Positions 1-64,000 of a stretch of DNA of 64,000 bases are shown in pieces (positions within the stretch are counted from its first letter, which is position 1; each line of letters begins with the position of its first letter). Under the pieces are notes generated by a model. The model did no database searches and was not told where the DNA came from. It was given only the letters and a program-made list of their open reading frames with translations. The translations under genes were made by a program, and so were the position numbers. The stretch lies in the NCBI GenBank assembly GCA_012845835.1, contig JABAKD010000028.1, positions 14,598,063 through 14,662,062 of the forward strand, read 5' to 3'. The stretch is from Undaria pinnatifida. Its lineage: Eukaryota; Sar; Phaeophyceae; Laminariales; Alariaceae.

Positions 1-1552
1 ACCTCAAAATGTATGATAGCATTCTCAAGAGATTATCTAGTTTAAAGGAATGTGATATAAATTCTGCTGTTCTAAATGAGTATACATCTGCACCCCACCA
101 GTTTAGGTCTAGGCGATTTCCAAATTCTTTCGACTTGGGACAAAATAGAATACTGGGATGGAAAAAAAACTGATGAACGTCGCATAATCCAAGGCCAACC
201 AACCCACGAAAGAACCAGGTTACACGCTCGTAGAAATTGAAAACAAAATGACGAGAAAATATATTTATTTTTAACCTGATTTTTTGTTGATTTTTCTCGG
301 GCATTGGTTGACCTTGACCTCGGATTGTATCTTTCGACGGTTTTCACAATACTATTATGCTATTAACACTATCAACACTATTACATGTTTTCCTACCCAA
401 ATCCCACCAGAACCATTCCACTACTGTACGTAGTTGATATCTCGCAAACACGGTAATGTTTGGAATCGGTGCGGGGATACATCTTGCAGTTTCGTTGAAT
501 TGCATCCGCGACTCCGCGGATAAAACAGTTTTAATCAGCGGGGGATATTTCTGTGCGGTTCTGAAAAAGGGTTACATGTGACGAAAGGACGATTTGCAGG
601 GGTAGAATGTAGCAGCACCACGACCGCATAAAACCGAGACAAAAATAAACACTTCTCCTTCTCTACGCTATCGCTTCTGCACCCAAATGCGACCAAAATG
701 CGACCAAAATGCGACCAAAATGCGACCAAAATGCGAAAAAGGTCGTTTGATACCCTTTTGATAGCCGGTGGTGGTCTCCCTATGTACGGTGTGTGCAAGC
801 CAGAAGTACCTGCACAATACCGGACACCGAAGATGTCGGAGGGAGGCACTTTCAGCCCTTGACCGACGGCAATGACGGCAATTTTCCAACAATATACCTT
901 GACCGACTCCAAATTACTATATTTAAGTGTGGAACGATCAGTTTGACACCCTTGACAGCTGGACGTTTTTCCGTGGTCTCCCCATGTACGGTGTGTGCAA
1001 GCCAGTAGTACCTGCACTATACCGGACACCGAAGATGTTGGGGGGCGGCACTTTCAGCCCTTGACCGACGGCAATGACGGCGATTTTCCAACAATATACG
1101 TGGACTGGCGCCAAATGACTAGCTTTTAGTGTGGAACGATCGGTTTGACACCCTTGACAGCTGAACGTTTTCCCTTGACTGGCGTCACCGAGAATATCTT
1201 TGCCGAACAAAACCGTCGCTATTGGGTATAGCACCGGTATGATACTGATATTTCAAATGTACGGGTTGCGCGGTCTTGCCATGCTGTTTCACCGGCACTA
1301 TCCCGGCAACAGGCACTGTTCAACCGGCACTATAGAGGGATCCCCACTGTAGTAACCCCACGGTCCCTACCTTGTCATGATACTTTTCACTGGGTGTTCC
1401 CATCTGTGCCAAGCGTTTCACAAGCACTATAGCGGGCTACCGGCACAACCTAACCGGCACTATAGCGGGAATCGGCATTATAGCGGGACGACTACTGGAC
1501 TCTACTCTTCGCCGTACTAATGCACCCGGCTGCGGCTCTTTCTGACGAACAG
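1..1552. other. Upstream intron sequence, no exon recognised
   Basis: The stretch before the first recognised CFAP65 exon. It holds an 11-bp repeat of the form gcgaccaaaat near 681-737, a tandem duplication of about 195 bp at 746-1170, and several short motifs of the type ggcactatagcggg between 1310 and 1490. The domain preceding exon 1 in the CFAP65 family is not found here, so the gene continues to the left of the window. Confidence 0.6.
746..1170. repeat. Tandem duplication, period about 195-200 bp
   Basis: Two near-complete units start at about 746 and 940, and a third partial unit starts at about 1142. Shared blocks include gtgtgtgcaagccag and ttgaccgacggcaatgacgg. The reading frames across it are shadows of this repeat and do not look like protein. 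Confidence 0.85.
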
Positions 1553-1752
1553 GTGCACGTGGTGTGGAACCTGAGATCGTCGGCAGAAGGGGAACAGGAC
1601 GGACCAGGCCTCCGAGTCAGTCCCCTCGAGGCTGACTTGCCTGCAGGCGGCACCCGTTCCTTCCGAGTGGAGGTTAGCCCGACGAAAAGGAACTGCTACT
1701 TTGTTGAAGAGGCGGAAGTTTTCGTGTCTCCAGCCAACCAGATGACTTTCAG
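1553..1752 (+). CDS. CFAP65: CFAP65 exon 1 of the window
   Basis: Opens after gaacag and ends TTTCAG before gtacac, with 66 codons plus 2 nt (phase 2 end). It encodes VHVVWNLRSS, then a strand pair SFRVEVSPTKRNCYF, typical of an ASH domain. An ATG at 1520 lies in the same frame but upstream of the acceptor. It is not taken as a start because the family protein is much longer. Confidence 0.88.
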
Positions 1753-4700
1753 GTACACCATAATACGCTGCTGAAAATAAAATAACTAAAAAACAAATAA
1801 GAACCTATTTGGGGGGGGGGGGGTTGGGAGGAGATAACGAAATAAATAAACCGTGTTCGGCGGCGAGCATTCGAAGCAGAGGATAGCCGGACGAGAAGGA
1901 ACCGCTGCCTACTTTGTGGAAGAGGCGGAAGCTTCCCAGTATCCGGCCAGTCAGATGACCTTCCAGTACAGAAGAGCAGGGCCACGAATATGAAATAACC
2001 CTTGTTTAGAACTTCACGTTCTTCACTCCTTGAGGGGAGACGCAAAGAAATTTATAGTAAGAAATCGTGACTTTTGGGGGGGAACGCTAAGGACTTTGGG
2101 TGAAGAAATGGTGCTCAGCGGTTAGCACTACCAGTGGAGGTTAGCCCGGCAAAGAAAATACTGCTACGTATATACTTGGCGGAAGAAGCTCAAGCTTTCG
2201 TTTCCCCCGCCAACCAGCTGACCTTCAGGTACAGCATAATAGGCCGATAACACATAAATAGCCCAACTAAGAAGAATGACTTCAGCCTCATATTTAGGAG
2301 AACCGCTACGTGAGAAATTTGGATTAGGAAAACGTGTTCAGACGCTAAGAAATTTAGATTAAGTAGCCATGCTCAGAGGCGAGCGCTACTCGAAATCCTT
2401 GGCAGTAGCCTACGTATGTCCAAGATTCCTCAAGGTTAGTGTCACCAGAAGGTTTCAAGCCCTCATCGAAGAAAGGTACGTCACCACGTGCGCTACCGTA
2501 GGATAGGGGTATTAAGGGTAAGACTAAGGGTAACATTAAGGGTAACACTAAGGGTAACACTAAGGGTAACATTAAGGGTAACATTAAGGATAACACTAAG
2601 GGTAACACTAAGAGTAACACTAAGGGTAACACTAAGGGTAACATTAAAGGTAACATTAAGGGTAACACTAAGGGTAACATTAAGGGTAACATTAAGGGTA
2701 ACATTAAGGGTAACACTAAGGGTAACATTAAGGGTAACATTAAGGGTAACACTAAGGGTAACATTAAGGGTAGCATTAAGGGTAACATTAAGGGTAACAT
2801 TAAGGGTAACATTGAGGGTGGTATTAAGATTAAGGGTAACACTATGGGGGGTAACGCACGCTACGATAGAGGTATTGAGGTCCACGAGTGTTTTTTTTTG
2901 TGTTCTTGTGTATTTTGTGTTCTGAATGACGGGGGTCCTTAGGTGAACATCGGCGGAATTGCGCATTTAATACATATATATATTCGTTGTATGACGAGGC
3001 CCTGGGAGAGTTCGTTGGGTATAGCACCTTCGTTTTTCCTCAAACCGGTTTTTGGGATAAGTGATGAGTGGAGAGATGATGTAGAGCGGTTAGGAGTCTC
3101 AGAAAAACAAGAAAAACAATGGTTGGTGATGTCACCTCCACCGTAGCGTGCGCCGGGTACAGTACCGTTTTATGACTAAATCGTTCATGGTCGATGAGGC
3201 TCCTACCCTATTGCTACTGTTCTAAGGCTTACTGTAGGCTAGGAGGTTAGGTTGGGTAAGCTATGGGTTGACCTCGTGCAAGTGGTCAAACGGACTAGTA
3301 CCCCACTAATTCCTTGACAAATGGCGTCGTCGACAGGACCATGGGTTTTTGGGTCGTGGGTTCGAATCCTGCCATCCACAATAACAAACTTTTAAAGACT
3401 TTCCCCATGTCGAACTTGAAAAATGCTCTCCGAGGTATCCCCATGAAACGAAACCGCTTTAATACTGACAGGTCCGCCCGTATATCCGGCCGATCTGCTA
3501 TCCCGCCGTTTCAGGGGGGGAGAGTGTTATAAGGCTTAGTTTGGGTAAGCTATTGTGGTTAACCTTTTGCAAGGGGTCAAATGAAGTAAAACCCCACCAA
3601 CACCTGCACAATAAGTTATTAATAGCCTGTTTATAACCTGCTAACAATATAACTATAATATATTAATAGCCTAGTAACAATAACCTATAGATAACCTGTT
3701 AAAATACCAGGTACCTGGTACATATTAGTAACGTATTATTAACCTACCAGGTATTATTAATCTATGATAACCTATAAAGAACCTATTGATAACGTATTGA
3801 TAACCTGCCAGCAACCTATTAAGAACCTATTAAGAACCTATTAACAACCTATTAATAATTTCTTTTGGGCAATATTATTTACTCATTTTACCAACAAGCT
3901 ACCTAATATCGTATCATAAGAATATCATTTTGTTGTGCATCGCGCTATCGCTCCCGGTCCTCCGCGTTACTTCCCTCCTTGCTGATTGAAGCTGATTCTG
4001 TTTGTCTCTATCCCGGCGATTTGGCGCTCCGCACTGCTGTGCTGTGTACCTCGCGCTGTACAGAACCGTGAAGGACGCTACACAGCAGCCGCCTTGGTGC
4101 CTGCCGCTGCTGGTGCTGGGGCACACGTTCATAGGAGAACAATTCTTGGCCAAGGCTTCGTTGTCAACGCAGCACACCGGACAGAGGCTGTGCTTTCCCG
4201 CGTGCCACGTCGGGGACAGCGTGTATCAGACCATCAGGTTCGGCCTTCGCTACAAGAAACGATCCGTGCAAGAAAAAAATGTTCGAAAACACTCTGTAGC
4301 TGGGTTGATCAAAACGATAATAGCGTCGTCGATTTTCAGTTAGTTTCCGATGGAAAACGATGGAAAACAATCGAAAACGATCGAAAACGATGGAAAACGA
4401 TCGAAAACGATCGAAAACGATCGAAAACGATCGAAAACGATCGAAAACGATCGAAAACGATCGAAAACGATCGAAAACGATCGAAAACGATCGAAAACGA
4501 TCGAAAACGATCGAAAATGATCGAAAATGATCGAAAATGATCGAAAATGATCGAAAAGGGCCGCAAGCTACTCGTAGGGAGGGGTGCAGCAGAAGTTTTC
4601 CGGGCTCTTAACCTATAAATAGATGACTATGCACTGGTATGTACTGGTATGTAAGTCACCCGAAACGTGACGTTTGAAAGACATTTACTGGCTCAACCCG

Positions 4701-5571
4701 GCCATGAGTTCTATGCGCTATTCGTTATTAGTATACCATATCAATAAACCATATTAATATACCATATTAATACTACTATTAATATTAATACTAATAGCAG
4801 TAGTCCAAAAAAAAAACACATCATCGTAAACTGATCGCACTAACCGATACTCCCGCGCTTAAAGGGCTCGACCGCACTATAGAGGGAGTCCAAGAAATGC
4901 AACTGCTACCGTTGCTAATGTGGGATGACTCTAGAAACATAGTTAACCCAATCAAGGCAACTCGTACCGCACTATAGAGGGATGACTCTAAATGCAATAC
5001 TACGCAATGCCTGCAATATATTTGTTGTTGGCGGTTTCCCTTGGTTTTCAAGTGATTTCTGGGAGAACGTCACGAGTGCTGTGTATCGCCTCCCTCTAAT
5101 AATGTCAAAATCAGCTAAATTGGGTCTTGACGCAGTATAGACTAATGCCTTCAAGGTTTTTTTGTTATATGCCTTCGTCGAACACGTAAATTAATTAGCG
5201 TTGTCAGATTACTGTAATAAATGTAAAGTATTAATAGAGTATGTTGCTCCAGCGTTTGCGAGCGGTTAGTATTAATGGTTGTTATTAATAGTTGGTATTA
5301 ATAGTTGGTATTAATAGTTGGTATTAATAGTTGGTATTAATAGTTGGTATTAATAGTTGGTATTAATAGTTGGTATTATTATTGATGGTTATTAGTGTGA
5401 GGGACGGTAAAATCGTGCCAATTTATTATATATATGTATCACGTTTTCTACGCGTGGTTAACGTGGAAGGGGTCAAACCAGACAAATAATGTATTAGCTG
5501 ATACCTGGTACTACTCTTAATACACTGATTGATTGATTGATTGATTTGATTGATTTGATTGATTTGATTGA

Positions 5572-5634
<63 letters not shown>

Positions 5635-8600
5635 TCATCCTTTAGGGGAACCGATGCGGGAAACGCTTTTGCCTTCGTGCCTAGACCAAGCGTTTGGGCT
5701 GATATCATGCGGCTGGGCGTCACAACCCTTGGCGACCCGACTGCGTAGACACATCGACCGCCGTGGGAGCTTTATATTACGTTTTTGTAGCTCCTCGTTT
5801 GGAGGTCCGGGTAAAACCAAGCTTCACCCAATCAATACAATTTTACTTCGTAGTGTGCTGCTTTTTGTCCATCTCTACAATACAGACTTGATAAAAACGA
5901 AACTATAGCTTCGCCCAAATACATTTTCGTTCTTCTTTCGTGTACCGATTTTTGTCCATGTGTACAACTCAGAATTGGTTTGTGCTCACCACGCAAAAAA
6001 AAATGTGGACGGCGGGGGATTCGAACCCCCGGCATTCCTAGGCTAGTGCACATCACGCATAAAAAGTGGAGGATGGGGGATTTGAACCCCCGACATTTCG
6101 CATGCAAAGCGAACACTCTAACCCCTGAGCTAAACCCCCGTTGCTACACAAGGCTATCATCTCAACCCACCGTAGGTCTTCTTAACCAAAGTATTTTGGA
6201 CGCTCCTCTCTTTGGGCGATCTATATGATATGTAGGTGGAGGCATGAATTGCGTCAGATGTGGGGACTTTTTCTTGCACACAATTTGACTTGCGGAAAAC
6301 GCGAGAGCGTGAGTTAGCAACACTCGATGGCACATCGACGAGCAGTGGGATTGCTGAATTTTATGCGCGATAAATATTGAAGGTAAGAATTGGGTGGTGC
6401 AAGGGACGACACCTGTGACCACGTCTTGTCGAGAAGCTGAAAAGTACAAGCGTGCGAAAAAAAAAAAAAAAAACATCGCTCACCCAAAATTGTCTGAAGT
6501 TTGAGTAAACTAGAACAAGTGTCCAAACCCATGGCCTAGGAATATACTTGTATATATAACATAGTACCTGGTATATAATAGTATTTTTAACACAAGAATG
6601 AATGACGTTCGGAGGATTTCGGATTATGGAGTCCCGTCCTTCACATTTTTTTTCTGTTTTGCCAAAACACAAACATGCCTCCTTAAGTAACAAGTTGCAG
6701 TAGGGGTGGTCGGTGGTGTCGTATAGAGAGCAACATTACCGCCTTGTAGCCGCCTTATTCATTCATCCATTCATTCAGGCGTTCCAGGCCATGAGTGCAA
6801 TTCCCTTTTGATAGTAGCGCCAAGCGATTTTTGACCGCCTTATACCGGCATACCGCCTTATTCAGACCGTCTTAATGGGGAACCCCTGGTGTATGTACCG
6901 GAAAAATGATGAGGACAAGCAGTTAGTTTTCTACATCCGCTCGAACGCTTACCCTATAATACCGTAGGGGTCCGTCAGTAGGCAGCGGTGCGCCAGACCG
7001 ATACGACCGCTGTCTCATTGGGGAAAGCCGTCATATTCACCTTACGTATTCATTCCGGGTTATTTATGAGTGAAATTCCCCGGTCGCGCCATGCGCCATG
7101 CGATTTGGACTTTGGACCGCCTTATATCGGGATACCGCCTTATATCGGCATATCGCCTTACTCAGGTCGCGGCATTACTGTAACTTCATGCCGCACATTG
7201 TCGCACAGCAAATCTTATACCAAAACAATAACCATCGTTCTAATTCTCTTAAAGACAAATACGTCTCCGCGTCCGTTCTGCGTAACGTATCCTCAGGCTG
7301 TCGAACCAGGGCAACATCCCCGCGTGTTTCAGCTTCCAGCCGGACCCTACGGGAGCGTTCGACATCAAACCCGCCGTCGGGCTTCTTCCTGCTGGGAATT
7401 TTCAGGTGCCCCTCGTGCTCCCTCTTCTTCTGGAGCATCTCGTGTGCTTATCCTTCGCTTGTGTCTCGCTCACGGGAAGAAATTGGCGCGAGGGAAATAC
7501 ATTATGAATAACTTGTACTTTTGTTTGCGCCCGCCTGCTTTCTATGATGATACGGCTATAGCCACGCATAAAGTGAGTGCACCCCCCCTCCTTTTTCCCT
7601 ACACGCACATGCCATCCAAGCAATAGGCAACTCTCTTTTCCCCTAATCGTAAATCTTAGAGCCTATACTGGCGGCCCAAGACAATACCATTCGCAACCAA
7701 CCAAGGCAATTACTTAGCCAATGGTGATGAGCCGTATATAGTACATAGTGGCAGAGAGAACGTTATAATATTTTTCCACTTATTCGACACGATGGTTGTG
7801 GACCACTGTGCCTTGTACGAATATATCGACAACCTTACTTAGCTACCGTAGCCCTTGAGGAATACTTCGAAGTATATTGATAACCTTAGGTACCATACCG
7901 TAGCCCTTAACCCACCCCAATCGAATCAACCAACCTTTAGTAACACAACTCCTCATTTTAGCCTCATTCACGGCAGTGTTCGTCAGCCACAGTGTCCAAT
8001 ACGAGCGTCCAATACGTGGTACCTGCTAACTCCCATTTGGTTTCGCAAGACCGTGCAGATCGATGCCACAGCAGTACACAACACGGGTAGAGTGGCTCAT
8101 GCGAAGTTATAACCCAGGAAAATGCGCACTTTCAATAGGCCATGCATATCACACGGCTCCCTCCCAGCACCGTGATCTGCCCAACCGTAGATGATGCAAA
8201 TCATATACGTACGGCGCTCTCGGTTCCAACCAGGGAAAAGGATTTACTGAGACCTGCCCTTAATTATGCAGATCGTACAGCTCCCTCCTCGCAACATGGC
8301 CCACTGAAACATATGCTGGATCATGCAGATCATTCGACTCTCTCCCGGCAACACGATCTACTACCTGGTATAGATCACTCTATAGATCATGCTATAGATC
8401 ATGCAAATGAGACGCCTCCCGTCAGGCAACATGATCTGCGGACACATGCGCTAGATCACGCGCGGGTAGTCTGCCCGCGTCTAGCAGCCAACCCCGAACA
8501 ACATCCAATATTTGTTCGCTTTTCGTACAGCTCTGCCTGGTCCGGTTCACTCCCCCGAGATTCGGAGAACGCCGCCACCGCTTGGTATGCGTGCTAAACA

Positions 8601-11600
8601 ACGACCCCGGCAGCACTCAAGAAGCAGACTTGTCAGGCCAGGGCGCGGTCCCGGCCATCCAAGTATTGGACGGAGGGAAGGAGGGTGGAGGTGGTGGTGG
8701 TGGTGGTGATGACCGGGCGTTGTCTCTGGACTCTTTGGGGTCGAGTTCGGAGGGGGGGCTGGAAAGGGGAAAACGTGCGACAATTTACATGAGGCCAACG
8801 TGTGTGGGAATCGCCTCCTCGAGTTCGTTCCAGGCAAGCCAATCCGTCCCACGGGATAGATAGCGGTAGCACTATTCGGTAATATTGTTTTTAGCACTGT
8901 CCAATATCGCTTTGCGTTTAAAACCTTTGTTCGAAACTTCCCGTAAAAATTATTTCGCCGTCGACCTCCCGTCAAGCATTTTCAGGGGGTGTTTGGAGTG
9001 TCCCCCATCGCGAGTCCTCTGTTGGGGGATCATTTTCCGGTGTGCATTGTATAGATCATGTTGCAGCATGGAGCTGTGTGATCTGTGTGACCTGCCACAT
9101 ATTTCTTGGGCTGGATCTGCACTACGCGGATGCAGCACACAGTTTCATGGCGGCACAATATGTACGATCTAGATGGTCTAGATTGTGATCTGTCACTTTG
9201 ACGTGTCACTTTCACATCCGATCCGACTCAAGGTTACGTTAGGTTCAAGGCATGTCCAAACCCGGGTAACTTTCGGGTGGCGTACCTAACGTACCTAACG
9301 TAACTACATATCCGGTAAGGTTTGTGGGGCCGAGCCTAGCGCACCTCACACTTAGGTCAGGTATAGGCGGTGGTATATGTTAATGGCGTACTTCGGCGTT
9401 GGGTACGGGTATATATTGGGTACGGGTATATATACCCGGGTGCTCTACGGATACATAACCGGGCGCCTTCACCCGGGTAGTTTACCCGGGTATTCCGAAG
9501 TAGTACCTTAGCGAAAATATCCTTGCATCGATCAACCATATCTCTGGTTGGTCAGGCAAACCTTCCTCGAGAGTTCCGGTGACATTCGCCATCGACCCCC
9601 GTCAACCATCGTTAGGGTTAGGATTACGGTTAGGGTTAGGTTCGGGTTGCTGGCCGAAAATATGGCGTGGTGGAGCGTCTGAAACGTTTGCACCCGATCC
9701 GAATATATCCTGGGCTGTTTTGGGACAGGTCAAAAACTCCTCCAGAATCCCTATCATCTTCGCCATCGACCCCCCTCAAGCCTCTTCGGGGGTGTTTCGA
9801 GTGTCCCCCATCGCGGGTCTTCTGTTGGGGCACCAGACGTCGACGGTCTCGGTCATCTTCGCTCCGAGAGAAACCAAGGAATACCGATTCAGACTTCCGG
9901 TCAAGGTAGGTACTACTGTACATATCGTCTTTTTCTCTGCAGATTTTTTTTTTACAGCAGATACAGTCGGTACAGTAGGTACAGTAGGTACAGTAGAAAC
10001 AATAGTCTAGGGATCCCTTAGTGAGGCGGTGGTGTTTGGGATCAACATAAAAATGACTGCCTTTTCGGGGGAAGCCGCCTTATTCATTCCGGGTTAGGAG
10101 TACTGTCGTGCAATTTCACAGCTGCACCAAGCGATATGACCGCCTTATATCGGGATGCCGCGTTACATCGGCATACCGCCTTATGAGGGGACTCCCTACT
10201 GCCGTGTCTTGGATTTGTACGAATTACCTATATTGCATCGCCGCCCTCGAGAAAATACATTTTATCGCCTCCAAAGAAAAGCATTGGTGTTACGGGTATT
10301 TCCCCATTGCGGATCTTCGGTTGGGGAACCAAACATCGACGCTTCAGGCCATCTTTGCCCCGTGAGAGACCAAGGAATGCTTCCGGTCAAGGTGCAGCAG
10401 TGGGGTTCCCTCTATAGTGCCGGTTTCCCGCTGCAGTGCCTATGAAATCGCTTGACAGCCAGTAGTGGCAGTACGTGGAGTAGTGCGGTAGTTCCGGTAT
10501 TGATGGCAGGCACATACCGGCGCAATAGAGAGAACATGGAGCACCGGTTAAGACCAGGTTGAGACTAGGTTGAGACTAGGTTAGGTTGAGACTAGGTGAG
10601 GTTGAGACTAGGTGAGGTTGAGACTAGGTTAGGTTAAGACTAGGTTAGGTTGAGACTAGGCTAGGCTGAGACTAGGTTCAGATTAGGTTGAGACTTGGCC
10701 TGCGGTAGAGGGAGTACCCTCGTTTTCATTCTAGCAGAGGTCCCTCTATAATGCCGGTTGAGTAGTGCCGGTTACCCGATATAACGCCCGTGAAGCAAAC
10801 CGTTTGGCACATATCGGGACAACCAGTAGTGGCAGCATAAGGAGTAGTGCCGGTTGCCGCTATAGTGCCGCTATAGTGCCGAAAATACCGGCACTATAGA
10901 GACAACCGGACTACTGCACCAACCTGCACTCCTGTACCAAGTATAGATCACATAGGTCACTGGGGCGGGTGGTTCAGCACCACGCTCACAACCAGACATA
11001 AACCGGGGGAGCACGCGGATCGGAGTCCCGGACGCCGCACTCCCAGAAAGGCCAACATGAAGAGAAAACACATCGGAAAGGGTCGGGATCTCTGTACGGA
11101 TCAAGAAAACTCCATTTCTTTTCAACTTTTTGTTTTACTTGATTCTAGCATCCCCCTGTCATACTGGGCTCTCGAAAAGAGATGGGCGGCACTCGATTCT
11201 TTATTTTCGTTCGTGGTCTCCTGCATAAACACATGTTGTTGGCACAGCGTAACGAATAAAAGAATTCCATATCGGCGGCGCATATCGCGAAAGTGTAAGA
11301 TCGCAAAGAAACAGAACAACCGGTAACCAGTGGCGCGAGCCCCAAAAACGACGCCCCGACGTGTGACCTTCCTTGGTCTACGTGCAGTTCAGCAGACCGC
11401 ACCGCTCCAAGCGTCGAGGGGATCGTTGCGGTGCGTTCCATGAGTAGCGGGCGTACACTGCCCGGCCTTCACGCGCCAGGGCCATCTCGTACCGTTTTCG
11501 GTGTACAATAATATGCGACGCAAGCACAGCACAAGGCGCACGATACGGTTGCAGTCTCGGTCGTGCTTGTTGAGGTGCCTTGTTGAAAATTGCCTCAAGT

Positions 11601-14600
11601 TGAAGTCGAAGTATCTTGTCGAAGTACCTTGTTGAAGTACCTTGTTGAAGCAACTTGTTGAAGTACCTTGTTGGCGTGCCTTGTTGCAGTACCTTGTTGA
11701 AGTACCTTGTTGAACTACCATGTTGAAGTACCTTGTTGGAGTACCTTGTTGAAGTACCGAAAAAACACATGCCACGGTAGAGTCGATATCACCAACCATG
11801 GTTCCTCGGAGACTACTCCTTTCTTGAGGAGCTGTATACACAATGGTTGGTTTAGAGAAGCGAAAAACACTGATTTAGAGCAAAACAAAAATGTAACAAC
11901 CACATGAAAAGTCCCCATGGCCCCGTGGGTGAACAAGAAAAGCCCATTCGCTAGACGAGAACAGCGTTCGTTCCTCCGAATTTGGGCTAATCAACACCGC
12001 CCTTCAAGAAGGTATTTATCCAAAAATTTCTACCCCTATCTCATCACGCGTGAAGTGCATCCGCCCTTCAGGAAAAGATTTATCCAAACAGTTTCACCTC
12101 TATGTTATGGCGCGTGAGTTGTAGGTAGATTAGGTAACTCTTGAGAAATCTTTTCGGCGAAAAGTGCTACAACTACCGCAGCACTCCCCCAAACTTTTGA
12201 TGGACCAGGACCCCTCCTGGGACACAACCCACTGTTACATCACTGCTAGATTACTGCTACATCACTGCTACATTACTGCTCACGGAGTGTCGCCAGGACC
12301 CAGTAATGAAAACACCGCCTTTGTTAAGTGCCCACCCGGTAAGCATGGCCTAGATATCGCAGATCGTACAGATCGTACAGATCGCGGGGCTGCCTATCTA
12401 AAACGATCAAGAGCGCGAACAGGGATACTTTTTTCCCGACGTGTGAACGAAAGAAGGTTCGGTCTGTTCTAGGAAAAAGTCCACTCCCTCAAGTACCCAT
12501 CGGGCAAACATTATCTAGATCTCGCAGATCATACAGACCAAGCATCTTCCTAGATCCAAAGACACCTAGATCGTGAATAAGAATCCGCCACAGCACTCCT
12601 CACGGGACTCTCGCCAGCTGAGGGAAGGGACGCCCGCAGCAACACAGGATCCCTAATAAACGAAAAACGGGGGGGACTAAGAAACCCATGCTAACGTTCG
12701 CGGGAAACTAATAAACTAGAGAGCCATTACACTGAAGTTTTAGTGTAGTTAAGTTAGGTGAAGTTAACTTAGTGTTGAACGCACCCTTTTCCGTAGAAAC
12801 AACCCAGCCTGGGTCACGATTTCCGTTTTTTGTTAGGTTCGATCCCTCCTAGGGGAAACCCGATTGCTCACGGATTGTCGCCAGCTGGGGGAAGCGGCGC
12901 CGGCAGTAATCAAACCTGGGGCGTACGTCACGGTGTCGGGGCAAGGAGAGCGGGGAGCGGTGACGTTTCACCCGGAGTCTCTGTCCTACGCCGTCAGGTT
13001 AGGTGAGTCTCGTTTATAAACCGTGTTCGAGGTGAACCCGCGTTTTTGAGGTGTGCGAGGTGAACCCGCGCTTTGGAGAGACAAGTTAGTGTACCCTGGT
13101 ACTTGACATTATTATAAAAAACGAAAATACGCTCCAGCTGTGAGATCGAAGATTTTGTCGAAACTCATCTTTGCAAGCTGTGTGTGATACTCCGATCGCG
13201 CGTATTACGAGTTGTGTGTCCTCATTAAGGATATAGGTCGGCGACTCCCCTTACAACTGCAGTATAGCTATCAGGGTCAACAGGGTGATTTTAGTCAGTC
13301 TGTGCGCGGAAATTATAAAACCCGTTTCTGAGGGGGACAAAATCTGACAGCTGTGGAGGGAAATGTATTCTTTTATCAAGTGAATCTTGTAAGTCGAATA
13401 ACCGGTGAGGGGGGGGGGGCGAGTTTTGAAGGACGTGGGGGCCTGGTTTTGATCAAAAGCGAGCGGGTTTGGAGGGGGGGGGGGGGGGGGGGGGGGAAGG
13501 GGGGACAATTGTGCATGTAAGCTATAAATCCTTTCAAGGGGATAAATCTGACGGTTTTGGAAGAAAAAAAAAAAAAAATGACATTATTGTGTGATGTATT
13601 TTTTCGGTTGCAGCAGGGTTAGGACTATGGCATCTAAGGCGTTTCCTGAAAAACAGTTATTTATTTTGCTGTGTCGTCATGAGCTGCAGACACCCCTCCC
13701 TTTTCACCGTCTTCTGGCGAACGCCTTACGTTTGTTGTCGAGCTATGTATACACTATGCAGACAACACCAGCTACTGTAATGCAGCACCAACGGTTTGTG
13801 TTGCCGAGCTGCTTCGTAGGTATTGCCTGCGTGTGTTGTGTGGTAAGCTCATCCCCGCCAACGATGGGGATGGCGTCTGTGGTAGGACGTGCATGAACAT
13901 ATACCTGGTATGGAGCTTTTCAATGCCACGGCGAGGCACGCTAAAGCCAGAATGATGCGGCGTGCGTGGCAACACCTGAGGAGACGCCTTGAAAAGTCGA
14001 ATCCCCTTCGAAAGACACTGACTGTCGTACGGAACGATTTTTGTTGCGACTGTTTTTTTGGCAGAGAACCATCCAGCAAAAACATTGGATATTGCGATAT
14101 GACGCCGTAAAACCAGTCGTAAACCAACGAGCCACGAAGTCAACACTGCGTGATGGTACAGAAAAATCGGCCACCACATCTGTCTATGATCTACACCACA
14201 TTTGATGGCCGTCGTTTAACTTTTGTACGCAGTGAACACTTTGGAATCGAAGGCGCTAGCACTGGAGAACTGCAGCGAGTGAGACGAAGAGGAGTATCCC
14301 CACCTTGGACTATTTGGTTTGATTGGGTTAGGGTTATCGTTATGGTTGCGGTGGCGGTTAGGGTTAGGGGTAGGGATAGTAGTATATATACATACATACA
14401 TACATATGTAACTCAAAGTGTAGTCTATACCAGCCGTTTTCTCGTACAAAAGGTATGCACTTTCTCACGAACAGCCTGCGCTGTCCGTCGTGCAACCATT
14501 TGAGGCAGTTAACACCTCGGAATCAAAGGCGCTGGTACTGGAGAACTGCAGCGAGTGCGACGTGACCTACAAGCTTTTCTACATCGCCAACAAGGAGCCG

Positions 14601-17600
14601 CCGGCTCGGCACTCATCCAAAGGTGATACACGACGTCTTGCCATTCCTTCCAAAGGCGATACCTGTGACTCAAGCCTGTCTCAAGCGGACGAGTTGCCTC
14701 GGCTATGCATGTGCAGTACCTTGTTTTATTTGTTCCTAAGAGGCGTTATTCGATCCCAGAGTTATCCTGCAGCGATTGCGACATAGTCTATACTGTTTCT
14801 TCACCTATGCACTGGTATGTGCAGTACCTTGTTTTATTTATTCCTATGAGGACTTGCTCCACTCCAAAAAGTTATCCTGCAGCGAGTACGAGGTGACATA
14901 CGGACTATTCTTTTCATTTCCGCCAACGAGCTTCTCGCTCGTCCTTAGGCAAAAAGGCAAAAAGGCAAAAAAGGCAAAAAAGGCAAAAAGGGGGCACCTG
15001 CGCCGCGATAGGGTGGCGCGTTCGGCCTGAGCACTTCGAATTAGTGTGTATCCTCATCTCAACGGCTACCCAACATCGTTGCAATATAATGTTGTGTGTT
15101 GTCCATATGATATTTTACTCAATTTAATCAAACACGTCAGCTGTGAGTTCGATCAATTTCAAGGTCGATACTCATCTTTGTAAGCTGCGTGATACTCCGG
15201 CCGCGCGTTAGATGCACTACTCTTTGAAGATAAAGTACCTTGCATGGGTTCATGCCCCCGCTGGATGCCGCCAGGGTCAACACGACAAGTTTAGTAAGGA
15301 GCGGTTTCGGTCCTACAACTATTTCGAGCACTGATACTAAATGACATGAGATGATCATGATTTTCGTTGTATATCTAGGCGATGGGATTGCTGATCCGGT
15401 TGCGCTTTCGACCCATCTCGCGGTAGGGGTGCCGCAGAAATTTCTAAGAATTTTCTGAGCTCTTAAAATGAGGAACATCAACATCAACATCAACATCACC
15501 CGAAACATGACGCCGAAGACGTTCGTTCGCGCAACCCGACCAAGCTTCAACGCCCTCACTAGTCCTTAACCAAGTCAATAAAGCAATACAAATGATACCT
15601 GATACTCACTCGTGAAATGATTGTTCGCCTACCGTAGCCGACGGTTCGTCACTTGAGGAGGTCGACCAATCAGAAGGCCACAAGCACCATATGCCCCAAC
15701 AACTGCAGCCCCTACCATTAGTACCGTGGATGACTCTTCCTAAACATTTTTGGCAACGGCGGTGCTCGGGTGGCTTGGTGTTGATTGGTTTCAGACCTGC
15801 TCCAAGGAGGAGCATCACAACTCTATGAAAGTACCTGGTAGCTGCTTCGTCCATCGTAGCAGTCACCGTGAAACATGCTTGCGTACCGGTCTGGGTCCAA
15901 ATAGATGGCACTTTTGGAGGTGCTCAAGAGATAACAAACGATAACAAGGTGGCGTATGTTCAGACTCAGATTAGCACCAGCATTCGCTTTGTTTTATGTC
16001 TCTGTATTTTCAGCAGCAGTACAGTCAGTACCTGGCATGGCCAAAATGGCATTCGTTTTTAACAATGTTTTCAACGACCAAATGTTATTCTTGTATACTC
16101 GCCTTGGCCTATATTCTTACAGCCGTTAGTGCTGTGCCTTGGCAGACGACAATACCGGCACTAAACTGGGACCCCGAACTGTCCCGGGATGGTGCAGTAC
16201 AGTACCATGAAGGACGAGCAAGGTCATGACAAGCGATTACCACCGCACCAAACTGGGCCACGGCACTAAAGGGTACAGCACTAACGTGGGACCACGACGT
16301 TAGTGGGGATGCTTACCTAACTTGTTTTTCATCCTCCTGCAGCCCCGTTTACGGGAACAAAACCGTCCAAATTGGAAAAGGGTGGACAAAGACCAATGTC
16401 GTTGTACTGCACCTCCGTTGGCTAAAGCATGCTCACGCTCGCTATTGCTCCGTGTGCTGCCACAGGATGCACCGCTGCCGACTGGAACAAGCTCACGACC
16501 ATGTTTTGGGTTATTCCCAAGGCGGGTGGGGAACGCAAAACCTAAAGCTTAAGCTCACCGCTCTCTTTTGTTTTTCTCCATTTTTGTGCCGTGTGCCAAT
16601 TTATCTCGATATGCCTCGATATGCCTCGATATGCCTCGATATGCCTTTAGGATGCACCTCTGTAGGCGGAGGAGAAGCGGGAGGAGGAGGAGAACCGGCG
16701 GGGAGACGGGCGTTACGTCCGGTACCGCAGGAGGACGGGGAGGCGAAGGGTCTAAGTGGAAGCAATACTTCTCACGCTCTTTTCGTCGACAAACCCGAAG
16801 GAACCCTACCAGCAAGGTATGTAGAAGGCGATATCGACACACTATCCAGATTTTTTGAAAGCCGTTCAATTCAACTGTGTACGCATCGGCCATTACACCT
16901 ATCAATTACACCTATCAATTACACCTATCAATTGCAGGTATCATTATTATCATTGTGTTGTCTTCACATCACATCAGTTATTTCTACACAGCGACATCAT
17001 CGGCACACGGTGCACACGGTGCACACGGTGTCCGTCCTAATAATGATGTTACCTCCAAGAGAGATAATTTTTTGTGGTCACAGACTATGAAACCGAGAAA
17101 CCAAAATAATCGCAGCACTTAAGGCTATACTTCGAAGTATCGACAAACTATTGGGGAGTTTCAGAAGCCATTGAATCTTAACCGCGTACAAGTCGGCAGT
17201 TACACCAAATTTGGCGCCACGACACATGTCGCAAGAGGAGTTTTTCAGTGGTAGCAATTATCGGTATCCTTGAACATATAAATATCACCAAGGAATTGGA
17301 TGAGGGCTTCTGGCCCCAAGCGCGGGGGCCTCGCCCAGGAAAAACCATCATGTTGAGTGCGCACTCACGCGTCGACCGCCCCACCAGTTGTAAGAATGCG
17401 TTGACTCTAACATGCGCGAGGATCGAAACGCCAAATCATCATTGCTGTTCTTAAGTTTTCGTCGTGGCACGTTGCTGTTTTGGGCGCCAGATCTCGCACG
17501 AGGACTATCGCCACATTCCGACCGATCTCGGAGGGAGCGTACGAGTTTTCGTTCCTTTGCCAGGTGGGGCTTTTCGGTGTACACAGAGCCAAGATGACAG

Positions 17601-20600
17601 ACTTTGCCGTGAGCCGCGCGATGTTGTTTTCCCGTTTGTCTTCGTGGTGACAGTTAGTGTCGGTCCGCATGCCGATACTGGGGATGGTGTTCCTTCAAGT
17701 AATGTATTCGTAGTTTTGGAATTAATCGAGGGTCGGTTAATTGAGCTTTTTCCTTGTTAGAGAAGACGATACGCAAACAAACTGTGCCTTGTACCCTTGT
17801 GCCCATTGGTGTTTGTACAGCTCTTCACGGTACGGAACGGTACGGAGCACTCCAACCGCATCGTTCAACCACGGCACTGCCTTCCCCTCCTTCACCAAAA
17901 ACGTTCGCCACCATTCTGCGATGAAAGCCGTCAGGAGACACACTCTCATCCCTTGGCAGACGGAAAAAAATTCCTCAGTTTTGCCTTGCCTTTCGCCAAA
18001 CTACTGCACCTACGTGCGTAAAAATAAAGAACGTTTTGCCTAAATATTATTATGTGAAAGATTAGTAGATGTTCGTACAGAGTGACGAGTTTTCCCAGAG
18101 GAACACTCGGCGCTTCGCCCTTGATAGTGCGCACGTTTTGTCCTGGTTTACTATACTGTGTTTCCTAGCGTATTTGTCCTACATCGTTTTCTTTGTCCCC
18201 TCGAAGGTTTCGCTGGTCAGCCGTACGGAAGACATCAGCAGTCCACGCATGTATTGCAAAATCCATAACCCAATAGAGCACCTTCACGGCATGAACCCCT
18301 CCAGACGCAACAATCAACCATGTTACTCCCCTCCCCAACCACCCAGAAACGTCCACCGCCTCTCCCCATCGTTTGGGTTCCTTCAAAGGTTTCCTTTGTC
18401 AACAGCACCGGGGACATAAGCAGTCTACCCTAACTCCAGACTGAGGTGGCCAAGCAGGGTCACACGGCGCGGGCGTCCGTGGCTTGGCCATAGATGACAT
18501 ATGTTCGGTGCATGTTAGCTATGCAGCACTACCCCCTAGACCGCTTAGTCATGGTGACTGAGTGGTTAGCGGATAGTGCTCTAGAGCTAACTGTGCCCGA
18601 TAAATGCCCTGTGCACCCCTAAGGTGACGTGCGCCCAAAGGCATCGTTCAACCATGTTGCTCTCCTCCCCCCTTCACGCAAACCGCCTTCCACCGACCCA
18701 CACTGCTTTTTTTTTGTGTGACGAAGGTCTCCCTTGTCAACCGTACTGGAGATGAGAACAGTCCATTCCGTCATCAGATTGAGATGGCCGAGCAGGGTCA
18801 CAAGGCGAGAGCATCCGCAGCGCGGCTAGAGGATGTGGGAGCAGTAGCGGCTCCAGCACGTGCAACTACCAACACGGACCGTGGTGCTGTGGGCAAACTG
18901 GGGCGCGAGGAGGGAGGGATGATGCCACTACGGTGCAGCGTCAGCGGCAGGCAAGCGACAAATACACACCGGTATATTTTAGGGTTGATATATGTATATT
19001 GTTGGCACAGGGTAACAAACCATTTCCAGTGCATCTCGCAAAACCCAAAAGCACAAAAACAGGGTATCCTCTGGCGAGGCGTGAAAATGACCGCGCTACC
19101 GTAGACTTAGTCCGAGCGTCATTGGAAGAGAAAAAAAACCAAACTAATATGCATACTTGAACTAAAATACAAAAGACATACAAGTACCAAAATACAGTAC
19201 ATACTAAAAAATACCAGCACCAAACTACATGCTATAATAATACTAGAATACATACTAAAACACATACAACAATACAAGTGGAGCTCCCACTTACTTGAGC
19301 TAATCCTGACCCTAATCCTTGCCCTAAGTATGACCAAACTCGATGCAATTATTGCTGTTGTGCGAAGGGCGTCATTCCCATCAGTGGTCTTCCGTGATGT
19401 ACGCATGACGAGAGAGGGGGGCGAGCACGTGCCGGGATCGTCCCCGCGAAGCCTATGGGCTGCTCTGTCCTTATCCACAATCAACGACATGCTCAGCAAG
19501 CCGTTGTCCGAGGAGGAAGTCAAGTTTAACCAGGTAATACATCCTTCGTACCTTAGTAGGAGGGGTACTAACCAGGTGGGGTGTCTGTGGGAGAGAAGCG
19601 GTTAGAGGGTACAGTGTTCTTTATGGGGGGGTTTCAGTGCATCCGGGTGATGTGTCGTGAGAGCGGGTCATCCCCATGAAGTCTGCGGGCTGCCCTTTCG
19701 TTCTCGACCATCACCATCACGCCAAGCAAGCTCTTATCCGAGGAGAAAGTCAAGATTAACGCCTTTGCAGCTGAGAATTGGTTTTTTCTGGATACATTAC
19801 TTGGATTTAGTATAGATAGGGAGGGGTTAACCCAGTCAGGCGCGTGCTACCGTGGGGCAGCACGTTTTTTCGACAAATTATTGTTTTTGCGTGGCGGCTT
19901 ACTCATTTGTTGATTGTGTTAGATGGTTGGCCATACCATTGACCACACATCCCTTTCGAGACAAAGCCTATGGTCGGGGGGCGGGGGGAGGGGGGGGGAC
20001 TTACAGTGCTCCATACGGAGAGTGTGAAGTTTGGACAGGTGATATGTCGCGAGGGGGGGTTTCAACCAGGAGGGATGTCGTGAGAGGAGAGTTTTAGCCA
20101 GGTGGGATGTCGTCGTGGGGGGGGGACCTCTAAGCAGGCGATGTGTCGTAGGTGGGAGCTCTAACCAGATAAGATGTCGTGAAGGAGAGCTTAGAGTGTT
20201 CTTCGTACTTCTGCCAAGAATTTTGCAAGAGTTGCATTCTGCAAACCTGCGTTAATTTTGTTTTTGACGCGTGCTGCGTCACGGGCAGCACGTTTTGGCC
20301 GGAATGTTTGTATCTCACCGATGGAGGCTCTTCAACTGACTAGCAAACCAATGTCAAGGCACTATAAATTTGTGCTTGGCAGCATTATAAGTTGTGCACC
20401 GGTGGCCGCTTCAACGCCTCCACAACTGGAAACCCGTGTTTGGGGACAAGTCAATTGAAATTTGTGTTGGACGCGACTACGATAGGGGTCGCACTTTGTT
20501 TTTGGTTGAAAAAAAACTGAAATGACGGGGCTACTTAACCCGAAGCCGTCGCAATTTCATTTTGCAAGATGTTTGCAAGATGTTTGCAAGATGGTTGCAA

Positions 20601-20736
20601 GATGATTGCAAGATGTTTCTTTCAATACCTATGCCGTGGAACTGATTGATTGGTTGATTGATTGATTGATTGGTGGATTGATTGATTGGTTGATTGGTTG
20701 ATTGGTTGGTGATTGATTGATTGATTGGTTGGTTGG

Positions 20737-20811
<75 letters not shown>

Positions 20812-23800
20812 CTTGATTGTTTGATTGATTGATTGGGAAGCACGTTAATGTTTTCGAAAACAATCAATCAGTTTTTGCCTCAGGGAGGTATACTATTGTG
20901 CTATTATGCTATGAATAGTATTAACAGACTGTTATGGTATTGATAGTATCAATAGACTATTGTACTGTGAATAGTTTCAACAGACTATTATGCTATTAAT
21001 GGTATCAATAGACCATTATGCCATTGATAGTATCAATACTTTATCACAGTAGTTCATCAAGTGAAGAGCCTCAGCAAAAACAATGGTTGGTGCATCTCTA
21101 TGGAAACCTGTTATGGGGGGGGCAAGTTACTTCGATCTGCTGCCGGGAGGGGTTTTGGGGCTCTAAAGGCGTTGAGGAGCCATAGTGCCTCGGGGGGGCA
21201 GGGTGCCATATACATAAACGCCTCGTATCAAAATTGGCCCTTCTTAAGGGACCTATTTCCTTTGTAGTGGACTCGACCGTTCATCTAGTACTTGGGGAGC
21301 ACGTACATCACTCGTTTTCTATGTGGCGTTTTTCGGACGGGAGACATTGTTGTGGGCCCTTCCAAGCGAACTGTGGCCATTTATTGAGCGCTGCGCTCGC
21401 AAACAAGGGACAAGGTCCTACAGAAAAGTGAGAAATAGGGCGTGAAGAAATTTTAGACGCTTCCTATGCCGCTTTTCTTATCGCGGGATCCTTTAACAGG
21501 ATCAACATAGCGTAACTGCAACGTTTGTTCTCCATGTGGTCCTCTTTATGCAGGAGTCTTCTCCTGATACTTCGCAGCTGCCACGGTTCGACGTCCCTTT
21601 CGTCCCTTCTGCTATTGGTTGCGGGCCGGTGGTCATCACTCTGCAGGTAAAGCATTGCACACGTCGGGCAGGTCACCGATTTCCACCTGACGATCTAGCT
21701 CTTTCAGGTAATATCGTGTGGTCTAGCTCATGTTATCTGGAGGGACTCCGTACGATCTGCATGATCTAGCACTTTTTCCAGAGTTGGATCTGTAGTCTTT
21801 ACGCATACAGATCCTGTTCCTGCACAGCACACCATCTCGTAACGCCAGATACATGACTATTTTATTGTAGATTATCTATATGATGTATATGATGTATATT
21901 ATATTTATGATCTACATGATCTGTATGATCTAGATCGTCATCTGTCTGAAGTGTGAAATATTGATTCTGGTGAGTTACAGCAGTGGTGATGCATGCCGAG
22001 TAAGTGGCGATTCATGCTGAACTATTGGCGATTCATTCTGAATTTAGTGGTATTCATGCCGAATCAGTGGTGATTCATGCTGAATTTGGTGGCGATTCAC
22101 GCCGAATGAGTGGTGATTCATGCTAAAGTTCGTAATGACTTATCGTGAATTAGTACGAGCTATTCATGCCGGTGCCAATAGCGTTAAGGCTGGGCCTTCA
22201 GATCTCGCCTCCAGATCTCGAGAAATAATCCGCCGATAGATCGCTTGGAGATGCCGACAGATAGCATGTGTCTCGCGCCTGGCTACTAGATTATCTCCGA
22301 CATTCAGCTGAACAAAGAAAAGCAAACGGTTACATACGGCCTGAGCGGTAGCAGGCCCACAGCAACGAACCGCAACCCCCAAGAGTGGAAAATTTGCTTA
22401 ACCGTTAGCAGAAATGTTTACCTTCGGCCTCCTCACATTCGCCGCCACGACATGCCGTGTGGCATGCCGTGTGACATGCCGTGTGACATGCCGTGTGATA
22501 TGCCGTGTGCATTGCAGAAACCTACGAAGAAACAACGTAGTAAGAAAAAAGGAAGACTGGTGCTCAAACCAATCAAAAGGTCCAAGATCTGATACACTGA
22601 CGTCCGTGTATAACGCACCCTCCCCCAAAATAAGAGCACAGGTCGTTGACTTTGTGTTTGTTACTTGGCGTCCTTGTGCTCTGTACATCCTTACTATGGC
22701 CTTCAACAGGTGTGCAATCCGGGACTGCTCCCAACCTCTGTGACGGTGAACTTGCCCAACGCAAAACCGGTTGAGATGGAAACGTGGGCGAACCAAGGGG
22801 AGCCTACAGCCGAGGTATATGATGACAACTGAGTGTTTTCTCATCTGGGTGTTGTTTATCTTATGATTTATATACGCGTTGGTTGTCTGAAGGTTGATTA
22901 TCTGAGCGGTGATAATCTGAGTGTTGCTTCTGTGAGCGCTGATTGTTGCTTCTGTGAGTGTTGATTGTCTGAGCGCTACTTATCTGCGTGTTGTGTATCT
23001 GCGTGTTGATTATGTGATTGTCGATTATCTGAGCAGTGAGTATCTGATCGTTTTTTCTAGGTGTTGATGTCTGGGGTATTGATTGTATGAGTGTTGATCT
23101 TCTGAGCGTCGCATATCTGATCGCTGAGTATCAGAGAGCTGATTATCTAAGCGTGGATTACATGAGTGTTGATTAACCGATTGATGATTGCGTCTATTAA
23201 CGCCGAGCGGATAGGTTTACACCCCGCGTTCCATGCGGTTGCTTTGACGAACTGATAGGACTGCGTTCCTGTAACAAACAGAAAAAAATCGTGCATACGT
23301 TTTTCTTGTTTAGTTTTATTTTGGTGTTTTCTTCTCTGTGGGAACATATTCGTAGGACTGATCGAGATTGAACCTCATCTGCACATTATGTGATGAAAAA
23401 ACAACAATACTACCAGGTACAGTACAGTACGTGACGGCGTGCAACAATTTGACAGACAAGAATGTCAGGGCATGAATAGAGTTGGAGACAAATATAAAGC
23501 ATCGCCTTTTTTTTCCTGAATGGAAAAGAATGTAAGACACACCCTGCCTTTCTGTACAATAATCATCCCAGCCTGGCCAGAAATAAGAGATTCTTAACTG
23601 GTGTCGCATTATGTACCATGTACGCATAACTATCATGCTGACATGATTATTTATCGTGTTTTTCCACCCGCAGAAGCTCCGGCAAAACGAAATCATTGAC
23701 AGGCTTAAAGCGTTTTCCATTACGCCCGACCCGGGCACCGTGATAGAAGTGTCGGCAGGCGAGAAACAGACGCTGAAGATTGCGTACAGTGCCGACTCGC

Positions 23801-26800
23801 TATTCTACGGGGGCGTCCACGATCTTCCCGTGCTGGTGAGTACAAAAAAAAGACAGAAAAAAATATCACGATGTACATGATCTGCAAGAAAGAGCCGAAT
23901 CAGACAGATCTGTGCAAGAGCCGTGTCGCACAGACTCCACCCGGACTTGTAACACGATCTACCATGTTCTTCAGGGATCGCCTGCCCTGAAAGTCACATT
24001 CATATTCTAGATTTTCTGATTTGTCTGAGATGTGAACACACGTCGGATGGGCCAGATCTCTTTCGACGATCTACCGTTACAGTAGAATATACCGAAGCTT
24101 CCAGGGCAGGTATAGCTCTGGTCAAGGTTGATCTGGATGGCCTTGATAGATGGCGTTGCCGGGTGGAAGACGGATGATCTGAATGGTCTGAATGATCTGC
24201 TATATATAGTATATATTCCCCAAATTGGATCTATCTGCCCTGTACTCAGATGATCCTGCATGAAAGAATGCCCTGTACTCAGATGATCCTGCATGAAAGA
24301 ATATGACGACATACATAGGATCTACATAGATTATTTAGATCGTGATCTGTCAGATGTGCAAAATACCACCAATTATGGAGGCGGGTTTCGGCACGGTGCG
24401 CCCAATTTTGCTGGCGCTCCTTCACTCGATAAACGTCTGTTTTGTCATACCTCGCCCAAACCTCTGCTGGGGATTGTACGTTCTGCCAAATGAGTTATTA
24501 ATAGGTGAGCATCAAGGAAGGCCGTCATTTTTGGCTCGATCTGAAAGGGACCACGGTGCCGCCCCAGTCCCCAATGGTCTACGTGCCTACAGGTGATAAT
24601 GGGTGATAATGCGTGATAATGGGTGATAATGGGTGATAATGGGTGATAATGGGTGGTAATGGGTGATAGTGGGTGATAATGGGTGATGATGGGTGGTAAT
24701 GGGTGATAATGAATGGGTGATAATGGGTGATAATGGGTGATAATGGGTGATAATGGGTGATAATGGGTGATAATGGGTGATAATGGGTGATAATGGGTGA
24801 TGATGGGTGATAATGGGTGATAACCCTGAAAACAACGAGTAAATTGTCAATTGTCGACTGCCCACCTATAGTCTAGTCTAATATCAGGTACCTGCTATAC
24901 CAGGTATTAATAGTATTATGGCACATGCCCTATTCTGCTCACTTTTGTTCTGTTGGTGTAATTGGTGTAATTGTTGTACCATGGTCATTGGTGTACCAAG
25001 GTAATTGTATAGTTTGGTGCTCATTCACCTGAGAAAGTTCGAGGCGAGATGAAACGCGGTGTACAGAGAGAGCGTTACTTACATAATAAGGGATTGATTC
25101 GTCTATTAATAGACCCATGCATGGGCATGAAGATCGCAAATAAATACCCAAGCATGGGCAGAGCGTTGACGGTCGGGGCGGACGGTGTTACTAACAACGC
25201 GATTCACGCACAACGCGATCACAACGTCGAAGCCGAAACGACGTGCGTTCATCTTTATCGCGCACAGGGTTCAGAATTACCACTGTTCAGTTTTTTACGC
25301 TCGTCGGTCTCCATCGAAATTTATGTGGGGGAAACTAAAACCGCAGTACGAATAACACTATGTAAAATCGTATCGCTTGGCATTACATTAACTCCAACAA
25401 GACATTTAACGCGCGTTTAACAGGTCTGCAGAGACACTACGTGCTGGATCCGGTAGCGGTTGGAACTCCCCTCAAGGAAGCCCCGCTGCAAATTACGGAG
25501 ATCCTAAACGTGGGCGACGCGCTTGTATCTTACCGAGTGGAAGGGCACGGCATCAGACGCGCGAACAGCTCCCAGGGTCACGGCATACCGGTGAGCCTAT
25601 CTATGGTTTCGTCTCCCTGGTAGTCCTCCTCCTATGTTGTAGTTTTCCAGCCATCCATATGTTTCTTCAGTACTACTACAGCGACAACTACACACTACAC
25701 GCCGCCATCACCGCCATCACCACCACCGCCGCCACGCATGGCCACAACCACCACTACCACCACCACCACAACCACCACGTACCACCTACCCATCTAGTAT
25801 TTGATATTTCGAACATATGTGAGTTTCTAATTTACACCGTACAAAGTATTAATATAACGGTAGGCGCCCGCTTCGATGATGGCTGCCACGACCACCGACT
25901 TCCGACACCAACGCAGATAGTTTGACGACACTTGCAAAGTATCCTGCTGCGCACGGTTAAATCTGCAATTCTCTCTCGTTCTAGAACACTTTTCTTGAAG
26001 CTGGTTTTTCAACCATTTTTCTCTGTACTACTTGGAGGGGTGGGCCAGCACTGGGGGGGGGGGAGTGGGAGCAATATGACCGACTTATTGTGGGAAGCCG
26101 TCTTGTTCATGCCAGGTTATGAGTGCTGTTCCCCAGTCGCGCCAAGAAACTTTGACCGACCGCCTTATATCGGGATACCGACATATATATATCGGCATAC
26201 CGCCTTATTGGGGAACCCCTGCTAAACTACTGCTGTGCTGCTGCTGTACTGCTGTACTGCTGCTGTACTGCTGTACTGCTGTACTGCTGCTGTACTGCTG
26301 TACTGCTGTACTGCTGCTGTACTGCTGTACTGCTGTACTGCTGCTGCATTGCTGTACTGCTGCTGTACTGCTGTACTGCTGCTGTACTGCTGTACTGCTG
26401 CTGTACTGCTGTACTGCTGCTGTACTGCTGTACTGCAATGTCAATGTGTCGACCTTGCGCTGTCTGTCAACGACGCAGGTATTCAGGCTGGAGAACAAAG
26501 AGGGTACAATACCGGGTGGCGGGGGTTCCGCATGTCTAAGATGGCGTTTCCTGCCGGTGGAAGCCAAAGAATACGTTCTTCGCGTCGCCGTCAGGACTAC
26601 GACGACGGCCATGGAGAAACACGACAGGCAGTTGGGAGAACATCCACAAGAACAGTTCATGGAGATTACGCTGAAAGGGGTCGGGTACGATCCTAGAACG
26701 TGTGACCCGCATAGGTGAGTGAAATATATGCTGAACCATTTAGGCGGATGCATGAATTGCTTCAATTGTGAGAAGTATTGGAAGCTTCCATGGAAGCGGT

Positions 26801-29800
26801 GGAAGTGTCCATGGTATTAGGGAAAGTTTCCCGGGAAGTTTTGGAAGTTTCTATGGCATTAGTAGAGGAACTTTCCACGGATTTTCTGAAAGTTTCCGTG
26901 GCAGTCGTGGAAGCTTCCACGGAAGTAGTGGAAGTTTCAATGGAACTCCAAGAATAGTTACTGGAAAATCACGCTGATGGGGTTTGGTACGACCCCAGCA
27001 CACGTGCACAGATCAGCGGTGGCGTAGGAGTCACCGGGCACCGCGTTTCGTCCCGCTGCGAACCTTCAGCTGTGGCACTAGCATTGCTATACCAGAATGC
27101 TCTCAACATTGCGCAGTTTACTCGGAATACGAAAAGGCGTTTAGATGGTTCCATCCCGTTTTTCTTGCAGTTTTTCGATCGTCGGTACTCCTGGTACTAC
27201 TGTCGATACTCGCAGTATTTCGACGGTCAGTACCGGTACTCTTGGTACTGCCGGTGCTCGCAGTGTTTCGACCGCCTGTACCGGCATTACTCCGAGTACT
27301 TGCAATCGCCACCTACTTGAAGTACTCGAAGTATACTCGGAGTACGAATGGGAGCATCAGTGCAGGATACCGCAGGTTTCGTCGTAGACGTTTGTCCCGC
27401 CATATGCTTGTGTACCTATTATACTTCGCGTCACTCTCCGTGTTGCGCCTCTCCTCGTCTCGCGCACTTACAGCGAGAAGCTGCCTCCCGTCGATCTGGG
27501 ATTGACCCATCCAGCTCGCCAATTGGAGCTCCTGGCGGGACAGCCTTGCGTGTTAGGAGCAGAACGGCTTCGACTAGGACGGATCCCCCAAGGCGCGGTC
27601 TTCTCCCGTGTGATTTCTATCCGAAACTGCCTCAAAAAGACGGTGAGTCGAAGACTTGGCTGAATTCGATGATTTGACGAAAAAAAACAAAAATATACTT
27701 CGAAGTATACCCTCAGCGGTGTAACCGAGAATTTTGTAGAAAGGACGAACTCAAGTTTACAAACTGTTGGCCTAGTCTAGTCTATGCAAATGTCACCTGA
27801 ATTTTCTTTACATTTGCTTCACATATCGTACGATAGAGATGAAACTTAGTTTCCTTGAAACTCCTTTCACTTCCACTGGAGAAGCTAGCTCTAACACTAA
27901 CCCTACATGATCCCTACTTGATCCCGAAATCCGACTTTGAGTAACCCGAGAAAGCCTAGGCATGCAAAAAATAACGTTTTTGTTTTGCAAAACATGGATG
28001 ACACCGACGCCATTCCAACCATTCCAACCATTCCCACCATTCCAACCATTGTGGGTTAAGGAGTCCCATCTTTCAGAAAAATACATTTTCGCCAAAAAGT
28101 GCTAGCCCTGTTGGAGAGCACGTGCGCTGTTCAAGTCGACATCGGGAGATATCGCAAGACGGACGATAGATACCATTAACCTCGAAATGTCGATCTAGTT
28201 TGTTTTTTTAATTTTTCCTTCTGAATCAGCCCTTAGGATGACAATGTCAGATTTCTATTCTTAAATATCTGAGCAAAACTCTAGAGGCATAGTTTGGTCA
28301 CGAAACATACTCAAGAGATCATCTCTCCCGACTAACTCATGGCACGCCATATCCCTCTTTTTTTGGCAACAGACACATACTAAAAAAAATGTAGAACAAA
28401 ATCGAACGGATTTCCGTTTCTCCTCCCGCCCCGCAACGCGCAGGCATTGCAATTCAGCTGGGACCCTTACGAGACGGGTCTGGACAACCCATTGCTATCA
28501 TCCGGAGTCGTGTCCATCCGGCCTTTGAGAGGCTCTTTGGGAGCTGAGCAGTCGATGCTCCTACACGTTACCATTTCCGCTGAATGCGGCCCGAGGTTCC
28601 TGGGGCAACAACCAATGGCCTGCGCCGTACGACTGGTTCCTCCAAGCACGGTGATTGAGACCAAATAACGTCGTGGGGGGGGGCGTCTGCCTTAACTTGT
28701 ATATCATTACACCCTCTGTTTCGAGATAAAAAAAGCACTTGTAATTGAGAGCGGGACACAGTTTTTGAGTTAGAAACACTGCTCTTCGCGGTGTTCAGGT
28801 GTTCAGCGGAAGAATTCGCCTATAATGATTTGTGTTAACGTATTATTAATGTTAATACCTGTTATGCAAGATTCAAAATTATTTATGGTTTACCCCCCCA
28901 CACCTGCCTACCCGCAGGCCGCTCGTTCTAGGAAACCTAAATCTCGACTGGAGGTCAGGATGGAGGAAGAACGGCAAGCTCGCGCTCGACAAGCTGAACC
29001 TCGAGTCCCTCTCGTCTCTCGGCCGACCGCCGCTCGCACTCAACACATGGCCGATCTAGCCACTGAGCTCTCCTCTCGCAGTAACAGCGGCGAGAACCTA
29101 CGGGCCTTGTGTCCACGCTATCCGGGGTCGACGGTCAATCCTCCCATCCCTCGCGCTTTAGCGAACGCGCTCGAAATGGGAATTCGAGACGATGAGACGA
29201 GGGAGGGCCGCGGTAAAAACTGTTCGGGAGGGAGCAAAATTGAAGACCATGGGGGAGCGGAGGTAAGGAAGGGCAGCTTACCTGGGCAATACGAAAAGTG
29301 GAATGACTCGTATGTGTACCGAAAGCGTGGTCGGCGTGTACCGTAGCTTGCCAATCTCAGTATTGACCATTCAACCGGTCGAACTCACAGATGACGTGTT
29401 TGAAATTGTTTTTTTTCTAAAGCAACACCAGGTAATATCCAACTACTTTCATTTTTCAACCGCAATTTTATACTTCAACCATCAACTGCAATGTTCAACT
29501 TCAATCTTCGACTTCTATGTTCAAATCCGATGTTCAACTTCAATGTTTAGTTTCATCATTGAAGTTCAATGGCCAATCGCAACGCCCAACCGCAATGATC
29601 AACTTTAACGTTCAACCGTATTGTTCGACTTTTCAAATTCAATGATCAACTTTCAATTTTCAACCTCAATGTTCAACTTCAAGTTTCAACTTTTTACGTC
29701 CAACCGAAACATCCGACCACAAGGTTCAACCGCACTGTTCAACTCCAATGCGGCGCCCGAAAGGGGATTAGGAGCGGCGATTCAGGCCCGGGGCAGGCGC

Positions 29801-32800
29801 ATAGCCCTAGTAAGGTGTCCGTCGTGACCAGCAACGTGTGTTCCGAATCACGGTCGCGGCGCACAAATATTTGTGCTTGACTCCGGTGTTGCACTATATG
29901 GTCAACCACACTGCTGCACTATGTTGAGTTGCAATGCTGCACGATGCTGAACTGGGATTCTGCGTTATGTTCGACTGCATTGCTGCACCTTCCAGGGAGT
30001 TAGGAGTGGCGGCTTAGGCCCGGGGCAGACGCACAGCCTCGCCAACAGTGGCGAGAAATCGGACTGGTACAGCCAAGGGGGGGACACAGCAGCCAGCGTG
30101 CAAGGAGGCGGATGCGTTTTGCGGGTGGAGGTCGAGGGAGAGGTGTGTCGGGATGCTCAAGTCTGTTTTGCTTTCCGTGTTCTCGCCAGCCGTGGTCACG
30201 AGTGTCTCTTCTGGTACATGCATGTCTTCATTTTCGTCGAGCAGAGGGTTCAGCATTCTCGCTGCTCGTCAGTTTTCGTCAAAACCATCATGTTGACCTC
30301 GATTCTTAGCAAACCCGTTGACCTCGATTTTTAGCAAACCCATGGTGATGCCGATGCCCTTAATCCGCGGGTCACAAGCATACACATACACATACACATC
30401 CACGATTCGGCGCGGTGCAACCTAAGAGACAATGCTAGCACCGTCTTTCTGATCGCCTTAGTGGATGGTTCGCCGACTATCCTGTTGGTTGGGTTGTAAA
30501 TCGGTTGTGCTTAACGATACTGAAGGCATCGGTTTTGGGTGCAGCCGAAATCCGATGTATCGGCGAGGAAGCCGATGTATTGCCGGTACATCGGGCGAGC
30601 GCAGCGAATGTCTGGCCATTTGTCTTAGTTTCGCCTCACAACTCGGGCGATTTTTTTAGTATTGCTGAAGGAAAGCAGTACCGACCGTTCTGAAACTGGC
30701 AATAAAAACGCAAAAACATCGTCCGGATCGATGTGCTGATTCCCATTACAAGTCCGATTCCGATTTTGATTCCGAATCAAATGCCGATATGCCTATTCCG
30801 ATAACTTGGGCTGAATCGACTCCGATTCGCAACCCCGCAACGGTCGCAGGAGTTCCACGGCTTACTCAAAATGTTGCCCATTCACTATGTACTGGGCTGA
30901 ACTGGGCTTTCAATTTTCCTCGCGTCAGACAAATGACCGCTCACACCGATCACTTGGCGATCTACAGTAGATCATTTCAGGGAAGATGTGTATGGTTTAC
31001 AGCCCATGTTACCAGGTGTGGAGCCGTACGATCCTGTGTTTGAACTGTACTCTCTACGTACATATACAGATTCTCCACGGCACCTCACACCGGCAGATAC
31101 AGGACAACTACTGTACATGATCTGCAGATGATCTGTAGTTGCTTTGTAGATGGTCTGTACATGATGTGTAGATGATTTATGTGATCTAGATGATCTAGAT
31201 GATCTAGATAATCTAGATCATCGTCTGCCCGAGGTGTGTAGTTTTCTCGACGTCGGTAGTTGGCTGGCACGTAGAGTTCATGTCAGAAGAAGCCGTAGAA
31301 AAAGTAGCAGGGTGAGGGTTAGGGTTAGGTGCTGCTTCTGCCACATTTTGTTAAAATTATTTTTTACAGTACACGTGTAGGATGCCCTGTCTCCGAACGA
31401 TGAAAGTATGAAAGCATCAACGTTCCGGTGTGGTGCAAAATAGGAGACGCTGGTCATTTTTGCTATCGACATTTTCTGGTCGCCAGACTAGGTGGTCCAC
31501 CGATGAACATCGACGAATGTTGTGCCATGCTCGCACGGTAGGGGTATAGTGCCGTTTTTGAGCCGAAACATTTCAGGGCCTTTCACGGGTCACGACACAA
31601 CCCGACACAACCCGATCCGCGGTTCGGGTCAGGAGGATTGCAAAAGTCTCGCAGATCGAGTCAGGTCGGGTCGGGTCGGGTCGGGTCGGGTCGGGTCGGG
31701 TCGGGTCGGGTCGGGTCGGGTCGGGTCGGGTCGGGTCGGGTCGGGTCGGGTCGGGTCGGGTCGGGTCGGGTCGGGAGGTCGTCACATCTCACGGGTTGGG
31801 TCAGGGCTGGTCAGGAAAGCTTCAACCATCACGACACGGGTCGTGTCACCCTAACCCGACCCGACCCGACCCGACCCGACCCGACCCGACCCGACCCGAC
31901 CCGACCCGACCCGACCCAACACGACCCGACCCGACCTGTGAAAATTCCTGAAACGTTTCTTGTTGACGTGGCTCCCTCAACTGTGTGGCTGCGACAATGT
32001 TCGCTTTATTTATTTATCAGCCCACGGGATTGACTGCATACTGGACTGGACTAGACTGACCTGGCCTGGCCTGGCCTGGGTGCACAACCGGTGGTTGGAT
32101 GAGGTATAAAGCTGGTGAAGTAAGCAGCCTTAGAAAAAGTAGGCGTTGTCTCTATCGTCGATTGTGATTGCCCAGGACGTGATGAAATCCTTTGCACCCC
32201 CCCCCCCCCCACGCCACCATACCTCAAACCACAAGGTGGTATGCCCCGAGACATACCATTCTCTTTTCGGCAGCCACGGCGAAACCGACGGTGGCTCAGA
32301 AGAAAATATCCCAGTCGGTGACACTGAAAATCCCGCTAGCGATGGCGATGGCGATGGCAGCGGTTGTGGCAGAACGGACGCATTCCTCGTTCCTTCCCCT
32401 TTGAGATATGTGCCGGATTGGGCCGCTTTTGGTTCGGGAAGAGGGGCCCATTTGAAGAACGGACAGCATGACTCCATCATGTCGAGCCAACCCTCCGTGA
32501 CCAGCGGCAAAAGCCAGAAGGTGATGTTTGCAGCCAGGCTAGGCTGTGTTGCGAGCTCCCGCATTCCATGGATTGCTCACACAGCACAGCGCCTGGTTCT
32601 TTCCTGACTTTCGATAGGGACGCAGTAATCATTGTCTTCTCGCTGTTTCTGGTGGTTCGGAAATCTGCTATAACATTTCGCATCAATCTACGCACGGTGA
32701 CCGTTTCGTTTGCCTGTGTGTTTTTCCCCATCAAAGTGATTTTTCCGCCCATCGACACCAAGCAACCCCAGTATCCGTGGCGATGACCCATCCTTTGTGG

Positions 32801-35800
32801 TCTGGCCACACACCACGAGACTACCACGAGACCGAGGCATACACAGCAGAAACAGTAAGCTGTTTTTGGACATGCAACGCTAAACGTACTGAATGCGAAA
32901 GCGGAACATACCCAAGCTGTAAAAGCACACCAGTCACCTTGCAGGGGAGAGGAAAACAAACAAAAATAAGGGAAAATACATACTCCGGAGTAAAAGAAAG
33001 GGTTGATGTTAATTGTAGGGACTTTTGAGCGTCGAAAACATTGGCACGGCAACATAATATGCAAAGAATGCTTCTGCTTCACTCTTGTTACCGACCACCT
33101 CAACAGGCACAACAACAACAATCGTTGAAGAACGCGTCCCAAGACCCTTTGGCGGGGGGGGTAGCTCTTGGCGTGCTGAAGCGACTAACGGAAGACGTCG
33201 TGGCAACGCACGAGGTTCGCCAATGCCTCAAGACTCTCCCTCCCAAAGCACGAGTGCCGACGTTCAGCCAGGTAAGGCGACGCGCGTGTCATCAATAATC
33301 AGGAGTCACACGATATGCCATATCACGATACGTTAATCTGCCGTCTGCTCTCTCACAAGATTGGTCACAGCGCGTCTGTCAGGGTGCCAAGCGGCAAATT
33401 ATTAAGGATTTTCACGCGTCATGACCCGGCCCGCGGGGGTATCTGGTCACAAGTTTTTCAAAACCTTGCGGGTCGAGTCCAGCCGGGTACGGAGCTAATC
33501 GAAATCTCACGGGTCGGGTCCGGTCGGGTCGGGTCGGGTCGGGTCGGATCGGGTCGGGTCGTGTCGGGTCGTGTCGGGTCGTGTCGGGTCGTGTCGGGTC
33601 GGGTCGGGTCGGGTCGGATCGGGTCGGGTCGGGTCACCCTGGTCCGACACGAGGTGCGAGGAGTGACCCGGCCCGTGAAAATCCCACACATTTCTAACTG
33701 TGGCCGACTTGGGTGCACTGTTCTGCGGCGACCGGCGGGTCGTAGCAGAGATCCAGAAATACGTCCCAATTTGTTTCGCGCGGTGTGCATTAGAAGCTTA
33801 AATTTTCTCCTACAGTGGTTATCCGTACCGTATGGGAGAGTCTGGCCGCCTCGACACCCCCCCCCCGGTGAAATCAAACACGTCGCCGAATGTGAACTCA
33901 CCGCTTGATGTGAATCATTCCAATTTGCCGCCAGTGTCTAGCGCTTGTTCCAATCATACCACGCACACAAAAGAAGGGTATCCAGAATGCATTTACCACA
34001 TGCATGTAGGATGCTACCAATTAGGCCCTGAATACCTGCCGAAACAGAAACAATAACTTACGGTAAGCCCCGTTGCGAATAACTCTATCCACTCCCAACC
34101 TTTTATTCGTCTCGCTCATTACATTTTCCAGATTCGAGATGCTTTATCCCTGCCGGACCGTGTGGCGAGAGCGCTAGCTCCACACGCGCAAGCCTATCTT
34201 GCTCGTTCGACAGCCCCCGCCCAACCTTCAGAGGCTGATACGAACGCGATCGCTGTTGGATGGGGCGATGTGCCGGTAGTTAATCGCAACACACCTCTGA
34301 GCAAGGACTGCTTGGTGACCGCACTGCGGGCTACAGAAGGGGTGGCGAAGTCGTGTCCTAGGAAAGAAGGGTTCACTGGAGGTGCTAAAACACCGGGGGT
34401 ATTGGCTGGATTGTTGGACGCAATTGAGGTAAGTCGAATGGTGAGGTCGTATGAGTGAGCTGCCTTCAGTCCGTGTCTACATGTTGGTGTGTAGATCGTA
34501 TTGTGTATGTTGCTTTTTGGACCGCATCAGATGCAATCCGATACTTCGATTGGGGCCACCTTTTGTGCGATGCCTTTGCTGCAATCGTTGCTGTTTTGAT
34601 GCGATTTCATTTCGTACCACAATCTTGCCCGTTTTAATTGCCAACTCATTTATTTCGACCGCGTCATTAATGCAACATCGTTTCCGTGAAAATATTGTCA
34701 TTTTCGTGCGATTTCATCACACGGTGATTTTTTGTCGTTTTCGTTCCCTGCGATATTGGTTCCACGCTCATGCGTTTTTATGCGGATTTTTTTATTTTAT
34801 TTTATTTTATTCTCCGGCGGATGGGGAAAAATAAAGCTTTAGCTCATCACACTTTCCACGTATTTTCATACGCGTCGTGTATGCGGAATCATTATTTCCA
34901 CTATTTTGTCGTTTTCATGCCCACTTTACTCCTTCAAGTTTGCACCTTTCAGACCCCCCCCCCTATGCCTCTATCGAGTCATACACTCGACACCTTTGCC
35001 GTGAGATGTTGGCGTTTCCATGCGTCTTCTTCCTCACCAGCATATTGCCGTTTTCATGTTGACGGTTTATTGTTTCCCGCGGCGATCGCTCGCTACCTGG
35101 TATCGTTTTCATGCGACCTCATCAACGCTAACTTCTTGTCGTTTTGAAAAAAACAGGTTCTCCCGGAAGGCGGGGCGAGCATTTCGGACCTCGTCTCCAC
35201 CCTTAATAACGCCACTGTCAACTCCCTCGAGGAATGGCTGGACCGAGATAACCTTGGCCCACGAAATCAATTATCGACACGCCCTACCAACGGCCTCCCA
35301 ACACCAGCCACCGCCTCAAACCAAAAAATCGTTCAAGCGACGCAAGCCCCCCCGCAGCCCGGACCCGATGCAGCGACGAACCTTTGTCCGGAGGGGAAAA
35401 TGGCGGCGAAGCCCATACAGCCTCAGGTGTGACAACGTTTTCTCCAATAAAACCGATGTCGCTATCTATAAGATCTGTGCTGTTTCCGTTTTAGAAGGCA
35501 CCACTACGTACGGCTCTCGCGGTCGAAACGCCCACTCTAACGTTTGGTCCATCATCTACATGCTAAGAAGGTGCTACTATGGCTCTCGTTGTACAGTCAG
35601 GACCTATTAATAGGTGAGCACAAAACAATGTTGCCGCTCGCTTCTAACGGCGGGGTCATTCAGGCTGTCCTTTTCTCCCTGCTTTTATGAATAGCCCGTT
35701 CGCATCGTGTACAGAGTACAGGACAACTATCGAGAAAAAGGGCAATAGTAAAGAGCAGTCCCTCTGGACGCTGAAAAAAACTGATTGACTTGAAAAATCC

Positions 35801-38800
35801 ACCCGTCAGCACGATGATAGGTTGGTATTGATCTCGGCCGAACCGTGATTATTCCCCTCTTTTTTTCGGGGGGGGAGAGGGTCGGGGTTAGGGTTAGTCC
35901 GCAAGGTGCACTCTCTATTATCATAGGTATCTAAAGTAATGACGCTATCCCCACCCCACCGTTTTCTCTGGACGTCAGGCCTCGGCCGTTTGCACTCACT
36001 CGTGTTTCAAGGTCAAATGCCGAACATTCGGGGACAGCTTTAACTGTATGTTTTATGTTTCATTTGTTTTGTTTCCTGTAAGCGCCCAAAAAATTATCAA
36101 TTATTTTTAGGCGTCAACGTTGCATTACTGCGACCACCCGCCCCGCGATGTACCGATTCATAACCTAAGATGCAAACGCTCCAAATTCAACGAGTTATTG
36201 GACCAAGGCTACGCTATTATTGAATAGTAGGGCGCTTATTATGATGATGATTTTATTATGATGTTACGATGATGTTATGATGATGTTATGATGATGTTAT
36301 GATGATGTTGTGATGATGTTATGATGATGTTATGATGATGTTATGACGATGTTATGATGATGTTAATGATGATGTTATGATGATGTTATGACGATGTTAT
36401 GAAAACGTTGTGATGATGTTATGACAACGTTATGATGATGTTATGATGATGTTATAATATACCCCATGTTTCACTGCCGGATCTGAGCTATCATATCGTA
36501 TCATATCATATCATATCATATCATATCATATCATATCATATCATATCATATCATGTCATATCATACATACTAGCACGGCAGACTCCGTACTTCACCGACA
36601 AAAAATCGTATAGGCGTTTTTGTTCGGGCACAGCGTAGCTTACCATTACATTGCCGATGGATTGATACACCTTGTAGCGAAGTTAAACTATTCGTTGAAA
36701 GGAACAGGGGCGTTACGTTCCTGACGCGAGTGACCCCAAGAAGCCACTGAAAAGTGCGTACTTCGAACTACAACCCAAACAGTGAAAGCCCTTGCCGTAG
36801 CCACGGTCGTTCCTACACTAGAAGCAACATAGTGGATACTTTTCTACACGAAATTCAACATATTGGTTATTTTCATTCACGAAATTTAACAAATTGGTTA
36901 TTTTCATGCACTAAATTCAACGTGTTGGTTATTTTCATACATCGAAATTCAACATATTGGTTATTTCCTACACGAAGTTCAACATATATTGCTTATTTTC
37001 ATACATCGAAGCAGACGATAGAGAAAGCAGGCTGGCATTTTAAAGAAATGTAAGATATTATTCAGCCGTTGTACCGAAGTTTGTGCAGATCGCCCCCTCT
37101 CCCAAGCAAGCTTAGGGTTAGCAATCCGACCTGCAGAGGTGACTATTTATTTATGTTCATGTACGAGGTACGTACTTGCTGTGTAACACACCGAGCTACG
37201 CCTATAGCCCCTTTCTTTGCAGGTCATCCATGCAACCCCTCCAGCCAACAGCACCAAGGCCCTTAATGCTGTGTGGGTGATGTATCACCAACCACTGCAA
37301 CCACTATTATTAATAGACCACATACAACAGTAGTAGCCACGTGCTTAACGTAGTCCAACAGGCAAACGCTTCTAGATAACTTGCTGCTACTCGGCATGTT
37401 TGTTGACAAGAAGGTATTGTACGGGGGTGAAGAAAGTAATTCAAGCCGAGGACAATATGATGGCATGGCTATGCGCTCCCTCCGTTTCCCTTCGATATTA
37501 AAATGGCATAGTACAGCTCCGCTGCCTGCTGTGGAGCCCCTCAGTCAATTACGCCAAGGCTCCCGAACTACCTCTGTCTGCTGTACCCCGTGTTTTTATT
37601 ATAAAAAATGAAGATACACTCCAGCTGTGAGATCGAAGATTTTGTCGAAACTCATCTTTGCAAGCTGTGTGTGATACTCCGATCGCGCGTATTGCGGGTT
37701 GCGTGTCCTCATTAAGGATATAGGTCGGCGACTCCCCTTGCAACTACGGTGTAGCTATGAGGGTCAACAGGGTGATGTTAGGCAGTCTGTGCGCGGAAAC
37801 TATAAAACCCGTTTCTGAGGGGGACAAATTCTGACAGCTATGGAGAGAAATGTATCCGTTTATCAAGTGAATCCTGTAAGTCGAATAACCGGTGAGGGGA
37901 GGGCGGACTTTTGAAGGACGTGGGGGCCTGGTTTTGATCAAAAGCGAGCGGGGTTGCAGGAGGGGGGAGGGGGGGGGGGGGGGGGGGACTGGGGGGGGGA
38001 GGGGGCGGACAGGCGGGCAATTTGTGCGTGGAAAATATAAATCCTTTCAAGGGGATAAATCTGATGGTTTTGTTGGGAAAAAAGAAAAAAAGAAGAAAAA
38101 AAATGCACCAGTTTATCATAGGGGGGGGGGGTTGGGGCGGGGGTGGGGCGGGTGGGGCAGCTCAATCAGTGCGTGGAAACTATACATTATTTTGAGGGGA
38201 TAAATGTGACGGTTTTGGAAACAATGCATCAGTTTATCACGTATATCCTGGGGTAAGTCGTACAATCAGTGAGTAGAGAGAGGGCGGAGTGTTCGAGGGG
38301 GTGGGATGGGGTGGGGGGGCTGGGGAGGTGGGGGGTGGGGGCGGGGGGGGGAGGGGGGGGTGGGGGGTGGGGGGGGAAGGGGGGGGTGGGGGGGGAAGGG
38401 GGGGGCTTTTGATGACATAGATGTAGGGGTTTGTTATACGTGTGGTGCTAGGTCTAGGCGATGGTACGGGTGGTGCGGAAGAAAGGGGCGTTCGGGGCGG
38501 GGGGGGGGGGGAAATGGATGGCTCTAGAAAGATAATGAGGTGATATCCAGTGCGTGAAGTGTTTATTTATCTGGCGGGTTTCGATACCAGGTGGGGCGTT
38601 TGAGCGAGGGAGAGCGAGAAAATATTTTTTAGGAGGTTTAGGTCACAAATTATTTTTAAATACACTCCGGCTGTGAGATCAAAGATATGTAGAGGCTTGT
38701 TATACGCGTGGTGCTAGGTCTAGGCGATCGTGCGGGTGGTGGGAAAAGAGGGGGCGGGTTGAGGGGGGGGGGGGGGAAGAATGAAAACTGCGTCATGGAT

Positions 38801-41800
38801 GGTCAGAAAGATAATGACGTGATATCAACTGCGAAAAGGTGTTTATTACTCTGGTCGATATCGATGTGAGTGGGGCGTTTGGACAACCTAGGCGGAAAAA
38901 CAAAAGGGGGGGGGGGGAGGGATCGGGGGATGAGGGGGGGGGGGGGAGGGGTGGTTTTTTTTTTTCAACAAGAGGGATCGGGGGAGGGGGAGGGGAGGGG
39001 GGGGCGGGGGGCGGGAAATTTCAATATGTGCGCGGAAACTATAAATCCTTAAAGCTAAAGGGGACAAATCTGATGATTGTAGCAAGAAGACATCTCTTTA
39101 TATCACCTGCCTGGTAATGTTTGCTATTCTAGAAGGTTTAATGTTTGATGCAGCATGCAACCCAGTGTTTAAGTGCAGTGAATAACGTGTTAAATCTTCA
39201 TAATTTGTTGTTGTGCATGGATCGAAAATAGAATATTTTACAGAATATTTGTAGTTACCATTATTTTCTGACATCGCTAACTATAAGAAAGGGATACGTA
39301 TTGCCGAATACAACAGGCGAGGTGATGTGGTCATGCACTGTTTGTCACCACCATCATATAGTTACCATTATTTTCTGACATCGCTAATATTTACGAAAGG
39401 GATACGTATTGCCAAATACAGCATGCGAGGTGATGTGGCCATGCACTGTCTCCGCCATTGAGCACAAGAGGGAGAAATGCGAATCGTCAGTGGAACGCTT
39501 GGTATACGCGCGCTCAATTACGTTACCTCGTTAGTCATACTTGGTATACATGCGTTCACTAACGTTACCTCGTTAGTCATACTTCGCTTGGCATAGGTCG
39601 GGAGGCGATCATGCAGACGGTATGTACGAAACACCCTACGTAATGGGTTGGTAAGGTGGCTTACCGCAATTTTAACATATCTGCCTGTGCTTCCTTTTCA
39701 AATTAATATTGTCTCAAATGTACGATTTCACGCCCATGATTTCCACCTTGCCGATGTGGGGCTCTGAGGTCGTCAATTTTAAGACAGAGATACATCTTAC
39801 AAATACATCAGGCGAGTTGGGTATGCGATGTCATATATATGCGATGTCACCACTATTGAACGCGAGGGTGACTTTACTTCGTTAGGCATATGATACTGTG
39901 TTTCGTGGAGGTCGTCTCAGGTGGGCATGCGATGGGTCGGCAGTGACAGTGTGCTTTACCGCAATTTTAACAGGTCTGCCTGTACAGTGTGCTTCCTTTT
40001 CAAATTATTATTATAAAAAATTAAAATCCCTCCAGCTGTGAGATCGAAGATTTCGTCGAAACTCATCTTTGCATGCTGTGTGTGATACTCCGATCGCGCG
40101 TATTACGGGTCGCGGTTGTGAGCTCCATCATGGGGTTGTATATCTTGCAATGAGGCGTTTAAGCCTCATTATTACGAGGTGTGGGGGAATCTATAGCCTC
40201 ATTTTCGTTTGTTTCGAATAGCCGCATCTTCGATCCCCCTCCCAATTTTTGATGTTTTGTTGACATCATTTAATGGGCAGGTGATCTGCATCTACGACTA
40301 TTCAGGGTGGGCTAATGTTATAGAGTGTCAGTATAGCTGGCAATAGATTCGGTAGGATAGTCCGCAGATTCATGGTCTATTGGCCACAAGAAGGTTCTCT
40401 CAAACGGAATATTCTGAGTGAAGCGGGTAACCCGTAGAATCTAGTTAGTTTATACCACAAGAGCGTTCTTGGAAATGAAACGTTCTTCCTCTGGACAAGA
40501 TAGATAGAAGTAAGCGCGTTAGGCGCTCATGGGAATATAGAGCATCTGGGAGAACGTTCCTTGTACGTTCCATAGGTAAAGGTCCGGAAGAGAGCACAGC
40601 AGCAAAGCTGGGGTGAAGCGAACTCTGTGAGCTTCATCCCACCCCCGTGCTCTCACTCCTCCTCCTCCTCCTCCTCCTTCTCGTCCTTCTCCTCCTCTTC
40701 CTCTTCCTGTCTCCTCGAGCTTGTCATAGCTCAACGCCAATAAATAGAAATCTATAAAGAAGAACCGGTGCTGTCTCCAAGCGAAGCTGATACCCCTGCG
40801 TCCCTTCCCTCACACCTTCCGGCACCACGACACCTTCACAAATGGCGTCGTCGGCAGGACACGAACCTTGCAACTACAGTATTATAGCTATCAGGGTCAA
40901 CAGGGTGATGTTAGGCAGTCTGTGCGCGGAAACTATAAAACCCGTTTCTGAGGGGGACAAATTCTGACAGCTGTGGAGGGAAATAAATGTATCCTTCTAT
41001 CAAGTGAATCTTGTAAGTCGAATAACCGGTGAGGGGAGGGCGGAGTTTTTAGGGACGTGGGGGGCTGGTTTTGATCAAAAGCGAGCGGGGTTGGAGGAGG
41101 GGGAACGGGGGGGGGGGGTGGACTGGGGGGGGGAGGGGGGGGACGGGCGGGCAATTTGTGCGTGGAAGCTATAAATCCTTTAAGGGGATAAATATGACGG
41201 TTTTGGGAAAAAAAAAAAAGAAGAAAAAGAAATGCACCAGTTTATCATAGGGGGGGGGGGTTGGGGCGGGGGTGGAGCGGGCGGGGCAGCTCAATCTGTG
41301 AGTGGAAACTATACATTATTTTGAGGGGATACATGTGTTTTTGTAGACACGAAGGTTTGGGATGAACAAACCGACTGAAACCACAGGCAATTGATTGTGA
41401 CGTCTGCGCGTTTCCTCCGTTTCACTTTTTTGGTGGCATTGTGCAGGTAACATTACTACATATGGCGTAAACGCTACGTTAACATATCGAGCAAACAGCT
41501 CCATTGTCTGCAGTGAATCCCTCAGTTTAGCCCACCAATGCCCCGAACTACCGCTCTGCCCTGTGTGTTCGTTGTCCGGAAGGTTTGGGGTGCACAACCG
41601 ATTCAAGCCGCGGACACGGCGGAGGAGGAGCGACCACAACAGCAGTTGGTGAGCACAGCTTGCGCGGATCCCGACACCCAGCGGACCGTGGCTGCCGCTC
41701 TCGAGGGAACATTCTTCAATATTATGCAGGTACGGCGGTGCAACTCTCTTCACTATTACATGTTGACTAGCTGAAACACGACTTGTTTCAGCTACTCGTA

Positions 41801-44625
41801 CGATACCCGTACGATACGTATACACATACCAGATATATAAGACCGATTTTGAGTCGTTTTGAGTCCTTTTGAGTGATCCCTCTATAGGGCGGTAGTAGCG
41901 GCAGGTGTAGCAAACCCTGGGTCAACTAATGTTTCCGCTAATGATACCGATAATGATACCAGTAGCAATCGTAGCGCATAGAACAAGTAAGTGTTGGTCG
42001 CGATCCGCGAAAGAATGTCTTCGAACCATTTTTCGGGTGATCACCATCATGATGATGTTGATGATGGAAGTCATGATGATGATGTTGATGATGGAAGGTA
42101 ATGATATTGAGCTCGTCGGGTTAGGAGGCCAGAAATTTCTTAGGAACTTCTTAGAAACTTCTGCTGCACCCCTAGCGTGGGGCTACTCTTTTTTCTCCAT
42201 GCCCCAGTTGTTTTCAGAGGTTCCTCCTCAATTTTCGAGCTGTTTTCATCTTTTCCTTTCTTCCCCCACAATCTCTGATCTAGGGGGAAACTACCAGTTC
42301 TACCCCATGAGAACTCGCAGAAAAAAATAGAATCTCCGACTGAGGGTTAGATGGCTTACGACTGTAGTTTAGGTAAACTATACTGTTAGTTAACCTTTTG
42401 CAAGTGGTCAATCAAACGGACTATTACCCCACTAATACCTTAACAAATGGCGTCGTCGGCAGGACCATGGGTTTTTTGGGTCGTGGGTTCCAACCCCACA
42501 TCCACCATAATAAGCTTTTTCAGACTTTCCCCATGTCGAACTTGAAAAATACTCTCCCCCGGTATCCCCAGGAAATATAACCGCTTGGATACTAACAGGT
42601 CCGCCCGTATATCCGGCCGACCTGCTATCCCGCCGTTTCAGGGAGGGAAAGTGTTATAAGGCTTAGTTTGGGTAAGCTATTGATTAACCTTTTGCAAGTG
42701 ATCAAACGGACTAATACCCCACTCATGACCTTAACATTAACACCTTGAGAAGTGGAAACCCCTTTTTTCGACAATTTCACTTGGATTTAGTACAGGTGAG
42801 GGGTTCGGGGACGCTAAATGGGCTAAGGAGCCCCGTTAATATCCAGAAAAAAAAAGAGCCAAAAAAAGGCACAGCAGTACGATGATCGATCGCAGTAGTA
42901 GTAGTACCTTTATCATAGCTAGCACGTTTATCACAGCTGTGCTGACGAATGCTATGATCATGCCTGATGATGCGGACGGGGGTGCACATATCGTAGGTTT
43001 TCTTTGGCCCCGTTCACTCGAGGAGGTTCTGTACTACTCGGTACTACTCGGTACTACTCGGTACTACTCGGTACTACTCTGTACCTCATACCGTCTGAAA
43101 GCAGTTGTTTAAAAAAATACAAATGAAAGAGCAAACCACGGATACTGCCATGGACAATCTATACTTCCACAATGATAATGAATGGGTAATCTTGCAAACT
43201 ACGAATGAATACTGCCATGGACTATCTATACATGCACACTAGGTAATCTTGCGAACCACGAATACCGCCATGGACTGCTGTCTATGCATACACAAAGGAT
43301 AATCTTGCAAAACGAATAAAGAATACTGTCGTGGCCTATCTGTGCATAGACTACACATCTAACAATCTTGCAAAGCCAACAAAGAACATTGGCATTGCCT
43401 ATCTATGAATACACAACTGACACTCTTACAAAACGAATAAAGAATACTCCCATGGACTAATGGACTGTCTATGCATACACAATGTATGCAGAGATAGATA
43501 ATATTAGGCCATGGCAATCTTCTTATTATCTCTGCATACACAACGGATAATCTCGCAAAACTAAGAAAGAACATTGCCATGGACTATCTATGCATACACA
43601 ACGTAGTACTGCCATGGCCTATCTAAGCAGGGATGGACATTATCGTGTTCTCTCAACCATTTCACCCTAACTAACGACGTTAGTATGTTTCGGCCACTTC
43701 CACCCATCCCATGGTGAAAAACACAATGATGTAGGGCACCCTGTCTATCTGATCTAGTCTATGCATACAAATAATGATCTTGCAAAACCATGAACACTGC
43801 CATGGTCTAGCTATGCATAAACCACGAATCATCTTGCAAAGCCAACAAAGAACACTGCCATATGGCCCATCCATGCATAGTCTAAGCAAAGAACAATATT
43901 GCGAAACCAACAAAGAACACTACTACTACTGCTGTCATGGCCTATCTATGCATACAAAAACAAGAATTTTGTGACCATGAATAGTGTGTAGGCGACAATT
44001 GTTGGAGAGCTCCCCGGTCGAGGATCTCTGTTTTTCATGGCGAGAAAAAACACTGGTAAATAAATAAAGGCCAAGCGGTGCCTGCCGTGTCACCCCTATT
44101 GTGACAACAAGTAAGAACACCGCCACCGCCGACTTGTAACAAAAACGCAGGCTGCTCTCCTCGCCGCCACTGCCGAATTTTGTTGCCCGTTGAACACAAG
44201 ATCGCGCCAACACACGAGGCGCTTGCACGGCGAGTTGTTCAACCTCACCGAAACGATGAAAACAGTTCACCATGTCCGAAAGACCCGTACTGGTAGGCGT
44301 TTCGATCTCTTACGTACGGGTGATGTCAAAAACGCTTGAGCGCTCTCCCAACTAATAATGCGGAATTTGTTGCTCGTTGAAAAAACGCTCTGCACAGGAG
44401 GCGCTTCACGGCGAGTTCAGCCTCAGCAAACGGCCAAAGCGCTTCGCCATCCGGAAGCCGAGCAAAAGCTTAGCCCGGACCACGCAGGGGGGCGTTTCCA
44501 ACAAGAGATCTATGGGTCCAGAGCCTGCTCAATCGAGAATCCCGCCAGAAACTGGTGCGACTGCTCTGGAGGATCACCCCGTCTCTCAGGCTCGGAATTG
44601 TACGGACAAGGGGCTGGGAGCTTAA
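1553..44625 (+). CDS. CFAP65: CFAP65-like cilia/flagella protein, 3' part of the gene, 25 exons
   Basis: Twenty-five exons join with matching phases to give 4503 nt: 1500 codons and a TAA stop. The order of conserved segments matches animal CFAP65/CCDC108 collinearly: the VVW-R-S strand, PWC-l, P-GLLPAG, RPTCVG, a SRIP-FAID ASH domain, LEN-ECDVTYKL, the LW-LSL-IN helix, ETWANQGE, the EAKEY strand, KGVGYDP, LGRIPQG, then a charged C-terminal region ending in FNIMQ-EALHGEF. CFAP65 proteins are ASH/MSP immunoglobulin-like repeat proteins needed for motile cilia and the sperm flagellum. The 5' end (roughly the first third of the family's length) is outside the window. Coding sequence is about 10% of the locus. 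Orthology rests on my recall of the family, not a search. No canonical AATAAA is obvious just after the stop. Confidence 0.9.
1881..1967 (+). pseudogene. Echo of exon 1 (copy a)
   Basis: Resembles the 3' half of exon 1, with blocks such as tgtggaagaggcggaagc and cagtcagatgacctt. The splice donor is altered, since CAG is followed by tacag. Same strand as the gene, about 130 bp downstream of the source exon. Confidence 0.8.
2132..2228 (+). pseudogene. Echo of exon 1 (copy b)
   Basis: A second copy of the 3' half of exon 1. It starts with agtggaggttagcccgg and ends TTCAG followed by gtacagc, so the donor-like site is retained. Small indels relative to exon 1 break the frame. Confidence 0.82.
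2503..2845. repeat. 12-bp minisatellite (gggtaacattaa)
   Basis: About 27 units of gggtaacaytaa in intron 1, varying mainly between att and act. Long open frames on both strands here are artefacts of a unit length divisible by three. Confidence 0.95.
3229..3627 (+). mobile_element. Miniature LTR (TRIM-like) element, copy 1
   Basis: Two similar terminal blocks, both beginning TGTT-TAAGGCTTA and ending in ACA, flank an internal part of about 200 bp. Right after the first block comes aATGGCGTCGTCGACAGGACC, a primer-binding-like site starting TGG. A purine tract (aggggggg agag) precedes the second block near 3515-3530. The internal part also holds gggttcgaatcc, like a tRNA T-arm or pol III B box. 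No clear target duplication is visible. Confidence 0.65.
3628..3880. repeat. AT-rich degenerate repeat (aacctattaa)
   Basis: Irregular repeats of aacctatta and ataacctg in intron 1. They include three copies of the nine-base TACCWGGTA motif. Confidence 0.7.
4064..4237 (+). CDS. CFAP65: CFAP65 exon 2
   Basis: Follows the acceptor gctgtacag. The first base completes an AGA codon left by exon 1. Encodes TVKDATQQPPWCLPLLVLGH and later VYQTI. The PWC-L..GH pattern matches the same position in CFAP65. Ends ATCAG before gttcgg (phase 2). The longer open frame continuing past this donor is intron. Confidence 0.88.
4345..4557. repeat. 10-bp minisatellite (atcgaaaacg)
   Basis: About 21 units of cgatcgaaaa, starting some 110 bp after the exon 2 donor. 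The first units are variants (cgatggaaaa) and the last four have tg in place of cg. Confidence 0.95.
4569..4690 (+). repeat. Dispersed repeat fragment (gtgcagcagaa...acccgaaac)
   Basis: Shares gtgcagcagaa and acccgaaacgtgacg with copies near 15420-15545, 42105-42165 (minus) and 52160-52480. Nature unknown. Confidence 0.55.
5270..5385. repeat. 13-bp repeat (ttggtattaatag)
   Basis: Eight or so nearly perfect units in intron 2. Confidence 0.9.
5526..5632. repeat. (TTGA)n microsatellite
   Basis: Tetranucleotide repeat of about 26 units with a few 5-base units. The poly-NQSI frames over it are not genes. Confidence 0.95.
6003..6045 (-). pseudogene. Truncated tRNA-like 3' half
   Basis: On the minus strand a perfect T-arm (GGGGG TTCGAAT CCCCC) is followed by GCCGTCC, the expected acceptor 3' strand. 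The anticodon arm and 5' half are absent. The flank cacgca plus an A run, then gtgga, is repeated 55 bp further on before the intact tRNA, so this is probably a duplicated 3' fragment. Confidence 0.6.
6067..6139 (-). tRNA. tRNA-Ala (TGC)
   Basis: The minus strand folds as a cloverleaf. Acceptor GGGGGTT pairs with ATCCTCC (one T-T mismatch and one G-T). D arm GCTC-AGGGGTTA-GAGT. Anticodon stem TTCGC/GCGAA with loop TTTGCAT, giving anticodon TGC. T arm GGGGG-TTCAAAT-CCCCC. Discriminator A, no encoded CCA, and a TTTTT terminator follows. It lies antisense in intron 2 of the CFAP65 gene. Confidence 0.85.
6703..6886 (+). mobile_element. MITE-like element, copy M1
   Basis: Shares tagcgccaagcgattttt, repeated accgccttat blocks and a terminal ggggaacccc with the other copies. 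The left terminal inverted repeat is degraded. Confidence 0.6.
6967..7168 (+). mobile_element. MITE-like element, copy M2
   Basis: Begins ggggtccgtcagtaggc and carries accgccttatatcgggat and ataccgccttatatcggc near its right end. The right terminal repeat is lost. Lies about 130 bp upstream of exon 3. Confidence 0.6.
7297..7405 (+). CDS. CFAP65: CFAP65 exon 3
   Basis: Acceptor cgtatcctcag and donor TTTTCAG before gtgccc. The first base completes AGG from exon 2. Encodes LSNQGNIPACFSFQPDPTGA then FDIKPAVGLLPAGNFQ, a classic ASH strand order (N-G-IPA-F and F-I-P--G-LPAG). The longer overlapping open frames on both strands are in other frames and show no such pattern. Confidence 0.93.
8140..8470. 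repeat. GATC-rich dispersed repeat
   Basis: Alternating agatcatgcagatcat and ctccctcccggcaacac blocks in intron 3. Related GATC-rich stretches occur near 9035-9200, 12345-12560, 21680-21960, 23870-24350, 31040-31250 and 56770-56930, often with gatctgtc followed by a gtgtga-type word. Confidence 0.6.
8531..8833 (+). CDS. CFAP65: CFAP65 exon 4 with poly-Gly run and GC donor
   Basis: Acceptor tttcgtacag. 101 codons in phase 0. It starts LCLVRFTPPRFGERRHRLVC (end of one ASH domain), passes through a low-complexity linker with eight glycines encoded by a GGT/GGA run, and ends ATIYMRPTCVGIASSSSFQ, matching the YF-PTWVG start of the next domain in CFAP65. The donor is CAG followed by gcaagc (a GC-AG intron). 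It is supported because exon 5 then continues in phase. Confidence 0.9.
8834..8839 (+). other. GC 5' splice site of intron 4
   Basis: The exon ends TTCCAG and the intron begins gcaagc. No GT fits here without losing the conserved SSSSFQ-VKNSSRIP junction. Confidence 0.75.
8936..9030 (+). pseudogene. Echo of exon 5 (copy a)
   Basis: Located upstream of the true exon. Shares ttcgccgtcgacctcccgtc and gtgtttggagtgtccccc with exon 5 but has indels and loses similarity after gttgggggat. Confidence 0.78.
9551..9612 (+). pseudogene. Echo of exon 5 (copy b, 5' part only)
   Basis: Matches the first third of exon 5: an acceptor-like gtcag, then frame KPSSRVPVTFAID against VKNSSRIPIIFAID in the exon. 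It stops before the second half. Confidence 0.7.
9729..9905 (+). CDS. CFAP65: CFAP65 exon 5
   Basis: Acceptor tgggacag, 59 codons, phase 0 at both ends, donor GTCAAG before gtaggt. Encodes VKNSSRIPIIFAID, GVFRVSPIAGLLLGHQ and VIFAPRETKEYRF, the three core strands of an ASH domain. It aligns without gaps to the FRNPSRLPLQF domain of CFAP65. Confidence 0.95.
10010..10197 (+). mobile_element. MITE-like element, copy M3
   Basis: Left end gggatcccttagtgaggcgg and right end accgccttatgaggggactcc are imperfect inverted repeats. The interior has gaccgccttatatcgggat. A gtacagtag minisatellite (about 9955-10000) abuts the left end, as in copy M5. Confidence 0.7.
10246..10391 (+). pseudogene. Echo of exon 5 (copy c)
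   Basis: Downstream copy covering most of exon 5, including gggtatttccccattgcgga and catctttgccccg. An in-frame TGA at 10363-10365 replaces the AGA of APRETKE. It ends ccggtcaag followed by gtgcag, so the donor position is preserved. Confidence 0.85.
10546..10692. repeat. Minisatellite (gagactaggttaggtt)
   Basis: About nine units of 10-17 bp in intron 5. Confidence 0.85.
11585..11760. repeat. 15-bp minisatellite (gtaccttgttgaa)
   Basis: About twelve units of 14-16 bp in intron 5. The antisense open frames here are artefacts. Confidence 0.9.
12271..12308 (+). pseudogene. Echo of the exon 6 acceptor region (copy a)
   Basis: ctgctcacggagtgtcgcca followed by ggacccagtaatg resembles the exon 6 acceptor and start (gctcacggattgtcgccag). 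Confidence 0.6.
12594..12640 (+). pseudogene. Echo of exon 6 (copy b)
   Basis: ctcacgggactctcgccag then ctgagggaagggacgcc matches the exon 6 acceptor and first codons. The second codon is TGA in the exon frame. Confidence 0.72.
12885..13002 (+). CDS. CFAP65: CFAP65 exon 6
   Basis: Acceptor gattgtcgccag. Starts LGEAAPAVIKPGAYVTVSGQ and continues VTFHPESLSYAVRL. The Y-TVSGQG strand closes one ASH domain (VGVG in animals) and LSYAV begins the next. It ends TTAG before gtgagt, a strong donor, giving phase 1, which exon 7 completes. This exon has no long open frame around it, so length alone would miss it. Confidence 0.88.
13105..13600 (+). repeat. Dispersed G-rich repeat (family B), copy 1
   Basis: Starts near ttattataaaaaacg and includes agctgtgagatcgaagattt, gatactccgatcgcgcgtat, gggtcaacagggtgat, then a long G run. 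Copies lie at 37590-38115, 40005-41330 (interrupted) and 50040-50615 (minus), with fragments elsewhere. Class unknown. Confidence 0.8.
14221..14290 (+). pseudogene. Echo of exon 7 (copy a)
   Basis: An acceptor-like cgcag followed by about 60 bp matching the start of exon 7, including actggagaactgcagcgagt. The next codon is TGA where the exon has TGC. Confidence 0.88.
14509..14622 (+). CDS. CFAP65: CFAP65 exon 7
   Basis: Acceptor atttgaggcag. Two bases complete GTT from exon 6. Encodes NTSESKALVLENCSECDVTY then KLFYIANKEPPARHSSK, matching VNSKQS-FLVL-ND--C-LYYRL in CFAP65. Donor AAAG before gtgata (phase 1). An in-frame alternative acceptor at 14474 would add residues that break the ASH spacing, so the later site is preferred. 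Confidence 0.9.
14762..14806 (+). pseudogene. Echo of exon 7 (copy b, fragment)
   Basis: ttatcctgcagcgattgcga matches the ENCSECD part of exon 7. A TAG follows in the corresponding frame. Confidence 0.65.
14870..14950 (+). pseudogene. Echo of exon 7 (copy c)
   Basis: ttatcctgcagcgagtacga then gtgacatacgga and gccaacgagcttctcgctcg follow the second half of exon 7. With copy b it forms a tandem pair of about 110 bp beginning gcagtaccttgttttatt. Confidence 0.75.
15420..15545 (+). repeat. Dispersed repeat (cagaaatttctaagaattttc)
   Basis: Shares gcagaaatttctaagaattt, acatcaacatc and acccgaaacatgacg with 52160-52480 and, inverted, 42105-42165. Confidence 0.65.
16651..16816 (+). CDS. CFAP65: CFAP65 exon 8 with Gly/Glu-rich insert
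   Basis: Acceptor tgcctttag. Two bases complete a GGA codon from exon 7. A low-complexity stretch (VGGGEAGGGGEPAGRR) precedes ALFVDKPEGTLPA, the F--P-G-LPA strand expected here. Donor GCAAG before gtatgt leaves phase 2. The insert sits in a loop of the ASH domain and is absent from the animal protein. Confidence 0.88.
17491..17563 (+). CDS. CFAP65: CFAP65 exon 9 (73 bp)
   Basis: Acceptor gttttgggcgccag. One base completes AGA. Encodes SRTRTIATFRPISEGAYEFS then FLCQ. Donor TGCCAG before gtgggg. This short exon completes the domain begun in exons 7 and 8. Its phase (2 to 0) is the only one joining exons 8 and 10 without loss of frame. Confidence 0.9.
18201..18250 (+). pseudogene. Echo of exon 10 (copy a)
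   Basis: aaggtttcgctggtcagccg then tacggaagacatcagcagtc matches the first 45 bp of exon 10 together with its AAG acceptor. Confidence 0.75.
18381..18487 (+). pseudogene. Echo of exon 10 (copy b)
   Basis: Covers about the first 105 bp of exon 10. Shared blocks include aaaggtttcctttgtcaac and caagcagggtcacacggcg. It has an in-frame TAA where the exon reads FRHQ. The intron flank (caaccatgttactcccctcc) is copied too and recurs at about 18650 before the true exon. Confidence 0.88.
18727..18950 (+). CDS. CFAP65: CFAP65 exon 10 with GC donor
   Basis: Acceptor ttttgtgtgacgaag, phase 0. Starts VSLVNRTGDENSPFRHQIEM. An Ala/Gly-rich stretch follows, then MMPLRCSVSG. The donor is GGCAG followed by gcaagc, a second GC-AG intron with the same hexamer as intron 4. 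It leaves AG, completed by G of exon 11. The open frame running on to 19104 is intronic. Confidence 0.85.
18951..18956 (+). other. GC 5' splice site of intron 10
   Basis: Exon GGCAG, intron gcaagc. Using it joins RCSVSG to RASFPSVVFRDV in phase, matching the family. Confidence 0.72.
19368..19533 (+). CDS. CFAP65: CFAP65 exon 11
   Basis: Acceptor ctgttgtgcgaag, donor AACCAG before gtaata. Encodes SFPSVVFRDVRMTREGG and SLWAALSLSTINDMLSKPLS then EEEVKFNQ. The P-l-i-DVR...LW-l-SLd-lN-yL---pt--El pattern is diagnostic of CFAP65 and is the strongest single family signature in the window. Confidence 0.95.
19661..19760 (+). pseudogene. Echo of exon 11
   Basis: About 100 bp matching the second half of exon 11: tgcgggctgccctttcg, ccaagcaagctcttatccga and gaaagtcaagattaac. 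Contains indels and no donor. Confidence 0.85.
20640..20842. repeat. (TTGA)n and derived repeat
   Basis: Tetranucleotide tract with interspersed ttgattggttgattgg units in intron 11. Confidence 0.95.
20895..21050. repeat. Degenerate repeat (gtatcaatagactattatg)
   Basis: Five to six irregular units in intron 11. Confidence 0.75.
21554..21646 (+). CDS. CFAP65: CFAP65 exon 12
   Basis: Acceptor ctctttatgcag, 31 codons in phase 0, donor CTGCAG before gtaaag. Encodes ESSPDTSQLPRFDVPFVPSA then CGPVVITLQ, the first strands of the next ASH domain. Confidence 0.88.
21975..22150. repeat. Minisatellite (ggtgattcatgctgaat)
   Basis: Eight or nine units of 17-20 bp in intron 12. Confidence 0.85.
22455..22513. 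repeat. 12-bp repeat (gccgtgtgacat)
   Basis: Five units in intron 12. Adjacent open frames are artefacts. Confidence 0.85.
22710..22814 (+). CDS. CFAP65: CFAP65 exon 13
   Basis: Acceptor ccttcaacag, donor GCCGAG before gtatat, 35 codons in phase 0. Encodes VCNPGLLPTSVTVNLPNAKP then VEMETWANQGEPTAE, aligning to KNSGVV--DWAFLLPSD followed by the ELWAEQ motif of CFAP65. Confidence 0.95.
22840..23180. repeat. Minisatellite (gttgattatctgagc)
   Basis: About twenty degenerate units of roughly 15 bp, starting 30 bp after the exon 13 donor. Confidence 0.85.
23674..23835 (+). CDS. CFAP65: CFAP65 exon 14
   Basis: Acceptor ccacccgcag, donor GTGCTG before gtgagt, 54 codons in phase 0. Encodes AFSITPDPGTVIEVSAGEKQ then YGGVHDLPVL, matching FSISPKAGSLSPGQEQ and GTDHLPVL in the animal protein. 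Confidence 0.95.
24505..24592 (+). CDS. CFAP65: CFAP65 exon 15
   Basis: Acceptor gttattaatag. Encodes VSIKEGRHFWLDLKGTTVPP then PMVYVPT, and ends CCTACAG before gtgata (phase 1). The donor is the first unit of a 10-bp minisatellite. Confidence 0.88.
24593..24828. repeat. 10-bp minisatellite (gtgataatgg) starting at the splice donor
   Basis: About 24 units, beginning exactly at the GT of the exon 15 donor, with variants gtggtaatgg and gtgatgatgg. Every unit repeats the first ten bases of the intron. Confidence 0.95.
25424..25590 (+). CDS. CFAP65: CFAP65 exon 16
   Basis: Acceptor gcgcgtttaacag. Two bases complete GGT. Encodes LQRHYVLDPVAVGTPLKEAP, ITEILNVGDALVSYRVEG and ends GHGIP before gtgagc. 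Matches the IPIGDTLPP-Q-YEL-N-G-VPVTYEV domain. Confidence 0.93.
26036..26219 (+). mobile_element. MITE-like element, copy M4
   Basis: Shares gtcgcgccaag, gaccgccttatatcgggata and the right end ccgccttattggggaacccc with the family. The left end (ggaggggtgggcc) is degraded. Confidence 0.65.
26225..26437. repeat. Minisatellite (ctgctgtactgctgta)
   Basis: Alternating ctgctgta and ctgta units, ending about 40 bp before the exon 17 acceptor, so it occupies the likely branch-point region. Open frames on both strands are artefacts. Confidence 0.93.
26479..26714 (+). CDS. CFAP65: CFAP65 exon 17
   Basis: Acceptor caacgacgcag. Encodes VFRLENKEGTIPGGGG, RWRFLPVEAKEYVLRVAV and MEITLKGVGYDPRTCDPH. The FSPIEAKTYTV and FQGVGYNP motifs of CFAP65 lie at the same positions. 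Donor CATAG before gtgagt (phase 2). Confidence 0.95.
26785..26955. repeat. Minisatellite (ggaagtttccatgg)
   Basis: Repeats of ggaag-ttcc words, themselves palindromic, in intron 17. Confidence 0.8.
26961..27010 (+). pseudogene. Echo of the 3' end of exon 17
   Basis: tggaaaatcacgctgatggg then gtttggtacgacccc matches the MEITLKGVGYDP segment, about 250 bp downstream of the source. Confidence 0.82.
27180..27350. repeat. Degenerate repeat (cggtactcttggtactgc)
   Basis: Irregular 18-30 bp units rich in gtact and tcgac in intron 18's upstream neighbour, intron 17. Confidence 0.65.
27474..27642 (+). CDS. CFAP65: CFAP65 exon 18
   Basis: Acceptor cgcgcacttacag. One base completes AGC. Encodes EKLPPVDLGLTHPARQLELL and GQPCVLGAERLRLGRIPQGA, ending NCLKKT before gtgagt. 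GQNVFLSQSHISLGNIP in CFAP65 is the counterpart. Confidence 0.94.
28444..28650 (+). CDS. CFAP65: CFAP65 exon 19
   Basis: Acceptor gcaacgcgcag, 69 codons in phase 0. Encodes ALQFSWDPYETG, SSGVVSIRPLRGSLGAEQSM and CAVRLVPPST. Ends AGCACG before gtgatt. If the donor were ignored, a TAA would follow six codons later, but exon 20 continues the family order, so splicing is preferred. Confidence 0.88.
28918..29262 (+). CDS. CFAP65: CFAP65 exon 20, charged helical region
   Basis: Acceptor cctacccgcag, 115 codons in phase 0. Encodes RLEVRMEEERQARARQAEPR, a probable helix matching the LQEWKDEKVRQE region after the last ASH domain, then a divergent linker. The donor GCGGAG before gtaagg is strong. Ends inside a longer open frame that runs into the intron. 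Confidence 0.85.
29263..33106. other. Intron 20: repeats and an unassigned non-repetitive block
   Basis: This 3.8-kb intron holds a degenerate caatgttcaactt repeat (29440-29750), two similar blocks with taggcccggggcag words (about 29760-29820 and 29996-30050), GATC-rich sequence (31040-31250), a telomere-like gggttagggttagg at about 31315, and the GGGTC foldback element. The part from 32140 to 32800 is non-repetitive. It has overlapping open frames on both strands that I cannot assign and could be a transposon fragment. Confidence 0.5.
31565..31959. mobile_element. Foldback-like element with GGGTC/GACCC arms (copy A)
   Basis: Imperfect terminal inverted repeats of about 27 bp: gaaacatttcagggcctttc at the left against gaaacgtttcaggaattttc read inward from the right. 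Inside are about 22 GGGTC pentamers (31665-31772), an 80-bp spacer, and about 15 GACCC pentamers (31855-31932). The two arms can pair into one long hairpin. Confidence 0.8.
33107..33271 (+). CDS. CFAP65: CFAP65 exon 21
   Basis: Acceptor accacctcaacag, donor AGCCAG before gtaagg, 55 codons in phase 0. Encodes AQQQQSLKNASQDP, VLKRLTEDVVATHEVRQCLK and ARVPTFSQ. Corresponds to the helical KQLLVDILTTIIRGLLED segment of CFAP65. Confidence 0.85.
33395..33690. mobile_element. Foldback-like element with GGGTC repeats (copy B)
   Basis: Left aggattttcacgcgtcatga and right gtgacccggcccgtgaaaat are inverted relatives of each other and of copy A's ends. The interior is a (GGGTC)n tract at 33505-33640 with gtgtc variants. 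It has no long GACCC arm. Confidence 0.7.
34132..34428 (+). CDS. CFAP65: CFAP65 exon 22
   Basis: Acceptor acattttccag, donor ATTGAG before gtaagt (near-perfect), 99 codons in phase 0. Encodes IRDALSLPDRVARALAPHAQ and ends GVLAGLLDAIE. It has no diagnostic motif. It is assigned by phase, strong splice sites and position in the variable C-terminal region. Confidence 0.8.
35157..35426 (+). CDS. CFAP65: CFAP65 exon 23
   Basis: Acceptor gttttgaaaaaaacag, 90 codons in phase 0. Encodes VLPEGGASISDLVSTLNNAT and NSLEEWLDRDNLG, then a Pro/Gln/Thr-rich tail ending KPIQPQ before gtgtga. Reading through would give V and a TGA stop. Splicing is preferred because exons 24 and 25 carry the family's C-terminus. 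The longer open frame over this region is a different frame. Confidence 0.78.
36238..36460. repeat. Minisatellite (atgatgttatg) and (TCATA)n
   Basis: About 20 units of gatgttatgat in intron 23, followed at 36490-36556 by a tcata pentamer tract. Confidence 0.93.
36838..37015. repeat. Tandem repeat (attcaacatattggttattttc)
   Basis: Five to six units of about 30 bp in intron 23. Confidence 0.88.
37511..37593 (+). pseudogene. Echo of the exon 24 5' region
   Basis: acagctccgctgcctgct, gcccctcagtcaatt and cccgaactacctctgtctgc align to the sequence at about 41503-41565 just before exon 24. It lies 4 kb upstream of its source and directly abuts a family B repeat. Confidence 0.72.
37594..38115 (+). 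repeat. Dispersed G-rich repeat (family B), copy 2
   Basis: Same order of blocks as copy 1, ending with a run of more than 15 G and ggggataaatctgatggttt. Confidence 0.85.
38160..39100 (+). repeat. Family B fragments and extreme G-rich tracts
   Basis: Repeated pieces of family B (gtggaaactata, ggataaatctga) interspersed with G-only and GGGA/GGGT tracts at 38290-38410, 38495-38515, 38755-38780 and 38910-39020. Such tracts can form G-quadruplexes on the transcribed (plus, sense) strand of intron 23. Confidence 0.75.
39280..39470. repeat. Tandem duplication of about 90 bp
   Basis: tagttaccattattttctga and gggatacgtattgcc occur twice, at about 39253-39345 and 39358-39450. Confidence 0.8.
40005..40118 (+). 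repeat. Family B copy 3, left part
   Basis: attataaaaaattaaaatcc then agctgtgagatcgaagattt. Interrupted at about 40118 by an LTR-element insertion and resumed at 40866. Confidence 0.8.
40119..40865 (+). mobile_element. LTR element fragment inserted in family B (internal end, LTR, PBS)
   Basis: From left to right: about 190 bp shared with 56980-57177 (gtatatcttgcaatgaggcg), a purine-rich stretch (cagggtgggctaa), an LTR at about 40316-40840 that begins TGTTATAGAGTG and ends CACCTTCACA, then aATGGCGTCGTCGGCAGGAC, identical to the PBS-like site of the miniature LTR family. No coding sequence. Confidence 0.7.
40866..41335 (+). repeat. Family B copy 3, right part
   Basis: Resumes at ccttgcaactacag and continues through gggtcaacagggtgatgtta, the G-rich runs and aggggataaatatgacgg. 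Confidence 0.8.
41583..41729 (+). CDS. CFAP65: CFAP65 exon 24
   Basis: Donor ATGCAG before gtacgg, phase 0. Encodes ADTAEEERPQQQL and TVAAALEGTFFNIMQ. The LE-T-FN-MQ motif is the hallmark of the CFAP65 C-terminus. The acceptor is uncertain. gttgtccggaag (start 41583) is used here, while gaatccctcag (start 41526) also keeps the frame and would add 19 codons. Confidence 0.85.
42105..42165 (-). repeat. Dispersed repeat fragment (inverted copy)
   Basis: Inverse complement of the gtgcagcagaaatttctaag element found at 15420 and 52160. Confidence 0.5.
42341..42736 (+). mobile_element. Miniature LTR (TRIM-like) element, copy 2
   Basis: The right LTR (42652-42736, 85 bp) begins TGTTATAAGGCTTAG and ends CCTTAACA. 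The left LTR (about 42341-42445) is more diverged. A PBS-like aATGGCGTCGTCGGCAGGACC follows the left LTR at 42446 and a purine tract (agggagggaaag) precedes the right LTR. There is no room for coding sequence. Confidence 0.75.
43020..43082. repeat. 10-bp repeat (tactactcgg)
   Basis: Five to six units in intron 24. Confidence 0.9.
43130..43970. repeat. Long-unit minisatellite (about 55-70 bp)
   Basis: About a dozen degenerate units with aagaacactgccatgg, cctatctatgcatacaca and aatcttgcaaa words in intron 24. None of the small open frames look like protein. Confidence 0.9.
44168..44255 (+). pseudogene. Echo of exon 25 with its intron flank
   Basis: gaattttgttgcccgttgaa then cgaggcgcttgcacggcgag and ttcaacctca match the exon 25 acceptor region and first 40 bp (EALHGEFSL). 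The CAG acceptor is changed and an extra base shifts the frame. It lies about 220 bp upstream of the true exon. Confidence 0.87.
44398..44625 (+). CDS. CFAP65: CFAP65 exon 25, C-terminus and stop
   Basis: Acceptor cgctctgcacag, phase 0. It starts EALHGEFSLSKRPKRFAIRK, following FNIMQ of exon 24, exactly as the family ends (MQEA---EF-L-ARPR-I). A basic, Ser-rich lineage-specific tail ends NCTDKGLGA and TAA. With this exon the 25 pieces total a multiple of three. Confidence 0.92.
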   Translation, partial: EALHGEFSLSKRPKRFAIRKPSKSLARTTQGGVSNKRSMGPEPAQSRIPPETGATALEDHPVSQARNCTDKGLGA

Positions 44626-45594
44626 TCGCCTACGTATCATTCCATTGTTGTTGAGTTGATGTCGATTGCCGATGTCGATTGTCGATGAATATCCCAACTC
44701 TCGAGAGAGGAGGGTTGAGAGTGCTTTTTTTTCAATGTTTTATAGTATTTTCATGTAGAAGTTTCAATAATACTGAGTCGAATTTGTGCTGGTGGCGTTC
44801 TTATGAAATTTTAACAACGTCAGCTGTGCGTTCGACGAATTTAATTTAGGGTCGATACCCATTTTTTCAAGCTGCGTAATACACCGGTAATTCGCCGGTA
44901 ATACACCGGTCGCCCGTTTTTAGTAAGTTGTTCTTGTTTGTCATAATATCCCATTACCATGGTGATGTGCCCGGGTAGCGCACCCACCAGATACCCGCGA
45001 ATACAGATACCCGCGAATACAGAGTCTGGGGTTGACTATCTACTACTGTCATTGTAACTTAGTTTCTTCGTGCGCCTCGTCTGCGATTGCTACGTGCTGT
45101 GATACGGCTACCCTTCCGTGGTTGCGACGTCTAACTGTGCCATCGTCGCAGCCCTACTGCCTTGGCACAGGACGAGCGCCATCACTGGTGGTGTAACCAA
45201 GTTTACTACCTGGTATATATATATATGAAAATGTCAAGTGAATTGAACACATCAAGATGGCGCGTTTTGACGAGCATTACTCGCGCGCTGCGATACTGGT
45301 GTTTAACTCTTAATATCATTTTTCGCTCTCTTTTTTTTTTCGTGAAGGACGGGGTTCTCTCCTTAACCCTGACCTTGACCGAAAAAAAACCGTCCGATGT
45401 TTCCTTCTTGTTTTTTTTTGCAAACCTAGGCCATGGGATGTATTGTTTTTTCTTCCTAGGTTGTCTAGCGCTTTCAGTATCGCTTTCAGTATATTAACAT
45501 ACATACCGCAATTCAACCACTCTGTGGTTGAGGTTCGGAGCTCCCTCAGAGCAAACTGGTGCGGATCTATCGTAGTGTAGTGTGTGCCATTGCT

Positions 45595-45752
45595 TGCTCC
45601 ATTGATTGGTGCATTGCTTGGTCCATTGATTGGTCCATTGATTGGTCCATTGATTGGTCCATTGATTGGCCCATTGATTGGTCCATTGATTGGTCCATTG
45701 ATTGGTCCATTGATTGGTCCATGGATTGGTTCATTGATTGGTCCATTGCTTG
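45595..45752. repeat. 12-bp minisatellite (gattggtccatt)
   Basis: About 13 units. Open frames over it are artefacts. Confidence 0.93.
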
Positions 45753-45753
45753 A

Positions 45754-45837
45754 TGTTAAGGTATTAGTGGGGTATTAGTCCGTTTGACCACTTGCAAAAG
45801 GTTAACCGAAAGCTTACCCAAACCAAGCCTTATAACA
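45754..45837 (-). mobile_element. Solo LTR of the miniature family
   Basis: An 84-bp complete LTR on the minus strand. On the plus strand it reads TGTTAAGGTATTAGTGGGG to CCTTATAACA, with no internal part next to it. Confidence 0.78.
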
Positions 45838-46462
45838 CGGGTCCTAGTCTATTTGAACCGAAGTTGCTGCTGTGGTATCACCCTAACACATACATACCCT
45901 AACTAACACATACGCAAACACCTGTTCGGCCGCTGCAGCCCTTGGACCCGTCCATGCTGGCGGATGCACACAGGAACCACACAATACCTAACATCGTATC
46001 GCCACACCGCGCGCGCCGCGCCGCATCATAAATAGAGTGTTCAAACCGCCGTGAAAATGTTTGCGAATAAGAGCCTGACTCCAACGGCCGAAAGGGAGCT
46101 TTCTTGACTGTCCCATACCAGGTAGGTACCAGTTATTGAGGTAGCGTTTCTTGGTCTTTTTTTCCTGAATGATACCCCTGCTGCTATTATACTTGCTATT
46201 ACACTAGACTACAGACGTATAATATCGCTTTTTGGCAACAAAAACCTATTTTGTCTCAATTTGGGGTCTTCTTAACCGAATATTATTGCTGGAAGAATGC
46301 CGTTTTCTTTTTGCAGTTCCTTTTTTTTTCGGTTCCTTCTACGTACCTATTTATAATAGGCGATGATGAATGATAGCGAAAGCAACTGAAGTTTTTCATG
46401 GGGTTATTACCCCAGGTCCTCAGCTTTTCTTCTCCAGATCGTTTTTTGGGTGGCATATACCT

Positions 46463-46690
46463 GGAAATCTAGAGGGTTTGAAGTGAGAAGGAAGTCGAAC
46501 ACTTTGACTTGATCTATCTAGAGGGTTTGAAGTGAGAAGTCGAACACTTTGACTTGATCTATCTAGAGGATTTCAAGTGAGAAGTCGAGCACTTTGACTT
46601 GATCTATCTAGAGGATTTGAAGTGAGAAGGAAGTCGAACACTTTGACTTGATCTATCTAGAGGGTTTGAAGTGAGAAGTCGAACACTTGC
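46463..46690. repeat. Tandem repeat of about 57-61 bp
   Basis: Four units of tctagagggtttgaagtgag followed by cgaacactttgacttgatct. Confidence 0.95.
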
Positions 46691-47027
46691 AGAAAACTAA
46701 AATCGACACACGACGCAAAATACGTGGAAGTGTGGTGAGCTACGTTAAGCTTTCACTTTATTTTTCCCCATCCGCCGGAGGATTAAAAAACAACAAAAAA
46801 AAACTAGAACGGTGCAGCTGGAACGGTGCAGCTGGACGGACCTAACGTGACCTAGGGCAATCACCTATACTGCTGTAGTCACGTAATCACGTAGTCACGT
46901 ATTCACGGGGAAATGTCGTTCTTAGGGCTCTTAGGGTTCTTACCCCACGATCGTGGCAAGCACAATCAATTCTTGTTTCACAGCAAAAAGAAGGTGTTCG
47001 TACACATTTTCTTCGCCAGGCGGCGCG

Positions 47028-47195
47028 TTTCGTTTTGCGCGCCGCACTCGCGGTGCCGGCCGTGGCGCCGCCAGGCTCGGCCGACGGCGGGCGGCCCGGG
47101 AAGGGAGCACGCCCTCGGGGCCTCGCGCGTGGCCGGCGCGGCCCGTGGCCGGCGCGGCGCGCTCGCGAAGCCGAAAACATCGAGCCATTCTGCTT
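47028..47195. other. GC-rich island
   Basis: About 160 bp of sequence near 80% G+C (gcgccgcactcgcggtgccg and similar) in an AT-leaning region. All six frames stay open because stops are rare at this composition. No protein family is recognisable. Confidence 0.7.
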
Positions 47196-47815
47196 CCTCC
47201 CTAGTCGCGCAGGTCCTGGTACTGTCCAGGAAACCTAATACGGCGATACGACGATACGACGATACGACGATACGACGGAACAATACTGATCCAGGCTGAG
47301 TTTGGGAAAGGCTGTGTAGCACCGACTTTAGTGCACATAGCGGCTCCCGTATTTCACATTTTTACCCGTAAACCTGAGGCTTTTTCTCTTTTATCTCTAG
47401 TTTCTTCTTTTTGGTGTCTGTCCCGGACTGTACGGGCTAGGGACAAGTATGCGTTTTATGTTTTATGCGGTGCGATGGGGTAACAGCTACCACCGCTCGT
47501 TTGGCAGTGACATATACCATGCCATACGTACCGTATAGGGAACATGTCCCGGGCTATTAATGGGTTCCTAACTTTGGAGAGGCTGCGTTCTTCACAAAAT
47601 TCAGCTATTACAACGCGCGGATTTCTTATATAGTCCTCGCGTAAATACCGGTATTTCCTTTATTCTGCATAAATACCGGTCTTTCTTTTCGTTTTCCTGT
47701 AACATGTTACTACCCTGATTGTTAATAACTTCCCTGCACCGTATTTAGTGGTACAGTATGTATGTATGTTCGAGTGCCTTTTCAACGATTACTACTCGTA
47801 TGATGTTATGATATT

Positions 47816-48067
47816 ATGATAGTACTACTGTTTGTTATGCTGGCCATCCTCCGATGTACAGCGAGCGGTAAAGTAGTAGTGTCCATAGCGAAAGACTACT
47901 CGTACATACAAAAGAAAGAGCAGATTCTAGAAGTTGAAAATCACAACAAATTCGTACGACGTCGCAAAAGTTCGGCCACCCAAAACTGGTTTGACGCACA
48001 CATACGGTACCTAGCGAACAATTCGATAAAACAGCAATTCATTGTATTTTGCCGTGCGATGGGATAA
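47816..48067 (+). CDS. Small hypothetical ORF (83 codons), doubtful
   Basis: Starts with ATG. The N-terminus (MIVLLFVMLAILRCTASG) looks like a signal peptide, followed by a basic stretch with VRRRKSSATQNWF. The last 50 bp resemble sequence near 47460-47510, hinting at a local duplication. No homologue recognised. It may be chance. Confidence 0.2.
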   Translation: MIVLLFVMLAILRCTASGKVVVSIAKDYSYIQKKEQILEVENHNKFVRRRKSSATQNWFDAHIRYLANNSIKQQFIVFCRAMG

Positions 48068-48417
48068 GAGTTCCATTCGTTTGTCTAACGCTACAGGCAT
48101 TAACACAACTAATAGCAGTGATGGCGTAATACGAGAAAGTACAATCGGAGCTTATCAATGCATAAATCACCCGCTTTCCCGCCATGTACGTACTGCCCCC
48201 AATCGTTGACGGGGCGCAAGCGTTGGACCTATCTCACGGTGTTAATCTCTTTAGATAGAGCTGGACTCCCGTTGACGGCGAAGTTACATTATTAGTCTAT
48301 ATTACATTATACTACATTATATTACATTATTACATAACATTACGTTACGTTACATTACATTAGATTATAGTAGGAGCTAGCTGCATACTGCTCCCTTCCT
48401 TCGGGGGAGAAATGAGC

Positions 48418-48492
48418 TGAAATGACAGCTCAAATGACAGCTCAAATGACAGCTCAAATGGCAGCTCAAATGACAGCTCAAATGACAGCTCA
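48418..48492. repeat. 12-bp repeat (caaatgacagct)
   Basis: Six units. Confidence 0.9.
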
Positions 48493-48726
48493 CACACCAG
48501 ATAGATGTACTTGTTGTGTCCAAGTGCAGTGCATAGATGGGCAAAGGGATCATCACGAAAAAAACACCAAAACCACCGGCTCGACAGTAAAACATTCCGC
48601 AAAGCACAGCAGTAGTGGCAATAGCAAAGCAACATCAAGGCAATAACAAGGCAGCAACAACAAGGCAGCAGAGAGAGGGCGTCTAGAGCCCACCGCCGCA
48701 GATGAGGAGTGTGGTGTGTCTCCGTT

Positions 48727-48905
48727 ATTAGTAGCATAGATCTACGACGCACCTTGCCACCTTGTCAGCTTGGTTGGGAGCTTGGCAGCTTGGCAGCTTG
48801 GCAGCTTGCATGCACGTTATTAGTAGTATAGATCTACGACGCACCTTGCCACCTTGTCAGCTTGGTTGGGAGCTTGGCAGCTTGGCAGCTTGGCAGCTTG
48901 CATGC
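48727..48905. repeat. Direct duplication of about 90 bp
   Basis: ttagtagyatagatctacga, cgcaccttgccaccttgtca and three or four cttggcag units appear twice in tandem, almost identical, so the duplication is recent. Confidence 0.95.
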
Positions 48906-50039
48906 AGCCTATCATAGCGGGACGCTACTGAATGAAGTGGCCCTCTCACGTGGCACTCAATACTTTAAGACTCATTAATACATTAATACTCATTAATACT
49001 CATTAATACCTGGTACCAATCAATACTGGTAAGCGTTACCAGGAAAAAATAAGTTGGTTATTAGGTGTTACACTGAAGTTATCAGTAGTAGTAGGCATTT
49101 TATGAGCGGAGGCCATCTCGAAAGGCCATCGCTGTCTGGGACCGTGTAAATCAGAACACACAGCTTCCATTCACTCTTCTTAGTCTTGAATAGAGGAGTG
49201 TTTGCGACGCAATATATAGGCTGTTTGCGAACTATTATTGACACTATCAATAATAGTATCAATATTAGCAGTAGTATCAAGTTTGTTTGGCTAGGAGTTG
49301 TGGGTAGGAAAACAAAAAGTGTACCACTAGCAGTATAGTTTAATAGGATTGAAACCGTCGAACGCGACAGCCCAAGGCTAACTAACCCAGCCCACGAATA
49401 ATCAGCGAAAAAAACGTTCAAGAAAACACGTGTGGGTGTTGTTGTAGACTATAGTCTTGAACACACAGTGAACAATTTTTTATCTTGATGGTGCCGTGGA
49501 TTTTTTAGTTGTCTAAAGGTTTCAGGACCTTTTTTTATGTTGGAGTAAATGTTAGCGCGACCCTACTACGCTGCGTGGTGTTGTTAGACTTGTGAATGAA
49601 TGAAGTCGGACTCACGACTTATTAGTTAAGTCGCCAACAAGTTACTAGTCGGACTAATAGTCGTTTTACGGAGGCTGCCGACTGTCCGATTTATTGTGTT
49701 TCCATATTCGTAGTCGGAAGGACCGCTTAATGATGCTTGATGCTTAATGCTCTTAATAATAATGCGGAGTGCGTTTTTTTTCCTTTCTCGGTACAGGGCC
49801 TTAAATTGGCGGGAAAATACTCCGAAAATGTTGCTATCTATGTCTCCTCCCTTCCCGAAGATCCTTTGAAAATATACCTTTTTTTCGCCCCAATTTTTTC
49901 GTTATTTGTGGGTGGGTTGGCGCTGGGTTTCCGGCCATTCCTTGGTCTCATTATCATCGATAGTGTTTTTGTTTTATTTTTCCTGCCCAACGGAGGTTGG
50001 TCGGAAAAATCACGAGCACGCTATGCTATGCGACCTAAA

Positions 50040-50615
50040 GCTGTTGAAAACCCCTTTCGCCGCAACCCTCCCCCCCCACCCCCCCACCCCCTCGAACACT
50101 CCGCCCTCTCCTCAATGGCTGTACGACTTACAGGAGATACATGATAAACTGCTGCATTCCTTCCAAAACCGTCAGATTTATCCCCTTGAAGGATTTATAG
50201 TTTCCACCCACAGATTGCGTTGCCCCGCCCGTGCTCCCCCCCCGGTCCCTCCCCGCTCCCTCTTGTTTAAACCCAGGCTCCCACGCCCTTAAAAACCTCC
50301 GCCCTCCCCTCACCGGTTATTCGACTTACAGGATACACTTGATAAACTGATGAATTTCCTTCCACAGCTGTCAGATCTTATCCCCCTCCAAAACGGGTTT
50401 TATAGTTTCCGCGCACAGACTGACCAACGTCACCCTGTTGACCCTGATAGCTACACTGTGTGGTTGCAAGGGGAGTCGCCGACCTATATCCTTAATGAGG
50501 ACACACAACCCGTAATACGCGCGATCGAAGTATCACGCACCGCTTACAAAGATGAGTTTCGACAAAAATATTCGATCTCACAGCTGGAGTGTATTTTCAT
50601 TTTTATAATAATATG
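50040..50615 (-). repeat. Dispersed G-rich repeat (family B), copy 4, inverted
   Basis: Full-length inverse copy. On the plus strand it reads from C runs through gggtcaacagg complements to ctcacagctggagtgtattt. One plus-strand frame stays open for 88 codons (SYTVWLQGESPTYILNED), the only sign that the family might once have coded. Confidence 0.8.
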
Positions 50616-51493
50616 ATACATCGGAGGCCACGACGGAATTTTTTGCTCTGCGGGCACAAAAGGCACAATGGATGTGCCGCCCACCGTATGATACATACAT
50701 TTTTCGGGACCCAGGTATAACCTTTTAGTCTAAAAATAGAAAACACCCCAAAAAAAAGCGACAAGGAGCGGTTTTAACAAACCTTCTGAGAAGAGCGTGC
50801 AACGCAACAGCGAACAGTCAAAAACCCTCGTCATCACGCTGCCTGCGCGCATGTCCAGTGTCGTACGCCTCCCTCCGTTGCACTGCGGACACTGCGGACA
50901 CTGCGGACACGCTCCTAAGGACCTGTGATGGTATCCCCCTGGGAGTCTTACCCTAACCCTAACAAGGCGTACGATATGGGATGCGGCTGGATGTACAAAA
51001 GGGTTTCACATGCCTATGAAGGCATGTGCGCATAGCAAACCTGCAAAGGGTGGCCTGTGTCTGTAACAGCCGCTTAATCTTATTGTACATGGCTTCGTCG
51101 GAAGGACATCCACGCCCGCGGTAGAGGCCACCCCCTCGACAATCAGTCAATCGATCAATCAATCAATCAATCAATTGCCTTCTGAGGGTCCTTCCTCACT
51201 GTCACTATCTGTAACATGGGGAGGAGGTCTATGCAGCGCTTTAGAGTCTTACTACGGTAGCCCCCTCAACGTTTCTTCAAGGAAATCGCAGGTTTTGAAA
51301 CCAGCTCCCTGCCGTATTTCCTCGAAACGCAGTACCCCGACGTAATCGTTGGATGCAGTTTCAGCCCTTCGCAAACATCAAAAATAGGTATATGTGAAAA
51401 TATTTTTCCAACGCATCCTTCCTCGTGTCGTGCAGCTATGACCTGTTCGTTGAACAAAATCGTGGTTTTGCGGGGAGCTATCGTAGATACTTA

Positions 51494-51578
51494 CAGTAGA
51501 CATAGTAGGTACAGTAGGTACAGTAGGTACAGTAGGTGCAGTAGTACAGTAGGTGCAGTAGGTACAGCAGGTACAGTT
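51494..51578. repeat. Minisatellite (gtaggtacagta)
   Basis: About eight units directly abutting the left end of MITE copy M5. The same word abuts copy M3. Confidence 0.9.
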
Positions 51579-51773
51579 GGGGTCCCCCAGTAAGGCGGTG
51601 ATGTGCTATTAATAGAGCAACATTAAAATGACCGCCTAATTGGGGGAAGCCACAATATTCACTCGAGGTTGTGTGTGCCATTCCCTTTCAATAGTCGCGC
51701 CAAGCGATTTTGGCTGGCCGCCTTACATCGGGATACCGCCTTATATCGGCAGACCGCCTTTTTGGGGAACCCC
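51579..51773 (+). mobile_element. MITE-like element, copy M5 (best preserved)
   Basis: 195 bp with terminal inverted repeats of 21 bp: GGGGTCCCCCAGTAAGGCGG at the left and GGGGTTCCCCAAAAAGGCGG read inward from the right. Subterminal accgcctta words repeat inside. No coding capacity. No clear target-site duplication. Confidence 0.82.
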
Positions 51774-52159
51774 TAGTGTACAGTGCCTCATTTTCGCCAA
51801 AAAGTGATTATAATTGTGATTATGGGGGGGAAAACAAATCAAGTGGTGATCCCCGATGAACAGTACCTACCAGGTACCATGCCTTATAATACCATGCCGC
51901 AGGTATACCACCAAAGCATGTTGAACATCACAATAATTCAATTGCGCCGACGGTTTTGGGTTGACCCTTTTTAGCACCGCACTCGCGAGATGGGGATGAA
52001 ACAGTTTCCATACTTGTCGGAGTTCTAAGCTACAGTAGGAGCCATGTCATTCAGCAAGAAAATTTTCCGACAACAACTTCTACACCTCTAACTTAGCACG
52101 CGTCCCCTGTCCCCCGATTCCTGGCGTTTGTGGTGGGGCCGACACCGTGATCGATTCAT

Positions 52160-52480
52160 CCCATACTGGGGGTGCAACAGAATTTTTCAAGAATTTTCTA
52201 ACCTGCTAATATGAGGAGCTCAATACCTCAACATCATCCATAATCCATCATCAACATCATCAACATCATCACCAGAAACATGACTTCGAAGGCATTCTTG
52301 AGGAGCTAGAACTCAATATCTCAACATCATCCATCATCCATCATCAACATCAACACCCGAAACACGACTTCGAAGGCGTTCTTGAGGAGTAAGAGTTCAA
52401 TATCATCATCCATTATCCATCATCAACATCATCACCCGAAACATGACTTGGAAGGCTTTCGTTCGCGCTACCTGATCAAC
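52160..52480 (+). repeat. Dispersed repeat with tandem core (acatcatccatcatcc)
   Basis: ggtgcaacagaatttttcaa then three tandem copies of a block with catgacttcgaaggc and cttgaggag. Related to 15420-15545. Confidence 0.7.
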
Positions 52481-52699
52481 GTTTCTATTCGCTATAATAC
52501 TATAATACTATAGTAGTACTAAAACTAACATGCACTATAATACTATAATACTACAGCAGTACTAAAACTAGCATGCTCGTAAACATTACCACATGATTAC
52601 AGTACCACGATACCACAATACCACAATACCTTAACAACCGGTATTTATTTCCTCGCTCGAGAAGCTCAACCATAGTCACAAACATGGTCACAACCATGG

Positions 52700-52910
52700 T
52701 CAACTATTCTCAGAAAAAATCTCAGAAACATTCTCAGAAACATTCTCAGAAACATCCTCAGAAAAAAACTCACAAAATATCTCTGAAATATCCCCAGAAG
52801 CATTCTCAGAAATGTTCTCGGAAAAATTCTCAGAAATATTCTCAGAAACGTGATCAGAAACACTATGATCAAAAACGTTTTGATCACAAACAATATTATC
52901 AGAAATGATT
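52700..52910. repeat. 12-bp minisatellite (tctcagaaacat)
   Basis: About 15 degenerate units. The Lys/Ser-rich frames are artefacts. Confidence 0.88.
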
Positions 52911-53479
52911 AGCCCAAAAGGGAAACCACTGCCGGTCAGAACCATGATCAGAACCATGATCAGAACTAGTCCGAACTAGTCCGAAACAGTACGTACCAGA
53001 AACGCTTGGCCCAAAGCTTTAACCGCTATCATACCTGCCGCACTATAGAGGGATGACTCAAATACTAGTTTCCATCCAACCTTGAAAATCAAGTCGCCTT
53101 TGTTTTGGACGCCACATCCCTCTGAAGTCCAAAAGGAGGCAACACAGGCACATAACATAAACAGATGAAGCGAATGAGTGCACTGTTGGCGTCACCACTG
53201 GCCCGTCGCGCAGTGTCGGATCTTTTTCCTGTACCACTGGGGCAGACGTAGCCTGAAGCACGTGGGTTAGCGTGCTAGAAGACGAAGCAGGGCCCGCAGA
53301 CCCTGTGGGCGTCTTCTGGAGCGGGGCTCGGGCAGGTGGCGATATTATTTTTACCCGACGAGGCTCTTTTCTGTTAGTCCTCTTGGAGGCGGAGAGACTC
53401 ACTCGTGCCTCCCATTCCAGATATATGTCATCTTAGGTTCTGCCGGAAATAATCAAATAAGACAAGCTGTTTCTGGCCC

Positions 53480-55421
53480 GCTTTCAGTTACGAAAGTGAG
53501 CAACACCGGGGACATGCCCACTTCGTCGACCTGTAGGGATACTCTGAGTCTCACCCCTAGCAACTTCGCAAATGGCGGCGTGGCCCCTCGACCATCTGCC
53601 CGTGTGGTGTCAACACCCCGCCGCGAGTCCCACGGCCGCGGCCGACCCCGTCAACCGCCGCGACCTCTGCTCCTGCCGCCTCTCCGGTCCCCGCGGTACC
53701 GATCCCCTGCGACCGTGGCTGGGCGGAGCCTATTGGGACTCCTACATTACGATCTCTGTCCACTCCTGTCGACACGCCAACTGCACCGACAAGGTTTGAC
53801 GCCTTTGACCACGTTGGTGAACTGCACTTCGCTGATTCCATTGCGCGATTTTCGCATGCCGACTGGGAGCGAGAACACCAGATTGCAACGACGTGTAATG
53901 CCGAGGTGCGCTACACCACGATCGGCCGGCCGCCGGTCCAGACACCCAACCCCTTGTCGTGTTACCCTTCGCACAAGCGTTCCTTCCTTTCCGATACCCA
54001 TGAGCTGACAAAGCGACAACCACTCGTCCGTGACCCGCGGAGGCGTCATCTCGGTGATATACAAGATGCATTGGCTTGGACTCTCTGAACCTTTTTGGGA
54101 GCGGGAAATGGACCTCCAACACTCTCGAAACCACATCTTACGTTATTCGGCCGACACCCCGGGCGAACACCGCCAAACCAACCGCTTCACCGCCGAATGC
54201 GCATCGGTGCGGCACAGCGCGAGCTTTCTCCGAACAAGGCGAACATTTTTGGCGCCCAGCTACGCTCGCGTCACGCGCATAGAGTGGATTCGCCGCCTCC
54301 ACGATGACACAGTACTCCCCCAGGGAGCCCACGTTTGGTACAAGGACGACGATGGGTTTTGGTGGCTTGGGTAAATCAGCGCAAGTACGACTGAAGGCGG
54401 GGTATATCTGGTCCGATTCTCGATCGACTCGAGGCTGAATAAACGGCTTTTCCCTCCGGCGCGCTACACGACTTCGACGGGGACCGTACGAGGCTCTTGG
54501 TATCCTCAGGTCTACGTCGGCATGGCTTTCCCGTGGAGGATTGGAGGTAACGTAGATGACCCTCGAGACGCAATCGTGGCTAGTTGACTTTCAAGCCGGT
54601 GCCGCTCCTCGAGAGTTTTACGTTTTTTGCCGGGTTATGATGTTGGGAGTTCTTGTCCTTGGTTTGTTTGCGGGAATTCGAGCTATTCGTCTGGATATGT
54701 GGGGCGGTTCTTGCCTTTTTCTTCAGCCCTGCCAACCTCCCTGCTCACTGCCGGGCCAGGGTCCGGGTAATCACGCCGCCATCTGAGGCGCAGGACTGTC
54801 GGCTTTTCGTGTTTGTTCAATTTCGCCCTGCCGACGCCCCCTCAGCGCAAAGCCTGGGAGGCGACCAGGGTACCCTGTTCGCGCATAACGAGGTACAGGG
54901 CTATGTACGGGACTGGTGTTATCTTGTACTTTTTTTGTGTTGTGTTTGTTCTACTTGTTTCGGCTAACCACTTCTCCCCCTCGCGGGGCTGTAGGTGGTG
55001 TCACTTTCCATTCCGGGTATTTATCGTTTCCTCATCTAACCCCCGCTATGCCAATGGTCCGCGGGAGGTTTTTGGCATGACTTCTCCCTTGCATTAGCGC
55101 CTGTGTTCCCCTTCCTTTCGACAAAGGTTTGCCTTGTCATAGTGCCTTTTCTGTGGTTTGTTCGTAGTACAGTCTTTTCTCCCCCCCCCCCCCCTCGCCA
55201 CACCGGCGGTCCGCGACAGGTTTTTGATGGGTGGTTTTCCTTGTTGTAGGGTCTGCGTTTCCTTCAGTTGCTTTTCTTCGCGTTTTCCTGGCTCCATAGC
55301 CAGGCCGTTAGAGGTGTTGGAGTGGGTTTTGTGGAGCCGCATATTCGACTCATGGTCCTGTTCGTATGACCGGAGTTTTCCCGAATCTCCCATATATTTC
55401 TGCATATGCGGGGTGGGCTAG
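53480..55421 (+). mobile_element. Decayed Ty3/gypsy-like retroelement, 3' part
   Basis: Three reading-frame blocks succeed one another with shifts: 53743-54089 (HADWEREHQIATTCNAEVRY), 54030-54374 (VWYKDDDGFWWLG, a chromo/SH3-like motif near integrase C-termini), and 54432-54587 (RYTTSTGTVRGSWYP, ending in TGA). Frameshifts show it is dead. A G-rich tract (gcggggtgggcta) at its end abuts the LTR. The family match is from memory of brown-algal relics and should be searched. Confidence 0.55.
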
Positions 55422-55690
55422 TGTTAAGGTACGGCCTTGAAAGGCCTGCAATTATCTGATTTGATAGGTAAGTGGGCGTTTTCGTATGATAGGTTGGCGT
55501 TTTATATTCGGGATATCGTCAGGAAATGAAACCGAGGCATGGGCCTCGGTTCTCGGTTGCTATCCGGGGCTCTGCGGAAATAATAAAGCTGCTTCTCTAC
55601 TACGATGCGGCTAAGAAAGTGAGTACTCACTGAGGACCTGCTCAATAGGCAGACCTGCGGAGGACAGACACTCTGTGTCCCCAGCCAATG
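55422..55690 (+). mobile_element. LTR of the gypsy-like relic (3' LTR)
   Basis: Begins TGTTAAGGTACGGCC after the purine tract. Contains an aataataaag polyadenylation-like word and ends near ctgtgtccccagcca. A diverged second copy lies inverted at about 60293-60877. The right end is uncertain. Confidence 0.6.
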
Positions 55691-56390
55691 GCTGAACATG
55701 AGGCTATCATCGGGGACGGTGACTACAGAAATTACACAGCTATCAATAGTGCAGTTTGTGCACAATAAGGTCTGGTGACGCTGTTATACCTACAACAGAA
55801 CCCGGAGGGCAGCATGGGGGTACTCCGCCGGTCGTAATCTCGGTGACCCAATTAGTGCAGTGTGTGCGTAAGGTCTGGTCATGTGGTTTCATCTACACCT
55901 TAACCCCTACCAGGCACCCTTTCAACCTCACTCTTGACCCTTAGCTCAGCGGATATACGTCGTGTATCTCTGCACAAAAACACATAAACAATCGTTGAGT
56001 GCTGTTGGCGGGTCAGCGGTTATTCAAGGTGTATCTGACATCACTTGAAAAAACAAATTCGCTGACTTTTATTTAGCTCGGCGATTATGCTGAATCATCC
56101 AACATACCTCCTGTACAAAAGCTCGCACGCGAGTGGTCGCTCGGGGTATGCGCTCACGGGAACTGAAGGATACCCAAGCCAGCGCTGGAGGATTGCGAAC
56201 CCAATAAGGTTCAATTGACATACCAGTATATTATAATAGACGACACGCATGCATTAAATGAAAGCACGTGGAAGTGTGGTGGGCTTGAAGTTATTTGACC
56301 CATCCGCCGGAGGATAAAACAAACAAAAAAAAATCTCGGGTGTGGATACTGGAAGCCGAGATTATCGAGGCCCCACTGCTGTGCGAGAGG
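55691..56390. other. Intergenic, nothing recognised
   Basis: Unique-looking sequence with short open frames only. A short purine-rich stretch (about 56283-56330, ccatccgccggaggataaaa) also occurs near 34815 and, in part, at 46770, suggesting another small repeat. Confidence 0.4.
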
Positions 56391-56397
56391 TTTCTAT

Positions 56398-56515
56398 ATA
56401 CCTGGTACCTGGTACCTGGTACCTGGTAGGACGGGGGGCGCGTGCTGCGGGGTACCTGGTACCTGGTACCTGGTACCTGGTACCTGGTAGGACGGGGGGC
56501 GCGTGCTGCGGGAAG
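56398..56515. repeat. TACCTGG heptamer arrays in a duplicated block
   Basis: Two blocks of four or five tacctgg units, each followed by taggacggggggcgcgtgct. This is the densest cluster of the TACCWGGTA motif that is scattered over the window. Confidence 0.92.
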
Positions 56516-56949
56516 GGTGGCACTTTTTTCCCATAATAATGTAATACTGTTACACAACAAACTGCACTACTTTTTTACTTGGTCGATGATGAGGCCCGTC
56601 ACCTGAGGAATATATAGTAATGATCGCTGCTGACCCACTGTTTTTGTTGAAAAATGTGAGATCTTATTGCGTGGTAGACCTAGTCCATGGGATCGATCAC
56701 CCGGCTAATTGGGCAAATTGACCAATTTAGCGCCGCACCCCCGACATCGGGAAAAATCGCTTGAAGTTAGACTAAAATAATTCAGATTATTCAGATCATG
56801 TGGCAACATGATCTGTCATGCAGATAATATATAATATAGATCATGAGTAGGGATCTGTCAGCCGTGAAAGACACAATACACATAGATCATCAACTGGGAT
56901 TTGATCTGTCCGACTTGTGGAGTCATCATACTATCATACTATCATCGTA

Positions 56950-57656
56950 TGTAACAGAGTGTCAGTATAGTTGGCAAGGGGTGAGCTCCTTCATAGGGTT
57001 GTATATCTTGCAATGAGGCGTTTAAGCCTCATTATTACGAGGTGTGTTGGAATCTATAGCCTCATTTTCATTTGTTTCGAATAGCCGCATCTTCGATCCC
57101 TTCAAAATTCTGGATGTTTTGTTGACGTCCTTTGATTGCAAGATTATCTGCATATACGACTATTCAGGGTGGGCTAATGTAATAGAGTGTCAGTATAGCT
57201 GGCAATAGATTCGGTAGGATAGTCCGCAGAGTTATGGTCTATTGGCCACAAGAAGATTCTCTTAAACGGAATATTCTGAGTGGAGCGGACAAGCCGCAGA
57301 ATTTAGCTAGCTTATACCACAAGAGCGTTCTCGGTAATGGAACGTTCTTCCTCTCTCTGGACAAGATAGATATAAGTAAGCGCGTTAGGCGCTCATGGGA
57401 ACATAGAACATCCAGGAGAACGTTCCTTGTACGTTCCTTAGGAAAGGTCCAGAAGAGAGCACAGCAGCAATGCTGCCCCACCCCCATGCTCTCTCACTCC
57501 TCCTCCTCCTCCTTCTCCTTTCCTGTCTCCTCGAGCTTCTCATGGCTCAATGCCAGTAATAAGAAATCTATGAAGAAGAACCGGTGCTGTCTCCAAGCGA
57601 AGCTGATACCCCTGCGTCTCTTCCCTCTCACCTTCCGGCACCACGACTCTTTCACA
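56950..57656 (+). mobile_element. Non-autonomous LTR element with 4-bp target duplication
   Basis: Flanked by cgta at 56946-56949 and 57657-57660. It begins with about 28 bp of LTR start (TGTAACAGAGTGTCAGTATA), then about 200 bp of internal sequence, a purine tract (cagggtgggctaa) and a full LTR (about 57178-57656) ending TTTCACA. Same family as 40119-40865. The left LTR is mostly deleted. Confidence 0.72.
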
Positions 57657-57895
57657 CGTATCATACTATCACCGTATCATGCGTGTCGAGAGTCATGTTT
57701 CCATAGACCTTGGTATCCCTGCACAGTTAGTACAAGGCCGAGACGGACCAAGCGCCGAGCATTCACCGACCAGGCAGATATTATTGCTTGCAACAAGCAC
57801 GAAGCGCCGCGAAGTGTTCGGCGAGTCGGATGAAGGCTAAACCGCATCCCACCAAGAAGCGCTTGTTGTGCGGCATCCTACGATAGACTCTGAGA

Positions 57896-57965
57896 TGTTG
57901 AGTGAGATGTTGAGTGAGATGTTGAGTGAGATGTTGAGTGAGATTTTGAGTGAGGTGTTGAGTGA
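57896..57965. repeat. 12-bp repeat (ttgagtgagatg)
   Basis: Six units. Confidence 0.9.
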
Positions 57966-58029
57966 AGCGTTTGGCACCTTTGGGTTACCGGTATTTTCCT
58001 TTTCCTTTTTTCTGAATGACGAGGCTCCT

Positions 58030-58160
58030 TAACCCGTTATAACCCATTATAACCCATTATAACCCATTATAACCCATTGTAGCCTGTAACCCGTTACAAC
58101 CCATTGTAACCCATTGTAACCCATTATAACCCATTGTAAACCATTGTAAACCATTGTAGC
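58030..58160. repeat. 11-bp repeat (aacccattata)
   Basis: About twelve units with gtaa and gtaaa variants. Confidence 0.88.
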
Positions 58161-58279
58161 CTATTATAATGTTATGATATTATATTAGAGTAATAGTAAA
58201 ATCGTCGGAATGCCATTCTTACCTTGATTTTATTATTATATATATAGTAATTTTAATTGTATTATTAATAGCGCTGTAC

Positions 58280-58860
58280 ATGTTGCAAGGTTTAGTTTGG
58301 GTAAGCTATGGGTTAACCTTTTGCAAGTGGTCAAACGGACTAATACCCCACTAATACCTTAACAAATGGCGCCGTCGGCAGGGCATGTTTTTTTTTGGTC
58401 GTGGGTTCGATCCCACCATAAACTTGAACTTTTTCAGACTTTCCCCATTGCCATGTCGAACTTGAAACAATTAGATAGGTTGACGTCCGTGAAACGTTTT
58501 TTATAAAATATGTATATACTCGTATAAATAGACTAAATATATGTGTGTTTGTTTTTTAAACAGAACAATATGACCCCTCCCATTATGGAAAAACTCACCC
58601 ACATAGTATAGTACAAATGCCAACAACACAGCTTGCAAAGATGAGTATTGACCCCAAATTCGTCGAACTCACGGCTGACGTCCTTGAAATATTTTTATAA
58701 AATACTCTCCCCGGTATCCCCAGGAAATGAAACCGCTTGGATATTGACAGGTCCGCCCGTACATCCGGCCGACCTGCTATTCCGCCGTTTTAGGGGGGAG
58801 GAGTGTTATATATGGCTTCGTTTGGATAAGATATTGTGGTTAACCTTTTGCACATAGAAA
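58280..58860 (+). mobile_element. Miniature LTR element, copy 3, interrupted
   Basis: Left LTR at about 58280-58364, then aATGGCGCCGTCGGCAGGGC and the internal start. About 220 bp of unrelated sequence (including an inverted family B fragment near 58625-58702) interrupts it before the internal end and a truncated right LTR at about 58805-58850. Confidence 0.65.
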
Positions 58861-59229
58861 TATACGAGTACATCTACGTATGTATACGTAAGTCGTGCCA
58901 TCAGTGAGAAAATCGGGTGGAATCGCCTGCTTTTCCTGTTCATTTCTTTCGAGCTTACACGCTGGAAATTCTATTGGTATTACTTCGAAGTATGCATATG
59001 AATCATCTGGTTACGGTACGATACAAACAGTACAATCCACAGCCCTTCCCCTTTGTTCCCTCCTTGCGTGTCCAGGTTTTTGGCTCGTGTTTGGATTATC
59101 TTATTTTGGTTTTACTTTACTTTATTTTATTTCATTTTATTACCTGGTATGTTTCTTTTCCGAGCTTTGGCTCTCCTTTCCGGTTGGGTTGTTTCTTCGA
59201 TTTCTAGGGCTGGGTACTGAACCAGTACG

Positions 59230-59258
59230 TACTGCCAGTAGTACTAGTACTGGCAGTA
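59230..59258. repeat. CAGTA palindrome pair
   Basis: TACTGCCAGTA, a seven-base loop, then TACTGGCAGTA form an 11-bp perfect stem. A shorter CAGTATC/GATACTG stem follows directly. Confidence 0.85.
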
Positions 59259-60019
59259 TCCTGATACTGGTAAACCGACCTGCCAGTACACCAGTACATT
59301 CGCATATAGACGAAGATCCCAATATACGCCTCAAGAACCAGCGGAAACCCATAGCTTCAGGCTGCCTGCTGAGAGGACGCCGGGGCCGCGAGGAGGGGGT
59401 AGGGTAGTGGCTGTCTTTGCTGGGGAAGATTTGCAGTTCTGCTAGTTTCAGTTTTGTTTTCTCCTGCAGGGTGCTCGTGGCGAAAAGAACCGCCATCCTG
59501 ATGACTCTGTTTGTTGTGCTGGTATCTAGCGGCTGTGATTTATGCGCGGTGTAGGTTTTGGTTGGGTAGGTAGCTTTCGATAGCTGTGGCACCGTTGTTA
59601 TCTCGTTGTGTACTCTGTTGCTCTGTTGCTGCCGTTGCACCGCTGTTCGTAGGCACATCAACTGATGGACTGATGATGGTGATCGACTTGGTTGCTTGCC
59701 GTCGTCTTTAGTACTCTTGTCAATCTATAGCTATCAATCTACTTTTTTTCCAATATACGCTGGGTTGAGTATGTGTGACATGGAATGAGTGCTATCCATT
59801 CCAATTCATGCTTATGCATACGCTACGTCACCCATGATCATGGAGTATATGGGCGTTGCAAAGTTAAAGATTTGTGCTACATTCTACACATCCTCCATGT
59901 TGAAAATCGGTACATATTTGGGCGTTGAACTCGAATTTTAGTGCCGTTTTCCCCACAAAAGTGCCTCTGTCATATGAGCCAAAATCACTCATTTTTTATG
60001 CTCTAGTGAAGCCAAATCG

Positions 60020-60100
60020 CGTAAAAATTCGCCTCCGGCGGGGCGCCTCCAGCGGGGCCCTCCGGGGGCGCCTCCGGCGAGGCCCCCTCACCAGCCGGGG
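60020..60100. repeat. GC-rich repeat (gcgcctccggcg)
   Basis: Four or five degenerate units of ggcgcctccggcggggc directly before the hairpin cluster. Confidence 0.8.
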
Positions 60101-60109
60101 GGGGCCGAT

Positions 60110-60226
60110 GGTCGCGGCTGCGCCGCGACCGCGCGGCTTCGCCGCGCCACCAGTATACTGACCGGATCCAGTATACTGGCTGCTGACGCAGCCAGTATAA
60201 CTTGTACTGGCGCTGCGCGCCAGTAC
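60110..60226. repeat. Cluster of five consecutive perfect hairpins
   Basis: Stems of 9 bp (60110-60130), 7 bp (60131-60147), 11 bp (60150-60179), 12 bp (60172-60199, sharing bases with the previous one) and 10 bp (60204-60226), with loops of 3-8 bases, three of them TGC or TTC triloops. No coding potential. Confidence 0.92.
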
Positions 60227-60292
60227 CCAGCCATAGTTAAGGTACTACTAATAATAGTAATAGTGGGGTATGTGAAATTAAAGGTGGGGGAC

Positions 60293-60877
60293 ACAGAGTG
60301 CCCCCTGCAGGTCTGCCAATTGAGCAGGTCCTCGGAGAGTACTCACTTTCGTTCCTTCGTAGAGATGTAGCTTTATTCGTTTCCACCAGTTTGTTTGTTT
60401 CATTTTTTGTTTTTTTTTTTATCTTTGTTTTTATTTGTTTTCTTATTTTGTTTTTGTTTTTTGTTTTTGTTTTTGTTTTTGTTTATTTCGTATTTCTCTC
60501 TTCCAATGTATTTCTGTTGCTGACGTATGTATGTTGTGCCTGTCGTACCCAGTACTAGGGCATGACATTGCGTTGTCGAATGCATTACGATGCATTATCT
60601 CTGTGTCGTAGCTTGTGACCACAGAGCTGATCTTTCTAGGGTGAAGAATCAGTACGGACACTGGGTGTGCTGGATGTCGACGAGTAGAAGAACGGTTTAA
60701 TGTGAAGAACACACACACACACACCAGAGCCCGGGATAGCTTCTGAGATCGGAGGCGCGTGCCTCCGATCTAATTCCTAACTTCCCCGAATATAAACCGC
60801 CAACCTTATCATACGAAACCCATCCAAATGATCTCAAATTCGGATACCTACAGGCCTTTCGAGGCCGTATCTTAACA
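60293..60877 (-). mobile_element. Diverged inverted copy of the gypsy-like LTR
   Basis: On the minus strand it starts TGTTAAGATACGGCC at 60877. It matches the 55.4-kb LTR at both ends (gtgagtact, gaggacctgctcaa). About 200 bp in between, including a T-rich tttttgtt tract at 60405-60490, is extra or diverged. Confidence 0.62.
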
Positions 60878-61190
60878 GGTACTAGTCCGTTTGACGTTCG
60901 ACCACTTGCAAAAGGTTAACCAATACTTGTAGCTTACCCATACTACATCAGTAAGCCATATAAAACACTCTTCCCCCCTGAAACGGCGGGATAGCAGGTC
61001 GGCCGGATATGTATATGTGTATATATTTAGACTACGAGAGAGATGGTGGAATTTAAACCCACGACCCGAGAACCCATGGTCCTGCCGACGACGCCATTTG
61101 TTGAGGTATTAGTGGGGTATTAGTCCGTTTTACCACTTGCAATAATAATAGGTTAACCAATAGTATAGTTCACTCATACTACAGCAGTAA
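60878..61190 (-). mobile_element. Miniature LTR element, copy 4, minus strand
   Basis: Two LTR-like ends (about 60880-60965 and 61103-61190) flank a shortened interior with cctgccgacgacgccatttg, the inverse of the PBS-like site. Confidence 0.7.
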
Positions 61191-61191
61191 G

Positions 61192-61907
61192 TGTCACAAG
61201 GCTTAGTTTGGGTAAGCTATGGGTTAACCTTTTGCAAGTGGTCAAACAGACTAATACCCCACTAATACCTCAAAAAATGGCGTCGTCGACAGACCATGGG
61301 TTTTTTGGGTCGTGGGTTCAAGCCCCACATCCACCATAATAAACTTCTTCAGATTTTCCCCATGTCGAACTTGAAAAATACTCTCCCCGGTATGCCCAGG
61401 AAATGAAACGGCTTGGATATTGACAGGTCCGCCGTAAATCCGGCCGACCTGCTATCCCGCCGTCTCAGGGGGGGGGAGTGTTATAAGGCTTAGTTTGGGT
61501 AAGCTATTGATTGGTTAACCTTTTGTAAGTGGTAAAACAGACTAATACCCCACTATTTCCTTTACAAAAATCTTTTGCAAGTGGTCAAACGGACTAACAC
61601 CCCACTAATACCTTAACAAATGGCGTCGTCGGCAGGACCAAGGGTTTTTTGGGTCGTGGGTTCAAATCTCACATCCACCATAATAATCTTTTTCAGACTT
61701 TCCCCATGTCGGACTTGAAAAGTACTCTCCCCGGTATACCCAGGGTGTGAAACGGCTTGGATGTTGAAAGGTCCGCCTGTGTATCCGGCCGACCTGCTAT
61801 CCCGCCGTTTCAGGGGGGGAGAGTGTCATAAGGCTTAGTTCGGGTAAGCTATTGGTTAACCTTTTGCAAGTGGTTAGACGGACTAATACCCCACTAATTC
61901 CTTAACA
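61192..61907 (+). mobile_element. Miniature LTR family: LTR-internal-LTR-internal-LTR array
   Basis: Three LTRs (about 61192-61274, 61479-61565 with an extra partial LTR to 61617, and 61824-61907) alternate with two internal parts, each with the PBS-like tggcgtcgtcg at the start and a purine tract at the end. This is the tandem form that unequal recombination of small LTR elements produces. An inverted fragment (61908-61975) follows. Confidence 0.8.
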
Positions 61908-62039
61908 TGAGCCATATAAAACACTCTTCCCCCCTGAAACGGCGGGATAGCAGGTCGGCCGGATATGTATATATGTATATATGTATATATATACTACAGT
62001 AAGCCTTATAACAGTAGGGGTTGGGGTTAGGGAATAGTC

Positions 62040-62960
62040 TAGTCTATATACTTTATGAAGGATGTATGTCAACCACATTATCGAATAAGCGGAAAGGTAC
62101 CCTCGTATGATCGCAGTGTGTTCCTATTAATAGATGAACTACAACCCGAGCGAGGAGATGGCCCCAGAGGGAGATCACTGCTGTACTGGGCTAAGCACTC
62201 TGCTAAGAAACCAGTGAGATTGGACAAAGAACCGAGAAAGGATGCCAGGTATACCTATATATGCATTATATATGGAGGCGGCCGTTCCGTGCTTTTCACG
62301 ATATGATTTCCGACTTTCTCCAACACCTTTAGTCTACACACATACATGTGAGCTAACAACATTTTTTTGTGGCCTACGGGTGCTCCACCCGGAAATGACC
62401 ACGGAGGCTCTCTGGATTAGCAAAAACAGTCGGCTATTCGGCGACACGCATCTATCTTTGATCATTCAGTACTATTGGTATTAACGCAAGTTAAGAGCTG
62501 CCATCATCTATATTATAGGAGTGCAGGGGTCTGGCGTTTTCGATCCACGCTTTTATAGTTTGTGTATTCCCTGGTAGTGTGTGAGATGGAATGGTGTTCG
62601 AAGAGCTTTAGGATCAAGTGTGCACCGCCCGACGAGTGATGCAGAACGCCAGATCTCACTCGTCGGTGTTCATTCGATCAATACAGCAGTAGTACAGGTG
62701 TGTAAGTGTGCCTTTGCATTACATCAAGAGCAGAAGAGAGATCACTTCGGAACAGTAGCGATCGACGTCCACCGCATGTTCCATAATGACTCGACAGCAC
62801 TAACAACCCGAGCATCATGACTGGGCTGGACCTCCGCTGGCCTGCCACATAAATACACAGGGAGTACACAGGAACTTACGTACACTCCAAAAGTTAACTT
62901 TAAAAGTTAACTTACACCATAACACTTACTACTCCATGCATACTGAATTCCACATATATA
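62040..62960. other. Non-repetitive block, no gene assigned
   Basis: Several open frames of 60-83 codons on the plus strand (for example 62055-62306 and 62581-62820) have ordinary composition but no recognisable motif and no clear splice framework. Could hold an exon of another gene. Confidence 0.3.
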
Positions 62961-62964
62961 TATA

Positions 62965-63225
62965 GGTCTGGTTTTGTCCCCTTCAATGCGGGTTATACAG
63001 TTTCCGTGTGCAGAACAAGGCTGAACGTCTTAGTAGTCCTCTTGACCCTGGCATTAGCAGGGGAGTCTGTCGCCGACCTGCTGTAGTATCCTTCACGACG
63101 AGGGTATACACACCCCGTAACACGCGCGATCGAAGTATCACACTCACACGCAGCTTGCAAAGCTGGGTTTAGATCAAAAATCATTTTTGGTCGATCTCAC
63201 AGCTCAAGTGTATTTTTACATCTTT
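62965..63225 (-). repeat. Family B fragment, inverted
   Basis: gtttccgtgtgcagaac, gggagtctgtcgccgacct and gcgcgatcgaagtatcacac match the family B core in inverse orientation. Confidence 0.7.
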
Positions 63226-63489
63226 TTAGTATATATATATATCAGAACTCAGTCACTTAGTCACGTGACTCACGTGACTCGGTGGTGCTATTATGAGACC
63301 TGGGGTATATGCTATATAGACTATATGATATGCAGTACGCGCAGTGGTATGCGCACTATGGAGTGAAATGCATGCACTATAGCGGAAACTGGCACTACTG
63401 CGTACGACGCACGTCGCCACTTTTGGCTGTTGTGTGTTCCAATCTGTGCCAAGTGATTTTTACAGGCAGGCGAAATAATGTCGAATAAT

Positions 63490-63720
63490 GTCTGGGAAAA
63501 ATACAAAATACCCTCCCCGGAATCCCCAGGAAATCGAACACCGCGTGGATATTGACGCGCCCGCCCGTATATCCGGCCGACCTGCTATCCCGCCGGTCCA
63601 GGGGGGGGGAGATTGTTATAAATGATCAGAAGTTTTTTTTTTTCGTTTTGATGGAAAGGCAATTGGTTGACCTTTCACCAGTCAGTCAGTGGTCAAACGG
63701 ACTTACGCCCACTCACTGAC
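63490..63720 (+). mobile_element. Miniature LTR element, degraded right half
   Basis: Internal end (ggccgacctgctatcccgcc), the purine tract and a right LTR interrupted by about 30 extra bases. Confidence 0.6.
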
Positions 63721-64000
63721 TTTTGTTGTAGATGGGCTACACCAGGTAGGTACGAAGTATAGACTATTAATAATGATCAGTATAATGATCATATCCCACC
63801 TTATTCCAGTTACTGTATTCCAACTCGCCTTTCCTTCATTCATCCAGTTGCTTCCTCCCATCCAGCCCTGGCCTCATAGACTAATCAGATAGTCAGATAG
63901 TCTTTCTCTGTGCCATACTCGTAATTCATGGGTAAAAAAGGTACTTCATAATTAATTATCGCAGTTACTACCATGCATGGGGGGTAGATCATAGTATTAA

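Follow-up and report, generated by a model that had tools for sequence, protein, structure and literature searches.

The window, the whole 64-kb stretch of DNA analysed here, contains on its + strand a flagellar, CFAP65-like gene, for which a self-trained gene model gives 26 predicted exons between 1520 and 44625. The exon model is ab initio, with a putative start at 1520/1553, and its 3' end at 44625 falls on the same base as the gene end of the original prediction for this DNA. Masking removed spurious G-rich exons that an initial model had called. In a Pfam scan of the + strand frames, CFAP65 Ig-like matches were seen at 7.3, 9.7, 19.4, 22.7, 23.7, and 26.5 kb, and the joined protein matched the Ig_CFAP65_4th (2.4e-30), 9th (5.5e-28), and general Ig_CFAP65 (8.6e-26) models. 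The 4th, 8th, and 9th models and the general Ig_CFAP65 model were above their cut-offs, in that order, in the joined protein; the 7th model also scored, but on the same stretch as the 4th. With CFAP65-specific Ig-like domains in order, the predicted protein qualifies as a putative CFAP65 orthologue. Among the ten exons for which copies are described below, a Pfam match covers only E5, E12, and E17, and E1, E6, E7, E11, E21, E25, and E26 are predicted solely by the ab initio model. One frame of 21901-31900, searched against PDB sequences, gave nothing stronger than weak matches to xanthine oxidase (E 0.31-0.4).

Several other features were observed in the window. One intron of the CFAP65-like gene contains a tRNA-Ala (tgc) gene (6066-6139, - strand). 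Arrays of 5-mers (TCGGG/ACCCG) are present in both orientations at 31656-31775, 31854-31936, and 33510-33635, giving long inverted repeats. Long near-pure G tracts (37962-38405 and 41087-41151) adjoin a dispersed repeat family, and the GC skew reaches +0.40 at 38-40 kb. Five sites in the 64 kb (6815-6878, 7097-7178, 10138-10201, 26140-26225, and 51698-51779) belong to a short dispersed family that carries an internal repeat of 18 nt (ACCGCCTTATATCGGCAT). Upstream of the CFAP65-like gene lies a contiguous tandem duplication of 202 nt (771-1177, 90% identity).

Each of the 26 exons was searched against the whole masked 64-kb window on both strands (scoring 1/-1, E<0.01). Same-strand partial copies less than 1 kb away were found for nine exons (E1, E5, E6, E7, E11, E12, E17, E21, and E25), which together have 13 copies at 73-86% identity: three for E5, two each for E1 and E7, and one for each of the remaining six. 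In addition, a copy of a tenth exon, E26, was detected at E=6e-4 in a tiled self-search of the window. The best matches in the exon search reached E values of 1e-14 to 1e-18, and no antisense or distant match of any of the 26 exons was found at E<0.01 in the masked 64-kb window. The next-ranked matches were one distant match at E=0.15 and two self-palindromes at E=0.14 and 0.17 with the 1/-1 scoring, and one distant antisense match at E=0.16 with 2/-3 scoring. With the remainder of the window as the control, the exon copies are far above chance. The original prediction, that at least 9 of 25 exons have decayed, local, same-strand copies, and some exons more than one, is therefore borne out, with 9 of 26 exons by the exon search and E26 added by tiling.

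All of the copies lie on the + strand. The E1 source segment (1661-1752), within the predicted exon at 1520-1752, is matched in the tiled search by two copies of the 3' part of the exon, at 1870-1999 (209 nt downstream, 72%) and 2173-2260 (476 nt downstream, 76%), and the similarity continues 34 nt beyond the exon end. E5 (9726-9905), which matches the Ig_CFAP65_4th/7th domain, is the donor of three copies. The first, at 8954-9032 (805 nt upstream, 86%), derives from 9759-9835, so that both source ends are internal to the exon; the others are at 9557-9605 (from 9731-9779; 174 nt upstream, 76%) and 10286-10393 (from 9791-9907; 495 nt downstream, 74%, or 78% over the shorter stretch of the exon search). 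For predicted E6, 12872-12909 recurs at 12605-12642 (267 nt upstream, 82%). Predicted E7 has an indel-free copy of 14482-14562 at 14206-14286 (276 nt upstream, 81%, two in-frame stops) and a copy of 14546-14580 at 14877-14911 (331 nt downstream, 80%). E12 (19435-19530) also has an indel-free copy, at 19665-19760 (230 nt downstream, 75%, one in-frame stop), and E17 (26647-26704) and predicted E25 (41562-41616) have copies at 26949-27006 (302 nt downstream, 75%) and 41334-41389 (228 nt upstream, 73%), respectively. The copies of predicted E11, E21, and E26, like those of E1, cross the exon edge into the intron: 18635-18831 recurs at 18301-18493 (334 nt upstream, 64% along the full alignment), 29968-30038 at 29736-29806 (232 nt upstream, 76%), and 44327-44450, weakly and in the tiled search, at 44140-44273 (187 nt upstream, 69%).

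Differences between the exons and the 14 copies were unevenly distributed over the codon positions (43/295, 52/291, and 83/291 for the first, second, and third positions; chi-square p=7e-5); the coordinates of the E26 copy in this analysis were set by hand from the tiled-search alignment. The ratio of third to first-and-second positions was 1.76, below the ceiling of 2. The mismatches numbered 20, 16, and 41 for the Pfam-supported E5, E12, and E17, and 23, 36, and 42 for the other exons. This pattern fits a neutral copy compared with an exon in which codon positions 1 and 2 change at roughly 0.14 times the neutral rate, that is, a constrained source and a drifting copy. When read straight through, six of the 14 copies contain stops, three of them gap-free (E7, E11, and E12), and seven contain frameshifting indels, so that a stop or a frameshift is present in ten. 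The four copies that are open over the aligned stretch are the second copy of E1, the E5 copy at 9557, the E7 copy at 14877, and the E21 copy.

Similar pairs are also present within the introns. A near-contiguous duplication of 107 nt lies at 39252-39449 (+ strand, 91%), and 38421-38602 is repeated at 38687-38881 on the same strand (76%, 266 nt apart). In addition, 5982-6036 is paired with 6046-6097 (+ strand, 80%), and the second copy overlaps the intronic tRNA-Ala gene by 32 nt, covering the first 32 nt of the gene as mapped on the + strand; this pair is a possible non-exon example of local copying.

The frequencies of copying in exons and introns were compared with 120-nt tiles (E<0.01; here and in the kinesin regions below, tiles with over 30% masking were excluded). 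In the window, the exon tiles had near same-strand copies in 13 cases out of 64 and the intron tiles in 94 out of 416 (Fisher p=0.75), and the frequencies remained similar when tiles with other repeat matches were dropped (13/64 vs 75/416; Fisher p=0.73). The intron count is somewhat inflated, because some of the intron tiles are themselves copies of exons. Near inverted copies were seen for none of the 64 exon tiles and four of the 416 intron tiles. With 170-nt tiles, the counts were 12/38 for exons and 82/280 for introns, and dropping the repeat-matching tiles left the exon rate slightly above the intron rate (12/38 vs 63/280). Among the intergenic 120-nt tiles of the window (outside 1753-44397), 46 of 263 had near same-strand copies; the repeat-free copies were rarer (19/263) than those in the intron tiles (75/416), and local copying may thus be non-uniform.

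An independent sample was taken from the 511,146,479-base genome (68 contigs) in the form of 20 kinesin regions, of 40 requested, with 130 kinesin motor matches as the coding markers and 56 exon cores used. Of the kinesin matches in these regions, three with several internal stops were dropped, whereas the 56 cores include ten that have one stop each, so that a few cores may overrun the exon edge, and the between-core tiles may contain unmatched exon parts. Same-strand near copies (E<0.01) were found for 9 of 56 exon cores and 80 of 469 between-core tiles (p=1.0), as well as for 140 of 903 tiles outside the first-to-last core. No inverted near copy of the 56 cores was found at E<0.01, one match having E=0.027, and inverted copies were present for 16 of 469 tiles between and 29 of 903 tiles outside the cores. 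When queries that matched other regions were dropped, 4 of 56 cores and 45 of 469 between-core tiles remained, a filter that is unfair to kinesin exons because they match their own paralogues. The kinesin regions showed no comparable deficit outside the cores (repeat-free, 76/903 outside vs 45/469 between cores). One kinesin locus (L032, 4042-7638, and L003) recurs 29 kb away with 100% identity over 3597 bases, which reflects either a very recent duplication or an assembly duplication. A comparison of these two paralogous stretches for empty insertion sites revealed no difference between them.

A placement test, free of the inflation by intron tiles that copy exons, was also performed. In it, the exons were re-placed randomly in unmasked non-repeat sequence and compared with pairs on the same strand (scoring 2/-3, E<1e-3); a repeat-like pair was retained solely where it involved an exon, a rule that works in favour of exons. 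Over all loci, 16 of 82 exons were touched, compared with 12.8 expected at random (p=0.19), and 23 of 82 pairs touched an exon, compared with 14.9 expected (p=0.023, before correction for bias). For the window by itself, 10 of its 20 pairs were exon-touching (4.8 expected, p=0.009) and 7 of 26 exons were touched (4.7 expected, p=0.18), and in the kinesin regions alone 13 of 62 pairs were exon-touching (10.0 expected, p=0.21). Simulation at the search threshold, with lengths of 50-200 nt, gave a detection bias of 1.58-1.66-fold from constraint on the source exon alone. Multiplying the expected 14.9 by 1.6 gives about 24, compared with 23 seen, and the excess of the whole sample is therefore accounted for by detection bias. 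The excess of the window itself (10 vs 4.8) is above 1.6-fold and is incompletely covered by this bias, in a set of only 20 pairs.

These results indicate that, over all loci, exons are not copied more than introns after detection bias is taken into account. The original prediction had named an equal frequency of non-exonic duplication as grounds for abandoning its claim, and this equality was found both in the window and in the kinesin regions; a process directed at exons is thus unsupported, as intron tiles are copied about as often. The over-representation of coding segments that it suggested is, for the whole sample, of the size of the detection bias, and in the window somewhat larger. Its caution that selection on the source exon makes copies easier to detect proved apt, the simulated bias of about 1.6-fold matching the all-loci excess.

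The shape, reach, and strand of the local duplications were surveyed in the window and the 20 kinesin regions together (254 kb, pairs within 5 kb), leaving out of the counts the pairs with dispersed-repeat similarity (69 same-strand and 27 inverted). The non-repeat pairs comprised 81 same-strand and 6 inverted pairs (binomial p=7e-18), and 80 of the 81 same-strand pairs were less than 1 kb apart: 38 below 200 nt, 35 at 200-500 nt, 7 at 500-1000 nt, none at 1-2 kb, and one beyond. Identity was mostly 65-90%. Gaps of more than 30 nt separated 64 of the 81 same-strand pairs, and 17 were contiguous (gap of 30 nt or less). The spaced pairs (gap of at least 50 nt, n=58) had a median length of 70.5 nt (quartiles 49-85.5) and a median offset of 269 nt. 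In the roughly 204 unmasked kb of the gene and the kinesin regions, 79 pairs were present, about 0.4 per kb.

These distributions can be read in more than one way. If plain tandem duplication had produced units as long as the copy spacing, and the intronic copy had then drifted neutrally and lost sequence by deletion, the spaced appearance would be secondary; we regard this explanation as possible but doubtful. It draws on the plentiful tandem arrays in the window (139 rows), on the fact that 17 same-strand and no inverted non-repeat pairs are contiguous, as are two of the four simple pairs with at least 95% identity, and on the E1 copies, whose steps of 209-258 nt resemble a decayed array. 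Such a unit would, however, extend past the ends of the copies, and 16 of 18 tests gave no match for the exonic flanks beyond those ends, the other two showing residual similarity (p<0.05). The power to detect a contiguous duplication of that age was 0.96-0.99 in simulation (blocks of at least 60 nt, 14 of the 18 tests). Given these sharp exonic ends and the high simulated power, most of the exon copies therefore appear to be discrete patches and not decayed whole units. The left flank required by a contiguous unit was likewise unmatched for E7, E6, E11, E25, and E26 (p 0.54-0.97) and non-significant for E5 (0.13 and 0.12) and E21 (0.15), with a simulated power of 0.99 for 120-nt blocks, and simple pairs at 85-90% identity were separated by a median of 182 nt. 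When flanks were tested in the wider set of spaced pairs, 15 of 51 tests reached significance, suggesting that some pairs are longer than their alignment, which favours tandem units for these. As the sole cause, contiguous tandem duplication was rejected: similarity fills the spacing in 17 of 81 pairs and fails to do so for most exon pairs.

Dedicated copying of exons, as preferred donors via, for example, splicing intermediates or transcription-linked repair, would account for the exon-touching excess of the window (p=0.009), but is improbable, because the kinesin pairs showed no significant excess despite the exon-favouring rule, the tile rates are about equal, source constraint alone yields the 1.6-fold bias, and the copies of E1, E11, E21, and E26 extend over the exon edge into the intron. 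Still less probable is that the copies are functional exons, whether alternative (mutually exclusive) or hidden, belonging to the CFAP65 repeat domains. Known tandem exon duplications and mutually exclusive exons retain whole exons with splice sites. The copies seen here resemble them in being same-strand exon copies in an adjoining intron, and the repeated Ig-like domains of CFAP65 and the four open copies are compatible with such exons. They differ, however, in being exon fragments, ten of 14 with a stop or frameshift, and the codon-position signal is that of neutral copies; the ten broken copies speak against functional alternative exons as a general explanation, which was therefore rejected. 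Equally improbable is an origin in dispersed repeats or an assembly artefact, even though several dispersed repeat families are present in the window and one kinesin locus, possibly an assembly duplication, recurs at 100% identity 29 kb away. An identity of 73-86% is incompatible with assembly errors. Dispersed repeats were rejected as the source, since the exon queries had no distant match in the window at E<0.01 and E12 was found at one place in the 511 Mb, a search that also missed the 75% copy of E12 itself and so excludes close copies only.

The exon copies are most probably the exonic share of a general short-patch, same-strand mutational process in this genome. Short patches, the middle half of them 49-86 nt long, would be copied on the same strand, usually 150-500 nt away, whatever the patch encodes. 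Replication or repair template switching would create the patches, perhaps by a synthesis-dependent route in which nearby DNA is captured at a break, or through a polymerase slipping back and forward on one template, and the contiguous minority would be ordinary tandem duplications. Selection presumably purges copies that land in exons. The exon copies remain recognisable for longer because their source is conserved, and this gives the appearance of an exon echo. The best-supported reading is that one strand is copied in short patches during template switching, or during break repair that captures nearby DNA, with ordinary tandem duplications as a minority; the same-strand bias, the short reach, and the sharp ends are observed, and the repair step is our inference. 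The original prediction had proposed tandem duplication, slippage, or repair-linked copying, the right class of process for short, local pairs that are 81 to 6 in favour of the same strand.

The kind of process matches ones already known, namely doublets and repair-mediated duplications, and it looks like an active form of short local duplication that is not aimed at exons. Doublets, reportedly described by Thomas and colleagues in PNAS in 2004, are said to be short, local, same-strand pairs in animal and plant genomes, defined by exact matches and inserted without disturbing their surroundings. Their length range is 25-100 bp. The pairs seen here are likewise close, with a large same-strand excess, and the lengths of the spaced pairs (median 70.5 nt, n=58) are comparable, whereas their identity of mostly 65-90% and their distances of mostly 150-500 nt set them apart from exact matches.

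Duplications by repair-mediated capture of proximal DNA were described by Pace et al. (2009; PMC2671141), where the donors lie within 5 kb in 824 of 1,136 cases, at a donor-acceptor separation of more than 50 bp, and the copies are 50 to 619 bp long, with a mean of 162 bp for the proximal ones. Exons are among those donors, with copies placed in an intron of the same gene, and the authors propose that synthesis-dependent strand annealing at breaks is responsible (PMC2671141). That paper also credits the earlier work of Thomas et al. The near but non-contiguous donor resembles the present pairs, with their 58 same-strand gaps of at least 50 nt and sharp exon-copy ends. In contrast, the copies in that paper were identified within interrupted transposable elements, where breakpoint signatures and also empty sites could be seen (PMC2671141), whereas the present evidence is sequence similarity within one genome, with most pairs too decayed to place breakpoints; the exon example given there is inverted, whereas here the same strand dominates. 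The original prediction knew of no description of the pattern in its own form, whereas short local and repair-mediated duplications, including those of exons into adjacent introns, have been published (PMC2671141). A search of one open library found no literature on exon echoes or on such copying in brown algae.

Overall, a claim of a special exon process is misleading without an intron control. Tentatively, and with less confidence than we attach to the general process, these data may point to same-strand copying of short patches that is unusually active in this genome and reaches about 150-500 nt; it would be distinct from tandem duplication and a measurable source of intron growth, clocked by constrained exons. 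The exons serve as preserved originals, whose decayed intronic copies keep a record of local duplication that fades sooner in intron-only pairs. In intron-rich genomes, this makes it possible to measure the rate of short local duplications, as well as their reach, strand bias, and length.
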